Assembly (NCBI GenBank): GCA_947561715.1
Contig: OX387202.1
Coordinates: 11,235,001-11,299,000 of the forward strand
From: Ascidia mentula
Taxonomy: Eukaryota > Chordata > Ascidiacea > Phlebobranchia > Ascidiidae
Reading direction: 5' to 3'
DNA: 64,000 nt
The notes below the pieces were generated by a model, which saw only the letters and a list, made by a program, of their open reading frames with translations, was not told the origin of the DNA and made no database searches. A program made the position numbers and the translations under genes. Below are positions 1 through 64,000 of the stretch, piece after piece (the first letter of the stretch is position 1; each line of letters opens with the position of its first letter).

Positions 1-907
1 ATTGGATTGTAATGCAGGTTTAAACAATGCATCTGTAATTGCATAAGTCCTTTTTATAGTAATAAAGCAATTTATTTATCTTTTAACCTTATATAAAGCA
101 CTGGCATGTATGTTTGTCTCTTTTGAAAGGGTTTTCAAAACTTTTCGGGCCATGAAACACACTTGTGAATGTGTGTTTTTCTTGGACCACTAGTATGAAG
201 TAACATTATTTTTTACACCTAATTGGTTTGAAAAGTAACAGACAACACAAAACAAATAACACAACAACCTTGATTTATACTAAACCTGAAACTTCACCTA
301 TTTTTGTCATGTCTTCACGGTCTCCAGTTTACTTGTGTACAAATATACAAACCTTGGAATCTCTTTTCCTCATTTCTTCTGAAACTTTGCTCACATCTCT
401 TATCTTACACTGTCCAAGGATTAATTCATCACTTCGTCGAACATGTGGTAAAATATACTCAATCCATTCCACTAGTATTGGGCAGTTAAATATTTGGAGT
501 GTATTAATCTGTCAAACACAACAAACAACAGTTACCAGGATTATTTACTGACAGTTACAGTCATCGTCAGTTAGTAGCTGAACTGGTAAATAATGGTAAT
601 ACCAAATTATAATAAAGTAGAAATAAAACATATTTTAACAGTCACCACAAGAAGTGTGTGATTATAATTACCTTGCACTGCAATACTTGTAATGTTGGCA
701 ATAAATGCTTGATCCATTTATCATTGACAATGTTAACAGAAAACACAGGCCGCTGAAACTTAGATAAAATCTTGGTAATAGCATGAATTGTGATGTTTGT
801 GTCATCATCATTCACATCAAATGAAAAGCAAGCAGGAATACTGCTGACCAATTTATTGACCAACTCATCAGAAACTTCCAATAAATCAACAAACCACTCC
901 CTAAGTC
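1..907 (-). pseudogene. 5'-truncated NACHT-LRR gene relic (LRR exons only)
   Basis: Three exons match the LRR part of the NACHT-LRR genes in this window. They are equivalents of exon 5 (907-672, 236 nt), exon 6 (508-353, 156 nt) and the start of exon 7 (32-1, cut by the window edge). Splice sites are kept and lengths equal those in the complete genes, so these exons are undamaged. Just upstream of exon 5, near 955, the sequence changes abruptly into the intergenic block also found at 50.75 kb. No exon 4, NACHT exon, exon 2 or first exon lies before it. I infer a copy that lost its 5' half by rearrangement. It could still be transcribed from another promoter, but without a nucleotide-binding domain it would not be a normal receptor. 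The 3' part lies outside the window. Confidence 0.75.
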
Positions 908-974
908 CTGAAAAAAATTAACAAAAGTTATTTATTTTTTTTATAAAAATTAATTTTTCACTAAGGCCCTGCCG

Positions 975-3020
975 ATTCTATCCAAGCTGCTAACTTTTTA
1001 ACTGGATGGTAGTCCAATAAATGCTTATCTGTGGGAAGTATAGATATATTGTTTACGTTTCGCCGGCGACAAACGACGACTGGAGAGACCCTTAATATTC
1101 ACTGACTGACTTAATTGCCAGTTAAGAGTTATTTATGTGGATAATTTTATCGATAATCAGCAGAATAAAAGCAAAGGTAGACAAAATCCTTTACAGCAAT
1201 GTTAATAATGTAGTAATAGTTATTGTAATATCGTAGGCCAACCGGACTCCGATGCCATGTGTGTTGGTATCTCTTATATTGTGAGACTCCACCTCAACGT
1301 CATAACAAAACAACACAATCCCATCCTAAAACCTCTTTGGAAAGGTCCATGGCTTTTTGGTCACCAGGTGGTTATGCCAATGGGCCCTAGTGAGCCACAT
1401 CGGCTGCACCCCATTTCCTGTTAACCATCATTTGAACGTGTACCTCGCAGCATTTTTTAATGTTGGTTTTTCCCTGTTAATCCATCTCAGTCTTGTCCAA
1501 CATGCACAGTGACTCGGCGTATTCCAACCATTACATTAAATTGTAGATAAAATCCAGCCTTTACGCTGGAAATCCTAACTTTACAGAAAACAATGCCGTT
1601 CGCGGGCCTTGACGCGCCGCACCGATTGTACTCCCTCTCGTGGGGCCTGAATCCAACCAGAGGGTGTATTGCTGCCTGGTCTCCGCATCTACAAGTAAAT
1701 GTTCGGTCATTAGCAACACGCATTCTTTATGCAATCAATTTGTGTTTTTCATGCCGTACCGCTCCAGCACCTAGAAAATTGCCACTAATTTTGTGGCTGA
1801 TTCAGCTTTGGTTGCAATGCCTGTAAACCTAATGATTTGCAGGAAATTGATAAGTTTGCCGTGAGATTTACTGTAAGCAGTATTTTGTTCGGTTAACAAA
1901 TTTAGCTTGCAGAAATTGACATGATGAAATGTTGCGCAACGGCCAAAAAAATAAAACTTGCCTTTGGTTGAAATAGCCTTGTCTTGGTCCTACATATCAT
2001 CAAGAACCACTGTTTGGAAAAAACATCATGCAGAAGTAACAATTTTTTTAATAGCATTATGGCAGAACAAATACGTCGATGAAAGTTAAACATGATTTGC
2101 TGCTCGTTGTACATTTAAAGTGTTCAAATGGCGATACAACACAAACAAGCACAATCCAAGTTAAAGCATTTTTTATACATTGCATATGAATAAAACAAAA
2201 TCATACAAAGAGAACTGGAATCATGATCACAAATCACACAAATAACAGATACAAATATGAACGCAACTTGCTTGAAAGCTGCAATCCATAACATAATGCA
2301 GTGAAAAACATACACTCGTGGAATGTAACAAACTACATCTTTACATTCTTGTTCATATTAAACTAGTAATTTCAATCAACAGCACCTACCAACACGATTA
2401 AAGCCATTTTATAATCATTGAACTTTGCACAAAAGTTATTTGGAACAAAAATGATTCATTGACAAATATTGTATGACAAGATCCATGATAAATAAGAAAG
2501 TTTAACAGGGTAGAAATATATGTTATACAGCAAATTAAAGCTCCAACCTTTTTTGCAATACAAGTTACACTTGGGCATTATTTTCAAGCCTTCAAAATAT
2601 AGCAAAAAATTACAGCATAAATAAAAAAACGAGGCAAACGGCACATAACATACAACCCTGTATCGGTAAAAACCTTGGCAAAGACAGCAAAAAGGCTGGT
2701 GTTTGCAGTTATACATACAAGGACCGAGCCTTCAAAATATGGCAAAAAATTACAGCATAAATAAAAAACAAGGCAAATGGCACATAACATACAACCCTGT
2801 ATCGGTAAAAACCTTGGCAAAGACAGCCAAAAGGCTGATGTATGCAGTCATACATTATATATCAAATAAGGCAAACTGACATAAGTAGATTTAAAACCTT
2901 GATAAAGCTATTCCTAATACTTCTTTTTATGACGCCCATAAAACGCGCCCTTGTTCAAACCAATGTTTATTTGCATAAGGCGTTGGCTTTGCTATCATCT
3001 GTGTAGTTAAACATGTTGCA
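975..3020. repeat. Intergenic block, copy a of four
   Basis: Non-coding block between the LRR relic and gene 1. It matches 17500-19370, 50745-52858 and 61865-63830 through much of its length, for example the stretch with CCAACCGGAC near 1238 and the shared end near 3018. I see no exon with conserved frame in it. Short open frames here are not kept between copies. Confidence 0.75.
2588..2867. repeat. 140-bp direct tandem duplication
   Basis: The segment starting GCCTTCAAAATAT at 2588 is repeated at 2728 with only a few differences. The paralogous blocks near 19.1, 52.5 and 63.5 kb carry one copy or less, so the duplication is private to this block. Confidence 0.8.
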
Positions 3021-3277
3021 AACCCGCCCAGGCCAGGGGGAGACGTTTATTACTTACTTACGTTAAACCATTAAAAGAAAATAAACGATTTGACCCCATC
3101 CACACGTTTCAAAGAATTTCCTTCGGTAACGGCGTCAGTGTATTATTTCATGCAAACTTTATCCATCGTAGGAATCATAACCATGAAACCTGGGTCCTTA
3201 TCTGTTCCTGATCACATAGATCACCAAAGTACATAATATGAACATAAGACTTTATCGGTGGCCATGTGAATGTTCCT
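3021..3277. other. Unassigned 3' flank of gene 1
   Basis: Non-coding sequence between the intergenic block and the inferred last exon of gene 1. I recognise nothing in it. Unlike genes 2 and 3, it has no hAT-like element at this place. Confidence 0.5.
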
Positions 3278-6200
3278 TTAAAAGTAATAACAGGGCAATA
3301 AAAAATCTCTAGCTATATATCCAATGTGAGGATTGTCCCTAATGATGCGTGATTCTGAAAACGGTAAAATAACATAGTTGCATGTAACTCACAAATAAAA
3401 TAAACCAAGCAACTTACGTCCATCATTGTTTTTTTTATCATCGACTGAATTCTACAAAACAAGAACATACAGTTTTAGCACAAACTTTTCAAAATGGGTT
3501 TTAAATGCAAAATTTGTTACGGGCAAGACAACCAATTCCCTAGTCAAGAATCAAAATCCAAAAGAAATACAGAAGATATTTAGTGTTTTACCGGGAACCA
3601 AATGGGTAACCCAACAGAAATCTGTTGTTTGGAAACCATATGAATACCCAACGGATCGACGAATGACGGGAAGGTGCCACAAAGTGGAAATCTGTGTACT
3701 TGCTAGTCTAAAAGGTAGCGCACAAACCTTATAGGTTAAAACAGTGTATTTTGAATTCGATTGACCGAATTCAATATAATTAAATAAAATATCCCTATCC
3801 AGACTCCACTGTATCATCAATTCACTTTTTTATAAATGAAATAATACCAGTATATGAATGCCTTCTTCAGTCAAATCCATTGTAGAGACAGATAATTTTT
3901 CAATGTTCCACAAGCAGGTGGAAAGGTGGACAGCCCCTTCAATTCCAATGGCATTTTTGCGCAAGCCAACAAACTCCATCTTAACAAAAGTAAGCATAAA
4001 GAAAATACAAATCCATCCAATAACTTTAAATCTGTGCTTTTTCCCTTTTTTATATCACAACCCCAAAAAGCGAATTGATCTAATCTGTGACCCACTTATA
4101 AAATTGCAGCAAACCATGTCACAGTGTTTTCTGAACAAAAATAATTCTCAAAGATCTGGTCAATCAAATAATCCCTGTAACTTAATTCACCTCAGATTCA
4201 AGTAATTGCCAATGAAGGTAATTTCATAAATATCATACAGACAAATTTGTAGAACATTGTGACACACAGGTTGAAAACCACAGCCTTGGGTGAAAAATCC
4301 TTCACCCCAAAAACGTGGCAAACTCCAATGTAAAACTTGGTTTTCAAAATAATCTGAATCAAGGTTTTTGGAATTGTTTACCTTTGACCTGGGATCGATA
4401 ATGGCTTTGCAGAATGTAGATACATCGGTTACACCACAATCATCCACATCCAAAAACATAAGTTTATGAATAAATAAAGATAACTGGTTGATTCCTTCGT
4501 TACCAATATAGTTGCTGGGAAGAAATAGTATCTCCATCTAAAACAGAGCATTCTATTGTATTGCAAACGGGTTTTATAACTTGGATGTTTGTAAAACTTT
4601 AAAAACTATCCTGTAGCCACTTATTCAACAACAAATACAAGTAAATCACACCTTGGTGTGTTGTTGTAACATAGTTACAGTCAGAGGTTTCAAGTCGGTT
4701 ATTCCACAATTCTCAAGAACCAACTCCGATACGTAACAAACACATTGTGCAAGAAGTTTCATTCCATCATTTCCAATTGGATTATTTGAAAGCGCAAGTC
4801 GTGTAAGCTAAGAAATAAAGTAAACATTTTGTTTCATGCATACATTATGTTTTTGATATATAAATGTTGGTAAGAAACAAATCAGGTCATTTTAAAGATT
4901 ACAAATTATAATCCATGAGTTACTGAGTTAACATCAAACATAAATTTTTAGGACTACCATGCATTTCTTCGCCACAATAGAGTCAGTTAGCGGCCCCACT
5001 TTGGACACTTGGCATCTATTTAACCGCAAGACATCAGTTTTATCTACACAAGTTGCAAGTTCTTGTAAACCATCATCACAAACTGAATTGTAACGCAGGT
5101 CTAGCCAATGCATCTGTAATTGTATAACTCTTTTTATAGCTGTAAAGCAATTTTATATATTTTGTAACCTAATATAAAGCACTAGCATGCACATTTGGCT
5201 TATAGTTAAACAATAATTTAAAAAAACAATTTGAAACAGAAAATCAATGTATAAACTGAGGTTCCTTTGAAACATTATGATCTTATAACAGGTTTTCCAA
5301 AACTTGTTGGGCAATGAAACTCACCTGTGAATCTGTGTTTTTTTTGGACCACTAGTATGAAGTAACATTATTTTTTACACCTAATTAGTGTGAAAGGGAA
5401 CAGACAACACAAAATAAATAACACAATAACCTTGATTTATAGTAAACTTAAAACTTTACCTATTTTTGTCATGTCTTTACGGTTCCCAGTTTACTTGTGT
5501 ACAAATATACAAACCTTGGAATCTCTTTTCCTCATTTGTTCTGAAACTTTGCTCACATCTTTTAAGTTACACGATTCAAGGGTTAATTCATCACTTCTTC
5601 CAACATGTGGTAAAATATACTCAATCTGTTCCCCTAGTATTGGGCATTTAGATATTTTGAGTGTATTAATCTGTCAAACACAACAAACAACAGTTACCAG
5701 GATTTTTTACTGACAATTACAGTCATCATCAGTTGGTAGCTGAACTGGTAAATAACAATGATACCAAATTTTAATAAAGTAAAAATACAACATATTTTAA
5801 CAGTCACCACAAAAAAACATTCGATTATAATTACCTTGCACTGCATTCCTTGTAATGCTGGCAATAAACGCTTGATCCATTTATCTTCGATAATGCTAAC
5901 ACGAAACACTGGCTGCTGAAACTTACATAAAATCCTCGTAATAGCATGAATTGTGACATTTGTGTCATCATTGCGCACATCAAATGGAAAGCGAGCAGGA
6001 ATACTGCTGACAAACTTATTGACCCACTCATCAGAAACTTCCAATAAATCAACAAACCACTCTTTCAGTCCTGAAAAAAATTAATAAAAGCGATTAAGTA
6101 ATACCGAACGTTGTGTTACAAAGAGATTGTTCTAAATTCCTATAAAAAATTATTCACAACAAACATTTTAAAGTGACTGTGATTATAAGTTTGTTTTGAA

Positions 6201-8543
6201 AAAGTGCGGAATCAGAAGGAAGGAGGGGTAGGCTGAAAGATCAAACACAAAATTTTCAGTGATTAAGGTAGTTTGTTGGTGATTCATGTGCAGGATTGCT
6301 ATTGGTCCATGTGCAGGATTGCGATTTTTTGTACAAGGTTCATGAATTAGACTGTTTCGATGATCATACACAATCTTTTCTCAAAAAAACAAGAATTCTT
6401 CTATTTTAACAAAAATATTACCTGACCACAGTGCAAGAGAGCTGTTGACATGTTCCATCATTTTGTTCAGAAATATGGATGATTTTTCTGAAAAAAAAAC
6501 AGTACTTAGGAATATGGTATTGGTGGACATAAAGTTCAAGGCTTTTCTATCAACATTAAAAAATTTATTAATTGTTTTGAAATTTAATATATAATTATAT
6601 CGATACGGTGTGCGATCGACAGAATGCCAGGGGCCTTTGGTTTTTAAATTGATCCAGTTTTTTATTTATTAATCACATTGTTTTGTTACATTTCCTTTAT
6701 TGTATACATAAGCTGAAAAGCAAAGCTCATACTTTGGTTGGTACTTTTTCCCAGCATGAGACCACATAAAAACCTCCTAACCATACTCCATTGACCTCCA
6801 GCTACCACATCATCGATCATTTTCTCAAACTCTTCCTCTGGCATGTAGGTGCTGATATACTTGGCTGAGAAAATCTCCTGGAACAACTGGTGGCAAAAAT
6901 ATATAATTTTGTCACCATCAAACAGGCATTGATTAATTCCAAGTTGACGAGCCACGACTATCACAAAATCTTGAGCATTCATGTCATCAAGGCCTTCTTC
7001 TTTGAGGTTTTCCATAGTAAAGACCACACTCCTACGTAGCATACCCTTATAGGCCATTCTGCCAAGCGGTTCCCATAGATTGTTGATATCCAAGCCTCTG
7101 GCATGATTTGAATGCCTTAAATGCTCAAGGATTGCCGTAAAAACTCCAGTAACAGTAGTTACAGAATTGAGGTCATCAGCACTGCTGTACAGACCCACAA
7201 TTACTATAAACTGTAATAGAATGGGATTATGACATAAATCAAGTAACTGGGGGGCTTTCGTGTTTAATATATCCCAGAGTTGTTCACTCTTTTCTCCAGC
7301 ATAGGCATCGAACAACTTTTTCATGCTCTCAGTTGAAAGATCTTGAATGCAAATGGTGACATCTGGACGTAACTCAGACGGAATGGTGATCATTGCATGT
7401 GGTCTTGAAGTGAAGATGAGCCTGGATTCCTTGAAAAACTTTTTGCTGCAAAGATTAGCTACTAGCTGTTGAATAGACAGTGGTGTGTCATAAGAAGCAT
7501 TTATTGGTTTTACATTTACAAGACTCCAAACAGCCTGATCGTAACCATCCATAATAAATACACATTTATCTGGATTGTTGACCATCCATGCAAAAGCATA
7601 TTCTCTAGTGCTGTTATCTAGACAAGGAAAAAGGTAATCCATGAAAAGCTGACGTGCAGTTAGCTTGTCACTGTATTCCATGTCCATGAATCGCAAATGG
7701 ATTGGCACCAGGTTACTATCAGCCCTTATTAATCTTTTGGATGTAGTGGTTTTGCCACACCCAGGTTGCCCAATTAGTGCAGTGAACTTTTTTTCATTTA
7801 CCAACTTAACTAAGTCATTGAAAGGCACATTATGGCCTACTTGCAAGTTTCTACTAGAGGATTTTACGGTGGAGGATTTAAACACTTTACTTGCATCTTT
7901 TACCCCATCATAAAACTGGGTTTCTATGAAGGTAGGATGCACAACAGGAAGGTCAACTGCAGTGGATTTTAACTGAACAGGTAACAAAACATTTGCCTCT
8001 AAGTGTTTCTCTTGGTACTGAACCACTTTATGGATTGCTTCTTTGTTTATCCGGTCTGAAAAGCAAACAATTTTGATGAATGGATGCACACCTTTGAACA
8101 AAAACATTATCACACGCTGACTGTTTAATTGTGAAACTACTTTGCACTTTAGCATGCAAATGTTTGTGTTTTGTGACAATTACCCAAATAGCTCTAAAAC
8201 AAATAAGTACATATTTGGTATGTAATTATTTGGTATATACCAACTTTGTTCAGGAACTGCTTCCAAAGCTTGTTGTGCACTTGGTCCAGCAATATGTTGA
8301 ACATTTTGTTGAAAATTCTGAACAATTTGTAGATTTTCAATTTTATGTTCCAAATTTATAGTTTTGTTCAAATGAAATTCATTTTGATGGTGGTGCTCCT
8401 TAGTTCCAATATGAAGATTCTAAACACATGTTTTTTCAAGTCACAAATGAGGCATTTCTTTCAATTTTTTTTCACAAAAAATAAATACTGCCTACCTCAC
8501 AGTTAATAGTTTGCTCTGGAGAATTTGGTTTAGTCTCCTCCAT
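3278..8543 (-). CDS. NACHT-LRR receptor gene 1, 12 exons
   Basis: Predicted cytosolic NLR-type sensor of 904 codons: a nucleotide-binding NACHT domain followed by leucine-rich repeats. Exons 5' to 3': 8543-8496, 8419-8245, 8055-6733, 6487-6422, 6070-5835, 5670-5515, 5113-4958, 4807-4652, 4537-4382, 3979-3848, 3451-3418, 3354-3278. Exon 1 encodes 16 residues starting MEETKPNS. Exon 2 is a short Gln/His-rich helix-like segment with no recognised death-fold domain. Exon 3 is NACHT. Exons 5-10 are LRR, and four of them are exactly 156 nt (52 codons, phase 0). Every junction is GT-AG and phases agree. The same model works in genes 2 and 3, which is the main support. The last two exons are short and least certain. 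A ligand and signalling partner cannot be inferred. An 8-kb transposon now sits about 460 bp upstream of the start codon. Confidence 0.85.
6733..8055 (-). CDS. NACHT-domain exon of gene 1
   Basis: Single 1,323-nt exon, phase 1 at both ends. Walker A is GQPGCGKT (about residues 170-177 of the joined protein). Walker B is FIMDGYDQ (about 241-248). A sensor-type TSRPHA motif follows IF, and FLCGLM near the end resembles the winged-helix/HD2 end of NLR NACHT modules. The donor chosen is AAA|GTATGA at 6733/6732, because it alone keeps frame into exon 4; the open frame runs on to a stop at 6686. Confidence 0.92.
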
Positions 8544-9002
8544 TGTGTGATTACCAAGTTTGAATAAACATGCTTATAGCCTACTTTAAAACACAGTCTG
8601 GGCAGTTAATCAGAGAAACTTTAACAAAATCTGTTTTACCATTAGAACCCACTTGATAGTTGATACCTATTTCCTTGTAAGTAATGTTGAAACATTATTG
8701 CACACCACACACAAATATAGGTCTAGTAATCGAACTACAACTAAATAAAATACATTAGTGCCTCGAGCTTACATTCGCTTGAAAAACGATACGTGGCCTT
8801 TGTTTGCTCGCCCAAAGTAGATATTACTGTCACGTAAAATTTGTTGGCTCGAGTCGAAGACCAAACATAACACTTACATATGGAAGCACACCAATTACTT
8901 TGTTTCCGCTGCCGTTTTTAACTCGAACAATGCACCCCCAAAGTCGACCAAATTAAAATGGTCAAAGTCAGTTGGCGTTTCCATGGCAAATATTGTTGAA
9001 GC
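8544..9002 (-). promoter_or_regulatory. 5' flank of gene 1, conserved upstream region
   Basis: This sequence matches 58892-59350 upstream of gene 3 and, for its first ~340 bp, the 5' flank of gene 2 and every unit of the array. A donor-like CCATAT|GTAAGTG lies at 8878/8877 and an acceptor-like CTGCCCAG at 8598, so a non-coding 5' exon spliced to a leader of exon 1 is possible. No TATA box was seen here. The ends of the transcript are inferred, not shown. Confidence 0.5.
8995..9002. repeat. Left target-site duplication GTTGAAGC
   Basis: Identical to 17049-17056 and present once at the uninterrupted paralogous site 59343-59350. Confidence 0.92.
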
Positions 9003-11100
9003 ACTACTGTCATTTCGGCGAAATATTTTTTTGTTTCAACGAAATATAATTCACGCATGAATGAACACCACTTTAAGGGATTCATCAAAAACAAAACGCA
9101 ACTACATACCCAAATTAGAACACATTGACTATCGAAAAACATCAAATGTAACTTTAGCATACCTATGCTATCGAATCTGACAATATTCGTTCACATAAAA
9201 TATACTTTAAGGTCACAAAACCTGTAAATTTGATGCGGTCATGTATCAGGCAGATAGTGGTGTAGTCGCTTGATATAGGCGAACATTTGAAACCTTTCCG
9301 GGCCATAAGATTTTTTTAAATTTTGCACAGGGCTTGCCTGAGGCCTGCTGATGAACGTGGTATAAGTTAAAATACCAACTCATTTCAAATTTCCCAGCGA
9401 AATGAACTTAACTGCAGGTCACCGCCTGTGACGGCATATAGCCCATTGCCCGCGTACAGCTTGGCGACAGGGTCTCTTGTATAGACGAACATTTGAAACC
9501 TTTCCGGGACATAGGATTTTTTTAAATTTTGCACAGGGCTTGCCTGAGGCCTGCTGATGAACGTGGCATAAGTTAAAATACCAACTCATTTCAAATTTCC
9601 CAGCGAAATGGATTCAACCGCAGGTCAACGACTGTGACGACACAGAGCCCATTGCCCGCTGATACCTTGGCGACAAGGTCTCTTGTATAGGCGAACATTT
9701 GAAACCTTTCCGGGACATAGGATTTTTTTAAATTTTGCACAGGGCTTGCCTGAGGCCTGCTGATGAACGTGGCATAAGTTAAAATACCAACTCATTTCAA
9801 ATTTCCCAGCGAAATGAACTTAACAGCAGGTCACCGACTGTGACGACACAGAGCCCATTGCCCGCGTACAGCTTGGCGACAGGGTCTCTTGTATAGGCGA
9901 ACATTTGAAACCTTTCCGGGCCATAGGATTTTTTTAAATTTTGCACAGGGATGGCCTGGAGCCTGCTGATGAACGTGGTATAAGTTAAAATACCAACTCA
10001 TTTCAAATTTCCCAGCGAAATGGATTCAACCGCAGGTCAACGACTGTGACGAAATAGAGGTCATTGCCCGCTTATACCTTGGCGACAAGGTCACTTGTAT
10101 AGGCGAACATTTGAAACCTTTCCGGGACATAGGATTTTTTTAAATTTTGCACAGGGCTTGCCTGAGGCCTGCTGATGAACGTGGTATAAGTTAAAATACC
10201 AACTCATTTCAAATTTCCCAGCGAAATAAACTTAACTGCAGGTCACCGACTGTGACGGCATAGAGCCCATTGCCCGCGTACAGCTTGGCGACAGGGTCTC
10301 TTGTATAGGCGAACATTTGAAACCTTTCCGGGCCATAGGATTTTTTTAAATTTTGCAAGGGGATGGCCTGGAGCCTGCTGATGAACGTGGTATAAGTTAA
10401 AATACCAACTCATTTCAAATTTCCCAGCGAAATGGATTTAACCGCAGGTCAACGCCTGTGACGGCATAGAGCCCATTGCCCGCGTACAGCTTGGCGACAG
10501 GGTCTCTTGTATAGGCGAACATTTGAAACCTTTCCGGGACATAGGATTTTTTTAAATTTTGCACAAGGATGGCCTGGAGCCTGCTGATGAACGTGGTATA
10601 AGTTAAAATACCAACTCATTTCAAATTTCCCAGCGAAATGGATTTAACCGCAGGTCAACGCCTGTGACGGCACAGAGCCCATTGCCCGCTTATACCTTGG
10701 TGACAAGGTCTCTTGTATAGGCGAACATTTGAAACCTTTCTGGGACATAGGATTTTTTAAAATTATGCACAGGGCTTGGCTGGAGCATGCAGGTGGACTT
10801 GGTATTAGTTGAAATACCCACCGGCTCCATAATTCCCAGCGAAACGGCCTCAACCCCAGGCCGGTCGTTGTGTGTAACGGCATAGAGGCTGTTTGTGAGC
10901 GTAATGGCGGCGGAGACATCTGGTCATATAGGCGAAAATTCAAACACTTTCCGGGCGATAGAATTTCGTTAATTTTGCACAGGGCTTGCCTAGAGGTTGC
11001 AGGTGAACGTGATACAAGTGAAAATTCCAACGGGCTTCAAAATTTCCTGGGAAATGGACTTAACCGCAGGTTATGGTGGGTGACTGCATAGAGGCGGTTG
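9003..11100 (+). repeat. Left terminal inverted repeat with ~205-bp tandem array
   Basis: An outer unique arm (9003 to about 9276) is followed by nine tandem units recognised by GGCGAACATTTGAAACC, near 9278, 9484, 9690, 9896, 10102, 10309, 10514, 10720 and 10931, a period of about 206 bp. Two unit subtypes are interspersed (GAACTTAACTGCAGG versus GGATTCAACCGCAGG). The innermost two units are the most degraded. The inverted partner is 15300-17048. Confidence 0.88.
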
Positions 11101-11532
11101 GTTGTGAGATGTAATAAATTAGCCTATTTTGTATCAGTATGCCGGTATTGGTATAAAGCCGCTACACCACGTCAAAGTTCCGGCAATCGTAGTGGTTTTA
11201 TTTTGCAGATAAAACTACATTTGGATGCAATCACATCCAAATGAAGAAAAGAACTGATCTGAAATGTAAACATATTGTGTTATTCTGAATGTATAACAAA
11301 AACATAAGTGATAAGTTAGTTCACATGCATGGTTGTGTTCCTATACACTGGTTAAGAACCATTTTGTAGTCAGCCACCCCCTTCCGAAAAACTCTTGTTT
11401 ATCTAAAATGTATACCAAATGAACGGGAAAACAACAACACAAATCGATGGTTTGGAACCGACCCTTCTACACGTTTCCTCGTATGTACTGCTACTCGTAC
11501 TCATTAAATAGCAAAGTACAAAACGTTTTTTA
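11101..11532. other. Transposon interior without recognised feature
   Basis: Lies between the left TIR array and the end of the USP-like frame. I see no conserved coding signal. It may hold the 3' untranslated region of the minus-strand transcript. Confidence 0.4.
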
Positions 11533-12650
11533 GGAAAAGTTCACATTCAGTATTTTGTCAATCAACATTTCACTCCACATGCTTCCTTCCACAATCAAAC
11601 CTGGTTTCAAATCTCGGCCGCAAAATGATTCACGGAAAACCTGACTACCAACAAGTCGTTGACGCAGGAGACGTCGACAAAACGAATATTCAACGAATCG
11701 CATTATGTTGTTCATTTCATCCTGGGAAATTGTAAGGGGGGGAATTCAGTAAAAATTCAGTGGGGTCTTGCTTCTCATTTAAATTATAATTAGGGTGACT
11801 ACAAACGTATTTAACCAATTGCAAGTATGATGAGGAATCAACGTTGTTCAGTGTAAGATGACAAACTAAGTGACCAATCCTACCTTCTATCGTTGTTTTA
11901 CTGGGAAAAACTCAAGGGCGATCTAACAAACTTTGAAGAGCTTGTAACACAGAATTTAACCAACAGTTATTGTATAAATTTGTAAGACCGGCCAAAACTA
12001 GCTTGTTTTTAACAATCCAAGTATTTAATTTGTCACTGCAACTGATCGATTCCTGGACAAGCGCAAACACCATCCAAATACGATATCGCGCAACGTCGAA
12101 CTCAATCTTATCAATCCCAATTACGTTGTTTACAATTTTTTCTACGGTGAAACATACACACAATCCGCAACTAGACAGATCGCTTTGATGTACTAGTGAG
12201 TCGGATTTAAAAGAAACATCACGACCGGTTATTGAAACAAAAATCGAAATTAAAAATTTTCTTACTAAAGACCTGAGTTCCTTTCGCGAACTTCCAGTAG
12301 AATCATAAAGAACCATTTCGTTCTCAAAATTTTTAAACCACAAAATCACAAAATGCCCTTCAAAAAGAACTGGAATAAAAACATGCTCACACAAACGTTC
12401 GTTGTGAAACATACCATGAAGTGCTTTGCGAGTATTTTTGAATTGTTTGCCCTGCAAAATTTCTCCCGCTGTAATAGTTGACACAAACCCAAAGGCGCCG
12501 TAAATTACAATAACGGAGTGTTCTGGAAATATAACAATCTACAACGTTGTCCGTTAACCAACTAATTGTTAAGTCGTCATGTGTTTTCGCCGGGTTTTGA
12601 GTTAAAGCACAATAAGTTTTCCCACGAGGGAACACAAATCTAACCAAGAA
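11533..12650 (-). pseudogene. Transposon Ulp1-type (C48) protease fused to USP-type (C19) domain, broken frame
   Basis: The frame starting at 12484 shows the C48 order His-Asp-Gln-Cys: GHFVILW (H44), MVLYDSTG (D61), then QSDLSSCG (Q100, C106, the Q-x5-C spacing of Ulp1 proteases). The usual N-terminal WL-D motif (SWLTDNVVDCY) lies upstream near 12560 in another frame, so a one-base shift separates them near 12530. The same frame continues into GLTNLYNNCWLNSVLQAL, the Cys box of ubiquitin-specific proteases (C174), meets one in-frame TGA at 11914-11912, then stays open to 11533 with KQDPTEFL, matching the USP QQDAxEF motif. A USP His box was not found, so the domain may be partial. Known activities are removal of SUMO and of ubiquitin; activity of this copy is unlikely. 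Confidence 0.7.
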
Positions 12651-12740
12651 ACTGACTGACGACAGGGCATGACGAGGGCGGTGTCAAAAATTGAAGTTGG
12701 GGTTAAAGGTATATGATGCCAAATGAACTCTGCAATTTTC

Positions 12741-12998
12741 TTACAGTCGTAAATTTTGTTTTGGACAGTTTGTAAAAAATGTCATCGTCGGGGTGCATTT
12801 AAGTGTTGACATTGGTTGTGGAGAAAGTGATTTTTCGTTTTCGTATTTCAAACGTTTACATATGATTTCCGAAGAATAAAAACTAGTTTTGTTTCTTTTC
12901 CTCTTTTTAAACTTTGACTCCACAACCAATGTTCGTTTAGCGGTTTTAGTGTTGTTTGGGTTTGAAGGGGATTTGTTCGGTTTTCCACGAAAGCTCAT
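12741..12998 (-). other. Basic linker segment of transposon protein
   Basis: An open frame of 85 codons rich in Lys, Arg and Ser, with a KFKKRKRNK run that could be a nuclear localisation signal. It overlaps and follows the segment with the inferred catalytic Glu, in another frame. No domain recognised. Confidence 0.35.
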
Positions 12999-13182
12999 TA
13001 ACGAATCGGCATAGTTTTTCTAAAACTTTAATGGCATCATAGTATTTCAAAGCAAAATCGTCTATTCGAGCTATTCGCTTTCCATCAATTATGTTTCGTT
13101 TTAAATCTCGAAAATGTTGCTCAATAATTCCTTGAGTTTTGTTGTTGTGAAGGATTGTTTGGTGGAGGCAACTCTTTATCAC
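12946..13182 (-). pseudogene. C-terminal transposase fragment with putative catalytic Glu
   Basis: 78-codon frame containing NNKTQGIIEQHFRDLKR. This resembles the last motif of many DDE transposases, where a Glu in an (N/Q)xxxE-x2-F-x2-LK context closes the catalytic triad; here Glu21, near 13121. It follows the fragment at 13281-14009 by about 100 codons of broken frames, where the second catalytic Asp would be expected. That residue was not identified, so the core is damaged or interrupted by an intron. Confidence 0.5.
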
Positions 13183-13280
13183 ATTGCAATCTTTCGAGTA
13201 CGCGTAATAAACATGTTGGCCTGTTCGTTGGTGGATTTACCGTCGTGGAATTGCCGTGACAAATCCCCAAGCATTATAAG

Positions 13281-14009
13281 TTATAACTTAGACGTTGAAC
13301 ATATTCTGCTTAAAACCACATCTATTAAACGTTCACATAATTTCGGATTGTAATAGACATTGGCGCCAATTTGTGAGGAAGTTCCAGTGCCAGTGGAATC
13401 AAAATACGCAATATCAAACGCGCACACGCGATAAAATTTTTTTATCTGTGCGTCGGAATACATTGCCACCATAGGAAAATGCGCCGAAATACAACGAATA
13501 AATTTTTTATCCATTCTTAGTCGCTGCATATTTAAATTTACAAACCATAAATCGCTTATTCGTTTGCTGCCACTATGTTCGCATTTAATGTTGTTTAAAA
13601 CTGATTGTGAAGGCAAATATGTGCAAGCCACGAACCAACGTTCCTCTGGCAATAATTTGTCAAACATATCGCGATATTGTTTCACTGCAGTTTGATGCTG
13701 CAGTTTTTTGCGAAGTTCTTCCCTCATTAGTCCACACACGCGTCTACATTTCTTACAAGCGCGGTGATGGTTTCTTTTTCCAGTAATTTGTACGTGGCCT
13801 TCAACTTTATCCACAAACGACCAAAACGTCACTTTAAATTTTTCCTCACAAACACAATTTTCACATCTTTTGTGCGTACAATACAAGTTTACCCAACCTT
13901 CCTTATAACATTTGTCAAAGTTCTTGATATTCTTCACGCCACTACAGTTAACCAAGTAATTTTTAGCTTTGTTCGGGACACAACCCGCGTAAATTTTCCG
14001 AAGGTGCAT
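13281..14009 (-). pseudogene. Transposase N-terminal half: zinc-finger and first catalytic motif
   Basis: 242-codon open frame. Residues about 30-90 hold a Cys/His cluster (CTHKRCENCVC, then GKRNHH, then CKKCRRVC) resembling the FLYWCH/WRKY-GCM1 fingers at the N-terminus of Mutator-type transposases. Near residue 205 the motif FDIAYFDSTGTGTSS looks like the first catalytic Asp strand of an RNase-H-fold transposase. The frame ends soon afterwards. Assignment rests on motif shape plus position inside an element with TIRs and an 8-bp target duplication; no close relative is claimed. Confidence 0.6.
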
Positions 14010-14458
14010 TACTGTGACATCAACGTACGCTTTACTACCAAAGTGACTTGCGAATCTATTTTGATTGCCATTCCTGAAGTGAAAGAACGAATTTACTGTC
14101 TATCGCGACGTCGGCTGCATATTGATGGGTTTCGAAACTTATTCCACCAAGTTCACTTGTCACGTCAAAATTTTCATGTAATATCGAATTAAAGTTCATG
14201 CCATTGTTTTCATTGGTCAAATTATTGTGAACTTTTGCAGATGCCTCATCACTTCTAAATTGTGTATACAGCTGTCAAGGGTGTAGTAAAAGCAGGTAAA
14301 AGTGCGACAGATGAACTTGTTACATGCGACTGAAAATCTAGTCCAGAAAACGATGATGGAAACATCCCTTCATCGGTGTCAATCACTCTTTGCTCTCTAT
14401 TATTTGTCACAGTTTTATCACCACCAACAGCAAAATCATCGGATTTTAATGGCCTATG

Positions 14459-14686
14459 TTATACAAAACAAGATTTCGAGCACAAATCAAATCCAGGACA
14501 AACCAAATGCGACCGTTTCCATTGATTTTCCGTTAAACCTACAGCGACGGCCGTTTCCTCAAATACACATCTGGGATGAAACCATTGCTGGAAAGATTCA
14601 CATTTAACCATTAAAGTGCCATCATAGGGCGCGTTACAAATACAAAATAAAGCCTCACCGAAAGGCGTTTTGGGCTGTGTGGACAA
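14459..14686 (-). pseudogene. Degenerate PHD-like zinc finger of transposon
   Basis: 75-codon frame with FCICNAPYDGTLMVKCES then QQWFHPRC and later LVCPGFDLC, the layout of a PHD finger (C15, C17, C29, H37, C40, C63, C69). The position expected for the fourth Cys is Phe32, so metal binding at one site may be lost. PHD fingers bind histone tails, and in a transposon such a module could guide integration or chromatin interaction (inference). Confidence 0.55.
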
Positions 14687-14757
14687 CTTCGGTGATGGTT
14701 CGCAACAATTACGTTGTTTGAAATACGACTGTGCCGTTTTGCGAAATGATTTATCTT

Positions 14758-15210
14758 CTAGCCAAACTTTTTTACTTTCATCCTGTTTTTTTCATTTACT
14801 GGAAGTTTGCAATGTTTCAAAACTGCTTTTACGGCCCTGTTTGGTAGTTTTAACTTGTGGGGGTATTCTTGTAGGCACTCCACTAAAGATGGTAATGTGG
14901 CGTAAAACAAATTTTGCTTTTGGTGACCTGGGCTATGTGGAGAAAGATCAAGACGTTGAATCAATGTGTTTTGTAATTTATGGACTTCACAAAAATTCAG
15001 CAACTTTTTAAATCGCCTGTTAACTTGCATTCCGGTCCAAAGATCTTTGGAACGAAGAAAGTTCAAACGACTTTTCGTGGTAAACTTTTTCAATCGATGT
15101 AAACGCAAGTACTTACAAATTGTGTCAATTTTTTCATTGCAAGTTTTACACCGTGAACCACCGGTGAGGACCAGGCGACAAGACAACTGCACCGGCGTTA
15201 ATAAAAACAA
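14758..15210 (-). pseudogene. N-terminal ORF of transposon coding core, unknown function
   Basis: 150-codon frame, the most upstream minus-strand ORF of the element, beginning just inside the right TIR array. It contains CKTCNEKIDTICKYL, a possible CxxC...C metal site, and many basic residues. I do not recognise a family. Its place before the PHD-like finger suggests the N-terminal part of one broken polyprotein or a separate small gene. Confidence 0.4.
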
Positions 15211-15299
15211 ACCGGGAATGCCACTATTTCGAATGATTTTCCGAGTTAATCGCTGGACTCAGGAAACAAAACCAAAGCTGTTTAAGGCGAAACAACAAA

Positions 15300-17048
15300 T
15301 ATACCCAAACCCAACCGAACATGTTCGCTTATATACAAGTGACCTTGTCGCCAAGCTGTATGCTGGCAATGGGTTCTTTGCCGTCACAGGCGGTGACCTG
15401 CAGTTAAGTTCATTTCGCTGGGAATTTTGAAATGAGTTGGTATTTTAACTTATACCACGTTCATCAGCAGGCTCCAGGCAAGCCCTGTGCAAAATTAAAA
15501 AAAATCCTATGTCCCGGAAAGGTTTCAAATGTTCGCCTATACAAGAGACCCTGTCGCCAAGCTGTACGCGGGCAATGGGCTCTGTGCCGTCACAGTCGGT
15601 GACCTGCAGTTAAGTTCATTTCGCTGGGAAATTTGAAATGAGTTGGTATTTTCACTTATACCACGTTCATCAGCAGGCCTCAGGCAAGCCCTGTGCAAAA
15701 TTTAAAAAAATCCTATGTCCCGGAAAGGTTTCAAATGTTCGCCTATACAAGAGACCTTGTCGCCAAGGTATCAGCGGGCAATGACCTCTATTTCGTCACA
15801 GTCGTTGACCTGCGGTTGAATCCATTTCGCTGGGAAATTTGAAATGAGTTGGTATTTTAACTTATACCACGTTCATCAGCAGGCTCCAGGCCATCCCTGT
15901 GCAAAATTTAAAAAAATCCTATGGCCCGGAAAGGTTTCAAATGTTCGCCTATACAAGAGACCTTGTCGCCAAGGTATAAGCGGGCAATGAACTCTATTTC
16001 GTCACAGTCGTTGACCTGCGGTTAAATCCATTTCGCTGGGAAATTTGAAATGAGTTTGTATTTTAACTTATACCACGTTCATCAGCAGGCTCCAGGCCAT
16101 CCCTGTGCAAAATTTAAAAAAATCCTATGGCCCGGAAAGGTTTCAAATGTTCGCCTATACAAGAGACCTTGTCGCCAAGGTATAAGCGGGCAATGGGCTC
16201 TGTGTCGTCACAGTCGTTGACCTGCGGTTAAATCCATTTCGCTGGGAAATTTGAAATGAGTTGGTATTTTAACTTATACCACGTTCATCAGCAGGCTCCA
16301 GGCCATCCCTGTGCACAATTTAAAAAAATCCTATGTCCCGGAAAGGTTTCAAATGTTCGCCTATACAAGAGACCTTGTTCTCAAGGTATAAGCGGGCAAT
16401 GGGCTCTATGTCGTCACAGTCGTTGACCTGCGGTTGAATCCATTTCGCTGGGAAATTTGAAATGAGTTGGTATTTTAACTTATACCACGTTCATCAGCAG
16501 GCTCCAGGCAAGCCTTGTGCAAAATTTAAAAAAATCCTATGTCCCGGAAAGGTTTCAAATGTTCGTCTATACAAGAGACCTTGTCGCCAAGCTGTACGCG
16601 GGCAATGGGCTATATGCCGTCACAGGCGGTGACCTGCAGTTAAGTTCATTTCGCTGGGAAATTTGAAATGAGTTGGTATTTTAACTTAAACCACGTTCAT
16701 CAGCAGGCCTCAGGCAAGCCCTGTGCAAAATTTAAAAAAATCTTATGGCCCGGAAAGGTTTCAAATGTTCGCCTATATCAAGCGACTACACCACTATCTG
16801 CCTGATACATGACCGCATCAAATTTACAGGTTTTGTGACCTTAAAGTATATTTTATGTGAACGAATATTGTCAGATTCGATAGCATAGGTATGCTAAAGT
16901 TACATTTGATGTTTTTCGATAGTCAATGTGTTCTAATTTGGGTATGTAGTTGCGTTTTGTTTTTGATGAATCCCTTGAAGTGGTGTTCATTCATGCGTGA
17001 ATTATATTTCGTTGAAACAAAAAAATATTTCGCCGAAATGACAGTAGT
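15300..17048 (-). repeat. Right terminal inverted repeat with ~205-bp tandem array
   Basis: Inverted partner of the left TIR. Units recognised by the reverse motif end near 15541, 15748, 15955, 16163, 16365, 16570 and 16777, with one degraded unit near 15330. The outer arm (about 16790-17048) is nearly identical to the left arm. Confidence 0.88.
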
Positions 17049-17056
17049 GTTGAAGC
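17049..17056. repeat. Right target-site duplication GTTGAAGC
   Basis: Partner of 8995-9002, marking the right end of the transposon. Confidence 0.92.
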
Positions 17057-17500
17057 GTAACGGATGAAAGAATGGCTTCGATGGCTCCCCATGCGTCATC
17101 TGTGTCAAGAAAGTTAAAAAAAAAATATTTTGATACTGACTGTTGTATAAAAAATCCCTTGCCATTTGTGCCAAGCGTTGTCAATTTATTAAACTTACGA
17201 GCATCCAGGAAGCAAAATATATCGCGTGTCAAAATCATCAAAAATTCTGTAGGGAATTCCCTTTTATTATTTTATTTAAAATTGGTCTTTTGAAACCGCT
17301 TTCTACTATTTTTCGTTCACACTCTGTCTTTCTGACGACATCGCTAGTTACCTCATTTGCGTTTTGTCTTTCAACTTTTGCTACTTTTTCTCAATCTCCT
17401 TTGCCGCTTAATCGCAGCACTTATAATCGCTTTGTTTCTGTCTCGTCTTTGATATCTCCCTACATATTTGCCACTCTTTCCACAAATAAACAGGTCATGG
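17057..17500. other. Distal 5' flank of gene 1, displaced by the transposon
   Basis: Matches 59351-59795 upstream of gene 3. On the minus strand an 89-codon frame in the gene 3 copy (59535-59269) is split by the transposon here. Codon changes between the two copies alter many residues, so protein selection is doubtful. A donor-like GCTC|GTAAGT lies within it. Confidence 0.5.
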
Positions 17501-19370
17501 ATCTCGGTCTCACAGATCACAATGTGATCTCACATCACAGATCAGCATGGCTTTACTTTTGGTTTCATTCAGTTGATTATCGATAAAATTATCCACGTAA
17601 ATAACTCTTAACTGGCAAGTCAGTGAAAATTAAGGGCATCTCCAGTCGTCGTTTGCCAATCCTTTACAACAATGCTAATAATGGAATAATAGTTATTGTA
17701 ATATCGTGGGCCAACCGGACACAATGCCATGTGTGTTGGTATCTCTTATATGGTGAGACTCAACCTCAACGTCATAACAAAACAACACAATCCCATCCTA
17801 AAAGCTTTTTGGGAAGGTCCATGGTCCTCACCTGGATATGCTAATGGGCCCTAGTGAGCCACACCGGCGGCTTCCCCTTTCATGTCAACCATAATTCGGA
17901 CATGTACCTGGGCAGCGTTTTTTGTTTTGTTGATTTGTCCATGTTACTTCATCTCAGTCTTGTCAAGCATATCCAGTGACTCGGCGTATTCCAACCATTA
18001 CATTAAATTATAGAATCCACCCTTTACGATAGAATTGCTAACTTTACAGAAAACCATGCCCTTCGCGGGCGTTTTTAATTGGTATGGACCTTGTTGCTGG
18101 CTGCACCCCCCTCTCGTGGGGCCTGAATCCAACCAGGGGGTGTGATGCTGCCTGGTCTCCACATCTATAAGTAAATGTTCGGTCATTAGCAACACGCATT
18201 CTTTATACAATCAATTTGTGTTTTTTATGCCGTACCGCTCCAGCACCTACAAAATTGCCACTAATTTTGTGGCTGATTTAGCTGTGGTTGCAATGCCTGT
18301 AAACCTTATGATGTACACTTGATAAGTTTGCCGAGAGATTTACTGTAAACAGTATTTTGTTTGATTAACATATTTGGCTTGCGGAAATTTTAAATGTTGC
18401 GCAACGTGTAAAACAAATAATGCTTGTCTTGCGTTGAAATAGCCAAGTACCAATGTTTAAAAAAAACCTTATGTAGAAGTAACAAAATTTTCAAAAGCTC
18501 AATGGCAGAACACGTACAAGTCGATTAAAGTTAAACATGATTGGCTGCTCGCAAAATAATGCGAAAATAAAACATTGTACATTTGAATTGTTTAAATGGC
18601 GATGCTACACAAACAAGCACAATGCCGGTTAAATCACTTTCAAATACATTGCGTATGTATAAAACAAAATTAGGCAAAGATAACTGTAAACATGATCACA
18701 AAGTACACAAAAAAAAAGCAGATACAAATATATACAAAAATACACTGGTGGAATGTAACAAACTACGTGCTGTATTTCTTCGACATTTCGTCTGCCATGC
18801 GGCTAGACTTCATCAGGTATAACGCAATTTCAAAGTGAGCTACACTAAAACAGAAGAGCAATACATTTTTAAATTGCAGCCTGGCCGCAACAGCAATTTC
18901 GTAACAAACTACATCTTTACATTCTTTTTCACATTAAACAATAAACAACGCCTACCAACACGATTAAAGCCATTGAACTTTGCCCAATAGTTATTTGGAA
19001 CAAAAATGATTCATTGACAAATATTATATGACAAGAACCATGATAAATATGAAAGTTATGAGAGGGTAGAAATATATAGTCTACAGCAAATTCAAGCTCC
19101 AACGATTTTTTGCAATACAAGTTACACTTTGGCATTATTTTCAAAGACAGCCAAAAGACAGGTGTATGCATTCATATATTAGAAATATCAAATAGGGCCA
19201 ACCTTACATAAGTAGATTTAAAACCATGAAAAAGCTATTCCTAAATACTTTGTGACGTCTTTTTTAGGACGCCCAGAAAATACGCGCTTGTTCAAACCAA
19301 CGTTTATTTGCATAAGGCGTTGGCTTTGCTATCGTCTGTGTTTTAGTTAAACATGTTGCAAACCTATCCT
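17500..19370. repeat. Intergenic block, copy b of four
   Basis: Matches the blocks at 975, 50745 and 61865. Near 17513 a palindrome AGATCACAATGTGATCT is shared with copy d at 61866. A ~110-bp segment (about 17570-17655) is inverted relative to copies a and c. No coding signal. Confidence 0.75.
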
Positions 19371-19423
19371 TCTTTAAAACTAATAATGGAGCAAAAAAAG
19401 TGCTGTAGAACAGTGCTGTAGAA

Positions 19424-20129
19424 CAGTGGTTCTTAACCTGGGTTCGATGGGGACGCTTCAGGGGTTAGACTAAGGTCCAATGATTTACAAAAAATCATCA
19501 TTTTTTCAGTCACATTTTTTTTTTGAAATTAATTGCAGAGAGTTACGCAGGCACGGGGAGGTTGGATTGCAATTGTAAACATGACAACTATTTGTACTCG
19601 CATGAGTTTAGATAGTAATTTCTGGGCAATTGCGTGAATTTGAAAATCGTTCGTAGTCATGGCTGACGTAAACAATCAGCATATACATGACAGCATTATG
19701 TTTCAGAAAAAAAGAAAACGGCATTTAAAACATATTGTTTCGTACTGTGGTTCAATCAAAAAACATTCCCATGATAGATATGCTTTATAGAGCGACCCCG
19801 GGTGTAAAAACTTTGAAATATTATGCGAGTTCAAAATCCCGGACTTTTCTCCCCGACCCATCTTTGAAAACCATTGCATTCTAGTTGCAGTAAAACAAAA
19901 AAAAACATAACATCGTTCATGGGAAAATGACTTTGCTTGGACACAGTAACCCAAATTCATTATAATTGTGTTACATAATTTTAATTTCTCTTCTGCTTTG
20001 TTTTAAGCTTGTTTGTTCTAATTAAGCTATTGCTATTTTTGCTTTTCTTATTCTTTATATTGTCAGGGTTTGGCAAATGCTTGGGGAGGATCCAAGGGGT
20101 TCAGCAAATTTATAATGTCAAGAACCACT
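19424..20129. mobile_element. hAT-like non-autonomous element
   Basis: Left end CAGTGGTTCTTAACC and right end (inverse strand) AAGTGGTTCTTGAC form imperfect inverted repeats of hAT/Charlie style, about 706 bp apart. No clear 8-bp duplication remains. Paralogous copies start at 52915 and 63875, so insertion predates the block duplications. The last exon of gene 2 runs into its right end. Confidence 0.55.
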
Positions 20130-23100
20130 TCAAAAGGGTCAAGAGTAGAATTCACGTCAATGATGCGGGATTCTGAACAAGGTAAAACAACATAGTTGCA
20201 TGTAACTCACAAACAAAATAAACCAAGCAACTTACGTTCATCTTTGGGTTTTTTATCATTGGCCGAATTCTACAAAACAAGAACATAGAATTTTTACATG
20301 AACTTTTCAATTCCCAAGTCAACAATCAAAATCCAAACAAAATACAGAAGATATTTAGTGTTTCACCAGGAACCAAATGGGTTACCAAACACAATTCTAT
20401 TTTGGTAACTTTTTGAGTACCCAACGGATCGACAAATGACTGGAAGGTGCCACAAAGTGGAAATCTGTGTGCCTGCTAATCTAAAAGCTAGCGCAGAAAC
20501 TTTATAGGTCAAAACAGTATGTACAACTGTATACAGCTCTCATTTATTATTGTGGCTCTTGTGCACATAATCCTAATGTTGTTATTTTACAAATTGCAGG
20601 TCAAAAAGTTGTTTATAATATTATTTCTATTTTGCGTCTTTGACCTACAAATCATGACCATGACCTCCTAATATCGTTTGAATTCAGTCAGTTTGCGGGT
20701 TGACAGAATTTAAAGAAAATAAATAAAATATCCCTATCCACTGTATCATCAGTTCACTGTTTTATGAATGAAATCTTACCAGTATATCAGCGCCTTCTTC
20801 AGTCACATAAATTTTGGAGACAAATAATGTTTCAATCTTACTCAAGCAGGTGGAAAGATGGACAGCCCCATTAATTCCAACTTTATTTTGGCGCAAGCCA
20901 ACAAACTCCATCTAAATAAAAGTAAGTATAAAGAAAATACAAATCCATCCGATAACTTTAGATCTGTGGTTTTTCACTTTTTCATATCACAACCCCAAAA
21001 AGCAAATTGATCTAATCTGTGACCCACTTATAAAATTGCAGCAAAACATGTCACAGTGTTTTCTGAACAAAAATAATTCTCAAAGATCTTGTCAATGAAA
21101 TAATCCCAGTAACTTAATTCACCGTAAGCAATTGCAGACAAAGGTAATTTGATAAATACCATGCAGACAAATCTGTAAATCATTGTTGTATAACAAAAAT
21201 CTCAAAGCTTTGCTTAGCGACCCCATGATTGTCATGACCCACAGGTCAAAAACCTTAGGGTGAAAAATCCATTACCCCAAAAAAGTAGCAAACTCTAATG
21301 TAAAACTCGGTATTTAAAATAATCTGAATCAAGGTTTTTGGAACTGTTTACCTTTGACCTGCGGCCACTAATGACTTTGCAGAATGTAGATACATCAGTT
21401 ACACCACAATTTCCCACATCCAAAAACATAAGTTTATGAATAAATAAAGATAACTGGTTGATTCCTTCGTTACCAATATAGTTTCCAGGAAGAAGAAGTC
21501 TCCTTATCTAAAACAGAGCATTCTATACAACAGGGGTTTATAACTTGGATGTATGTAAAACATTAAAAACCATCTTGAAGTCATTTATACAACAATGTAC
21601 AAGTAAATCACACCTTGGTCTGTTGTTGTGACATAGTTACAGTCAGAGGTTTCAAGTCGGTTATTCCACAACCCTCAAGAAACAACTCCTGTATGTAAAA
21701 AACACATTGTGCAAGAAGTTTCATTCCATCATTTCCAATTGGGTTTTTTGAAAGCACAAGTCGTGTAAGCTAAAAAATAAAGAAAAATTTTGTTTCATAC
21801 ATAAATTTAGTTTTTGATTAAATGTTGATTAAGAAACAAATCAGGTAATTTTAAAGATTGCAAATTATAATCCATGAGTTAACATCAAACATAAATTATT
21901 GGGACTACCATGCATTTCTTTGCCACAATAGACTCAGTTAGCGGCCCCATGTTAGACACTTGGCACTTTTCTAACAGCAAGGCATCAGTTTTATCCACAC
22001 AAGTTGCAAGTTCTTGTAAACCATCATCACAAATTGGGTTGTAACCCAGGTCTAGAAAACGCATCTGTAATTGTATAACTCCTTTTTATAGCTGTAAAGC
22101 AATTTTATATATTTTGTAACCTAATATAAAGCACTAGCATGCACATTTGGCTTATAGTTAAACAATAATTTAAAAAAACAATTTGAAACAGAAAATCAAT
22201 GTATAAACTAAGGTTCCTTTGAAACATTATGATCTTATAACAGGTTTTCCAAAACTTGTTGGGCAATGAAACTCACCTGTGAATCTGTGTTTTTTTTGGA
22301 CCACTAGTATGAAGTAACAATATTTTTTACACCTAATTAGTGTGAAAGGGAACAGACAACACAAAATAAATAACACAATAACCTTGATTTATAGTAAACT
22401 TAAAACTTTACCTATTCTTGTCATGTCTTCACGGTCCCCAGTTTACTTGTGTACAAATATACAAACCTTGGAATCTCTTTTCCTCATTTGTTCTGAAACT
22501 TTGCTCACATCTTTTAAGTTACACCATCCAAGGGTTAATTCATCACTTCTTCGTACATGTGGTAAAATATACTCAATCTGTTCCCCTAGTAATGGGCATT
22601 TAGATATTTTGAGTGTATTAATCTGTCAAACACAACAAACAACAGTTACCAGGATTATTTACTGACAATTACAGTCATCATCGGTTGGTAACTGAACTGG
22701 TAAATAACAATGATACCAAATTTTATTAAAGTAAAAATACAACATATTTTAACAGTCACCAAAAAAAATGTGCGATTATAATTACCTTGCACTGCATTTC
22801 TTGTAATGCTGGCAATAAACGCTTGATCCATTTATCTTCGTAAATGCTAACATGAAACACTGGCTGCTGAAACTTAGCTAAAATCCTCGTAATAGCATGA
22901 ATTGTGATGTTTGTGTCAAAATCATTCACATCAAATATAAAGCAAGCAGGAACACTGTTTACCAATTCATAGACCAACTCATCAGAAACTTCCAATAAAT
23001 CAACAAACCACTCTTTCAGTTCTGAAAAAAATTATTAAAGGCAAAGTAATAGCATTGTGTTACAAACGGATTGTTCTAAATTCCTATAAAAATCATCCAC

Positions 23101-25453
23101 AACAAACATTTCAAAGTGACTGTGATTATAAGTTTGTTTTGAGAAAGTGCGGAATCAGAAGGTAGGAAGGGTAGGCTGAAAGATGTAACACAAAATTTTC
23201 TGTGACTAAGGCAGTTTGTTGGTGTTTCATGCGTAGGATTGCAATTTTTTGTACAGGTCCATGAATTGGACTGTTTCAATAATTAAACCCAATTTTTCTC
23301 AAAAACAAGTATTTTTCTGCAGACAGGTTTACACACTGTTTCGACCTGGAAGGTCTCATCAGTGCAGCTGGTGACCGTGGCACATGCTAGCTGGTAGACT
23401 AGCAAGTATTTTTCTATTTTAACATAAACATTACCTGATTGCCCAACAGATCTGTTCAGTCCTGTAAGAAGTCCATTGACATGTTCCATCATTTTGTTCA
23501 GAAATATGGATGATTTTTCTAAACAAAAACAGTACTTAAGAATATGGTATTGGTGGACATAAAGGTTTAGCCTTTTTTTATCAACATTAAAAAGTTTAAT
23601 AATATTTTTATAAACATTTCCTTTATTGTATACATAAGCTCAAAAGCAAAGCTCATACTTTGGTTGGTACTTTTTCCCAGCATGAGACCACATAAAAACC
23701 TCCTAACCATACTCCATTGACCTCCAGCTACCACATCATCGATCATTTTCTCAAACTCTTCTTCTGGCATGTAGGTGCTGATATACTTGGCCGTGAAAAT
23801 CTCCTGGAACAACTGGTGGCAAAAATATATAATTTTGTCACCATCAAACAGGCATTGATTAAATCCAAGTTGACGAGCCACGACTATCACAAAATCTTGA
23901 GCATTCATGTCATCAAGACCTTCTTCTTTGAGGTTTTCCATAGTAAAGACCACACTCCTTCGTAGCATACCCTTATAGGCCATTCTGCCAAGCGGTTCCC
24001 ATAGATTGTTGATATCCAGGCCTCTGGCATGATTTGAATGCCTTAAATGCTCCAGGATTGCCATAAAAAGTCCAGTAACAGTAGTTACAGAATTGAGGTC
24101 ATCAGCACTGCTGTACAGACCCACAATTACTATAAACTGTAATAGAATGGGATTATGACATAAATTAAGTAATTGGGGGGCTTTTGTGTTTAATATATTC
24201 CAGAGTTGTTCACTCTTTTCTCCAGCATAGGCATCGAACAACTTTTTCATGCTCTCAGTTGAAAGATCTTGAATGTAAATGGTGACATCTGGACGTAATT
24301 CAGACGGAATGGTGATCATTGCATGGGGTCTTGAAGTGAAGATGAGCCTGGAGTCCTTGAAAAACTTTTTGCTGCAAAGATTAGCTACTAGTTGTTGAAT
24401 AGACAGTGGTGTGTCATAAGAAGCATTTATTGGTTTTACATTTACAAGACTCCAAACAGCCTGATCATAGCCATCCATAATAAAAACACATTTTTCTGGA
24501 TTGTTAACCATCCATGCAAAAGCATTTTTTCTAGTGCTGCTATCAAGGCAAGGAAAAAGGTAATCCATTAAAAGCTGCCGTGCAGTAAGCTTGTCACTGT
24601 ATCCCATTTCCATGAACCGCAAATGGATTGGAAACAGGTCATTAACAGCCCTAATTAACATTTTGGATGCAGTGGATTTGCCACACCCAGGTTGCCCAAT
24701 CAGTGCAGTAAACTTTTTTTCGCTCACTAACTTAACTAACTCATTGAAAGGCACATTATGGCCTTTTTGCAAGTTTTTACCGAAAGATTTTACTATTGAG
24801 GATCCAAACACTTCACTTGCATCTTCGACCCCATCATAAAACTGGGTTGCTATGAAGGTAGGATATACAACTGGAAGGTCAATTGCAGTGGAATTTAACT
24901 GAGCAGGTAACAAAACATTTGCCCCCAAGTGTTTCTCTTGGTACTGAACCACTTCATTGATTGCTTCTCTATTTGTCCTGTCTGAAAAGCAAACAATGTT
25001 TGATAAATGGATGCACACCTTGGACCAAAAACATCATCACATGCTGACTGTTAAATTGTGAAACTACTTTAGTAAGTGAAAGCACCTTAGCAGGCTAATT
25101 TTCGTGTTTTGTGACAATTACCCAAATAGCTCTGATACAAATAAAAATATTTTTAGTATGTAATTTTATAACCAGTACAAACTTTGTTCGGGAACTGCTT
25201 CCATAGCTTGTTGTGCACTTGGTCCAGCAATTTGAACGTTATGTTGAATGTTTTGGACGATTTGTAGATTTTCAATTTTTTTTACCAAATAAAATTCATT
25301 TTGATGGTGGTGCTCCTCAGTTCCAATATAAAGATTCTAAACATGTCACAAATGAGGCATGTTTTATGATTTTTTTTTTATAAAAAATAAATATATACTG
25401 CTTACCTCACAGTTAATATTTTGCTCTGAAGAATTTGGTTTAGTCTCCTCCAT
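20063..25453 (-). CDS. NACHT-LRR receptor gene 2, 12 exons
   Basis: Intact paralogue of gene 1, 914 codons by the joined model. Exons: 25453-25406, 25336-25183, 24981-23659, 23518-23435, 23021-22786, 22622-22467, 22064-21909, 21769-21614, 21507-21352, 20911-20780, 20269-20236, 20172-20063. Exon 2 lacks 21 nt and exon 4 gains 18 nt relative to gene 1, both in frame. All LRR exons were read through and are open. The final exon is longer than in the paralogues because it enters the hAT-like element, supplying a different C-terminus. Intron 4 carries a SINE-like insertion. This is the only gene with the first-exon array upstream, and its own first exon is the proximal member of that array, so its transcription start choice may be unusual (inference). 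Confidence 0.85.
23319..23403. mobile_element. SINE-like 85-bp insertion in intron 4 of gene 2
   Basis: Flanked by a perfect 12-13 bp duplication (C)AAGTATTTTTCT (23306-23318 and 23403-23415) and absent from the same intron of genes 1 and 3. Its core GTTTCGACCT-GGTCTCAT-GTGCAGC recurs at 47678-47712 in the NDUFB10-like gene. Confidence 0.7.
23659..24981 (-). CDS. NACHT-domain exon of gene 2
   Basis: 1,323 nt, the same length and phases as gene 1. Walker A GQPGCGKST, Walker B FIMDGYDQ, then TSRPHA. The C-terminal two thirds are nearly identical to genes 1 and 3, while the first ~100 codons differ more. Confidence 0.92.
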
Positions 25454-25860
25454 TGTGTGATTACCAAGTTTGCATAGTCATGTTAATACTTTAAAACACA
25501 GTCTGGGCAAATAATCAAAGATCATAGTTTAACAAAATCTGTTTTACCATTAGAACCTACTTGTCACATTAAGTCTGATTCAAAGACGTTTGATCCAAAA
25601 GTAAGCTAACCAGTTTGTAAGTTAATGCCTATTTCCTTGTAAGTGATGTTGAAAGCATTATTGAACACCACACACAAATAATTGGGTTCTGATAATCCAA
25701 CTACAACTAGATAAAAAACATTAGTGCCTCGAGCTTACACATTTGCCTGGAAAATGATACATGGCCTTTCTTTGCTCGCCCAAAAGTAAACATTAACTGT
25801 CACGTAATATTTGTTGGCTCGAGTCGAAGTCCAAACATGTCGCTCACATATGGAAGCACA
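25454..25860 (-). promoter_or_regulatory. 5' flank of gene 2, proximal member of the array
   Basis: Matches the upstream regions of genes 1 and 3 and also every array unit. A segment near 25545-25615 is shared with the array but absent from genes 1 and 3, so the array arose from a gene-2-type 5' end. Donor-like CCATAT|GTGAGC lies at 25848/25847. The homology with genes 1 and 3 ends near 25860 and array sequence continues. Confidence 0.6.
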
Positions 25861-28800
25861 TTAATTTATTCACCTTTTGCATGGACGCAATACCTAATAA
25901 CCTTTCAGGTTTTATCGATGACCATGTCTCACAATTGCAGCGGTTTTTGCACAAAATGCAAACACCGTCATTCGAATTTTCAAAACAGTCTAAAAATGCG
26001 CATTTTCTGGGAACTGTCGACAACATTTTTGAAATAAAACGTGTGCTTCAATTTAAATTTAGGGACAAGGGACTAATAAAAAAAAACTAGGACCCAGGAC
26101 TAAAGATATCTCGTATAATTAAAGCGACCTACTAATTCAATGCATAATGGCCAAATTTCAGCTAAACACATGCCGGAATCCAGTTAAAAAACCAAGAACA
26201 AAGAAGGAATTCAGCAGCAAAGCTTGGACACAGACCGGCAGCAAAAACAAAAAAAGCAAGCTTTCGTAAGGAAGAAAACACGACTCAGAGAAAGCACAAA
26301 GGTGCCCGTACACTGAAGACGTATTCGCGTGAAATGTCGTCATGTTGCGGCGAAACCGTCATGGAATCAGAAAATAAGTGTTAGGCCAAGTATCCTACAT
26401 TTAACTGGTGACTTCGACGTGAATAATGTAAATATATTTGCTTGCCCAGCCCTATTTTTCACCATTGTGCATTGTTGTACTCTGTAAGGATGTAAGCCTA
26501 TAACCCTAACAACTGCTTACCTCACAGTTAATATTTTGCTCTTGAGAATTTGGTTTGGTCTCCTCCATTGTGCGGTTGTCAAGTTTGCATAGTTATGTTA
26601 ATACCTCAAAGCACAGTCTGGATAGTTAATCAAAGATCGTAGTTAAAGAAAATCTGTTTTACTATTAGAACATACTTGTCACATAAAGTACGATATAAAG
26701 ATGGTTGATCCAAAAAAGCTAACCAGTTTGATAGTTAATGCCTATATGTTGATTTATATAAGCATTATTGAACACCACACACAAATAATTGGAGTCTAGC
26801 ACTCCAACTTCAACTAAAAAAAACATTAGTGTTTCGAGCTTACACTTTCGCCTGGAAAACAATACGTGGCCTTAGTTTGCTCGCCCAAAAGTAAACATTC
26901 GCTGTCACGCAATATTTGTTGGCTCGAGTCGAAGTCCAAACATGTCGCTCACATATGGAAGCACATTAATTTATTCACCTTTTGCATGGACGCAATACCT
27001 AATAACCTTTCAGGTTTTATCGATGACCATGTCTTACAATTGCAGCGGTTTTTGCACAAAATGCAAACACTGTCATTCGAATTTTCAAAACAGTCTGAAA
27101 ATGCGCATTTTCTGGTGACGTCGATAACAATTTTGAAATAAAGTGTGCGTAAATTTAATTTTAGGGACAAGGGACTAACAAAAAAACTAGGACCCAGGAC
27201 TAAAGATATCTCGTATAATTAAAGCGACCTACTAATTCAATGCATAATAGCCAAATTTCAGCTAAACACATGCCGGAATCCAGTTAAAAAAACAAGAAAA
27301 AAGAAGGAATTCAGCAGCAAAGCTTGGACACAGACCGGCAGCAAAAACAAAAAAAGCAAGCTTTCGTAAGGAAGAAAACACGACTCAGAGAAAGCACAAA
27401 GGTGCCCGTACACTGAAGACGTATTCGCGTGAAATGTCGTCATGTTGCGGCGAAACCGTCATGGAATCAGAACATAAGTGTTAGGCCAAGTATCCTACAT
27501 TTAATTTGTGACTCCGACGTGATTAATGTAAATATATTTGCTTGCTCAGCCCTATTTTCACCATTGTGCATTGTTGTACTTTATATGGATGTAAGCCTAT
27601 AACCCTAACAACTGCTTACCTCACAGTTAATATTTTGATCTTGAGAATTTGGTTTAGTCTCCTCCATTGTGCGGTGGTCAAGTTTGCATAGTTATGTTAA
27701 TACCTCAAAGCACAGTCTGGACAATTAATCAAAGATCACAGTTTAACAAAATCTGTTTTACCATTAGAACATACTTGTCACATAAAGTACGATATAAAGA
27801 TGGTTGATCCAAAAAAGCTAACCAGTTTGATAGTTAATGCCTATATGTTGATTTATATAAGCATTATTGAACACCACACACAAATAATTGGAGTCTAGCA
27901 CTCCAACTTCAACTAAAAAAAAACATTAGTGCTTCGAGCTTACACTTTCGCCTGGAAAACAATACGTGGCCTTAGTTTGCTCGCCCAAAAGTAAACATTC
28001 GCTGTCACGCAATATTTGTTGGCTCGAGTCGAAGTCCAAACATGTCGCTCACATATGGAAGCACATTAATTTATTCACCTTTTGCATGGACGCAATACCT
28101 AATAACCTTTCAGGTTTTATCGATGACCATGTCTCACAATTGCAGCGTTTTTTTGCACAAAATGCAAACACCGTCATTTGAATTTTCAAAACAGTCTAAA
28201 AATGCTCATTTTCTGGGAACTGTCGACAACATTTTTGAAATAAAACGTGTGCATCATTTTAATTTTAGGGACAAGGGACTAATAAAAAAAAAACTAGGAC
28301 CCAGGACTAAAGATATCTCGTATAATTAAAGCGACCTACTAATTCAATGCATAATGGCCAAATTTCAGCAAACACATACCGGTATCCAGTAAAAAAACAA
28401 AAAAAAAGGACGAGGGGACATATGCTGCAGCAGAGCTTGGACAAAGACCGGCAGCAAAAACAAAAGCAGGCTTTTGTAAGGAAGAATACACGACTTAGAG
28501 AAAGCACAAAGGTGCACGTACACTGAAGACGTAGGCTATTCGCGTGAAATGTCGTCATGTTGCGGCGAAACCGTCATGGAATCAGAAAATAAGTGTTAGG
28601 CCAAGTATCCTACATTCAACTGGTGACTTCGACGTAATTAATGTAAATATATTTGCTTGCCCAGCCCTATTTTTCACCATTGTGCATTGTTGTACTCTGT
28701 ATGGATGTAAGCCTATAACCCTAACAACTGCTTACCTCACAGTTAATATTTTGCTCTTGAGAATTTGGTTTAGTCTCCTCCATTGTGCGGTTGTCAAGTT

Positions 28801-29852
28801 TGCATAGTTATGTTAATACCTCAAAGCACAGTCTGGACAGTTAATCAAAGATTATAGTTTAACAAAATCTGTTTCACCATTAGAACATACTTGTCACATA
28901 AAGTACGATATAAAGATGGTTGATCCAAAAAAGCTAACCAGTTTGATAGTTAATGCCTATATGTTGATTTATATAAGCATTATTGAACACCACACACAAA
29001 TAATTGGAGTCTAGCACTCCAACTTCAACTAAAAAAAAACATTAGTGTTTCGAGCTTACACTTTCGCCTGGAAAACAATACGTGGCCTTAGTTTGCTCGC
29101 CCAAAAGTAAACATTCGCTGTCACGCCATATTTGTTGGCTTGAGTCGAAGTCCAAACATGTCGCTCACATATGGAAGCACATTAATTTATTCACCTTTTG
29201 CATGGACGCAATACCTAATAACCTTTCAGGTTTTATCGATGACCATGTCTTACAATTGCAGCGTTTTTTTTTGCACAAAATGCAAACACCGTCATTCGAA
29301 TTTTCAAAACAGTCGAAAAACGCGCATTTTCTGGGAACAGTCGACAACATTTTTGAAACAAAACGTGTGCATCAATTTAATTTTAGGGACAAGGGACTAA
29401 TAAAAAAAAAACCAAGACCCAGGACTAAAGATATATCTCGTATAATTAAAGCGACCTACTAATTCAATGCATAATAGCCAAATTTCAGCTAAACACATGC
29501 CGGAATCCAGTTAAAAAAACAAGAAAAAAGAACGAATTCAGCAGCAAAGCTCGGACACAGACCGGCAGCAAAAACAAAAAAAGCAAGCTTTCGTGAGGAA
29601 GAAAACACGACTCAGAGAAAGCACAAAGGTGCCCGTACACTGAAGACGTATTCGCGTGAAATGTCGTCATGTTGCGGCGAAACCGTCATGAAATCAGAAA
29701 ATAAGTGTTAGGCCAAGTATCCTACATTTAACTGTTGACTTCGACGTGATTAATGTAAATTTATTTGCTTGCCCAGCCCTATTTTTCACCATTGTGCATT
29801 GTTGTACTCTGTATGGATGTAGCCTAAGCATATAACCCTAACAACTGCTTAC

Positions 29853-29900
29853 CTCACAGTTAATATTTTGCTCTTCAGAATTAGGTTAAGTCTCCTCCAT
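29853..29900 (-). pseudogene. Array first-exon copy 4 with nonsense codon
   Basis: The fifth codon region reads ATG GAG GAG ACT TAA, so the exon is closed after four residues. The splice donor is intact. It is the only copy I found with a stop. Confidence 0.8.
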
Positions 29901-32900
29901 TGTGCGGTTGTCAAGTTTGCATAGTTATGTTAATACCTCAAAGCACAGTCTGGACAGTTACTCAAAGATCATAGTTTAACAAAATCTGTTTTACCATTGG
30001 AACATACTTGTCACATAAAGTACGATATAAAGATGGTTGATCCAAAAAAGCTAACCAGTTTGGTAGTTAATGCCTATATGTTGATTTATATAAGCATTAT
30101 TGAACACCACACACAAATAATTGGAGTCTAGCACTCCAACTTCAACTAAAAAAAAACATTAGTGTTTCGAGCTTACACTTTCGCCTGGAAAACAATACGT
30201 GGCCTTAGTTTGCTCGCCCAAAAGTAAACATTCGCTGTCACGCCATATTTGTTGGCTTGAGTCGAAGTCCAAACATATCGCTCACATATGGAAGCACATT
30301 AATTTATTCACCTTTTGCATGGACGCAATACCTAATAACCTTTCAGGTTTTATCGATGACCATGTCTTACAATTGCAGCGTTTTTTTTGCACAAAATGCA
30401 AACACCGTCATTCGAATTTTCAAAACAGTCTAAAAACGCTCATTTTCTGGGAACTGTCGACAACATTTTTGAAATAAACGTGTGCATCAATTTAATTTTA
30501 GGGACAAGGGACTAACAAAAAAAACTAGGACCCAGGACTAAAGATATCTCGTATAATTAAAGCGACCTACTAATTCAATGCATAATGGCCAAATTTCAGC
30601 TAAACACATGCCGGAATCCGGCTAAAAAATCAAGAAAAAAGAACGAATTCTGCAGCAAAGCTTGGACACAGACCGACAGCAAAAACAAAAAAAGCAAGCT
30701 TTCGTAAGGAAGAAAACACGACTCAGAGAAAGCACAAAGGTGCCCGTACACTGAAGACGTATTCGCGTAAAATGTCGTCATGTTGCGGCGAAACCGTCAT
30801 GGAATCAGAAAATAAGTGTTAGGCCAAGTATCCTACATTTAACTGTTGACTCCGACGTGATTAATGTAAATTTATTTGCTTGCCCATCCCTATTTTTCAC
30901 CATTGTGCATTGTTGTACTCTGTATGGATGTAAGCCTATGACCCCAACAACTGCTTACCTCACAGTTAATATTTTGATCTTGAGAATTTGGTTTAGTCTC
31001 CTCCATTGTGCGGTTGTCAAGTTTGCATAGTTATGTTAATACCTCAAAGCACAGTCTGGACAATTAATCAAAGATCACAGTTTAACAAAATCTGTTTTAC
31101 CATTAGAACATACTTGTCACATAAAGTACGATATAAAGATGGTTGATCCAAAAAAGCTAACCAGTTTGGTAGTTAATGCCTATATGTTGTTTTATATAAG
31201 CATTATTGAACACCACACACAAATAATTGGAGTCTAGCACTCCAACTTCAACTAAAAAAAACATTAGTGCTTCGGGCTTACACTTTCGCCTGGAAAACAA
31301 TACGTGGCCTTAGTTTGCTCGCCCAAAAGTAAACATTCGCTGTCACGCAATATTTGTTGGCTCGAGTCGATGTCCAAACATGTCGCTCACATATGGAAGC
31401 ACATTAATTTATTCACCTTTTGCATGGACGCAATACCTAATAACCTTTCAGGTTTTATCGATGACCATGTCTTACAATTGCAGCGTTTTTTTTGCACGCA
31501 AAGCAAACACCGTCATTCGAATTTTCAAAACAGTCTAAAAACGCGCATTTTCTGGGAACTGTCGACAACATTTTTGAAATAAACGTGTGCAGCAATTTAA
31601 TTTTAGGGACGAGGGACTAACAAAAAAAAACTAGGACCCAGGACAAAAGATATCTCGTATAATTAAAGCGACCTACTAATTCAATGCATAATAGCCAAAT
31701 TTCAGCTAAACACATGCCGGAATCCAGTTTAAAAAACAAGAAAAAGGAACGAATTCAGCAGCAAAGCTTGGACACAGACCGGCAGCAAAAACAAAAAAAG
31801 CAAGCTTTCGTAAGGAAGAAAACACGACTCAGAGAAAGCACAAAGGTGCCCGTACACTGAAGACGTATTCGCGTGAAATGTCGTCATGTTGCGGCGAAAC
31901 CGTCATGGAATCAGAAAATAAGTGTTAGGCCAAGTATCCTACATTTAACTGTTGACTTCGACGTGATTAATGTAAATTTATTTGCATCCCCAGCCCTATT
32001 TTTCACCATTGTGCATTGTTGTACTCTGTATGGATGTAGCCTAAGCATATAACCCTAACAACTGCTTACCTCACAGTTAATATTTTGCTCTTGAGAATTT
32101 GGTTTAGTCTCCTCCATTGTGCGGTTGTCAAGTTTGCATAGTTATGTTAATACCTCAAAGCACAGTCTGGACAGTTAATCAAAGATCATAGTTTAACAAA
32201 ATCTGTTTTACCATTAGAACATACTTGTCACATAAAGTACGATATAAAGATGGTTGATCCAAAAAAGCTAACCAGTTTGATAGTTAATGCCTATATGTTG
32301 ATTTATGTAAGCATTATTGAACACCACACACAAATAATTGGAGTCTAGCACTCCAACTTCAACTAAAAAAAATTCGTGTTTCGAGCTTACACTTTCGCCT
32401 GGAAAACAATACGTGGCCTTAGTTTGCTCGCCCAAAAGTAAACATTCGCTGTCACGCAATATTTGTTGGCTCGAGTCGAAGACCAAACATAACACTCACA
32501 TATGAAAGCACATTAATTTATTCACCTTTTGCATGGACGCAATACCTAATAACCTTTCAGGTTTCATTGATGTCCATGCCTTGGTTTACAGGTGCAGCGG
32601 TTTTTACTGAAAATTATAACACTGCATCGTACGAATTTTCAAAACAGTCTAAAAACGCGCATTTTCTGGTGACGTTGATAACAATTTTAAAATAAAGTGA
32701 GCATCAATTTAATTTTAGGGACAAGGGACTAATAAAAAAAAGCTAGGACCCAGGACTAAAGATATCTCGTATAATTAAAGCGACCTACTAATTCAATGCA
32801 TAATGACCAAATTTCAGCTAAACACATGCCAGAATCCAGTCAAAAAAACAAGAAAAAAGAAGGAATTCAGCAGCAAAGCTTGGACACAGACCGGCAGCAA

Positions 32901-33177
32901 AAACAAAAAAAAGCAAGCTTTCGTAAGGAAGAAAACACGACTCAGAGAAAGCACAAAGGTGCCCGTACACTGAAGACGTATTCGCGTGAAATGTCGTCAT
33001 GTTGCGGCGAAACCGTCATGGAATCAGAAAATAAGTGTTAGGCCAAGTATCCTACATTTAACTGGTGACTTCGACGTGATTAATGTAAATTTATTTGCTT
33101 GCCCAGCCCTATTTTTCACCATTGCGCATTGTTGTACTCTGTATGGATGTAAGCCTATAACCCTAACAACTGCTTAC

Positions 33178-33234
33178 CTCACAGTTAATATTGTTAATAT
33201 TTTGCTCTTGAGAATTTGGTTTGGTCTCCTCCAT
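33178..33234 (-). other. Array first-exon copy 7 with 9-bp in-frame insertion
   Basis: An ATATTAACA-type 9-bp duplication lengthens this exon to 57 nt and repeats Asn-Ile-Asn. Start codon, frame and donor are kept. Confidence 0.75.
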
Positions 33235-36200
33235 TGTGCGGTTGTCAAGTTTGCATAGTTATGTTAATACCTCAAAGCACAGTCTGGACAGTTACTCAAA
33301 GATCATAGTTTAACAAAATCTGTTTTACCATTAGAACATACTTGTCACATAAAGTACGATATATAGATGGTTGATCCAAAAAAGCTAACCTATTTGATAG
33401 TTAATGCCTATATGTTGATTTATATAAGCATTATTGAACACCACACACAAATAATTGGAGTCTAGCACTCCAACTTCAACTAAAAAAAACATTAGTGTTT
33501 CGAGCTTACACTTTCGCCTGGAAAACAATACGTGGCCTTAAGTTTGCTCGCCCAAAAGTAAACATTCGCTGTCACGCAATATTTGTTGGCTCGAATCAAA
33601 GTCCAAACATGTCGCTCACAGATGGAAGCACATTAATTTATTCACCTTTTGCATGGACGCAATACCTAACAACCTTTCAGGTTTTATCGATGACCATGTC
33701 TTACAATTGCAGCGGTTTTTTGCACAAAATGCAAACACCGTCATTCGAATTTTCAAAACAGTCTAAAAATGCGCATTTTCTGGGAACTGTCGACAACATT
33801 TTTGAAATAAAACGTGTTCATCAATTTAATTTTAGGGACAAGGGACTAATAAAAAAAAACTAGGACCCAGGACTAAAGATATCTCGTATAATTAAAGCAA
33901 CCTACTAATTCAATGCATAATGGCCAAATTTCAGCTAAACACATGCCGGAATCCAGTTAAAAAACCAAGAACAAAGAACGAATTTTGCAGCAAAGCTTGG
34001 ACACAGACCGGCAGCAAAAACAAAAAAAGCAAGCTTTCGTAAGGAAGAAAACACGACTCAGAGAAAGCACAAAGGTGCCCGTACACTGAAGACGTATTCG
34101 CGTAAAATGTCGTCATGTTGCGGCGAAACCGTCATGAAATCAGAAAATAAGTGTTAGGCCAAGTATCCTACATTTAACTGGTGACTCCGACGTGATTAAT
34201 GTAAATTTATTTGCTTGCCCAGCCCTATTTTTCACCATTGTGCATTGTTGTACTCTGTATGTATGTAAGCCTATAACCCTATAACAACTGCTTACCTCAC
34301 AGTTAATATTTTGCTCTTGAGAATTTGGTTTAGTCTCCTCCATTGTGCGGTTGTCAAGTTTGCATAGTTATGTTAATACCTCAAAGCACAGTCTGGACAG
34401 TTAATCAAAGATCATAGTTTAACAAAATCTGTTTTACCATTAGAACATACTTGTCACATAAAGTACGATATAAAGATGGTTGATCCAAAAAAGGTAACCA
34501 GTTTGATGGTTAATGCCTATGTGTTGATTTATATAAGCATTATTGAACACCACACACAAATAATTGGAGTCTAGCACTCCAACTTCAACTAAAAAAAAAA
34601 CATTAGTGCCTCGAGCTTACACTTTCGCCTGGAAAACAATACGTGGCCTTAGTTTGCTCGCCCAAAAGTAAACATTCGCTGTCACGCAATATTTGTTGGC
34701 TCGAGTCGAAGACCAAACATAACACTCACATATGGAAGCACATGAATTTATTCACCTTTTGCATGGACGCAAGACCTAATAACCTTTCAGGTTTCATTGA
34801 TGTCCATGCCTTGGTTTACAGGTGCAGCGGTTTTTACTGAAAATTAAAACACTGGGTGGTACGAATTTTCAAAACAGTCTAAAAACGCGCATTTTCTGGG
34901 AACTGTCGACAACATTTTTGAAATAAAACGTGTGCATCAATTTAATTTTAGGGACAAGGGACTAATAAAAAAAACTAGGACCCAGGACTAAAGACATCTC
35001 GCATAATTAAAGCGACCTACTAATTCAATGCATAATGGCCAAATTTCAGCTAAACACATGCCGGAATCCAGTTAAAAAACCAAGAAAAAAGAACGAATTC
35101 TGCAGCAAAGCTTGGACACAGACCGGCAGCAAAAACAAAAAAAGCAAGCTTTCGTAAGGAAGAAAACACGACTCAGAGAAAGCACAAAGGTGCCCGTACA
35201 CTGAAGACGTATTCGCGTAAAATGTCGTCATGTTGCGGCGAAACCGTCATGAAATCAGAAAATAAGTGTTAGGCCAAGTATCCTACATTTAACTGGTGAC
35301 TCCGACGTGATTAATGTAAATTTATTTGCTTGCCCAGCCCTATTTTTCACCATTGTGCATTGTTGTACTCTGTATGGATGTAAGCCTATAACCCTATAAC
35401 AACTGCTTACCTCACAGTTAATATTTTGCTCTTGAGAATTTGGTTTAGTCTCCTCCATTGTGCGGTTGTCAAGTTTGCATAGTTATGTTAATACCTCAAA
35501 GCACAGTCTGGACAGTTAATCAAAGATCATAGTTTAACAAAATCTGTTTTACCATTAGAACATACTTGTCACATAAAGTACGATATAAAGATGGTTGATC
35601 CAAAAAAGGTAACCAGTTTGATGGTTAATGCCTATGTGTTGATTTATATAAGCATTATTGAACACCACACACAAATAATTGGAGTCTAGCACTCCAACTT
35701 CAACTAAAAAAAAAACATTAGTGCCTCGAGCTTACACTTTCGCCTGGAAAACAATACGTGGCCTTAGTTTGCTCGCCCAAAAGTAAACATTCGCTGTCAC
35801 GCAATATTTGTTGGCTCGAGTCGAAGACCAAACATAACACTCACATATGGAAGCACATGAATTTATTCACCTTTTGCATGGACGCAAGACCTAATAACCT
35901 TTCAGGTTTCATTGATGTCCATGCCTTGGTTTACAGGTGCAGCGGTTTTTACTGAAAATTAAAACACTGGGTGGTACGAATTTTCAAAACAGTCTAAAAA
36001 CGCGCATTTTCTGGGAACTGTCGACAACATTTTTGAAATAAAACGTGTGCATCAATTTAATTTTAGGGACAAGGGACTAATAAAAAAAAAACTAGGACCC
36101 AGGACTAAAGACATCTCGCATAATTAAAGCGACCTACTAATTCAATGCATAATGGCCAAATTTCAGCTAAACACATGCCGGAATCCAGTTAAAAAACCAA

Positions 36201-39200
36201 GAAAAAAGAACGAATTCTGCAGCAAAGCTTGGACACAGACCGGCAGCAAAAACAAAAAAAGCAAGCTTTCGTAAGGAAGAAAACACGACTCAGAGAAAGC
36301 ACAAAGGTGCCCGTACACTGAAGACGTATTCGCGTAAAATGTCGTCATGTTGCGGCGAAACCGTCATGGAATCAGAAAATAAGTGTTAGGCCAAGTATCC
36401 TACATTTAACTGGTGACTCCGACGTGATTAATGTAAATATATTTGCTTGCCCAGCCCTATTTTCCACCATTGTGCATTGTTGTACTCTGTATGGATGTAA
36501 GCCTATAACCCTGACAACTGCTTACCTCACAGTTAATATTTTGCTCTTGAGAATTTGGTTTAGTCTCCTCCATTGTGCGGTTGTCAAGTTTGCATAGTTA
36601 TGTTAATACCTCAAAGCACAGTCTGGACAGTTAATCAAAGATCATAGTTTAACAAAATCTGTTTTACCATCAGAACATACTTGTCACATAAAGTACGATA
36701 TAAAGATGGTTGATCCAAAAAAGGTAACCAGTTTGATGGTTAATGCCTATGTGTTGATTTATATAAGCATTATTGAACACCACACACAAATAATGGGAGT
36801 CTAGCACTCCAACTTCAACTAAAAAAACATTAGTGTTTCGAGCTTACACTTTCGCCTGGAAAACAATACGTGGCCTTAAGTTTGCTCGCCCAAAAGTAAA
36901 CATTCGCTGTCACGCAATATTTGTTGGCTCGAATCAAAGTCCAAACATGTCGCTCACATATGGAAGGACATTAATTTATTCACCTTTTGCATGGACGCAA
37001 TACCTAACAACCTTTCAGGTTTTATCGATGACCATGTCTTACAATTGCAGCGGTTTTTTGCACAAAATGCAAACACCGTCATTCGAATTTTCAAAACAGT
37101 CTAAAAATGCGCATTTTCTGGGAACTGTCGACAACATTTTTGAAATAAAACGTGTGCATCAATTTAATTTTAGGGACAAGGGACTAATAAAAAAACACTA
37201 GGACCCAGGACTAAAGATATCTCGTATAATTAAAGCAACCTACTAATTCAATGCATAATGGCCAAATTTCAGCTAAACACATGCCGGGATCCAGTTAAAA
37301 AACAAAGAACAAAGAACGAATTTTGCAGCAAAGCTTGGACACAGACCGGCAGCAAAAACAAAAAAAGCAAGCTTTCGTAAGGAAGAAAACACGACTCAGA
37401 GAAAGCACAAAGGTGCCCGTACACTGAAGACGTATTCGCGTAAAATGTCGTCATGTTGCGGCGAAACCGTCATGAAATCAGAAAATAAGTGTTAGGCCAA
37501 GTATCCTACATTTAACTGGTGACTCCGACGTGATTAATGTAAATTTATTTGCTTGCCCAGCCCTATTTTTCGCCATTGTGCATTGTTGTACTCTGTATGT
37601 ATGTAAGCCTATAACCCTATAACAACTGCTTACCTCACAGTTAATATTTTGCTCTTGAGAATTTGGTTTAGTCTCCTCCATTGTGCGGTTGTCAAGTTTG
37701 CATAGTTATGTTAATACCTCAAAGCACAGTCTGGACAGTTAATCAAAGATCATAGTTTAACAAAATCTGTTTTACCATTAGAACATACTTGTCACATAAA
37801 GTACGATATAAAGAGGGTTGATCCAAAAAAGGTAACCAGTTTGATGGTTAATGCCTATGTGTTGATTTATATAAGCATTATTGAACACCACACACAAATA
37901 ATTGGAGTCTAGCACTCCAACTTCAACTAAAAAAACATTAGTGCCTCGAGCTTACACTTTCGCCTGGAAAACAATACGTGGCCTTAAGTTTGCTCGCCCA
38001 AAAGTAAACATTCGCTGTCACGCAATATTTGTTGGCTCGAATCAAAGTCCAAACATGTCGCTCACAGATGGAAGCACATTAATTTATTCACCTTTTGCAT
38101 GGACGCAATACCTAACAACCTTTCAGGTTTTATCGATGACCATGTCTTACAATTGCAGCGGTTTTTTGCACAAAATGCAAACACCGTCATTCGAATTTTC
38201 AAAACAGTCTAAAAATGCGCATTTTCTGGGAACTGTCGACAACATTTTTGAAATAAAACGTGTGCATCAATTTAATTTTAGGGACAAGGGACTAATAAAA
38301 AAAAACTAGGACCCAGGACTAAAGATATCTCGTATAATTAAAGCAACCTACTAATTCAATGCATAATGGCCAAATTTCAGCTAAACACATGCCGGAATCC
38401 AGTTAAAAAACCAAGAACAAAGAACGAATTTTGCAGCAAAGCTTGGACACAGACCGGCAGCAAAAACAAAAAAAGCAAGCTTTCGTAAGGAAGAAAACAC
38501 GACTCAGAGAAAGCACAAAGGTGCCCGTACACTGAAGACGTATTCGCGTAAAATGTCGTCATGTTGCGGCGAAACCGTCATGGAATCAGAAAATAAGTGT
38601 TAGGCCAAGTATCCTACATTTAACTGGTGACTCCGACGTGATTAATGTAAATTTATTTGCTTGCCCAGCCCTATTTTTCACCATTGTGCATTGTTGTACT
38701 CTGTATGTATGTAAGCCTATAACCCTATAACAACTGCTTACCTCACAGTTAATATTTTGCTCTTGAGAATTTGGTTTAGTCTCCTCCATTGTGCGGTTGT
38801 CAAGTTTGCATAGTTATGTTAATACCTCAAAGCACAGTCTGGACAGTTAATCAAAGATCATAGTTTAACAAAATCTGTTTTACCATTAGAACATACTTGT
38901 CACATAAAGTACGATATAAAGATGGTTGATCCAAAAAAGGTAACCAGTTTGATGGTTAATGCCTATGTGTTGATTTATATAAGCATTATTGAACACCACA
39001 CACAAATAATTGGAGTCTAGCACTCCAACTTCAAGTAAAAAAAAAACATTAGTGTTTCGAGCTTACACTTTCGCCTGGAAAACAATACGTGGCCTTAGTT
39101 TGCTCGCCCAAAAGTAAACATTCGCTGTCACGCAATATTTGTTGGCTCGAGTCGAAGACCAAACATAACACTCACATATGGAAGCACATGAATTTATTCA

Positions 39201-42200
39201 CCTTTTGCATGGACGCAAGACCTAATAACCTTTCAGGTTTCATTGATGTCCACGCCTTGGTTTACAGGTGCAGCGGTTTTTACTGAAAATTAAAACACTG
39301 GGTGGTACGAATTTTCAAAACAGTCTAAAAACGCGCATTTTCTGGGAACTGTCGCCAACATTTTTAAAATAAAACGTGTGCATCAATTTAATTTTAGGGA
39401 CAAGGGACTAATAAAAAAAAAACTAGGACCCAGGACTAAAGACATCTCGCATAATTAAAGCGACCTACTAATTCAATGCATAATGGCCAAATTTCAGCTA
39501 AACACATGCCGGAATCCAGTTAAAAAACCAAGAAAAAAGAACGAATTCTGCAGCAAAGCTTGGACACAGACCGGCAGCAAAAACAAAAAAAGCAATCTTT
39601 CGTAAGGAAGAAAACACGACTCAGAGAAAGCACAAAGGTGCCCGTACACTGAAGACGTATTCGCGTAAAATGTCGTCATGTTGCGGCGAAACCGTCATGG
39701 AATCAGAAAATAAGTGTTAGGCCAAGTATCCTACATTTAACTGGTGACTCCGACGTGATTAATGTAAATATATTTGCTTGCCCAGCCCTATTTTTCACCA
39801 TTATGCATTGTTGTACTCTGTATGGATGTAAGCCTATAACCCTAACAACTGCTTACCTCACAGTTAATATTTTGCTCTTGAGAATTTGGTTTAGTCTCCT
39901 CCATTGTGCGGTTGTCAAGTTTGCATAGTTATGTTAATACCTCAAAGCACAGTCTGGACAGTTAATCAAAGATCATAGTTTAACAAAATCTGTTTTACCA
40001 TTAGAACATACTTGTCACATAAAGTACGATATAAAGATGGTTGATCCAAAAAAGCTAACCAGTTTGATAGTTAATGCCTGTATGTTGATTTATATAAGCA
40101 TTATTGAACACCACACACAAATAATTGGAGTCTAGCACTCCAACTTCAACGAAAAAAAACATTAGTGCTTCGAGCTTACACTTTCGCCTGGAAAACAATA
40201 CGTGGCCTTATAGTTTGCTCGCCCAAAAGTAAACATTCGCTGTCACGCAATATTTGTTGGCTCGAGTCGAAGTCCAAACATGTCGCTCACATATGGAAGC
40301 ACATTAATTTATTCACCTTTTGCATGGACGCAATACCTAATAACCTTTCAGGTTTTATCGATGACCATGTCTTACAATTGCAGCGTTTTTTTGCACAAAA
40401 TGCAAACACTGTCATTCGAATTTTCAAAACAGTCTAAAAATGCGCGTTTACTGGGAACTGTCGACAACATTTTTGAAATCAAGCGTGTGCATCAATTTAA
40501 TTTTAGTGACAAGGGACTAATAAAAAAAACTAGGACCCAGGACTAAAGATATCTCGTATAATTAAAGCGACCTACTAATTCAATGCATAATGGCCAAATT
40601 TCAGCTAAACACATGCCGGTATCCAGTTAACAAACCAAGAAAAAAGGACGAGAGGACATATGCTGCAGCAGAGCTTGGACACAGACCGGCAGCCAAAACA
40701 AAAGCAGGCTTTTGTAAGGAAGAAAACACGACTCAGAGAAAGCACAAAGGTGCCCGTACACTGAAGACGTATTCGCGTAAAATGTCGTCATGTTGCGGCG
40801 AAACCGTCATGGAATCAGAAAATAAGTGTTAGGCCAAGTATCCTACATTTAACTGGTGACTCCGACGTGATTAATGTAAATTTATTTGCTTGCCCAGCCC
40901 TATTTTTCACCATTGTGCATTGTTGTACTCTGTATGGATGTAAGCCTATAACCCTAACAACTGCTTACCTCACAGTTAATATTTTGCTCTTGAGAATTTG
41001 GTTTAGTCTCCTCCATTGTGCGGTTGTCAAGTTTGCATAGTTATGTTAATACCTCAAAGCACAGTCTGGACAGTTAATCAAAGATCATAGTTTAACAAAA
41101 TCTGTTTTACCATTAGAACATACTTGTCACATAAAGTACGATATAAAGATGGTTGATCCAAAAAAGCTAACCAGTTTGATAGTTAATGCCTATATGTTGA
41201 TTTATATAAGCATTATTGAACACCACACACAAATAATTGGAGTCTAGCACTCCAACTTCAACTAAAAATAAACATTAGTGCTTCGAGCTTACACTTTCGC
41301 CTGGAAAACAATACGTGGCCTTAGTTTGCTCGCCCAAAAGTAAACATTCGCTGTCACGTAATATTTGTTGGCTCGAGTCGAAGTCCAAACATGTCGCTCA
41401 CACATGGAAGCACATTAATTTATTCACCTTTTGCATGGACGCAATACCTAATACCCTTTCAGGTTTTATCGATGTCCATGTCTTACATTTGCAGCGGTTT
41501 TTGCACAAAATGCAAACACCGTCATTCGAATTTTCAAAACAGTCTGAAAATGCGCATTTTCTGGGAACTGTCGACAACGTTTTTGAAATAAAACGTGTGC
41601 ATCAATTTAATTTTAGGGACAAGGGACTAATAAAAAAACTAGGACCCAGGACTAAAGATATCTCGTATAATTAAAGCGACCTACTAATTCAATGCATAAT
41701 GGCCAAATTTCAGCTAAACACATGCCGGAATCCAGCTAAAAAACCAAGAACAAAGAACGAATTCTGCAGCAAAGCTTGGACACAGACCGGCAGGAAAAAC
41801 AAAAAAAGCAAGCTTTCGTATGGAAGAAAACACGACTCAGAGAAAGCACAAAGGTGCCCGTACACTGAAGACGTATTCTCGTGAAATGTCGTCATGTTGC
41901 AGCGAAACCGTCATGGAATCAAAAAATAAGTGTTAGGCCAAATATCCTACATTTAACTGGTGACTCCGACGTGATTAATGTAAATTTATTTGCTTGCCCA
42001 GCCCTATTTTTCACCATTGTGCATTGTTGTACTCTGTATGGATGTGTAACGTTTATGCTGTGACGTAGTGTTCACATTTACGTAATTTTCCATTAGTTAA
42101 TGCAGAGTGACTTAGCAGTTCGTACCAGGAAGTGTAACTCCTATTTTCTGAAACGACACAGGAGATCGCTCGTAACACGTAATTATGTATCGCGGTTCTC

Positions 42201-42513
42201 ACGCAAGCCGCATGACTGAATTGTCTTTAAATCTCTGGTTTCTGTGGCCCGAATTCATTCCACATCGTGGAATCGCCACTCTGCGCTGGGCTTCTGCCTA
42301 GTGTGGTGTCACCATTTCATTCTACATTTTGGTTCGCCTTTAGCGTAGAATCACCGTCTGTATATTCTACTCTGGGGCTCAGTTGTATTCTGCACATATA
42401 TCTTTCGTCTTTGGTGAATAAAACAAACTAACACAAGTTTGGTTAGTTACGAAGAGGAGTCAGGAGTCAAGGAAACGCATATCGCAGTTGAACACGCAAT
42501 TCAAACTTCTAAC

Positions 42514-42676
42514 TGTATTGTTGTAGTTTGTTACACAACATAAACGGAAAGAAACAGCAGTGCGCAGTAACATAGGTTGCAATAGAATGCCCTTGGCGGC
42601 ACAGAGGAACACTTATATATGAGGTGGTCACGTGACACCACCACGTTGTGCAATCATTCAGGCGAAACACACTACA
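42514..42676 (-). repeat. 3' LTR of the gypsy element
   Basis: 163 bp, TGTATTGTTG...CACTACA on the plus strand. One mismatch with the other LTR (GGAAAG versus GGAACG). Confidence 0.95.
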
Positions 42677-42689
42677 TCCCCCTTTCCTC
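42677..42689 (-). other. Polypurine tract
   Basis: Minus-strand GAGGAAAGGGGGA abuts the 3' LTR, as needed for plus-strand DNA priming. Confidence 0.8.
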
Positions 42690-42823
42690 AAAATGCGAAT
42701 TCGGAATCGGAATTACCGGAATTACAAGTCCAGACGAACGGGTGGTTTTACGAACCGACCGGAACGCGTACGTAGTTCACATTGTTCTGGAATCGGCCGT
42801 ATGTGTCGACGGTTACGTCGCAA

Positions 42824-45800
42824 TCACCGGTTTGGGGTATCGACGATGTAAGAGCGTGGAAGTGAAGTGTGAGAACGTACAATGCCTTCCTCTTCACCGA
42901 TCCAAGCGTACGTTTCCGGGGAAAGTTCAGGTAGAGACCGTACCCGATGTCGCTTGTCGTAATTTTGCTTTTGATTTTTCTTGATTTCGAGATCTTTAGC
43001 TCTGAAACTCGATAAATAAGACCAGTTAGGGACAAGAGACGACGTCCAACACGGAATTGTCGTCTTCAACCGTCTTCCCATCAACAACTCCGCTGGGCTG
43101 TATCCGGAAGCCAACTTTGTAGCACGGTAAGAAAGTAACGTCAAAACTGGGTCTTCGGCTTTGCTCAGAAGACTTTTTACCGTCTTTACAGCCCTTTCCG
43201 CTTCTCCATTGCTCTGTGGATACAGTGGGCTGCTAGTCTGGTGAATGAAGCCATATTTGTTGGCGAAACACTGAAAAAGATAGGAATTGTATTGTGGGCC
43301 GTTATCCGACATGTCTGGAATCCCATGACGGGAAAAAATAGACTTCAAGTGACTGATAATGTCCGATGAGCTCGTGCCATGAGCGAGTAGGGACATCTCA
43401 ATGAACCTCGAGAAGTAATCTACGACCAATAGATACATTTTACCTTGGAAATACAGCAAATCTGTTCCTACTCGTTCCCATGGTCTACTGGGCAGAAGAG
43501 AAGGAATCATTGGTTCTGCTGACATATTTCTATTCCGCTGACACTTAATGCAGCTGGAAACAAATTGATTAATGTCGTTGGTAATACCTGGCCACCAGAC
43601 AGAATCTTGGGCTCTCCGTCTACACTTTTCCATCCCCGGATGTCCAACATGGATACTGCGCAAAATTTCATTTCGCAGAACTTCAGGAATGATAAGTCTG
43701 GAGCCTTTGAGAAGCAATCCGTCAACAACAGTTATATCGTGGCGCACTTGGAAATATGGCTGCAGCGAATCGATATACACTCGTTTAGGCCAACCGCCTT
43801 TAGTAAGTTGAATAACTTTTTGACTTAATACGTCACACTTCGTCGCGTCACGGATTTGCTGTAACCGTGTTTGAGATGCGGGAATGTTAGCAATTACCGC
43901 AACAACGTTTTCTTCTATCTCATGTTGCAAAGTAATTTCAATTGCAGAGAGCGAGTTTAGAGAAGGCGATCTAGAGAGTGCATCAGCAGCATGCAAAGAT
44001 TTACCAGGTACATGAACTATATCAAAGTGATACCACAACAAACGCATTCTTAACCTTTGCAATCGAGGGGACAACTCATCAATATTCTTTTTTCCTAAGA
44101 TGCTAAGAAGGGGCTTATGATCAGTCTCCATAATAAACTTTAGCCCAATCAAATATTCACGAAACTTTTCACACGACCAAGCTACTGCCAAAGCTTCTTT
44201 CTCAATTTGAGCGTACCTCTGTTCTGTTTTCGTTAGTGCTCGTGATGCGTAGGCTACTGGACGAAAGTTACCGTTTCTTCGCTGTAATAAAACAGCCCCG
44301 AGTCCATACGATGATGAATCAGCAGAAACTACAGTTTCAGCCCGAGGATCATAATGTTGAAGAATGTCAGCGCTCGTGAGAAGATCTTTTATTGCCTTAA
44401 AAGATTCTTCATGTGGACGAAGCCACTGCCATGGTTCATCCTTCTGTAACAGTCCACACAACGGTTTAGATATGTCTGCCAAACGGGGAACAAATTTTGC
44501 GAGTTGATTTGCTAAACCCAAAAACCTGCGCAATCCCGTTATATCGTTAGGAGGTTTCATGGACACTACTGCTTCTATTTTTGAAGGATCTGGATAAATA
44601 CCATTTTCATCAATGATATGACCTAAGAAACCGATTCGTTTCGCAGAAAAGACACACTTATCTGCATTTAACGTTACTCCAGCCTGCTGTAGGCGCGACA
44701 AGACTTCCATCAAACGCTCGTCGTGATGTGTCTGAGTGTCTCCAAACACGAGAATGTCGTCCATGTGGCACAAAACTCCTTGAAGTGAGTCCAATATTTG
44801 TGACATTTGTCTTTGGAAATGTTCTGGAGCAGATGTTATACCGAAAGGTAATCTATTAAAACAGAACCTCCCCACTGGTGTTATGAAAGTGGTGAGCAAT
44901 CGAGATTTTTTTGAGAGTACAATTTGCCAAAATCCCGAATTAGCATCCAATTTAGAAAAATATTTAGAACCGGATAGGCGAGCAAGTGTTGCATCAACAG
45001 TAGGCAGCATCAGTCGTTCGCGACAAACATGTTTATTTAAGTGAGTATAGTCCACACATATTCTAACGGTTTTGTTTTTCTTTGGGACCACAACCATGCC
45101 GGCGCACCAATCAGTTGGTTTAAGTACACGAGAAATAACTCCAATTTCTTCCATTCTTTTTAGTTCGGTTATAACTTTATCATGTAAAGGAAGTGGCACT
45201 CTGCGAGGTGAAGTGAGACAAAATGGTTTTGTTGAATGTATGAGTTTTATATCATAAGTGGGTGTCAATTGTCCAAGTCCCGAAAAAATCTTGGGGTATA
45301 AATCGGTAAACTTACTTTCAGATTTTACTGCACAAAGAGACTTGAGAATATTCAGAGACTCTATAGCCGGCCAACCAAGTAGTGATTGCCGTAATCCTTT
45401 GACAACATAAATATCTTGTACCGACGAAATACCTTCATGTTCTAATTTGGCTGAGAATTTTCCTTTTAGCGAAAGTCGAACACCCTGAGGACTCCGCAAC
45501 ACTTCACTGCAAGGTAACAATTCCGGGGCATCCAAGAAGTTATGTAGTTGAACAGAAATAGCAGTTACATCCGCACCTGTGTCTATACGGAAGTTGATTG
45601 TTTTGCCATTAACAAAAACAGAAAAGTTATTTTTCTGTCTACCTGACATAGCGGTACAAATATACACCCGTCCCAAGTACAAAGGCAACTTATTTTCTTC
45701 TATGAAATGAAGTGATTTGCTTTTACATACCGACTGGAAATGACCGCGCTTGTTGCACGTGTGACATGTAGCATTGCGCGCTCGGCAAAGTTGCCTTGGA

Positions 45801-45829
45801 TGAGCCTCGCATTTCCACACCACTGGCAT
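42824..45829 (-). CDS. pol: Gypsy pol polyprotein (protease, RT, RNase H, integrase)
   Basis: 1,001-codon open frame; the first Met is not a likely true start. A CCHC knuckle CHTCNKRGHFQSVC lies at residues 22-35. Aspartic protease DTGA is at 83-86. Reverse transcriptase has SKLDANSGF near 295 and the active site CHMDDILVFG with Asp357-Asp358. RNase H has Asp504, a Glu near 545 and Asp570. Integrase has the H-H-C-C zinc site (H727 or H730 region, C760, C763) and D790, D842, E878 with the D-35-E spacing. HGIPDMSDNGPQ is about two residues shorter before the second Asp than is usual, suggesting a small in-frame deletion. All catalytic residues are present. Confidence 0.95.
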   Translation of the reverse strand: MPVVWKCEAHPRQLCRARNATCHTCNKRGHFQSVCKSKSLHFIEENKLPLYLGRVYICTAMSGRQKNNFSVFVNGKTINFRIDTGADVTAISVQLHNFLDAPELLPCSEVLRSPQGVRLSLKGKFSAKLEHEGISSVQDIYVVKGLRQSLLGWPAIESLNILKSLCAVKSESKFTDLYPKIFSGLGQLTPTYDIKLIHSTKPFCLTSPRRVPLPLHDKVITELKRMEEIGVISRVLKPTDWCAGMVVVPKKNKTVRICVDYTHLNKHVCRERLMLPTVDATLARLSGSKYFSKLDANSGFWQIVLSKKSRLLTTFITPVGRFCFNRLPFGITSAPEHFQRQMSQILDSLQGVLCHMDDILVFGDTQTHHDERLMEVLSRLQQAGVTLNADKCVFSAKRIGFLGHIIDENGIYPDPSKIEAVVSMKPPNDITGLRRFLGLANQLAKFVPRLADISKPLCGLLQKDEPWQWLRPHEESFKAIKDLLTSADILQHYDPRAETVVSADSSSYGLGAVLLQRRNGNFRPVAYASRALTKTEQRYAQIEKEALAVAWSCEKFREYLIGLKFIMETDHKPLLSILGKKNIDELSPRLQRLRMRLLWYHFDIVHVPGKSLHAADALSRSPSLNSLSAIEITLQHEIEENVVAVIANIPASQTRLQQIRDATKCDVLSQKVIQLTKGGWPKRVYIDSLQPYFQVRHDITVVDGLLLKGSRLIIPEVLRNEILRSIHVGHPGMEKCRRRAQDSVWWPGITNDINQFVSSCIKCQRNRNMSAEPMIPSLLPSRPWERVGTDLLYFQGKMYLLVVDYFSRFIEMSLLAHGTSSSDIISHLKSIFSRHGIPDMSDNGPQYNSYLFQCFANKYGFIHQTSSPLYPQSNGEAERAVKTVKSLLSKAEDPVLTLLSYRATKLASGYSPAELLMGRRLKTTIPCWTSSLVPNWSYLSSFRAKDLEIKKNQKQNYDKRHRVRSLPELSPETYAWIGEEEGIVRSHTSLPRSYIVDTPNR

Positions 45830-46440
45830 CTTCCCTCGGGCTTCATTCCAGTGCTTGATTGGCGCTTGCGTTGAACGCGCTCAACGTCGGCATAGGAATG
45901 ATATGTGCGACGCATTTCCACCTGCTGCTTTTTCACAATCTCAGTGTTTCTGGCCATATTCACTGCTTTATTCAAAGTTAGATTAGGATCTAGTAGCAAT
46001 CGCTCAGACAAACTTTTATCAAGCAACCCAACCACGATACGATCTCTTATCATTTCTTCTTTTAGTTCGCCAAAATTGCAGCTTTCGACTAGTGAAAATA
46101 GTGAAGTTATAAATTCATCAATAGTTTCTCCAGGTCTTTGCGCACGTGAATTAAACTGGCATCGTTCATAAATTACATTCTTACGAACATCAAAGTATTC
46201 ATCAAACTTTAATTTTACAATGTCGTACGTTGTAACTTCGTCAGCAGATAAACCGAAAGAGTTTAGAATATCATCGGCCTTATCGCCGAGAAGGTATATT
46301 AGTGTATCAGTTTGCTTTTTCTTTGATTCGTCAGACAATTTAGACGCTGATCTGTAGCGATCAAACCTGCGAATCCATGTCCTCCAGCTTTCCGGCTTGT
46401 TGAAATCAAAGCATTCCGGCGGCGATATCTGGAAAGCCAT
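45700..46440 (-). CDS. gag: Gypsy gag protein
   Basis: 246 codons beginning MAFQISPPECF. The capsid-like region is followed by the first half of a zinc knuckle (CQWCGN). The knuckle's second half and a complete second knuckle are in the pol frame, so this ORF ends prematurely in a frame that does not carry the nucleocapsid. Gag packages the element RNA into particles in the cytoplasm. Confidence 0.85.
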   Translation of the reverse strand: MAFQISPPECFDFNKPESWRTWIRRFDRYRSASKLSDESKKKQTDTLIYLLGDKADDILNSFGLSADEVTTYDIVKLKFDEYFDVRKNVIYERCQFNSRAQRPGETIDEFITSLFSLVESCNFGELKEEMIRDRIVVGLLDKSLSERLLLDPNLTLNKAVNMARNTEIVKKQQVEMRRTYHSYADVERVQRKRQSSTGMKPEGRCQWCGNARLIQGNFAERAMLHVTRATSAVISSRYVKANHFIS

Positions 46441-46489
46441 ACTCTTCTATCACTTAGGTAGTGGACAAGGCAAATATCTTGAGGTCCAG

Positions 46490-46501
46490 CTTCTGACACC
46501 A
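46490..46501 (-). other. Primer binding site, tRNA-Leu-like
   Basis: Minus-strand TGGTGTCAGAAG starts directly at the 5' LTR edge. It is complementary to a tRNA 3' end CTTCTGACACCA, which fits a leucine tRNA as far as I recall. Confidence 0.75.
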
Positions 46502-46664
46502 TGTATTGTTGTAGTTTGTTACACAACATAAACGGAACGAAACAGCAGTGCGCAGTAACATAGGTTGCAATAGAATGCCCTTGGCGGCACAGAGGAACAC
46601 TTATATATGAGGTGGTCACGTGACACCACCACGTTGTGCAATCATTCAGGCGAAACACACTACA
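46502..46664 (-). repeat. 5' LTR of the gypsy element
   Basis: Partner of 42514-42676. TATATGAG near 46603 may relate to promoter function. Confidence 0.95.
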
Positions 46665-46685
46665 CTAACAACACACATTTCTACA

Positions 46686-47130
46686 GATGTAAGCCTATAA
46701 CCCTAACAACTGCTTACCTCACAGTTAATATTATGCTCTTGAGAATTTGGTTTAGTCTCCTCCATTGTACGGTTGTCAAGTTTGCATAGTTATGTTAATA
46801 AATTTCAGCTAAACACATGCCGGAATCCAGTTAAAAAAACAAGAAAAAAGGACGAGAGGACATATGCTGCAGCAGAGCTTGGACACAGACCGGCAGCCAA
46901 AACAAAAGCAGGCTTTTGTAAGGAAGAAAACACGACTCAGAGAAAAGCACTTTCAAATTCAAAACAGTGTAAACGCGCATTTTCTGGTGACTGTCGACAA
47001 CAATTTTAAAATAAAACATGTGCATAAATTAAATTTTAGGGATAAGGGACTAATAAAAAATACTAGGGCCCAGGAGTAAAGATATCTCGTTTAATTTTAG
47101 GGGTAAGGGACTAATAAAAAATACCAGGGC
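46686..47130. repeat. Degenerate distal end of the first-exon array
   Basis: After the fifteenth exon copy, only fragments of the unit remain, with internal deletions joining parts that are normally several hundred bases apart (for example at 46800 and 46950). The motif AGGG(A/G)TAAGGGACTAATAAA is duplicated at 47037 and 47099. This is the outer edge of the array. Confidence 0.75.
46718..46765 (-). other. Array first-exon copy 15, beyond the nested LTR elements
   Basis: Open, with intact donor; one Gln is replaced by His. Removing the inserted 4,645 bp puts it 1,104 bp from copy 14, so the array was continuous before insertion. Confidence 0.8.
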
Positions 47131-47397
47131 CCACTAAAACATGTGCTTTATATCATCAATTTTGCCTGATTGGCTTTTTCAGGAGTGTTTTGGTTATTAG
47201 CAATTATGGCATTTTTTCATCATTAGTATTTTAGCGGTTATCACATTTTTATTAAATTTTTGGGCTTGCTATGTGTTATGTGGTTGTTTGTATTTTACAG
47301 GATCTTTGATATTTACCTTGACACACCTCACTTGTAAAAGTTGTTTTTGTGTGTGTTGGGCTGTGGTGAATCGGTTCCCAAGCCACATGACAAAATA
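47131..47397. other. Spacer between array and NDUFB10-like gene
   Basis: Non-coding. It holds the putative 5' flank of the plus-strand gene starting at 47398; no clear promoter motif. Confidence 0.4.
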
Positions 47398-49320
47398 ATG
47401 GGATATAAACTTGCTTCAGCATCTGCGCCATTGAAGGATGTGTGAGTTTTAAATGTGATGTTAAAACTTGTTTAAGTACAATGCATCTAATTTATGTATT
47501 TAAAAATTGGGGCAATATGCACAGATTATCTTATAATTGTAAGAAAAATAGCCGTCCCATGATGATGAAAACAGTATGCCATCAGAATTAGTTAAACATT
47601 AGTTGGTGCTAAAACATTTTAAACAAATATATAATTCACCAAGCAAGAGCTTATAAAAGAGCTGCATATAGTGCACACGGTTTCGACCTATTAGGTCTCA
47701 TTGGTGCAGCTTGCATTGTACAGATGTTGCCATTGTGTGGACTTTACAGTCTCTGACACTTCGTTGAGAACTTAACTTACTCCTAAAATTCCGCCTAGCT
47801 AGCATTGATGAGACCTAATACGTCAAAATGGTTTGCATTGCGTAAATATATGAAACATGTCAGATCATGGAGATGTTGTTTATTACGGAATTTGTATAAC
47901 ATGTTTTGTATTAATTTAGCCCTGGAGATGGTGGTCCAATTGAAGACCCCATCGACAGGGAAAAGAACAGAACTTACCATGATATTGAGCTTGAAGTTCC
48001 GGAGTTTGAGATGAAAAGTAAAATAAATCCTTTGCCATTGATGTGGTCATGGGTTTATTACTCTTTTACCGGACCTGCACATATAGCACACAGTAAGTAA
48101 TGGCTTTGTAACCTATGCCCTTTGTGTATATTCAGGACAAACTTAATCCAGCTTTAAAATAAAACCAGAGTGCTTTGTATTGCCCAATCCTTGCCATAAA
48201 TATATAGATATGTATATATACCCTTTCTGACGTGTAAATGGCTTTGCTTTCCATGTATATCACAATCACATTGGTATTTTGCAAAGGGTTACAAAGCATG
48301 TTAACTTTGCATGTGTTAAAGAATGCTTGGCTAATTAGCTAACTTAAGTGATTTCTTATCAAACCAAATAGTACAAAGCAAATTTATTATTAAAAACTGC
48401 ATCTTGCAATCATATTTGGTCTTTCACAAAAATATGTTTTTTGGACTCTTTTAGCAGTATTTTCATATATTGGACGGTCCAATTTGGACCAATGTGCTTG
48501 GGTTCTGTAACTCGTACAACACAAATCTCACAGCCTGCAAAAATAACAGTTTCGTCATTGTTACATGCAGAATTTTTTGACTCCATCAGCATTCAGCAGC
48601 TACGCCGCTTTTATCACCGAAAACTTCGAAGGGTGCCAGAAATTTGCGAGTGTCCTGTTTGATTTGATTTGTGTTTATGAGGCTGAAAAACAATTCGACA
48701 GAGACAGGTGCATAGAAAAAAATTTATGTGTTTTAAAATCAATCCATATTTAACAAGCCCATCCCATTTGCATGACAGATAAGAGATTGTATGTTTTAAA
48801 ACAAAAAACACAAACTAAAGTGTTGTTATTTTCTTTCAAGAAAATATGAGCAGGAGATTCTGCATATTCTCCACAACCGAGTTCAGGCATGCATAACCAA
48901 GAACACAGCCAACCACATGTGCTAAAATACATGTGGTAAAATACAGGAATTTGAAAGACAGACTGAAAATGCATGGCGTACCAAGTGTAAGTTGTGATAC
49001 CAGTTTATATTTTCATTACTCAGTGCATTGGTGTAGATACAAAACAGCATTAAAATTTTCTGTCTTTTCATTGCATGTAAGGTTATTAAAAAATCAGATT
49101 TTTTTGTGTGTGCCAGTTATAATTGTCAGGTTAATTATGTACATTGTTGGAAACTTTTTCAACGAATCCTTGTTTTTGAACATTTTTTCCTGTAGATGGT
49201 GATATCGGACAACACATTAATGCTCGAAAAGTGTTGAACAAACAGAAGAATCGTTTTATTGAAACCAGATACTTGGCGGCAAAGAATGGAGAAAAGGTGA
49301 ACACTGAGGAGGATTCGTAA
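47398..49320 (+). pseudogene. NDUFB10: NDUFB10-like gene (complex I PDSW subunit) with two lesions
   Basis: NDUFB10 is an accessory subunit of mitochondrial NADH:ubiquinone oxidoreductase. Exons: 47398-47441 (start MGYKLASA), 47920-48092, 48571-48707, 48841-48986, 49196-49320 (stop TAA). All have GT-AG borders. Recognisable family segments are FYHRKLRRVPEICEC, VYEAEKQFDRD, YEQEILHILHNRVQAC and GDIGQHINARKVLNKQKNRF, in the family order and near the usual length of ~180-200 residues. Exon 3 has one base too many after CCTGTT, shifting frame. Exon 4 has an in-frame TAA within an imperfect repeat ACATGTGCTAAAAT/ACATGTGGTAAAAT. Borders of exon 4 are otherwise in phase. Either a recent pseudogene or a real gene with assembly errors; a second locus elsewhere would favour the first. 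Confidence 0.75.
47678..47770. mobile_element. SINE-like fragment in intron 1 of NDUFB10-like gene
   Basis: ACACGGTTTCGACCT...GGTCTCATTGGTGCAGC resembles the insertion at 23319-23403. Ends not defined. Confidence 0.4.
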
Positions 49321-49919
49321 ACAGAGTTCCGCGCATGTCTATTTATGTTGTGTTCTTAACTTTGAAACACTCGTGTGATGAGTGAGGGTTTCCGATCTTT
49401 GCAAAATTGAAACACATTCACAAGAAAGCATTCAGAGTCTTATGATAACTATGGTGATGGTGAAAGCAACAACATTTGGCGAAAAATGATCATAACCGTT
49501 TACTTAATTGCCATAAGAAAGCCAGTATTTTAGTTGGTATGTCAAACATGGTGAAATTATGCTTCGTTGCACGACTACTAATTATTATTATATTCTATGT
49601 TGGACCACACATATAAAATATTTGCAAATAAATATTAATAACATAGAAATCAGTGTGGTACTCACGTGTTGCGTGTCCATTGAAGCGTCAAGTGTAAACA
49701 TTTGTCTGTCGATGAAGCGATACCTCTTGCTGATATAAAAGAAATTGCGTAAATGTCTTGAAAACAGACTTATGGTGCAGTGATAAATAAATAGTATCAA
49801 ATAATATTTTGTTGTGCTTAAAAATCTGCGGCTTGCTTTTATTTTTAACGTCACATTGCAATATTAAATTAATTTTCTTTTCTAACTGTGCAGGCCTGGT
49901 AATATATAGCTATCTTCCC
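49321..49919. other. 3' flank of NDUFB10-like gene
   Basis: Non-coding. AATAAA occurs near 49626 and ATAAATAAATAG near 49783, possible polyadenylation signals. Nothing else recognised. Confidence 0.4.
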
Positions 49920-49937
49920 TGTGTTGGATGCCACCAT

Positions 49938-50399
49938 AGGCGTCGATTTTTCAACGTTTTGCAAAATACTAAGGGTGACTTTTCCAGGTTTCAAAAACCG
50001 GCAAAAAAAATCCGTCAGTCGTATCACCCTAAACATAGGAAACGACGCAAATTCCGTTTCGTGTCAGTTTCTTTTTACACCGAATCATGTTGTCGTAGCA
50101 CTAAATTTTAAACACTTTAATTACGAACCCCTATACTGAAAGCGGCACATTTTTGTTTCACTCGGTCTAATGCAAATTTAGTAATTATGAAGTAACAAAC
50201 AAATCATGCTACAACAACTGCTGCTTTGTCATGATTGTGACGGTGATAATACAGGTCGATTGAAACTAGCTTATATCGCTTAGTATAATGTATGTGGTTT
50301 TTCTGACAAGTAACTTAAACAAAATGCAGGGGTGACAATACATACGTTGTCACCCCTGTTTGTTTGTGAGGGGTGACATGTCACCCCTAAATCGACGCC
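49938..50399. repeat. Possible MITE with short inverted ends
   Basis: GGCGTCGATTT at 49938 is inverted as AAATCGACGCC at 50389. The right part also has internal dyads (AGGGGTGACATGTCACCCCT). No target duplication found, so the ends are uncertain. Confidence 0.35.
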
Positions 50400-50744
50400 A
50401 CCACACCTTGATATGCAATAATACCATGCTATTACCAAGCAAACAAACAATGTTTTTAAACTGTTGGTGCCTCTTTGTACATAGTTTTCAAAGTAACGTT
50501 GCAATTTTAAAGAAAGAGTAAGTTTGTATAGGAGTTACACACCACTGTAGAGTAAACCAACGACTTTTCATTTAAAAGAAGACCCTAACGAAGCTGCAAA
50601 ATTTTCAGACCCTGGAGTATCTTTTGAGAAAAGCAAAAAACTTCAACGCCTTATCGACAGATTTGAAACGCGGCCTCAAACAGTAACAAGAAAAAAACAA
50701 ACATTAACATGACTGTCTATTGCAAAATTGTAAATAGAGCCGTT
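50400..50744. other. Unassigned spacer
   Basis: Non-coding, no feature recognised before the intergenic block starts near 50745. Confidence 0.4.
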
Positions 50745-52858
50745 TCTATCCATGCTACTAATTTTTTAACTAGATAGTAGTCGAATACAACATTTATCGG
50801 TGGGAAGTATGGACAAATTGTTTACGTTTCAGCGGCGACAAACAGCGACTGGAGAGAATTTTTACTCAGTGGTCAGTTAGGAGTTATTTATGTGGATAAT
50901 TTTATCGATAATCAGCAGAGTAAAAACAAAATTAGACAAAATCCTTTACAACGATGTTAATAATGGAGCTGTTATCACGTGAAACGCCCCCGGCTTGTTG
51001 TTTTACGTCATTGCTGTTTCCCTTCTGTCTTTTGTTTCCCCTCTCTACCTTGACGCTTTTTGTAAGCTGCTCATTTGAGTACTGATGATGAACCCTGTAT
51101 GAGTTCGAAACGTCTACCAGCATTATGATGAACAGCATTCTAGCTTTGGCTTTTTTATTTAGAATGGAGTAATAGTTATTGTAATATCGTGGGCCAACCG
51201 GACGATGCCAGGTGTGTATCTCTTACATAGTGAGACTCAACCTCAACGTGATAACAAAAAAATTTTGGGAAGGTCCATGGCTTTTTGGTCACCACGTGGT
51301 TACGCCAATGGCCCCTAGTGAGTCACATCAGCGGCACCCCATTTCCTGTTAACCATCATCGAACGTGTATAATGTTGTTTTTTCCCTGTTAATCCATCTC
51401 AGCCTTGTCCAACATACACAGTGACTCGGCGTATTCCAACCATTACATTAAATTATAGATGAAATCCAGCCTTTACGCTGGAAATCCTAACTTTACAGAA
51501 AACAATGCCGTTCGCGGGCCTTGATGCGCCGCACCGATTGCACTCCCTCTCGTGGGGCCTGAATCCAACTAAGGGGGTGTGGTGCTGCCTGGTCTCCGCA
51601 TCTACAAGTAAATGTTCGGTCATTAGCAACACGCATTCTTTATGCAATCAATTTGTGTTTTTCATGCCGTACCGCTCCTGCACCTAGAAAATTGCCACTA
51701 ATTTTGTGGCTGATTCAGCTGTGGTTGCAATGCCTGTAAACCTTATGATTTACACTTGATAAGTTTGCCGAGAGATTTACTGTAAACAGTATTTTGTTTG
51801 ATTAACATATTTGGCTTGCAGAAATCAACATAATGAAATGTTGCGCAACGGGCAAAACAAATAAAGCTTTCCTTGTGTTGAAATAGCCTTGCCTTGGTCC
51901 TATATATCATCAAATACCCCTTGTTTGGGGAAAACCTTATGCAGAAGTCATAAAATTTTCAATAGCTTTATGACGGAACAAATACAAGTCGATTAAAGTT
52001 GAACATGATTTGCTGCTCACGAAAACTAATGCGAACATAAAAATTGTACATTTAAAGTTTTCAAATGGGGATGCTACACAAACAAGCACAATCTAAGTTA
52101 AATCACTTTTACATACATTGCATGCGTATAAAACAAAATCATACAAAGAGAACTGGAAACGTGATCACAAAGTACACAAATAACAGATACAAATATGAAC
52201 GCAACTGGCTTGAAAGCTGCAATCTATAATATAGTGCAGTGAAAAACAGCAAAAATACACACTGTAGTGGAATGCAACAAACTACATCTTTACATTCTTG
52301 TTTATATTAAACAATTATTTTCAATACACTGCACCTATCAACATGATTAAAGCCATTTCATAATCATTGAACTCAGAACAAAAGTTATTTGGAACAAAAA
52401 TGATTCATTGACAAATATTATATGACAAGATTCATGATAGATATGAAAGTTATGAGAGGGAAGAAATATATGGTACACAGCAAATTCCAACCCTTTTTTA
52501 CAATACAAGTTACACTTTGGCATTATTTTCAAGACCGGGCCTCCAAAATATGGCAAAAAATTACAGCATACATATACATAAATGACGAACGCAAATGACA
52601 CAGAACTTACAACCATGTATCGGGAAAAACCTTGGCAAAGACAGCCAAAAGCCAGGTGTATGCAGTCATATATTAGAAATATCAAATAGGGCCAACCTTA
52701 TAGAAGTAGATTTAAAACCATGAAAAGGGTATTCCTAAATACTTTGTGACGTCTTTTTTAGGATGCCCAGAAAACACGCGCTTGTTCAAACCAACGTTTA
52801 TTTGCATGAGGCGTTGGCTTTGCTATCGTCTGTGTTTTAGTTAAACATGTTGCATACC
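50745..52858. repeat. Intergenic block, copy c of four
   Basis: Matches copies a, b and d; same orientation of the ~110-bp invertible segment as copy a. It contains a private 194-bp insertion (50969-51162). Confidence 0.75.
50969..51162. mobile_element. 194-bp SINE-like insertion
   Basis: Flanked by the 7-bp duplication AATGGAG (50962-50968 and 51163-51169). The other blocks read straight through with one AATGGAG or AATGGAA. It contains GATGAACCCTGTATGAG and TTCGAAACG, the style of a non-LTR-derived tail. Confidence 0.65.
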
Positions 52859-52914
52859 TATCCTTCTTTAAAACTAATAATGGAGCAAACAAAGTGCTGT
52901 AGAACAGTGGTTCT

Positions 52915-53585
52915 TAACCTGGGTTCGATTTTAACCTGGGGTTAGACTAAGGTCCAATGATTTACAAAAAATCATCATTTTTTTAGTCACATTTTTTTTT
53001 AAATTAATTGCAGAGAGTTACGTAGGCACGGGGAGGTTGAATTGCAACCGTAAACATGACAACTATTTGTACTCGCATGAGTTTAGATAGTAATTTCTGG
53101 GCAATTGCGTGAATTTGAAAATCGTTCGTAGTCTCGGTTGACATGAACAATCAGCATATACATGACATCATTATGCTTCAGAAAAGGGCATTTAAAAACA
53201 TATGTTTCGTGCTGTTATGCAATCAAAAAACATTCCCACGAGCTAAATATGCTTTACAGAGCAACCTCGGGCGTCCAACTGAAATATTATGCGAGTTCAA
53301 AATCCCGGACTTTTTTCCCCGAACAATCTTTGAACACCATTGCATTCTAGTTGCAGAAAAACAAAAAAACATAACATCGTGCATGGGAAAATGACTTTGC
53401 TTGGACACAGTAACCCAAATTCATTAAAATTGTGTTACATTGATTTTAATTTATATTCCGTTTTGTTTTAAGCTTGTTTATTCTAATTAGGTTATTGCTA
53501 TTTTTGCTTTTCTTTTTCTTTATACTCTCAGGGTTCAACGAATGCTTGCGGAGGATCCAAAGGTTTCAGCGAATTTATAATGTCA
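52915..53585. mobile_element. hAT-like non-autonomous element, truncated right end
   Basis: Paralogue of 19424-20129 starting CAGTGGTTCTTAACC. The right inverted end is missing, and about ten bases near the left end are rearranged. Confidence 0.5.
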
Positions 53586-56500
53586 ATTCCTGTAGTGATA
53601 TTGATGTAAAGAAATATCGATGAAACTGATCAAGGATTCTGAAAAGGGTAAAATAACATAGTTGCATGTAACTCACAAAGAAAATAAACCAAGCAACTCA
53701 CGTTCATCTCTAGGTTGTTTATCAATGACTGATTTCTACAAAACAAGAACATACAGTTTTAGCACAAACTTTTCAAAATGGGTTTTAAATGCAAAATTTG
53801 TTAAGGACAAGACAAGCAATTCCCAAGTCAAGAATCAAAATTCAAAAGAAACACAGAAGATATTTAGTGTTTCACCAGGAACCAAATGGGAAACCCAACA
53901 GAAATCTATTTTGGCAACCATTTGAGAACCCAACAGATCGACGAATGATTGTAAGGTGCCACAAAGTGTAAACCTGTGTGCCTGAATCTAAAAGCCAGCG
54001 CAGAAACCTTATACGTCACATTGACCTTTATGGCTCTTTTGCACATAATCCTAATTGTTATTATTTACAAATTGCAGGTGCAAAGTTTTTTATAATATTA
54101 TTCCTATTTTGCATTGGTGACCTGCCCTACAAATCATGACCTCCCAATATCGTTCGCAGTCAGTCAGTTTATGGGTTGACCGAATTCAATATAATTCAAT
54201 AAAATATCCCTATCCAGAGTTCACTATATCATCAATTCACTATTTTAAGAATGAAATATTACCAGTATATCAATGCCTTCTTTAGTCAGATCCATTTCAG
54301 AGACAAATAATTTTTCAATCTTACTCAAGCAGGTGGAAAGATGGACAGCCCCATCAATACCAATGGCATTTTGTTCCAAGCCAACAAACTCCATCTTAAC
54401 AAAAGTAAGCATTAAAAAAATATAAATCCATCGATAACTTTAGATCTGAGCTTTTTAACTTTTTCATATTACCCCAAAAAGCAAATTGATCTAATCTGTG
54501 ACCCAATTATAAAATTGCAGCAAAACATGTCACAGTGTTTTCTGAACAAAAATAATTCTCAAAGATCTGGTCAATCAAATAATCCCAGTAACTTACTTCA
54601 CCTTAGATTCAAGCAATTGCTGACAAAGGTAATTTGATAAATATCATGCAGACAAATCTGTGAAACATTGTTGTATAACAAAACTCTCAAAACTTTGCTT
54701 AGCAACCCCATGATAGTCATGACCCACAGGTTGAAAACCACAGCCTAGTGTGAAAAATCCATCACCCCCAAAAAAGCAGCAAACATTAATTTAAAGGTTT
54801 TTAAAATAATCTGAATCATGGTTTTTCGAATTGTTTACCTTTGACTTGCGACATTTAATGGCGTTGCAGAATGTAGATACATCAGTTATACCACAATCTT
54901 GTACATCCAAAAACATAAGTTTATGAATAAATAAAGATAACTGGTTGATTCCTTCATTACCAATATTGTTGCTGGGAAGAAGAAGTTTCTTTATCTAAAA
55001 CAGAGCATTCTATTCAATTGCAAAAGGGGGTATATAACTTGATGTACACAAAACAATAAAAACTATCCTGAAGCCATTAATACAACAATGTACAAGTAAA
55101 TCGCACCTTGGTCTGTTGTTGTAACATAGTTACAGTCAGAGGTTTTAAATCGGTTATTCCACAATCATCAAGAAACAACTCCTGTATGTAAAAAACACAT
55201 TGTGCAAGAAGTTTTATTCCATCATTTCCAATTGGGTTATTTGAAAGCTCAAGTCGGGTAAGCTAAAAAATAAAGTAAACAGTTTGTTTCATACATACAT
55301 TAGGTTTTAGATAAATAAATGTTGGTAAAAAACAAATCAAATCATTTTAATGATTGCAAATTATAATCCATGAGTTACTGAGTTAACATCAAACATAAAT
55401 TTTTGGGATTACCATGCATTTCTTTGCCACAATAGAGTCAGTTAGTGGCCCCACGTTGAACACCTGGCACCTATCTAACACCAAGGCATCAGTTTTATCT
55501 ACACAAGCTGCAAGTTCTTGTAAACCATCATCACAAATTGGATTGTTGTCCAGTAATAGACAATGCATCTGTAATTGTATAACTCTTTATTATCAGTGAT
55601 GCACCGAAAGTTCAGTTTAGGAAACCGAAACTTTTATACTGCATGCAACGCTGATACGCAAAGTTTAGTGTAGATTAAAATCAATGTTTTTTTTGTTTGC
55701 TGTCACTGAAATGATGAAAATCAACTTTAAGTATTTGGTACAGCAGTCGAGGTTATTCTTTAAGTGCCCCAAAAAGCTGTATGATGAGATTCGATCCCAT
55801 CATTTATTTCGTTTTAGGAGATGGGTATTGGGCTTCGGCTGAATTAGAAAATTGCTGTTTCGGTGCATCACTACTTTTTATAGTAGTCAAGCAATTAATT
55901 TTTTAAAAAATTTAATTTATGAAACATTTTTGGTCTTAAAATAACACAACAACATTGATTTGTGGTAAACTTTAAACTTTTGCCAAGTCTTCACTGACTC
56001 TCGTTTACTTGTGTACAAATATACAAACCTTGGAATCTCTTTTCTTCATTTGTTCTGAAACTTTGCTCACATCTTTTATCTTACACGATTCAAGGATTAA
56101 TTCATCACTTCTTGGAACATGTGGTAAAATATACTCAATCTGTTCCCCTAGTATTGGGCAGCACAATATGTCGAGTGTATTAATCTGTCAAACACAACAA
56201 ACAACAGTTACAATAATTTTTATGGACAACTACAGTCGGCATCAGTTGGTAGCTGAACTGGTGAATAATAGTGATACCAAATTTTAATAAAGGAAAAATA
56301 CAACATATTTTTAAATTTACCACAAAAAAATGTGTGATTATAATTACCTTGCACTGCAATACTTGTAATGCTGGCCATAAATGCTTGTTTTTATTATTGA
56401 CAATCCTAACACGAAACACAGGCTCCTGAAACTTAGATAAAATCCGCGTAATAGCATGAATTGTGATGTTTGTGTCATCACCATTCACATCAAATGTAAA

Positions 56501-58891
56501 GCAAGCAGGAATACTGCTGACAAACTTATTGACCAACTCATCAGGAACTTCCAATAAATCAACAAACCACTCTTTCCATTCTGAAAAAAAAATTTTTACA
56601 TTCAAAGAGAGTAAATAATACCTTGTGTTACTAACAGACTGTTCTAAATTCCTATAAAAAAACATCCACAACAAACATTTCAAAGTGAATGTGATTGTTA
56701 AGTGTGTTTTGGGAAAGTGCGGAATCAGAAGGAAGGGTAGGCTGAAAGATGCAAACACAAAATTTTCTGTGATTAAGGTAGTTTGTTGGTGTTTCATTTG
56801 CAGGATTGCTATTGGTTCATGTGCAAGATGAATTAATTTTTCTGAAAAAAAACAAGAATTCTTCTATTTTACCAAAAATAGTACCTGACAGTACTGTACG
56901 AGATCCTTTGACATGTTCCATCATTTTGTTCAGAAATATGGATGATTTTTCTAAACAAAAACAGGTAAAACTTAAAAATATGATAGTGGTGGACATAAAG
57001 TTCAAGCCTTTTTTATCAACATAAAAATGGCCATCAATTATTTTGAAAAATTTCCTTTACTGTATACATCAACTCAAAAGCAAAGCTCATACTTTGGTTG
57101 GTACTTTTTCCTAGCATGAGACCACATAAAAACCTCCTAACCATACTCCATTGACCTCCAGCTACCACATCATCGATCATTTTCTCAAACTCTTCCTCTG
57201 GCATGTAGGTGCTGATATACTTGGCTGAGAAAATCTCCTGGAACAACTGGTGGCAAAAATATAGAATTTTGTCACCATCAAACAGGCATTGATTAAATGC
57301 AAGTTGACGAGCCACGACTATCACAAAATCTTGAGCATTCATGTCATCAAGGCCTTCTTCTTTGAGGTTTTCCATAGTAAAGATCACACTCCTTCGTAGC
57401 ATACCCTTGTAGGCCATTCTGCCAAGCGGTTCCCATAGATTGTTGATATCCAAGCCTCTGGCATGATTTGAATGCCTTAAATGCTCAAGGATTGCTGTAA
57501 AAACTCCAGTAACAGTAGTCACAGAATAGAGGTCATCAGCACTGCTGTACAGACCCACAATTACTATAAACTGTAATAGAATGGGATTATGACATAAATC
57601 AAATAACTGGGGGGCTTTTGTGTTTAATATATGCCAGAGTTGTACACTCTTTTCTCCAGCATAAGCATCGAACAACTGTTTCATGCTCTCAGTTGAAAGA
57701 TCTTGAATATAAATGGTCAAATCTGGACGCAATTCAGACGGAATGGTGATAATTGCATGGGGTCTTGAAGTGAAGATGAGCCTGGAGTCCTTGAAAAACT
57801 TTTTGCTGCAAAGATTAGCTACTAGCTGTTGAATAGACAGTGGTGTGTCATAAGAAGCATTTATTGGTTTTACATTTACAAGACTCCAAACAGCCTGATC
57901 GTAACCATCCATAATAAATACACACTTATCTGGATTGTTGACCATCCATGCAAAAGCATTTTCTCTAGTGCTGTTATCTAGACAAGGAAAAAGGTAATCC
58001 ATAAAAAGCTGCCGTGCAGTTAGCTTGTCACTGTATTCCATGTCCATGAATCGCAAATGGATTGGCACCAGATCACTAACAGCCCTTATTAACCTTTTGG
58101 ATGTAGTGGTTTTGCCAGACCCAGGTTGCCCAATTAGTGCAGTAAATTTTTTTTCGCTCACCAACTTAACTAAGTCATTGAAAGGCACATTATAGCCTAC
58201 TTGCAAGTTTCTACTAGAGGATTTTACAGTGGAGGATTTAAACACTTTACTTGCATCTTTTACCCCATCATAAAACTGGGTTTCTATGAAGGTAGGATGC
58301 ACAACAGGAAGGTCAACTGCAGATTTTAACTGAACAGGTAACAAAACATTTGCCTCTAGATGTTTCTCTTGGTATTGAACCACTTTGTGGATTGCTTCTT
58401 TGTTTATCCTGTCTGAAAAGCAAACAATTTTGATGAATGGATGCACACCTTTGAACAAAAACATTATCTTATGTTGACTGTTTAACTTCTGAAACTACTT
58501 TGCATTTTAGCATGCTAATTTTTGTGTTTTGTGATAATTACCCACATAGCTCTAGTAAATAAGTACATTTTCGGCATGTGATTTTATAACCGGTACCAAC
58601 TTTGTTCCGGAACTGCTTCCAAAGCTGGTTGTGCACTTGGTCCAGCAATTTGTTGAACATTTTGTTGAAAATTCTGGACAATTTGTAGATTTTCATAATT
58701 TAAAGTTTTGGTCAAATGAAATTTATTTTGATGGTGGTGCTCCTTAGTTCCAATATGAAGATTCTAAACATGTGTTTTTTAAAGTCACAAATGAGGCATT
58801 TCTTTGAACTTTTTTCACAAAAAAATGAATTTATACTGCTTACCTCACAGTTAATATTTTGCTCTGGAGAATTTGGTTTAGTCTCCTCCAT
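53583..58891 (-). CDS. NACHT-LRR receptor gene 3, 12 exons
   Basis: Intact paralogue, 891 codons. Exons: 58891-58844, 58763-58601, 58412-57093, 56950-56885, 56580-56348, 56184-56029, 55568-55413, 55262-55107, 54994-54839, 54394-54263, 53735-53702, 53638-53583. Exon 2 is 12 nt shorter than in gene 1, exons 3 and 5 each 3 nt shorter, all in frame. The four 156-nt LRR exons and the 132-nt LRR exon are open. The terminal exon is short and unlike those of genes 1 and 2. Intron 6 carries a hAT-type MITE. It lacks any first-exon array; its 5' flank keeps the ancestral arrangement also seen in broken form at gene 1. Close similarity of its NACHT exon to gene 1 suggests recent duplication or conversion. 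Confidence 0.85.
55594..55872. mobile_element. hAT-type MITE in intron 6 of gene 3
   Basis: Inverted ends AGTGATGCACCGAAA and TTTCGGTGCATCACT, about 280 bp apart, absent from the same intron of genes 1 and 2. The flanking CTTTATTA/CTTTTTAT pair is an imperfect 8-bp duplication. Confidence 0.7.
57093..58412 (-). CDS. NACHT-domain exon of gene 3
   Basis: 1,320 nt. Walker A GQPGSGKTT (Ser where genes 1 and 2 have Cys), Walker B FIMDGYDQ, TSRPHA. One codon is deleted near the start relative to the paralogues. Confidence 0.92.
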
Positions 58892-59344
58892 TGTGTGATT
58901 ACCAAGTTTGAATGGACATGCTTATAGCCTACTTTAAAACACAGTCTGGGCAGTTAATCAGAGATACTTTAACAAAATCTGTTTTACCATTAGAACCCAC
59001 TTGATAGTTGATACCTATTTCCTTGTAAGTAATGTTGAAACATTATTGCACACCACACACAAATATAGGTCTAGTAATCGAACTACAACGAAATAAAATA
59101 CACTAGTGCCTCGAGCTTACATTCGCTTGGAAAACTTTACATGGCCTTTGTTTGCTCGCCCAAAGTAGATATTACTGTCACGTAAAATTTGTTGGCTCGA
59201 GTCGAAGACCAAACATAACACTTACATATGGAAGCACACCAATTACTTTGTTTCCGCTGCCGCTTTTAACTCGAACAATGCACCCCCAAAGTCGACCAAA
59301 TTAAAATGGTCAAAGTTAGTTTGCGTTTCCATGGCAAATATTGT
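58892..59344 (-). promoter_or_regulatory. 5' flank of gene 3
   Basis: Closely matches the 5' flank of gene 1. Donor-like CCATAT|GTAAGTG lies at 59226/59225. Confidence 0.5.
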
Positions 59345-59799
59345 TGAAGCGTAACGGATGAAAGAATGGCTTCGATGACTCCCAATGCGTCATTTGTGTC
59401 AAGAAAGTTAAAAAAAAAACATTTTGATACTGACTGTTGTATAAAAAATCCCTTGCCATTTGTGCCAAGCGTTATCAATTCATTAAACTTACGAGCATCC
59501 AGGAAGCAAAATATATCGCGTGTCAAAATCATCAAAAATCAGGATTCCGTAGGGAATTCCCTTTTATTATTTTATTTAAAATTGGTATTTTGAAACCGCT
59601 TTCTACTATTTTTCGTTCGCACTCTGTCTTTCTGACGACATCGCTAGTTATCTCTTTGTGTTATGTCTTTCAACTTTTGCTACTTTTTCTCAATCTCCCT
59701 TGCCGCTTAATCGCAGCTTTGTTTCTGTCTCGTCTTTGATATCTCCCTACATATTTGCCACTCTTTCCACAAATAAACAGGTCATGGATCTCGGTCTAA
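59343..59799. other. Empty transposon target and distal 5' flank of gene 3
   Basis: A single GTTGAAGC at 59343-59350 marks the unoccupied site of the 8-kb transposon. The rest matches 17057-17510. An 89-codon minus-strand frame crosses the site (59535-59269), function unknown. Confidence 0.6.
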
Positions 59800-61859
59800 C
59801 CATAGATACTAAAACATGGAATGGAAACTCCGCTGAAAGTGCGCCGTCACGCATGAGTAACACTTTACGCGAAATGAAAAATGCATTGGGTTAACTGCGA
59901 TTTTGGTGTTTTTTAAGGGGCTTAAAAACCTATTAAATAGAACAAAATTTAAACTTTTTTAAAGTGATAGGAAGTTTGGTCCCTCGTCTTTTGAAATATG
60001 TGGATGATTTTGAATAAATCGTGTCGCATCATCTTTTAAGGCGATTTGCTGTCTACTGCCTTTTGGGTCAAACTATAAACAAATAATTGCGCGCTTTTGC
60101 TGTTTGCAAGCAGTGGGAGGCTAAATCGAGTAATATTATCAACTACTATGCTTGTTATGTAAAATCAACTACTTGCTTATTATGTTTTTTTCTAGGACAG
60201 TATCTCTGCACACAGTAATGCGATTGTTTGGGAATATTTATTTTGCAAAAACAGGGCATTTGACAAACAGTTGACAAACGATAGTATGACTGCTTTTTTC
60301 AGTATCTTGATGAAGATGGAGATGAAGATATTATAATGAGCCAAATTATTAAAATCAGTTGATATCAGGAAATACCTCACCAACACCATGTTCATACTGC
60401 TGAGTGCAAATGTTGTCAGTAAAGTCCAACACAAAACAACATTTTAGTGCATAATATGGGTTTGAAAAAGCTAAGCCCTGACAAAATATATGTTGATTGC
60501 TTGCAAATACTCAAGGGCAGTGGGAATACTTCCAATATAAACCAACTATAATTTGTTTTTAAGTTTTTGCATACGAGCAAATTCTGAAAACTTTCATCTT
60601 TTTCTTCAACATGACATGTCTCCTCAGAAGCATTTTAATACATATCTAAATCAAATTCTGTTGTGTTTTACTTAAAAATAATCTGAGAAGAAAAAAAATG
60701 ACTAGTGAAAAAGGTTGTTAATATATTAAGGTCCAATTTTGCTGAAACAAAAGGCAATTATGTTTAGTTCAACAAAACATTACATATTTTCAACTGTGTC
60801 AGGAGCATTCAACCAAGTGTTATGATAAGAGTAAAAAAAATACTTCTGTTATGTGTGCAATAGTTTGACAAAAATAATTTCCATCAAATTTGTTTTCTTC
60901 TCAGGGATATCGGACTAATCAACACTTAAAAGGCAAACTTTCGGACAAAAATGCCAATATGCAACCAAATATTTACAATGAAATCAAATAGAAAACTCAG
61001 TGATGTGTGGGAAAAATGTATAAGGTAGATTACTAGTACAAAAAAAGTTCATTAATATTCACAGAGCATCGGCTCATATGTGGCATGAATTGCTCAAAAC
61101 CAATGGAATATAAAAAACGACACAAGAATTTATTTGATTATGTCAATATGTTTTAGATAGTTACCACTATTTATTTATTATTTAATATTATTTGCATAAA
61201 AGATGAAAAACGGCCAGATTTAAGTATGGTTAACCAAGTAAATACAATCTTTAAAATTAAGCAGCTAAATTTGGCCCTATCTTATCTGGTTTACAAAGGC
61301 TACAATCTGACATTTTGGGCCAAAAACTACTTCATGTAGTACTGCACTATCTGTCCAACATATGTCTTTACAAAAAGTGGAGCTATGAAACATTTTGATA
61401 CATACCCAATACAATAATGACTGCAAAAATGTGACCTCTGGGTCAGACTGTTTTGTTCAAATATTAGGTTTCTGAATCCCATGATTGCTTTTTAGGCAGA
61501 TATGCAAATCTAAAACATTACGTCATCACTTGAATGACGTAATTACATGTCTTACGTCATCTTTGAGGTTGACGCGATGACGTATTAACATATTTTTAGT
61601 CAGTAAGGTGACTTGTAACACACGGTTAAAAAGTGTATTAGAGCGCGTCATAATTAAAATCATCCACATATTTTAAAAGATTAAGGATGAAACTACTTGA
61701 ATTACATTTAAATAAATTCTTATGGTTACATTAACTTGGAGTTTTTCGCCGCCGAAAAACGCCAAAATCGCATTTAACCCAATGCATTTTTCATTTTGCG
61801 TAAAGTGTTACTCATGCGTGACCAAAAGAGTTTCCATTCCATGGTTTAGTATTTTATGG
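59800..61859. mobile_element. 2,060-bp non-autonomous DNA transposon with ~100-bp TIRs
   Basis: Ends CCATAGATACTAAAACATGG and, inverted, CCATAAAATACTAAACCATGG begin inverted repeats that stay similar for about 110 bp (both contain CACGCATGAGTAACACTTTA). Flanked by the 5-bp duplication TCTAA (59795-59799 and 61860-61864). The paralogous site near 17508 is uninterrupted. No coding frame of note; interior AT-rich. Superfamily not assigned. Confidence 0.8.
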
Positions 61860-61864
61860 TCTAA

Positions 61865-63830
61865 CAGATCACAATGTGATCTCACATCACAGATCAGCAT
61901 GGCTTTACTTTTGGTTTCATTCTGTTGATTATCGATAAAATTATCCACGTAAATAACTCTTAACTGGCAAGTCAGTGAAAATTAAGGGCATCTCCAGTCG
62001 TCGTTTGCCAATCCTTTACAACAATGCTAATAATGGAGTAATAGTTATTGTAATATCGTGGGCCAACCGGACACCAATGCCATGTGTGTTGGTATCTCTT
62101 ATATGGTGAGACTCAACGTCATAACAAAACAACACAATCCCATCCTAAAAGCTTTTTGGGAAGGTCCATATGGTCCTCACCTGGATATGCTAGTGGGCCC
62201 TAGTGAGCCACACCGGCGGCTTCCCCTTTCATGTCAACCATAATTCGGACATGTACCTGGGCAGCGTTTTTTGTATTGTTGGTTTGTCCATGTTATTTCA
62301 TCTCAGTCTTGTCAAGCATATCCAGTGACTTGGTGTTTTCCAACCATTACATTAATTAATAGAAACCAGCCTTTACGATAGAAATGCTAACTTTACAGAA
62401 AACCATGCCCTTCGCGGGCCTTTTTACTTGGTATGGGCCTTGATGCTGGCTGCACCCCCTCTCGTGGGACCTGAATCCAACCAGGGGGGTGTATTGCTGC
62501 CTGGTCTCCACATCTATAAGTAAATGGTCGGTCATTAGCAAGACGCAATCTTTAGACAATCAAATTGTGTTTTTCATGCCGTACCGCTCCAGCACCTAGA
62601 AAATTACCACTAATTTTGTGGCTGATTTAGCTGTGGTTGCAATGCCTGTAAACCTTATGATTTACACTTGATAAGTTTGCCGAGAGATTTACTGTAAACA
62701 GTATTTTGTTTGATTAACATATTTGGGTTGCGGAAATTTAAATGTTGCGCAACGTGTAAAACAAATAAAGCTTGCCTTTTGTTGAAATAGCCTTGCCTTG
62801 GTCCTATATATCATCAAGTACCAATGTTTCAAAAAAACCTTATGTAGAAGTAACAAAATTTTCAAAAGCTCAATGGCAGAACAAATACTAGTCGATGAAA
62901 GTTAAACATGATTGCTGCTCACGAAAACTAATGCGAAAACAAAACAATGTACATTTAAACTGTTCAAAAGGCGATGCTACACAAACAAGCACAATGCCGG
63001 TTAAATCACTTTCAAATACATTGCGTATGTATAAAACAAAATTATGCAAAGATAACTGTAAACATGATCACAAAGTACACAAAAAAGCAGATACAAATAT
63101 ATACAAAAATACACTGGTGGAATGTAACAAACTACGTGCTGTATTTCTTCGACATTTCGTCTGCCATGCGGCGAGACTTCATCAGGTATAACGCAATTTC
63201 AAAGTGAGCTACACTAAAACAGAAGAGCAATACATTTTTAAATTGCAGCCTGGCCGCAACAGCAATTTCGTAACAAACTACATCTTTACATTCTTGTTCA
63301 CATTAAACAACGCCTACCAACACGATTAAAGCCATTGAACATCGCACAAAAGTTATTTGGAACAAAAATGATTCATTGACAAATATTATATGACAAGAAC
63401 CATGATAAATATGAAAGTTATGAGAGGGTAGAAATATATAGTATACAGCAAATTCAAGCTCCGACGTTTTTTTTACAATACAAGTTACACTTTGGCATTA
63501 TTTTTAAGGACCGACCTTCAAACTATGACAAAAAAGAATGCATAAATAAAAAAAGAATGCAAATGACACATAACTTACAACCCTGTATCGACAAAAACCT
63601 TGGCAAAGACAGCCAAAAAACAGGGGTATGCAGTCATGTATTAGAAATATCAAATAAGGAAAACTGATTTAAGTAGATTTAAAACCTTGGAAAAGCTATT
63701 CCTAATACTTCTTTTTGTGACGTCTTTTTTAGGACGCCCAGAAAATACGCGCTTGTTCAAACCAACGTTTATTTTCATAAGGCGTTGGCTTTGCTACCGT
63801 CTGTGTTTTAGTTAAACATATTGCAAACGT
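61865..63830. repeat. Intergenic block, copy d of four
   Basis: Closest to copy b (17500-19370), with the same orientation of the ~110-bp segment and the same palindrome. No coding signal. Confidence 0.75.
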
Positions 63831-63874
63831 ATCCGCTTTAAAACTAGTAATGGAACAAAAAAGTTGCTGTAGAG

Positions 63875-64000
63875 CAGTGGTTCTTATTCGATTGATTCTA
63901 TATCCTGGATTCGATGGGGACGCTTCAGGGGTTAGACTAAGGTCCAATGATTTACAAAAAAAGCATTATACGTTTCAGTGACATTTTTAAAAAATTAATT
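63875..64000. mobile_element. hAT-like element, left end, cut by window edge
   Basis: Third copy starting CAGTGGTTCTTA, with a short rearranged stretch after it. It suggests another NLR gene lies beyond the window. Confidence 0.45.

Follow-up and report, generated by a model that had tools for sequence, protein, structure and literature searches.

An NLR gene in the ascidian Ascidia mentula is adjoined by a tandem array that repeats the 5' end of a receptor gene but none of its other parts. Directly upstream of this gene, here called gene E, a first exon of 16 codons is repeated head to tail in fifteen extra copies. The array is probably a locally amplified satellite derived from a gene, a reading held with modest confidence, and it would be at most incidentally transcribed. 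A new result is that the array was not seeded by the 5' end that gene E has at present.

Gene E (gene 2 in the first-pass annotation) is the middle NLR gene of the window, the stretch of 64,000 nucleotides that was analysed, and the array stands on its 5' side. It is one of eight NLR genes (A to H) clustered in tandem over 184 kb, a region with no N in the assembly. All features described below are on the minus strand. Exon 1 of gene E (25406..25453; MEETKPNSSEQNINCE, phase 0, donor GTAAGCAGT) and its flank are of the type seen in genes A and C. Exon 2 (25183..25336, 154 nt) was placed by eye, between a TTTAG acceptor before 25336 and a donor after 25183, and its phase is compatible with exons 1 and 3. 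Exon 3 (23567..24981, start placed by eye) is open and encodes a NACHT domain and a NOD2 winged helix. The best protein match is from another tunicate, Phallusia mammillata (52%). In zebrafish, the number of NLR genes varies between individuals, as described in PMC11192531.

The contiguous part of the array (25809..42045) holds 14 exon-1 copies, each with flank and spacer, in a unit of about 1.1 kb. Counting gene E's own exon, 16 copies are found within 25406-46765, all in one orientation, and successive copies are 1099-1118 bp apart (14 units). The consensus exon occurs at 28736..28783, 32070..32117, 34296..34343, 35411..35458, 36526..36573, 37634..37681, 38742..38789, 39857..39904 and 40969..41016. 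The copy at 26521..26568 has one synonymous change, those at 27620..27667 and 30959..31006 carry E10D, and the one at 33178..33234 has a 9-bp in-frame duplication. Only the copy at 29853..29900, with three changes, contains an in-frame stop, so that the reading frame is open in 14 of the 15 extra copies. Donor GTAAGCAGT follows the exon directly in all 15, after the duplication in the copy ending at 33234. Ten copies encode an identical peptide, four differ by one substitution or by the three-residue duplication, and one has the stop. The 14 units that can be aligned are 93.6-99.5% identical, and chance likeness is therefore no concern.

The outermost copy (46718..46765, Q11H) lies in a rearranged remnant with shuffled spacer blocks (46690..47140), and its cognate 5' flank is reduced to about 35 bp. 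It is split from the other copies by a Ty3-type LTR retrotransposon inserted within the outermost unit (42046..46689, ends placed by eye). This element is probably a recent arrival, since a 3.2-kb query taken from it has four further full-length matches in the genome at 97-99%. About 460 bp of unexplained sequence lie beyond its right LTR-like stretch.

The first-pass annotation had described a unit of about 1.1 kb repeated in one orientation upstream of this gene, with all but one exon copy open, every donor kept and no other NLR exon in the units. This description holds, as do the exon ends that it gave at 28736, 34296 and 40969 and the exon 2 acceptor at 25336. No copy of exon 2 was found in the array: a query covering 24800-25700 matches array copies only from 25397 upward. 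The 400 bp of 5' flank that it assigned to each unit correspond to the stretch that genes D and F also have in their flanks, but the ancestral segment is the whole 1.05 kb, and the outermost copy keeps far less. A gene hidden in the unit is unlikely: the longest ATG-started frames in a tripled unit consensus are 84 codons (antisense) and 61 codons (sense). No structural RNA or tRNA was found in the window at Rfam gathering scores or with ARAGORN.

Evidence for the origin of the unit comes from the neighbouring genes. Each unit combines exon 1 and nine bases of the intron with about 1.05 kb of ancestral DNA from upstream of an NLR gene. In gene C the same segment is present as one uninterrupted single copy that ends at the gene's own exon 1, and in genes A, C, F and G the ancestral sequence continues unbroken through the position at which the array unit starts. 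The unit junction has a 2-bp GT overlap. A foreign transposon was considered as the source of the spacer and rejected, the spacer being ancestral NLR upstream DNA.

The two parts of the unit have different relatives. Its distal part is of the A/C/E type, with about 2% divergence. The proximal 350 bp diverge by 12-14% from A, C and E, and in a tree of this region one split with support 1.000 has the eight genes on one side and the 14 aligned copies of the array on the other. Gene E's own proximal flank (25454..25808, about 350 bp) is of the A/C type and unlike the array copies. Because the proximal part represents a separate lineage, the present 5' end of gene E is not the source. An inert satellite seeded by the gene's 5' end had been offered earlier as the alternative to a functional array; overall the satellite fits better, while the seed would be a lost or converted relative.

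The spacers are mosaics with F/G-like and H-like blocks, and the units fall into likeness groups (u3-u6-u7 and u4-u5-u8). Neighbouring units showed no significant gradient of likeness (permutation p 0.15). Two genome searches gave 22 and 23 listed matches, all at 11.20-11.33 Mb on C70, the site of the eight-gene cluster; both searches kept the best-scoring candidates and skipped very common words, and the 22 did not include the contiguous array copies. Among the matches listed there are no dispersed copies of the kind left by a transposon or Helitron, and among the 23 no closer source for the proximal part.

Similar arrays were looked for at other NLR genes. None was found in 24 upstream stretches (2.5-5 kb each), where an array further upstream would escape notice; the identical test detects the array at gene E. 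Outside the cluster there are 80 NACHT matches, and the 24 were taken from these by list and contig, not at random. Repeat pairs occur in two of the 24 stretches, a single pair of 289 bp in one and two pairs (167 and 286 bp) in the other.

The array probably arose as follows. As the sequence of the junction shows, a tandem duplication of one NLR 5' end joined the first nine or so bases of intron 1, next to the donor, with a site some 1.05 kb upstream. The duplicated 5' end was a chimera, with a distal part of the A/C/E type and the proximal part and exon 1 of another NLR lineage. The unit then expanded to about 15 copies, which exchanged with one another and with paralogue-type spacers, as the observed mosaicism shows, presumably by unequal crossing-over or conversion. 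Gene E, with its A/C-type promoter, is now joined to the array, probably through an exchange near -350.

The copies may serve as transcript starts. Any RNA started in the array would encode nearly the same 16-residue N-terminus or be captured by splice sites within the units and run into a short dead-end frame; for this reason the array most likely has little or only incidental effect on gene E.

The best of the competing explanations, though a rather unlikely one, is an array of promoters. Each copy would be a working start or an enhancer-like duplicate, and copy number would tune the output of gene E. Transcripts from the array would bypass the remaining copies and be joined to exon 2, so that the protein stays nearly unchanged. 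The array adjoins a single NLR gene, whose NACHT exon is open, and it has a uniform orientation, intact donors and mostly open exons. TATATAA is found in 13 of the 14 aligned copies, at a place where it is absent from all eight genes. Such an array would resemble rDNA spacers with core-promoter duplications, as described in PMC1215480. Yet the multiplied promoter differs from that of gene E, and each unit holds a possible competing acceptor.

The numbers of losses do not favour working promoters. One in-frame stop among the 14 aligned copies compares with 0.4-1.1 expected, and one altered TATATAA with 1.1 expected. Donors are unchanged in all 14, for which the neutral probability is 0.22. These counts of stops, TATA motifs and donors fit the local mutation rates. 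Polymorphic sites are about equally frequent in the exon (5/48) and the flank (34/349; p 0.80). Sites that are invariant among the genes are not spared in the array: 17 of 211 gene-invariant flank columns are polymorphic, against 8 of 76 gene-variable ones (p 0.49). The commonest base of the array departs from that of the genes at 17 of these 211 columns. Selection on the exon alone was also considered and is unsupported: 24% of 48-base windows outside the exon are equally invariant.

The functional reading stays alive because private mutations are scarce in the promoter/exon part. With sites thinned and CpG removed, they occur at 13 of 374 positions in flank, exon and donor and at 45 of 546 in the spacer (p 0.0035), a 2.4-fold deficit (odds ratio 2.49); the same holds for the unthinned counts, 20/410 and 69/692 (p 0.0028). 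Region boundaries and filters for these tests and for those on gene pairs below were picked after the data had been seen. Leaving aside the stop-bearing copy, the other 13 aligned copies carry no private substitution in the exon. Four close gene pairs (C-E, A-C, A-E and F-G) have no such deficit of private mutations, with odds ratios of 0.59-1.08, and all of them but A-C (p 0.17) differ from the array (p 0.004-0.010). The distant pair C-H, with 101/577 in the spacer and 32/348 in the flank, has an odds ratio of 2.10, which is indistinguishable from that of the array (p 0.65). The array thus has the mutation ratio of long-diverged genes. Constraint could explain it, and so could conversion that spread the proximal cassette more recently, or simply a faster-changing spacer, so that the C-H comparison cuts both ways.

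The interpretation in the first-pass annotation is therefore supported in part. The anatomy and the promoter-type duplicates are there, but feeding of gene E by the array is hypothetical, and in the 14 aligned copies the promoter belongs to another lineage than gene E's own.

A more doubtful explanation is that the array damps gene E by interfering with its splicing. Donors in the array, lying upstream of the gene's acceptor for a spliced leader (SL), would draw this acceptor into cis-splicing. RNAs started in the array would then carry MEETKPNSQEQNINCE and stop within a few codons. A leader identical to that of Ciona (PMC7986045) is abundant in the genome: its 16-mer followed by GT occurs 2,323 times with at most one mismatch, against once in a reversed control. 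In a crude scan, a T-run with AG marks a candidate acceptor at about -245 in 12 of the 14 aligned copies, and an intact CACTAAT precedes it in 11. Gene E has a similar putative site, and predicted copy-to-copy splicing adds 3 or 5 codons before a stop is reached. According to PMC11155486, the first functional acceptor is preferred for trans-splicing in Ciona, and more trans-splicing is seen where the first donor is weaker. Against this, the -245 acceptor is a prediction of that scan, gene F has no AG at the site, and the copies at 38742 and 39857 have lost theirs (0.33 losses expected). Use of the leader by gene E is itself putative. Under the satellite reading, the same sites could send array transcripts to dead ends in an organism with a spliced leader.

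Tandem arrays are a classic trouble spot of assembly, and this one was judged from the assembled sequence. A false expansion is nevertheless very improbable: no two of the 14 aligned units are identical, 13 of them have private variants, the 184 kb contain no N, and the LTR insertion uniquely marks one unit. These observations argue against a simple expansion by the assembler.

The least credible explanation is that the exons diversify the receptor, as in protocadherins or UGT1A; the geometry is alike, but protein diversity was rejected because most copies encode the same peptide.

The parallel with first-exon clusters, drawn in the first-pass annotation, is correct for the structure. In the Pcdh alpha and gamma, UGT1 and GCNT2 loci, tandem first exons likewise lie upstream of one set of constant exons (PMC1885805). 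In gene E's array the exons have the same orientation but are near-identical, 16 codons long and putatively spliced, and the differing protein sequences of those loci are missing.

Arrays of rDNA are transcribed by RNA polymerase I, while gene E is a NACHT NLR gene. The intergenic spacers of rDNA in Drosophila and other organisms contain tandem promoter duplicates upstream of the gene, with unequal crossing-over, and in several taxa growth rate or development time has been connected with spacer length, taken as promoter number (PMC1215480). Here too, tandem duplicates of a related promoter of putative activity stand directly upstream. The rDNA case concerns a whole multigene array, whereas this one adjoins a protein-coding gene, and its units combine putative promoters with a coding exon and a donor. 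On a speculative and rather unlikely view, it is the protein-coding counterpart of rDNA spacer promoters: expression of the receptor would be set by the copy number of a chimeric promoter-plus-first-exon cassette, which spread because it works, with SL trans-splicing tolerating or exploiting the extra donors.

The dosage of promoter and first exon is separated here from the dosage of the receptor. If transcribed, the array would offer a natural experiment on promoter copy number at an immune gene; it would also show how SL trans-splicing in an animal copes with numerous strong donors ahead of the acceptor for the leader. If it is inert, it illustrates how orphan 5' ends are released from NLR clusters, and these ends may be annotated wrongly as genes or alternative starts.

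Partial tandem gene duplications and gene-derived satellites form a general class. In the titles and beginnings of abstracts of the open-licence literature, the terms searched gave no description of such an array at an NLR gene. The array shares with this class the head-to-tail units, mosaic exchange, short junction homology and a single-copy ancestor in a paralogue. It differs in that its unit, a chimera drawn from two NLR lineages, comprises the upstream region and first exon only.

Gene E, the NLR gene that adjoins the array, belongs to a minus-strand tandem cluster of eight closely related genes (A to H; C70:11.208-11.326 Mb); D, E and F lie inside the window (C70:11235001-11299000, in a genome of 195.8 Mb and 79 contigs). 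Other contigs hold at least 80 further NACHT matches at 42-50% identity. Among the best 12 protein matches listed for the gene E NACHT exon, the first is from Phallusia mammillata (52% identity), the next reaches 47%, and five are from Clavelina lepadiformis (33-39%). Short conserved reading frames in gene E (21298-22085), shared with gene F, give peptides that by eye are leucine-rich-repeat-like, and a 139-bp tandem duplication (93%) lies downstream of the gene D NACHT exon at 2587-2855.

A scripted scan of the cluster for exon 1 found 23 places, the eight genes' own and 15 copies in the array, the number of extra first exons that the first-pass annotation had counted upstream of gene E. It had also described all donors as kept and all copies but one as open, and both descriptions hold. 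The sequence GTAAGCAGT directly follows the exon in 15/15 array copies, and the peptide is exactly MEETKPNSQEQNINCE in 10 of the 15. Copies 31006 and 27667 (named by exon start) carry E10D, copy 46765 carries Q11H, copy 33234 is longer by an in-frame duplication of 9 bp, and the sole stop is in copy 29900. Gene E's own exon 1 is MEETKPNSSEQNINCE, and its exons 2 (25336-25183) and 3 (from 24981), read by eye, fit it in phase. A similarity search for exon 2 found none in the array, in keeping, for this exon, with the earlier statement that no other NLR exon is present there.

Each unit extends from about base 10 of intron 1 through exon 1 and on for about 1.05 kb upstream. Gene C has this segment once, uninterrupted and ending at its own exon 1 (C70:11231678-11230562, 91% identity), and in gene H most of it survives as a single piece that has diverged further (80%). 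The two halves are about 0.8 kb apart in gene A and several kb apart in F and G, where part of the middle has no match. One continuous sequence common to A, C, F and G extends upstream past the unit's start point, so this start is a breakpoint of the array rather than an element's edge. The junction between units can be placed anywhere inside a shared GT. None of the matches listed for the unit lies beyond the eight-gene cluster, with the proviso that one unit search lacks contiguous array copies and others may be missed likewise.

The unit is a chimera. Against gene C, the array consensus shows 14 differences in 699 compared positions between -1050 and about -350. Between -350 and -1 its divergence is 12.0% to C, 13.4% to A, 14.3% to E and 12.2% to H, and A, C and E differ from one another by 1.9-5.0%. 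A proximal tree of 14 array copies and the eight genes has one fully supported split, a long branch separating the copies from all genes; in a tree of the spacer, the rest of the unit, the genes are placed among the array units. By divergence and trees together, the promoter-proximal part and exon came from a separate NLR lineage, with no close gene representative found in the assembly, and sit on a distal part of A/C/E type.

Pairwise identity among the 14 aligned units spans 93.6-99.5% (mean 95.9, 91 pairs), and the units resemble each other by groups (u3, u6 and u7; u4, u5 and u8) rather than clearly by distance. Spacer variants are shared block by block, and some of the blocks are F/G-like or H-like. 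The outermost copy, 46765, is rearranged, and the adjoining DNA resembles gene H upstream sequence. A Ty3-type LTR element (42046-46689) has entered this outer unit since the array grew; the 3.2 kb of it that were searched have four other full-length genomic matches (97-99%). Its right LTR-like stretch is followed, as judged by eye, by about 460 bp of additional sequence. The gene D 5' flank holds an 8-kb insertion (9002-17049) that looks like a large DNA transposon. Its 1.73-kb inverted ends are 95% alike, each with about seven 206-bp tandem repeats, and an ORF inside it (11912-12484) matches Ulp1/C48 protease just at the Pfam cut-off.

The array is real and unusual. No array was found upstream of 24 other NLR genes (2.5-5 kb each), and two of these stretches contain short repeats of 167-289 bp in two copies; applied to gene E, this test recovers the array with 2.5 or 4 kb. 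Within the stretches examined, it is the only such array found in the genome. The reading we favour, with some reserve, is a satellite that derives from a gene and is transcribed at most incidentally. The inert satellite offered as an alternative in the first-pass annotation comes closest to this reading, but its supposed source does not fit: at 14.3% divergence from gene E, the proximal part is not gene E's.

A promoter array at gene E is a less likely but live rival. The array does multiply a promoter region, as had been proposed, but one other than gene E's. In favour of this rival, private variants (counted where they occur in one unit only and in none of the genes, with 20 bp or more between them and indel and CpG sites set aside) are fewer in flank, exon and donor than in the spacer (13/374 against 45/546, p 0.0035), which counts for selection. 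Other counts go against selection; all of these counts, for and against, are without gene E's own unit and the rearranged copy 46765. Exon columns vary on a par with the flank (5/48 against 34/349, p 0.80), and gene-invariant columns are not spared (17/211 polymorphic against 8/76 of the others, p 0.49); in 17/211 gene-invariant columns the commonest array base is found in no gene. The 14 aligned copies contain one in-frame stop (0.4-1.1 expected) and one altered TATATAA (1.1 expected), two no longer have the AG at -245 (0.33 expected), and all 14 donors are unchanged (neutral probability 0.22).

Comparison with gene pairs is mixed. The flank has no deficit in C-E, A-C, A-E and F-G, whose odds ratios are 0.59-1.08; with 2.49, the array is distinct from three of these pairs (p 0.004-0.010) and not from A-C (p 0.17). 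In the distant pair C-H the flank is again the less diverged part, with an odds ratio of 2.10 (flank 32/348, spacer 101/577; p 0.65 against the array), so the array has a ratio like that of genes which parted long ago. Constraint would produce it. The same would follow if the proximal part had spread more recently from one source via conversion, plausible because of the chimera, or if the spacer simply evolved faster.

Interference by the array with splicing is also a live rival, though more doubtful still. A crude scan places a T-run and AG, a candidate acceptor, about 245 bases upstream of the ATG in the units (12/14 copies retain the AG, and 11/14 have an intact CACTAAT before it), and gene E has a similar candidate at -253. 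A conserved, good-looking 3' splice site at 25700-25730, with counterparts at the matching position in genes A, B and C, lies about 236-254 bases before the start codon and is a candidate for the leader acceptor in this family of NLR genes. A hypothetical copy-to-copy splice into the next -245 site would meet a stop after 5 further codons, and one into the weaker -49 site after 3.

The Ciona 16-base spliced leader plus GT occurs at 2,323 genomic places (at most one mismatch) against 1 for a reversed control. Among the first 100 listed, such 16-mers stand in runs at about 720-bp spacing over about 53 kb (G000:C1:15239664-15292838). PMC7986045 gives the same leader for C. intestinalis, where at least 58% of expressed genes receive it. 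From these counts, the Ciona identity and the protein matches, the host is taken to be a trans-splicing tunicate. Ciona trans-splicing, according to PMC11155486, prefers the first functional acceptor and is more efficient with weaker first donors. Given the candidate acceptors within the units, the predicted early stops and these Ciona rules, a full-length receptor mRNA would not be the automatic outcome of any transcript started in the array.
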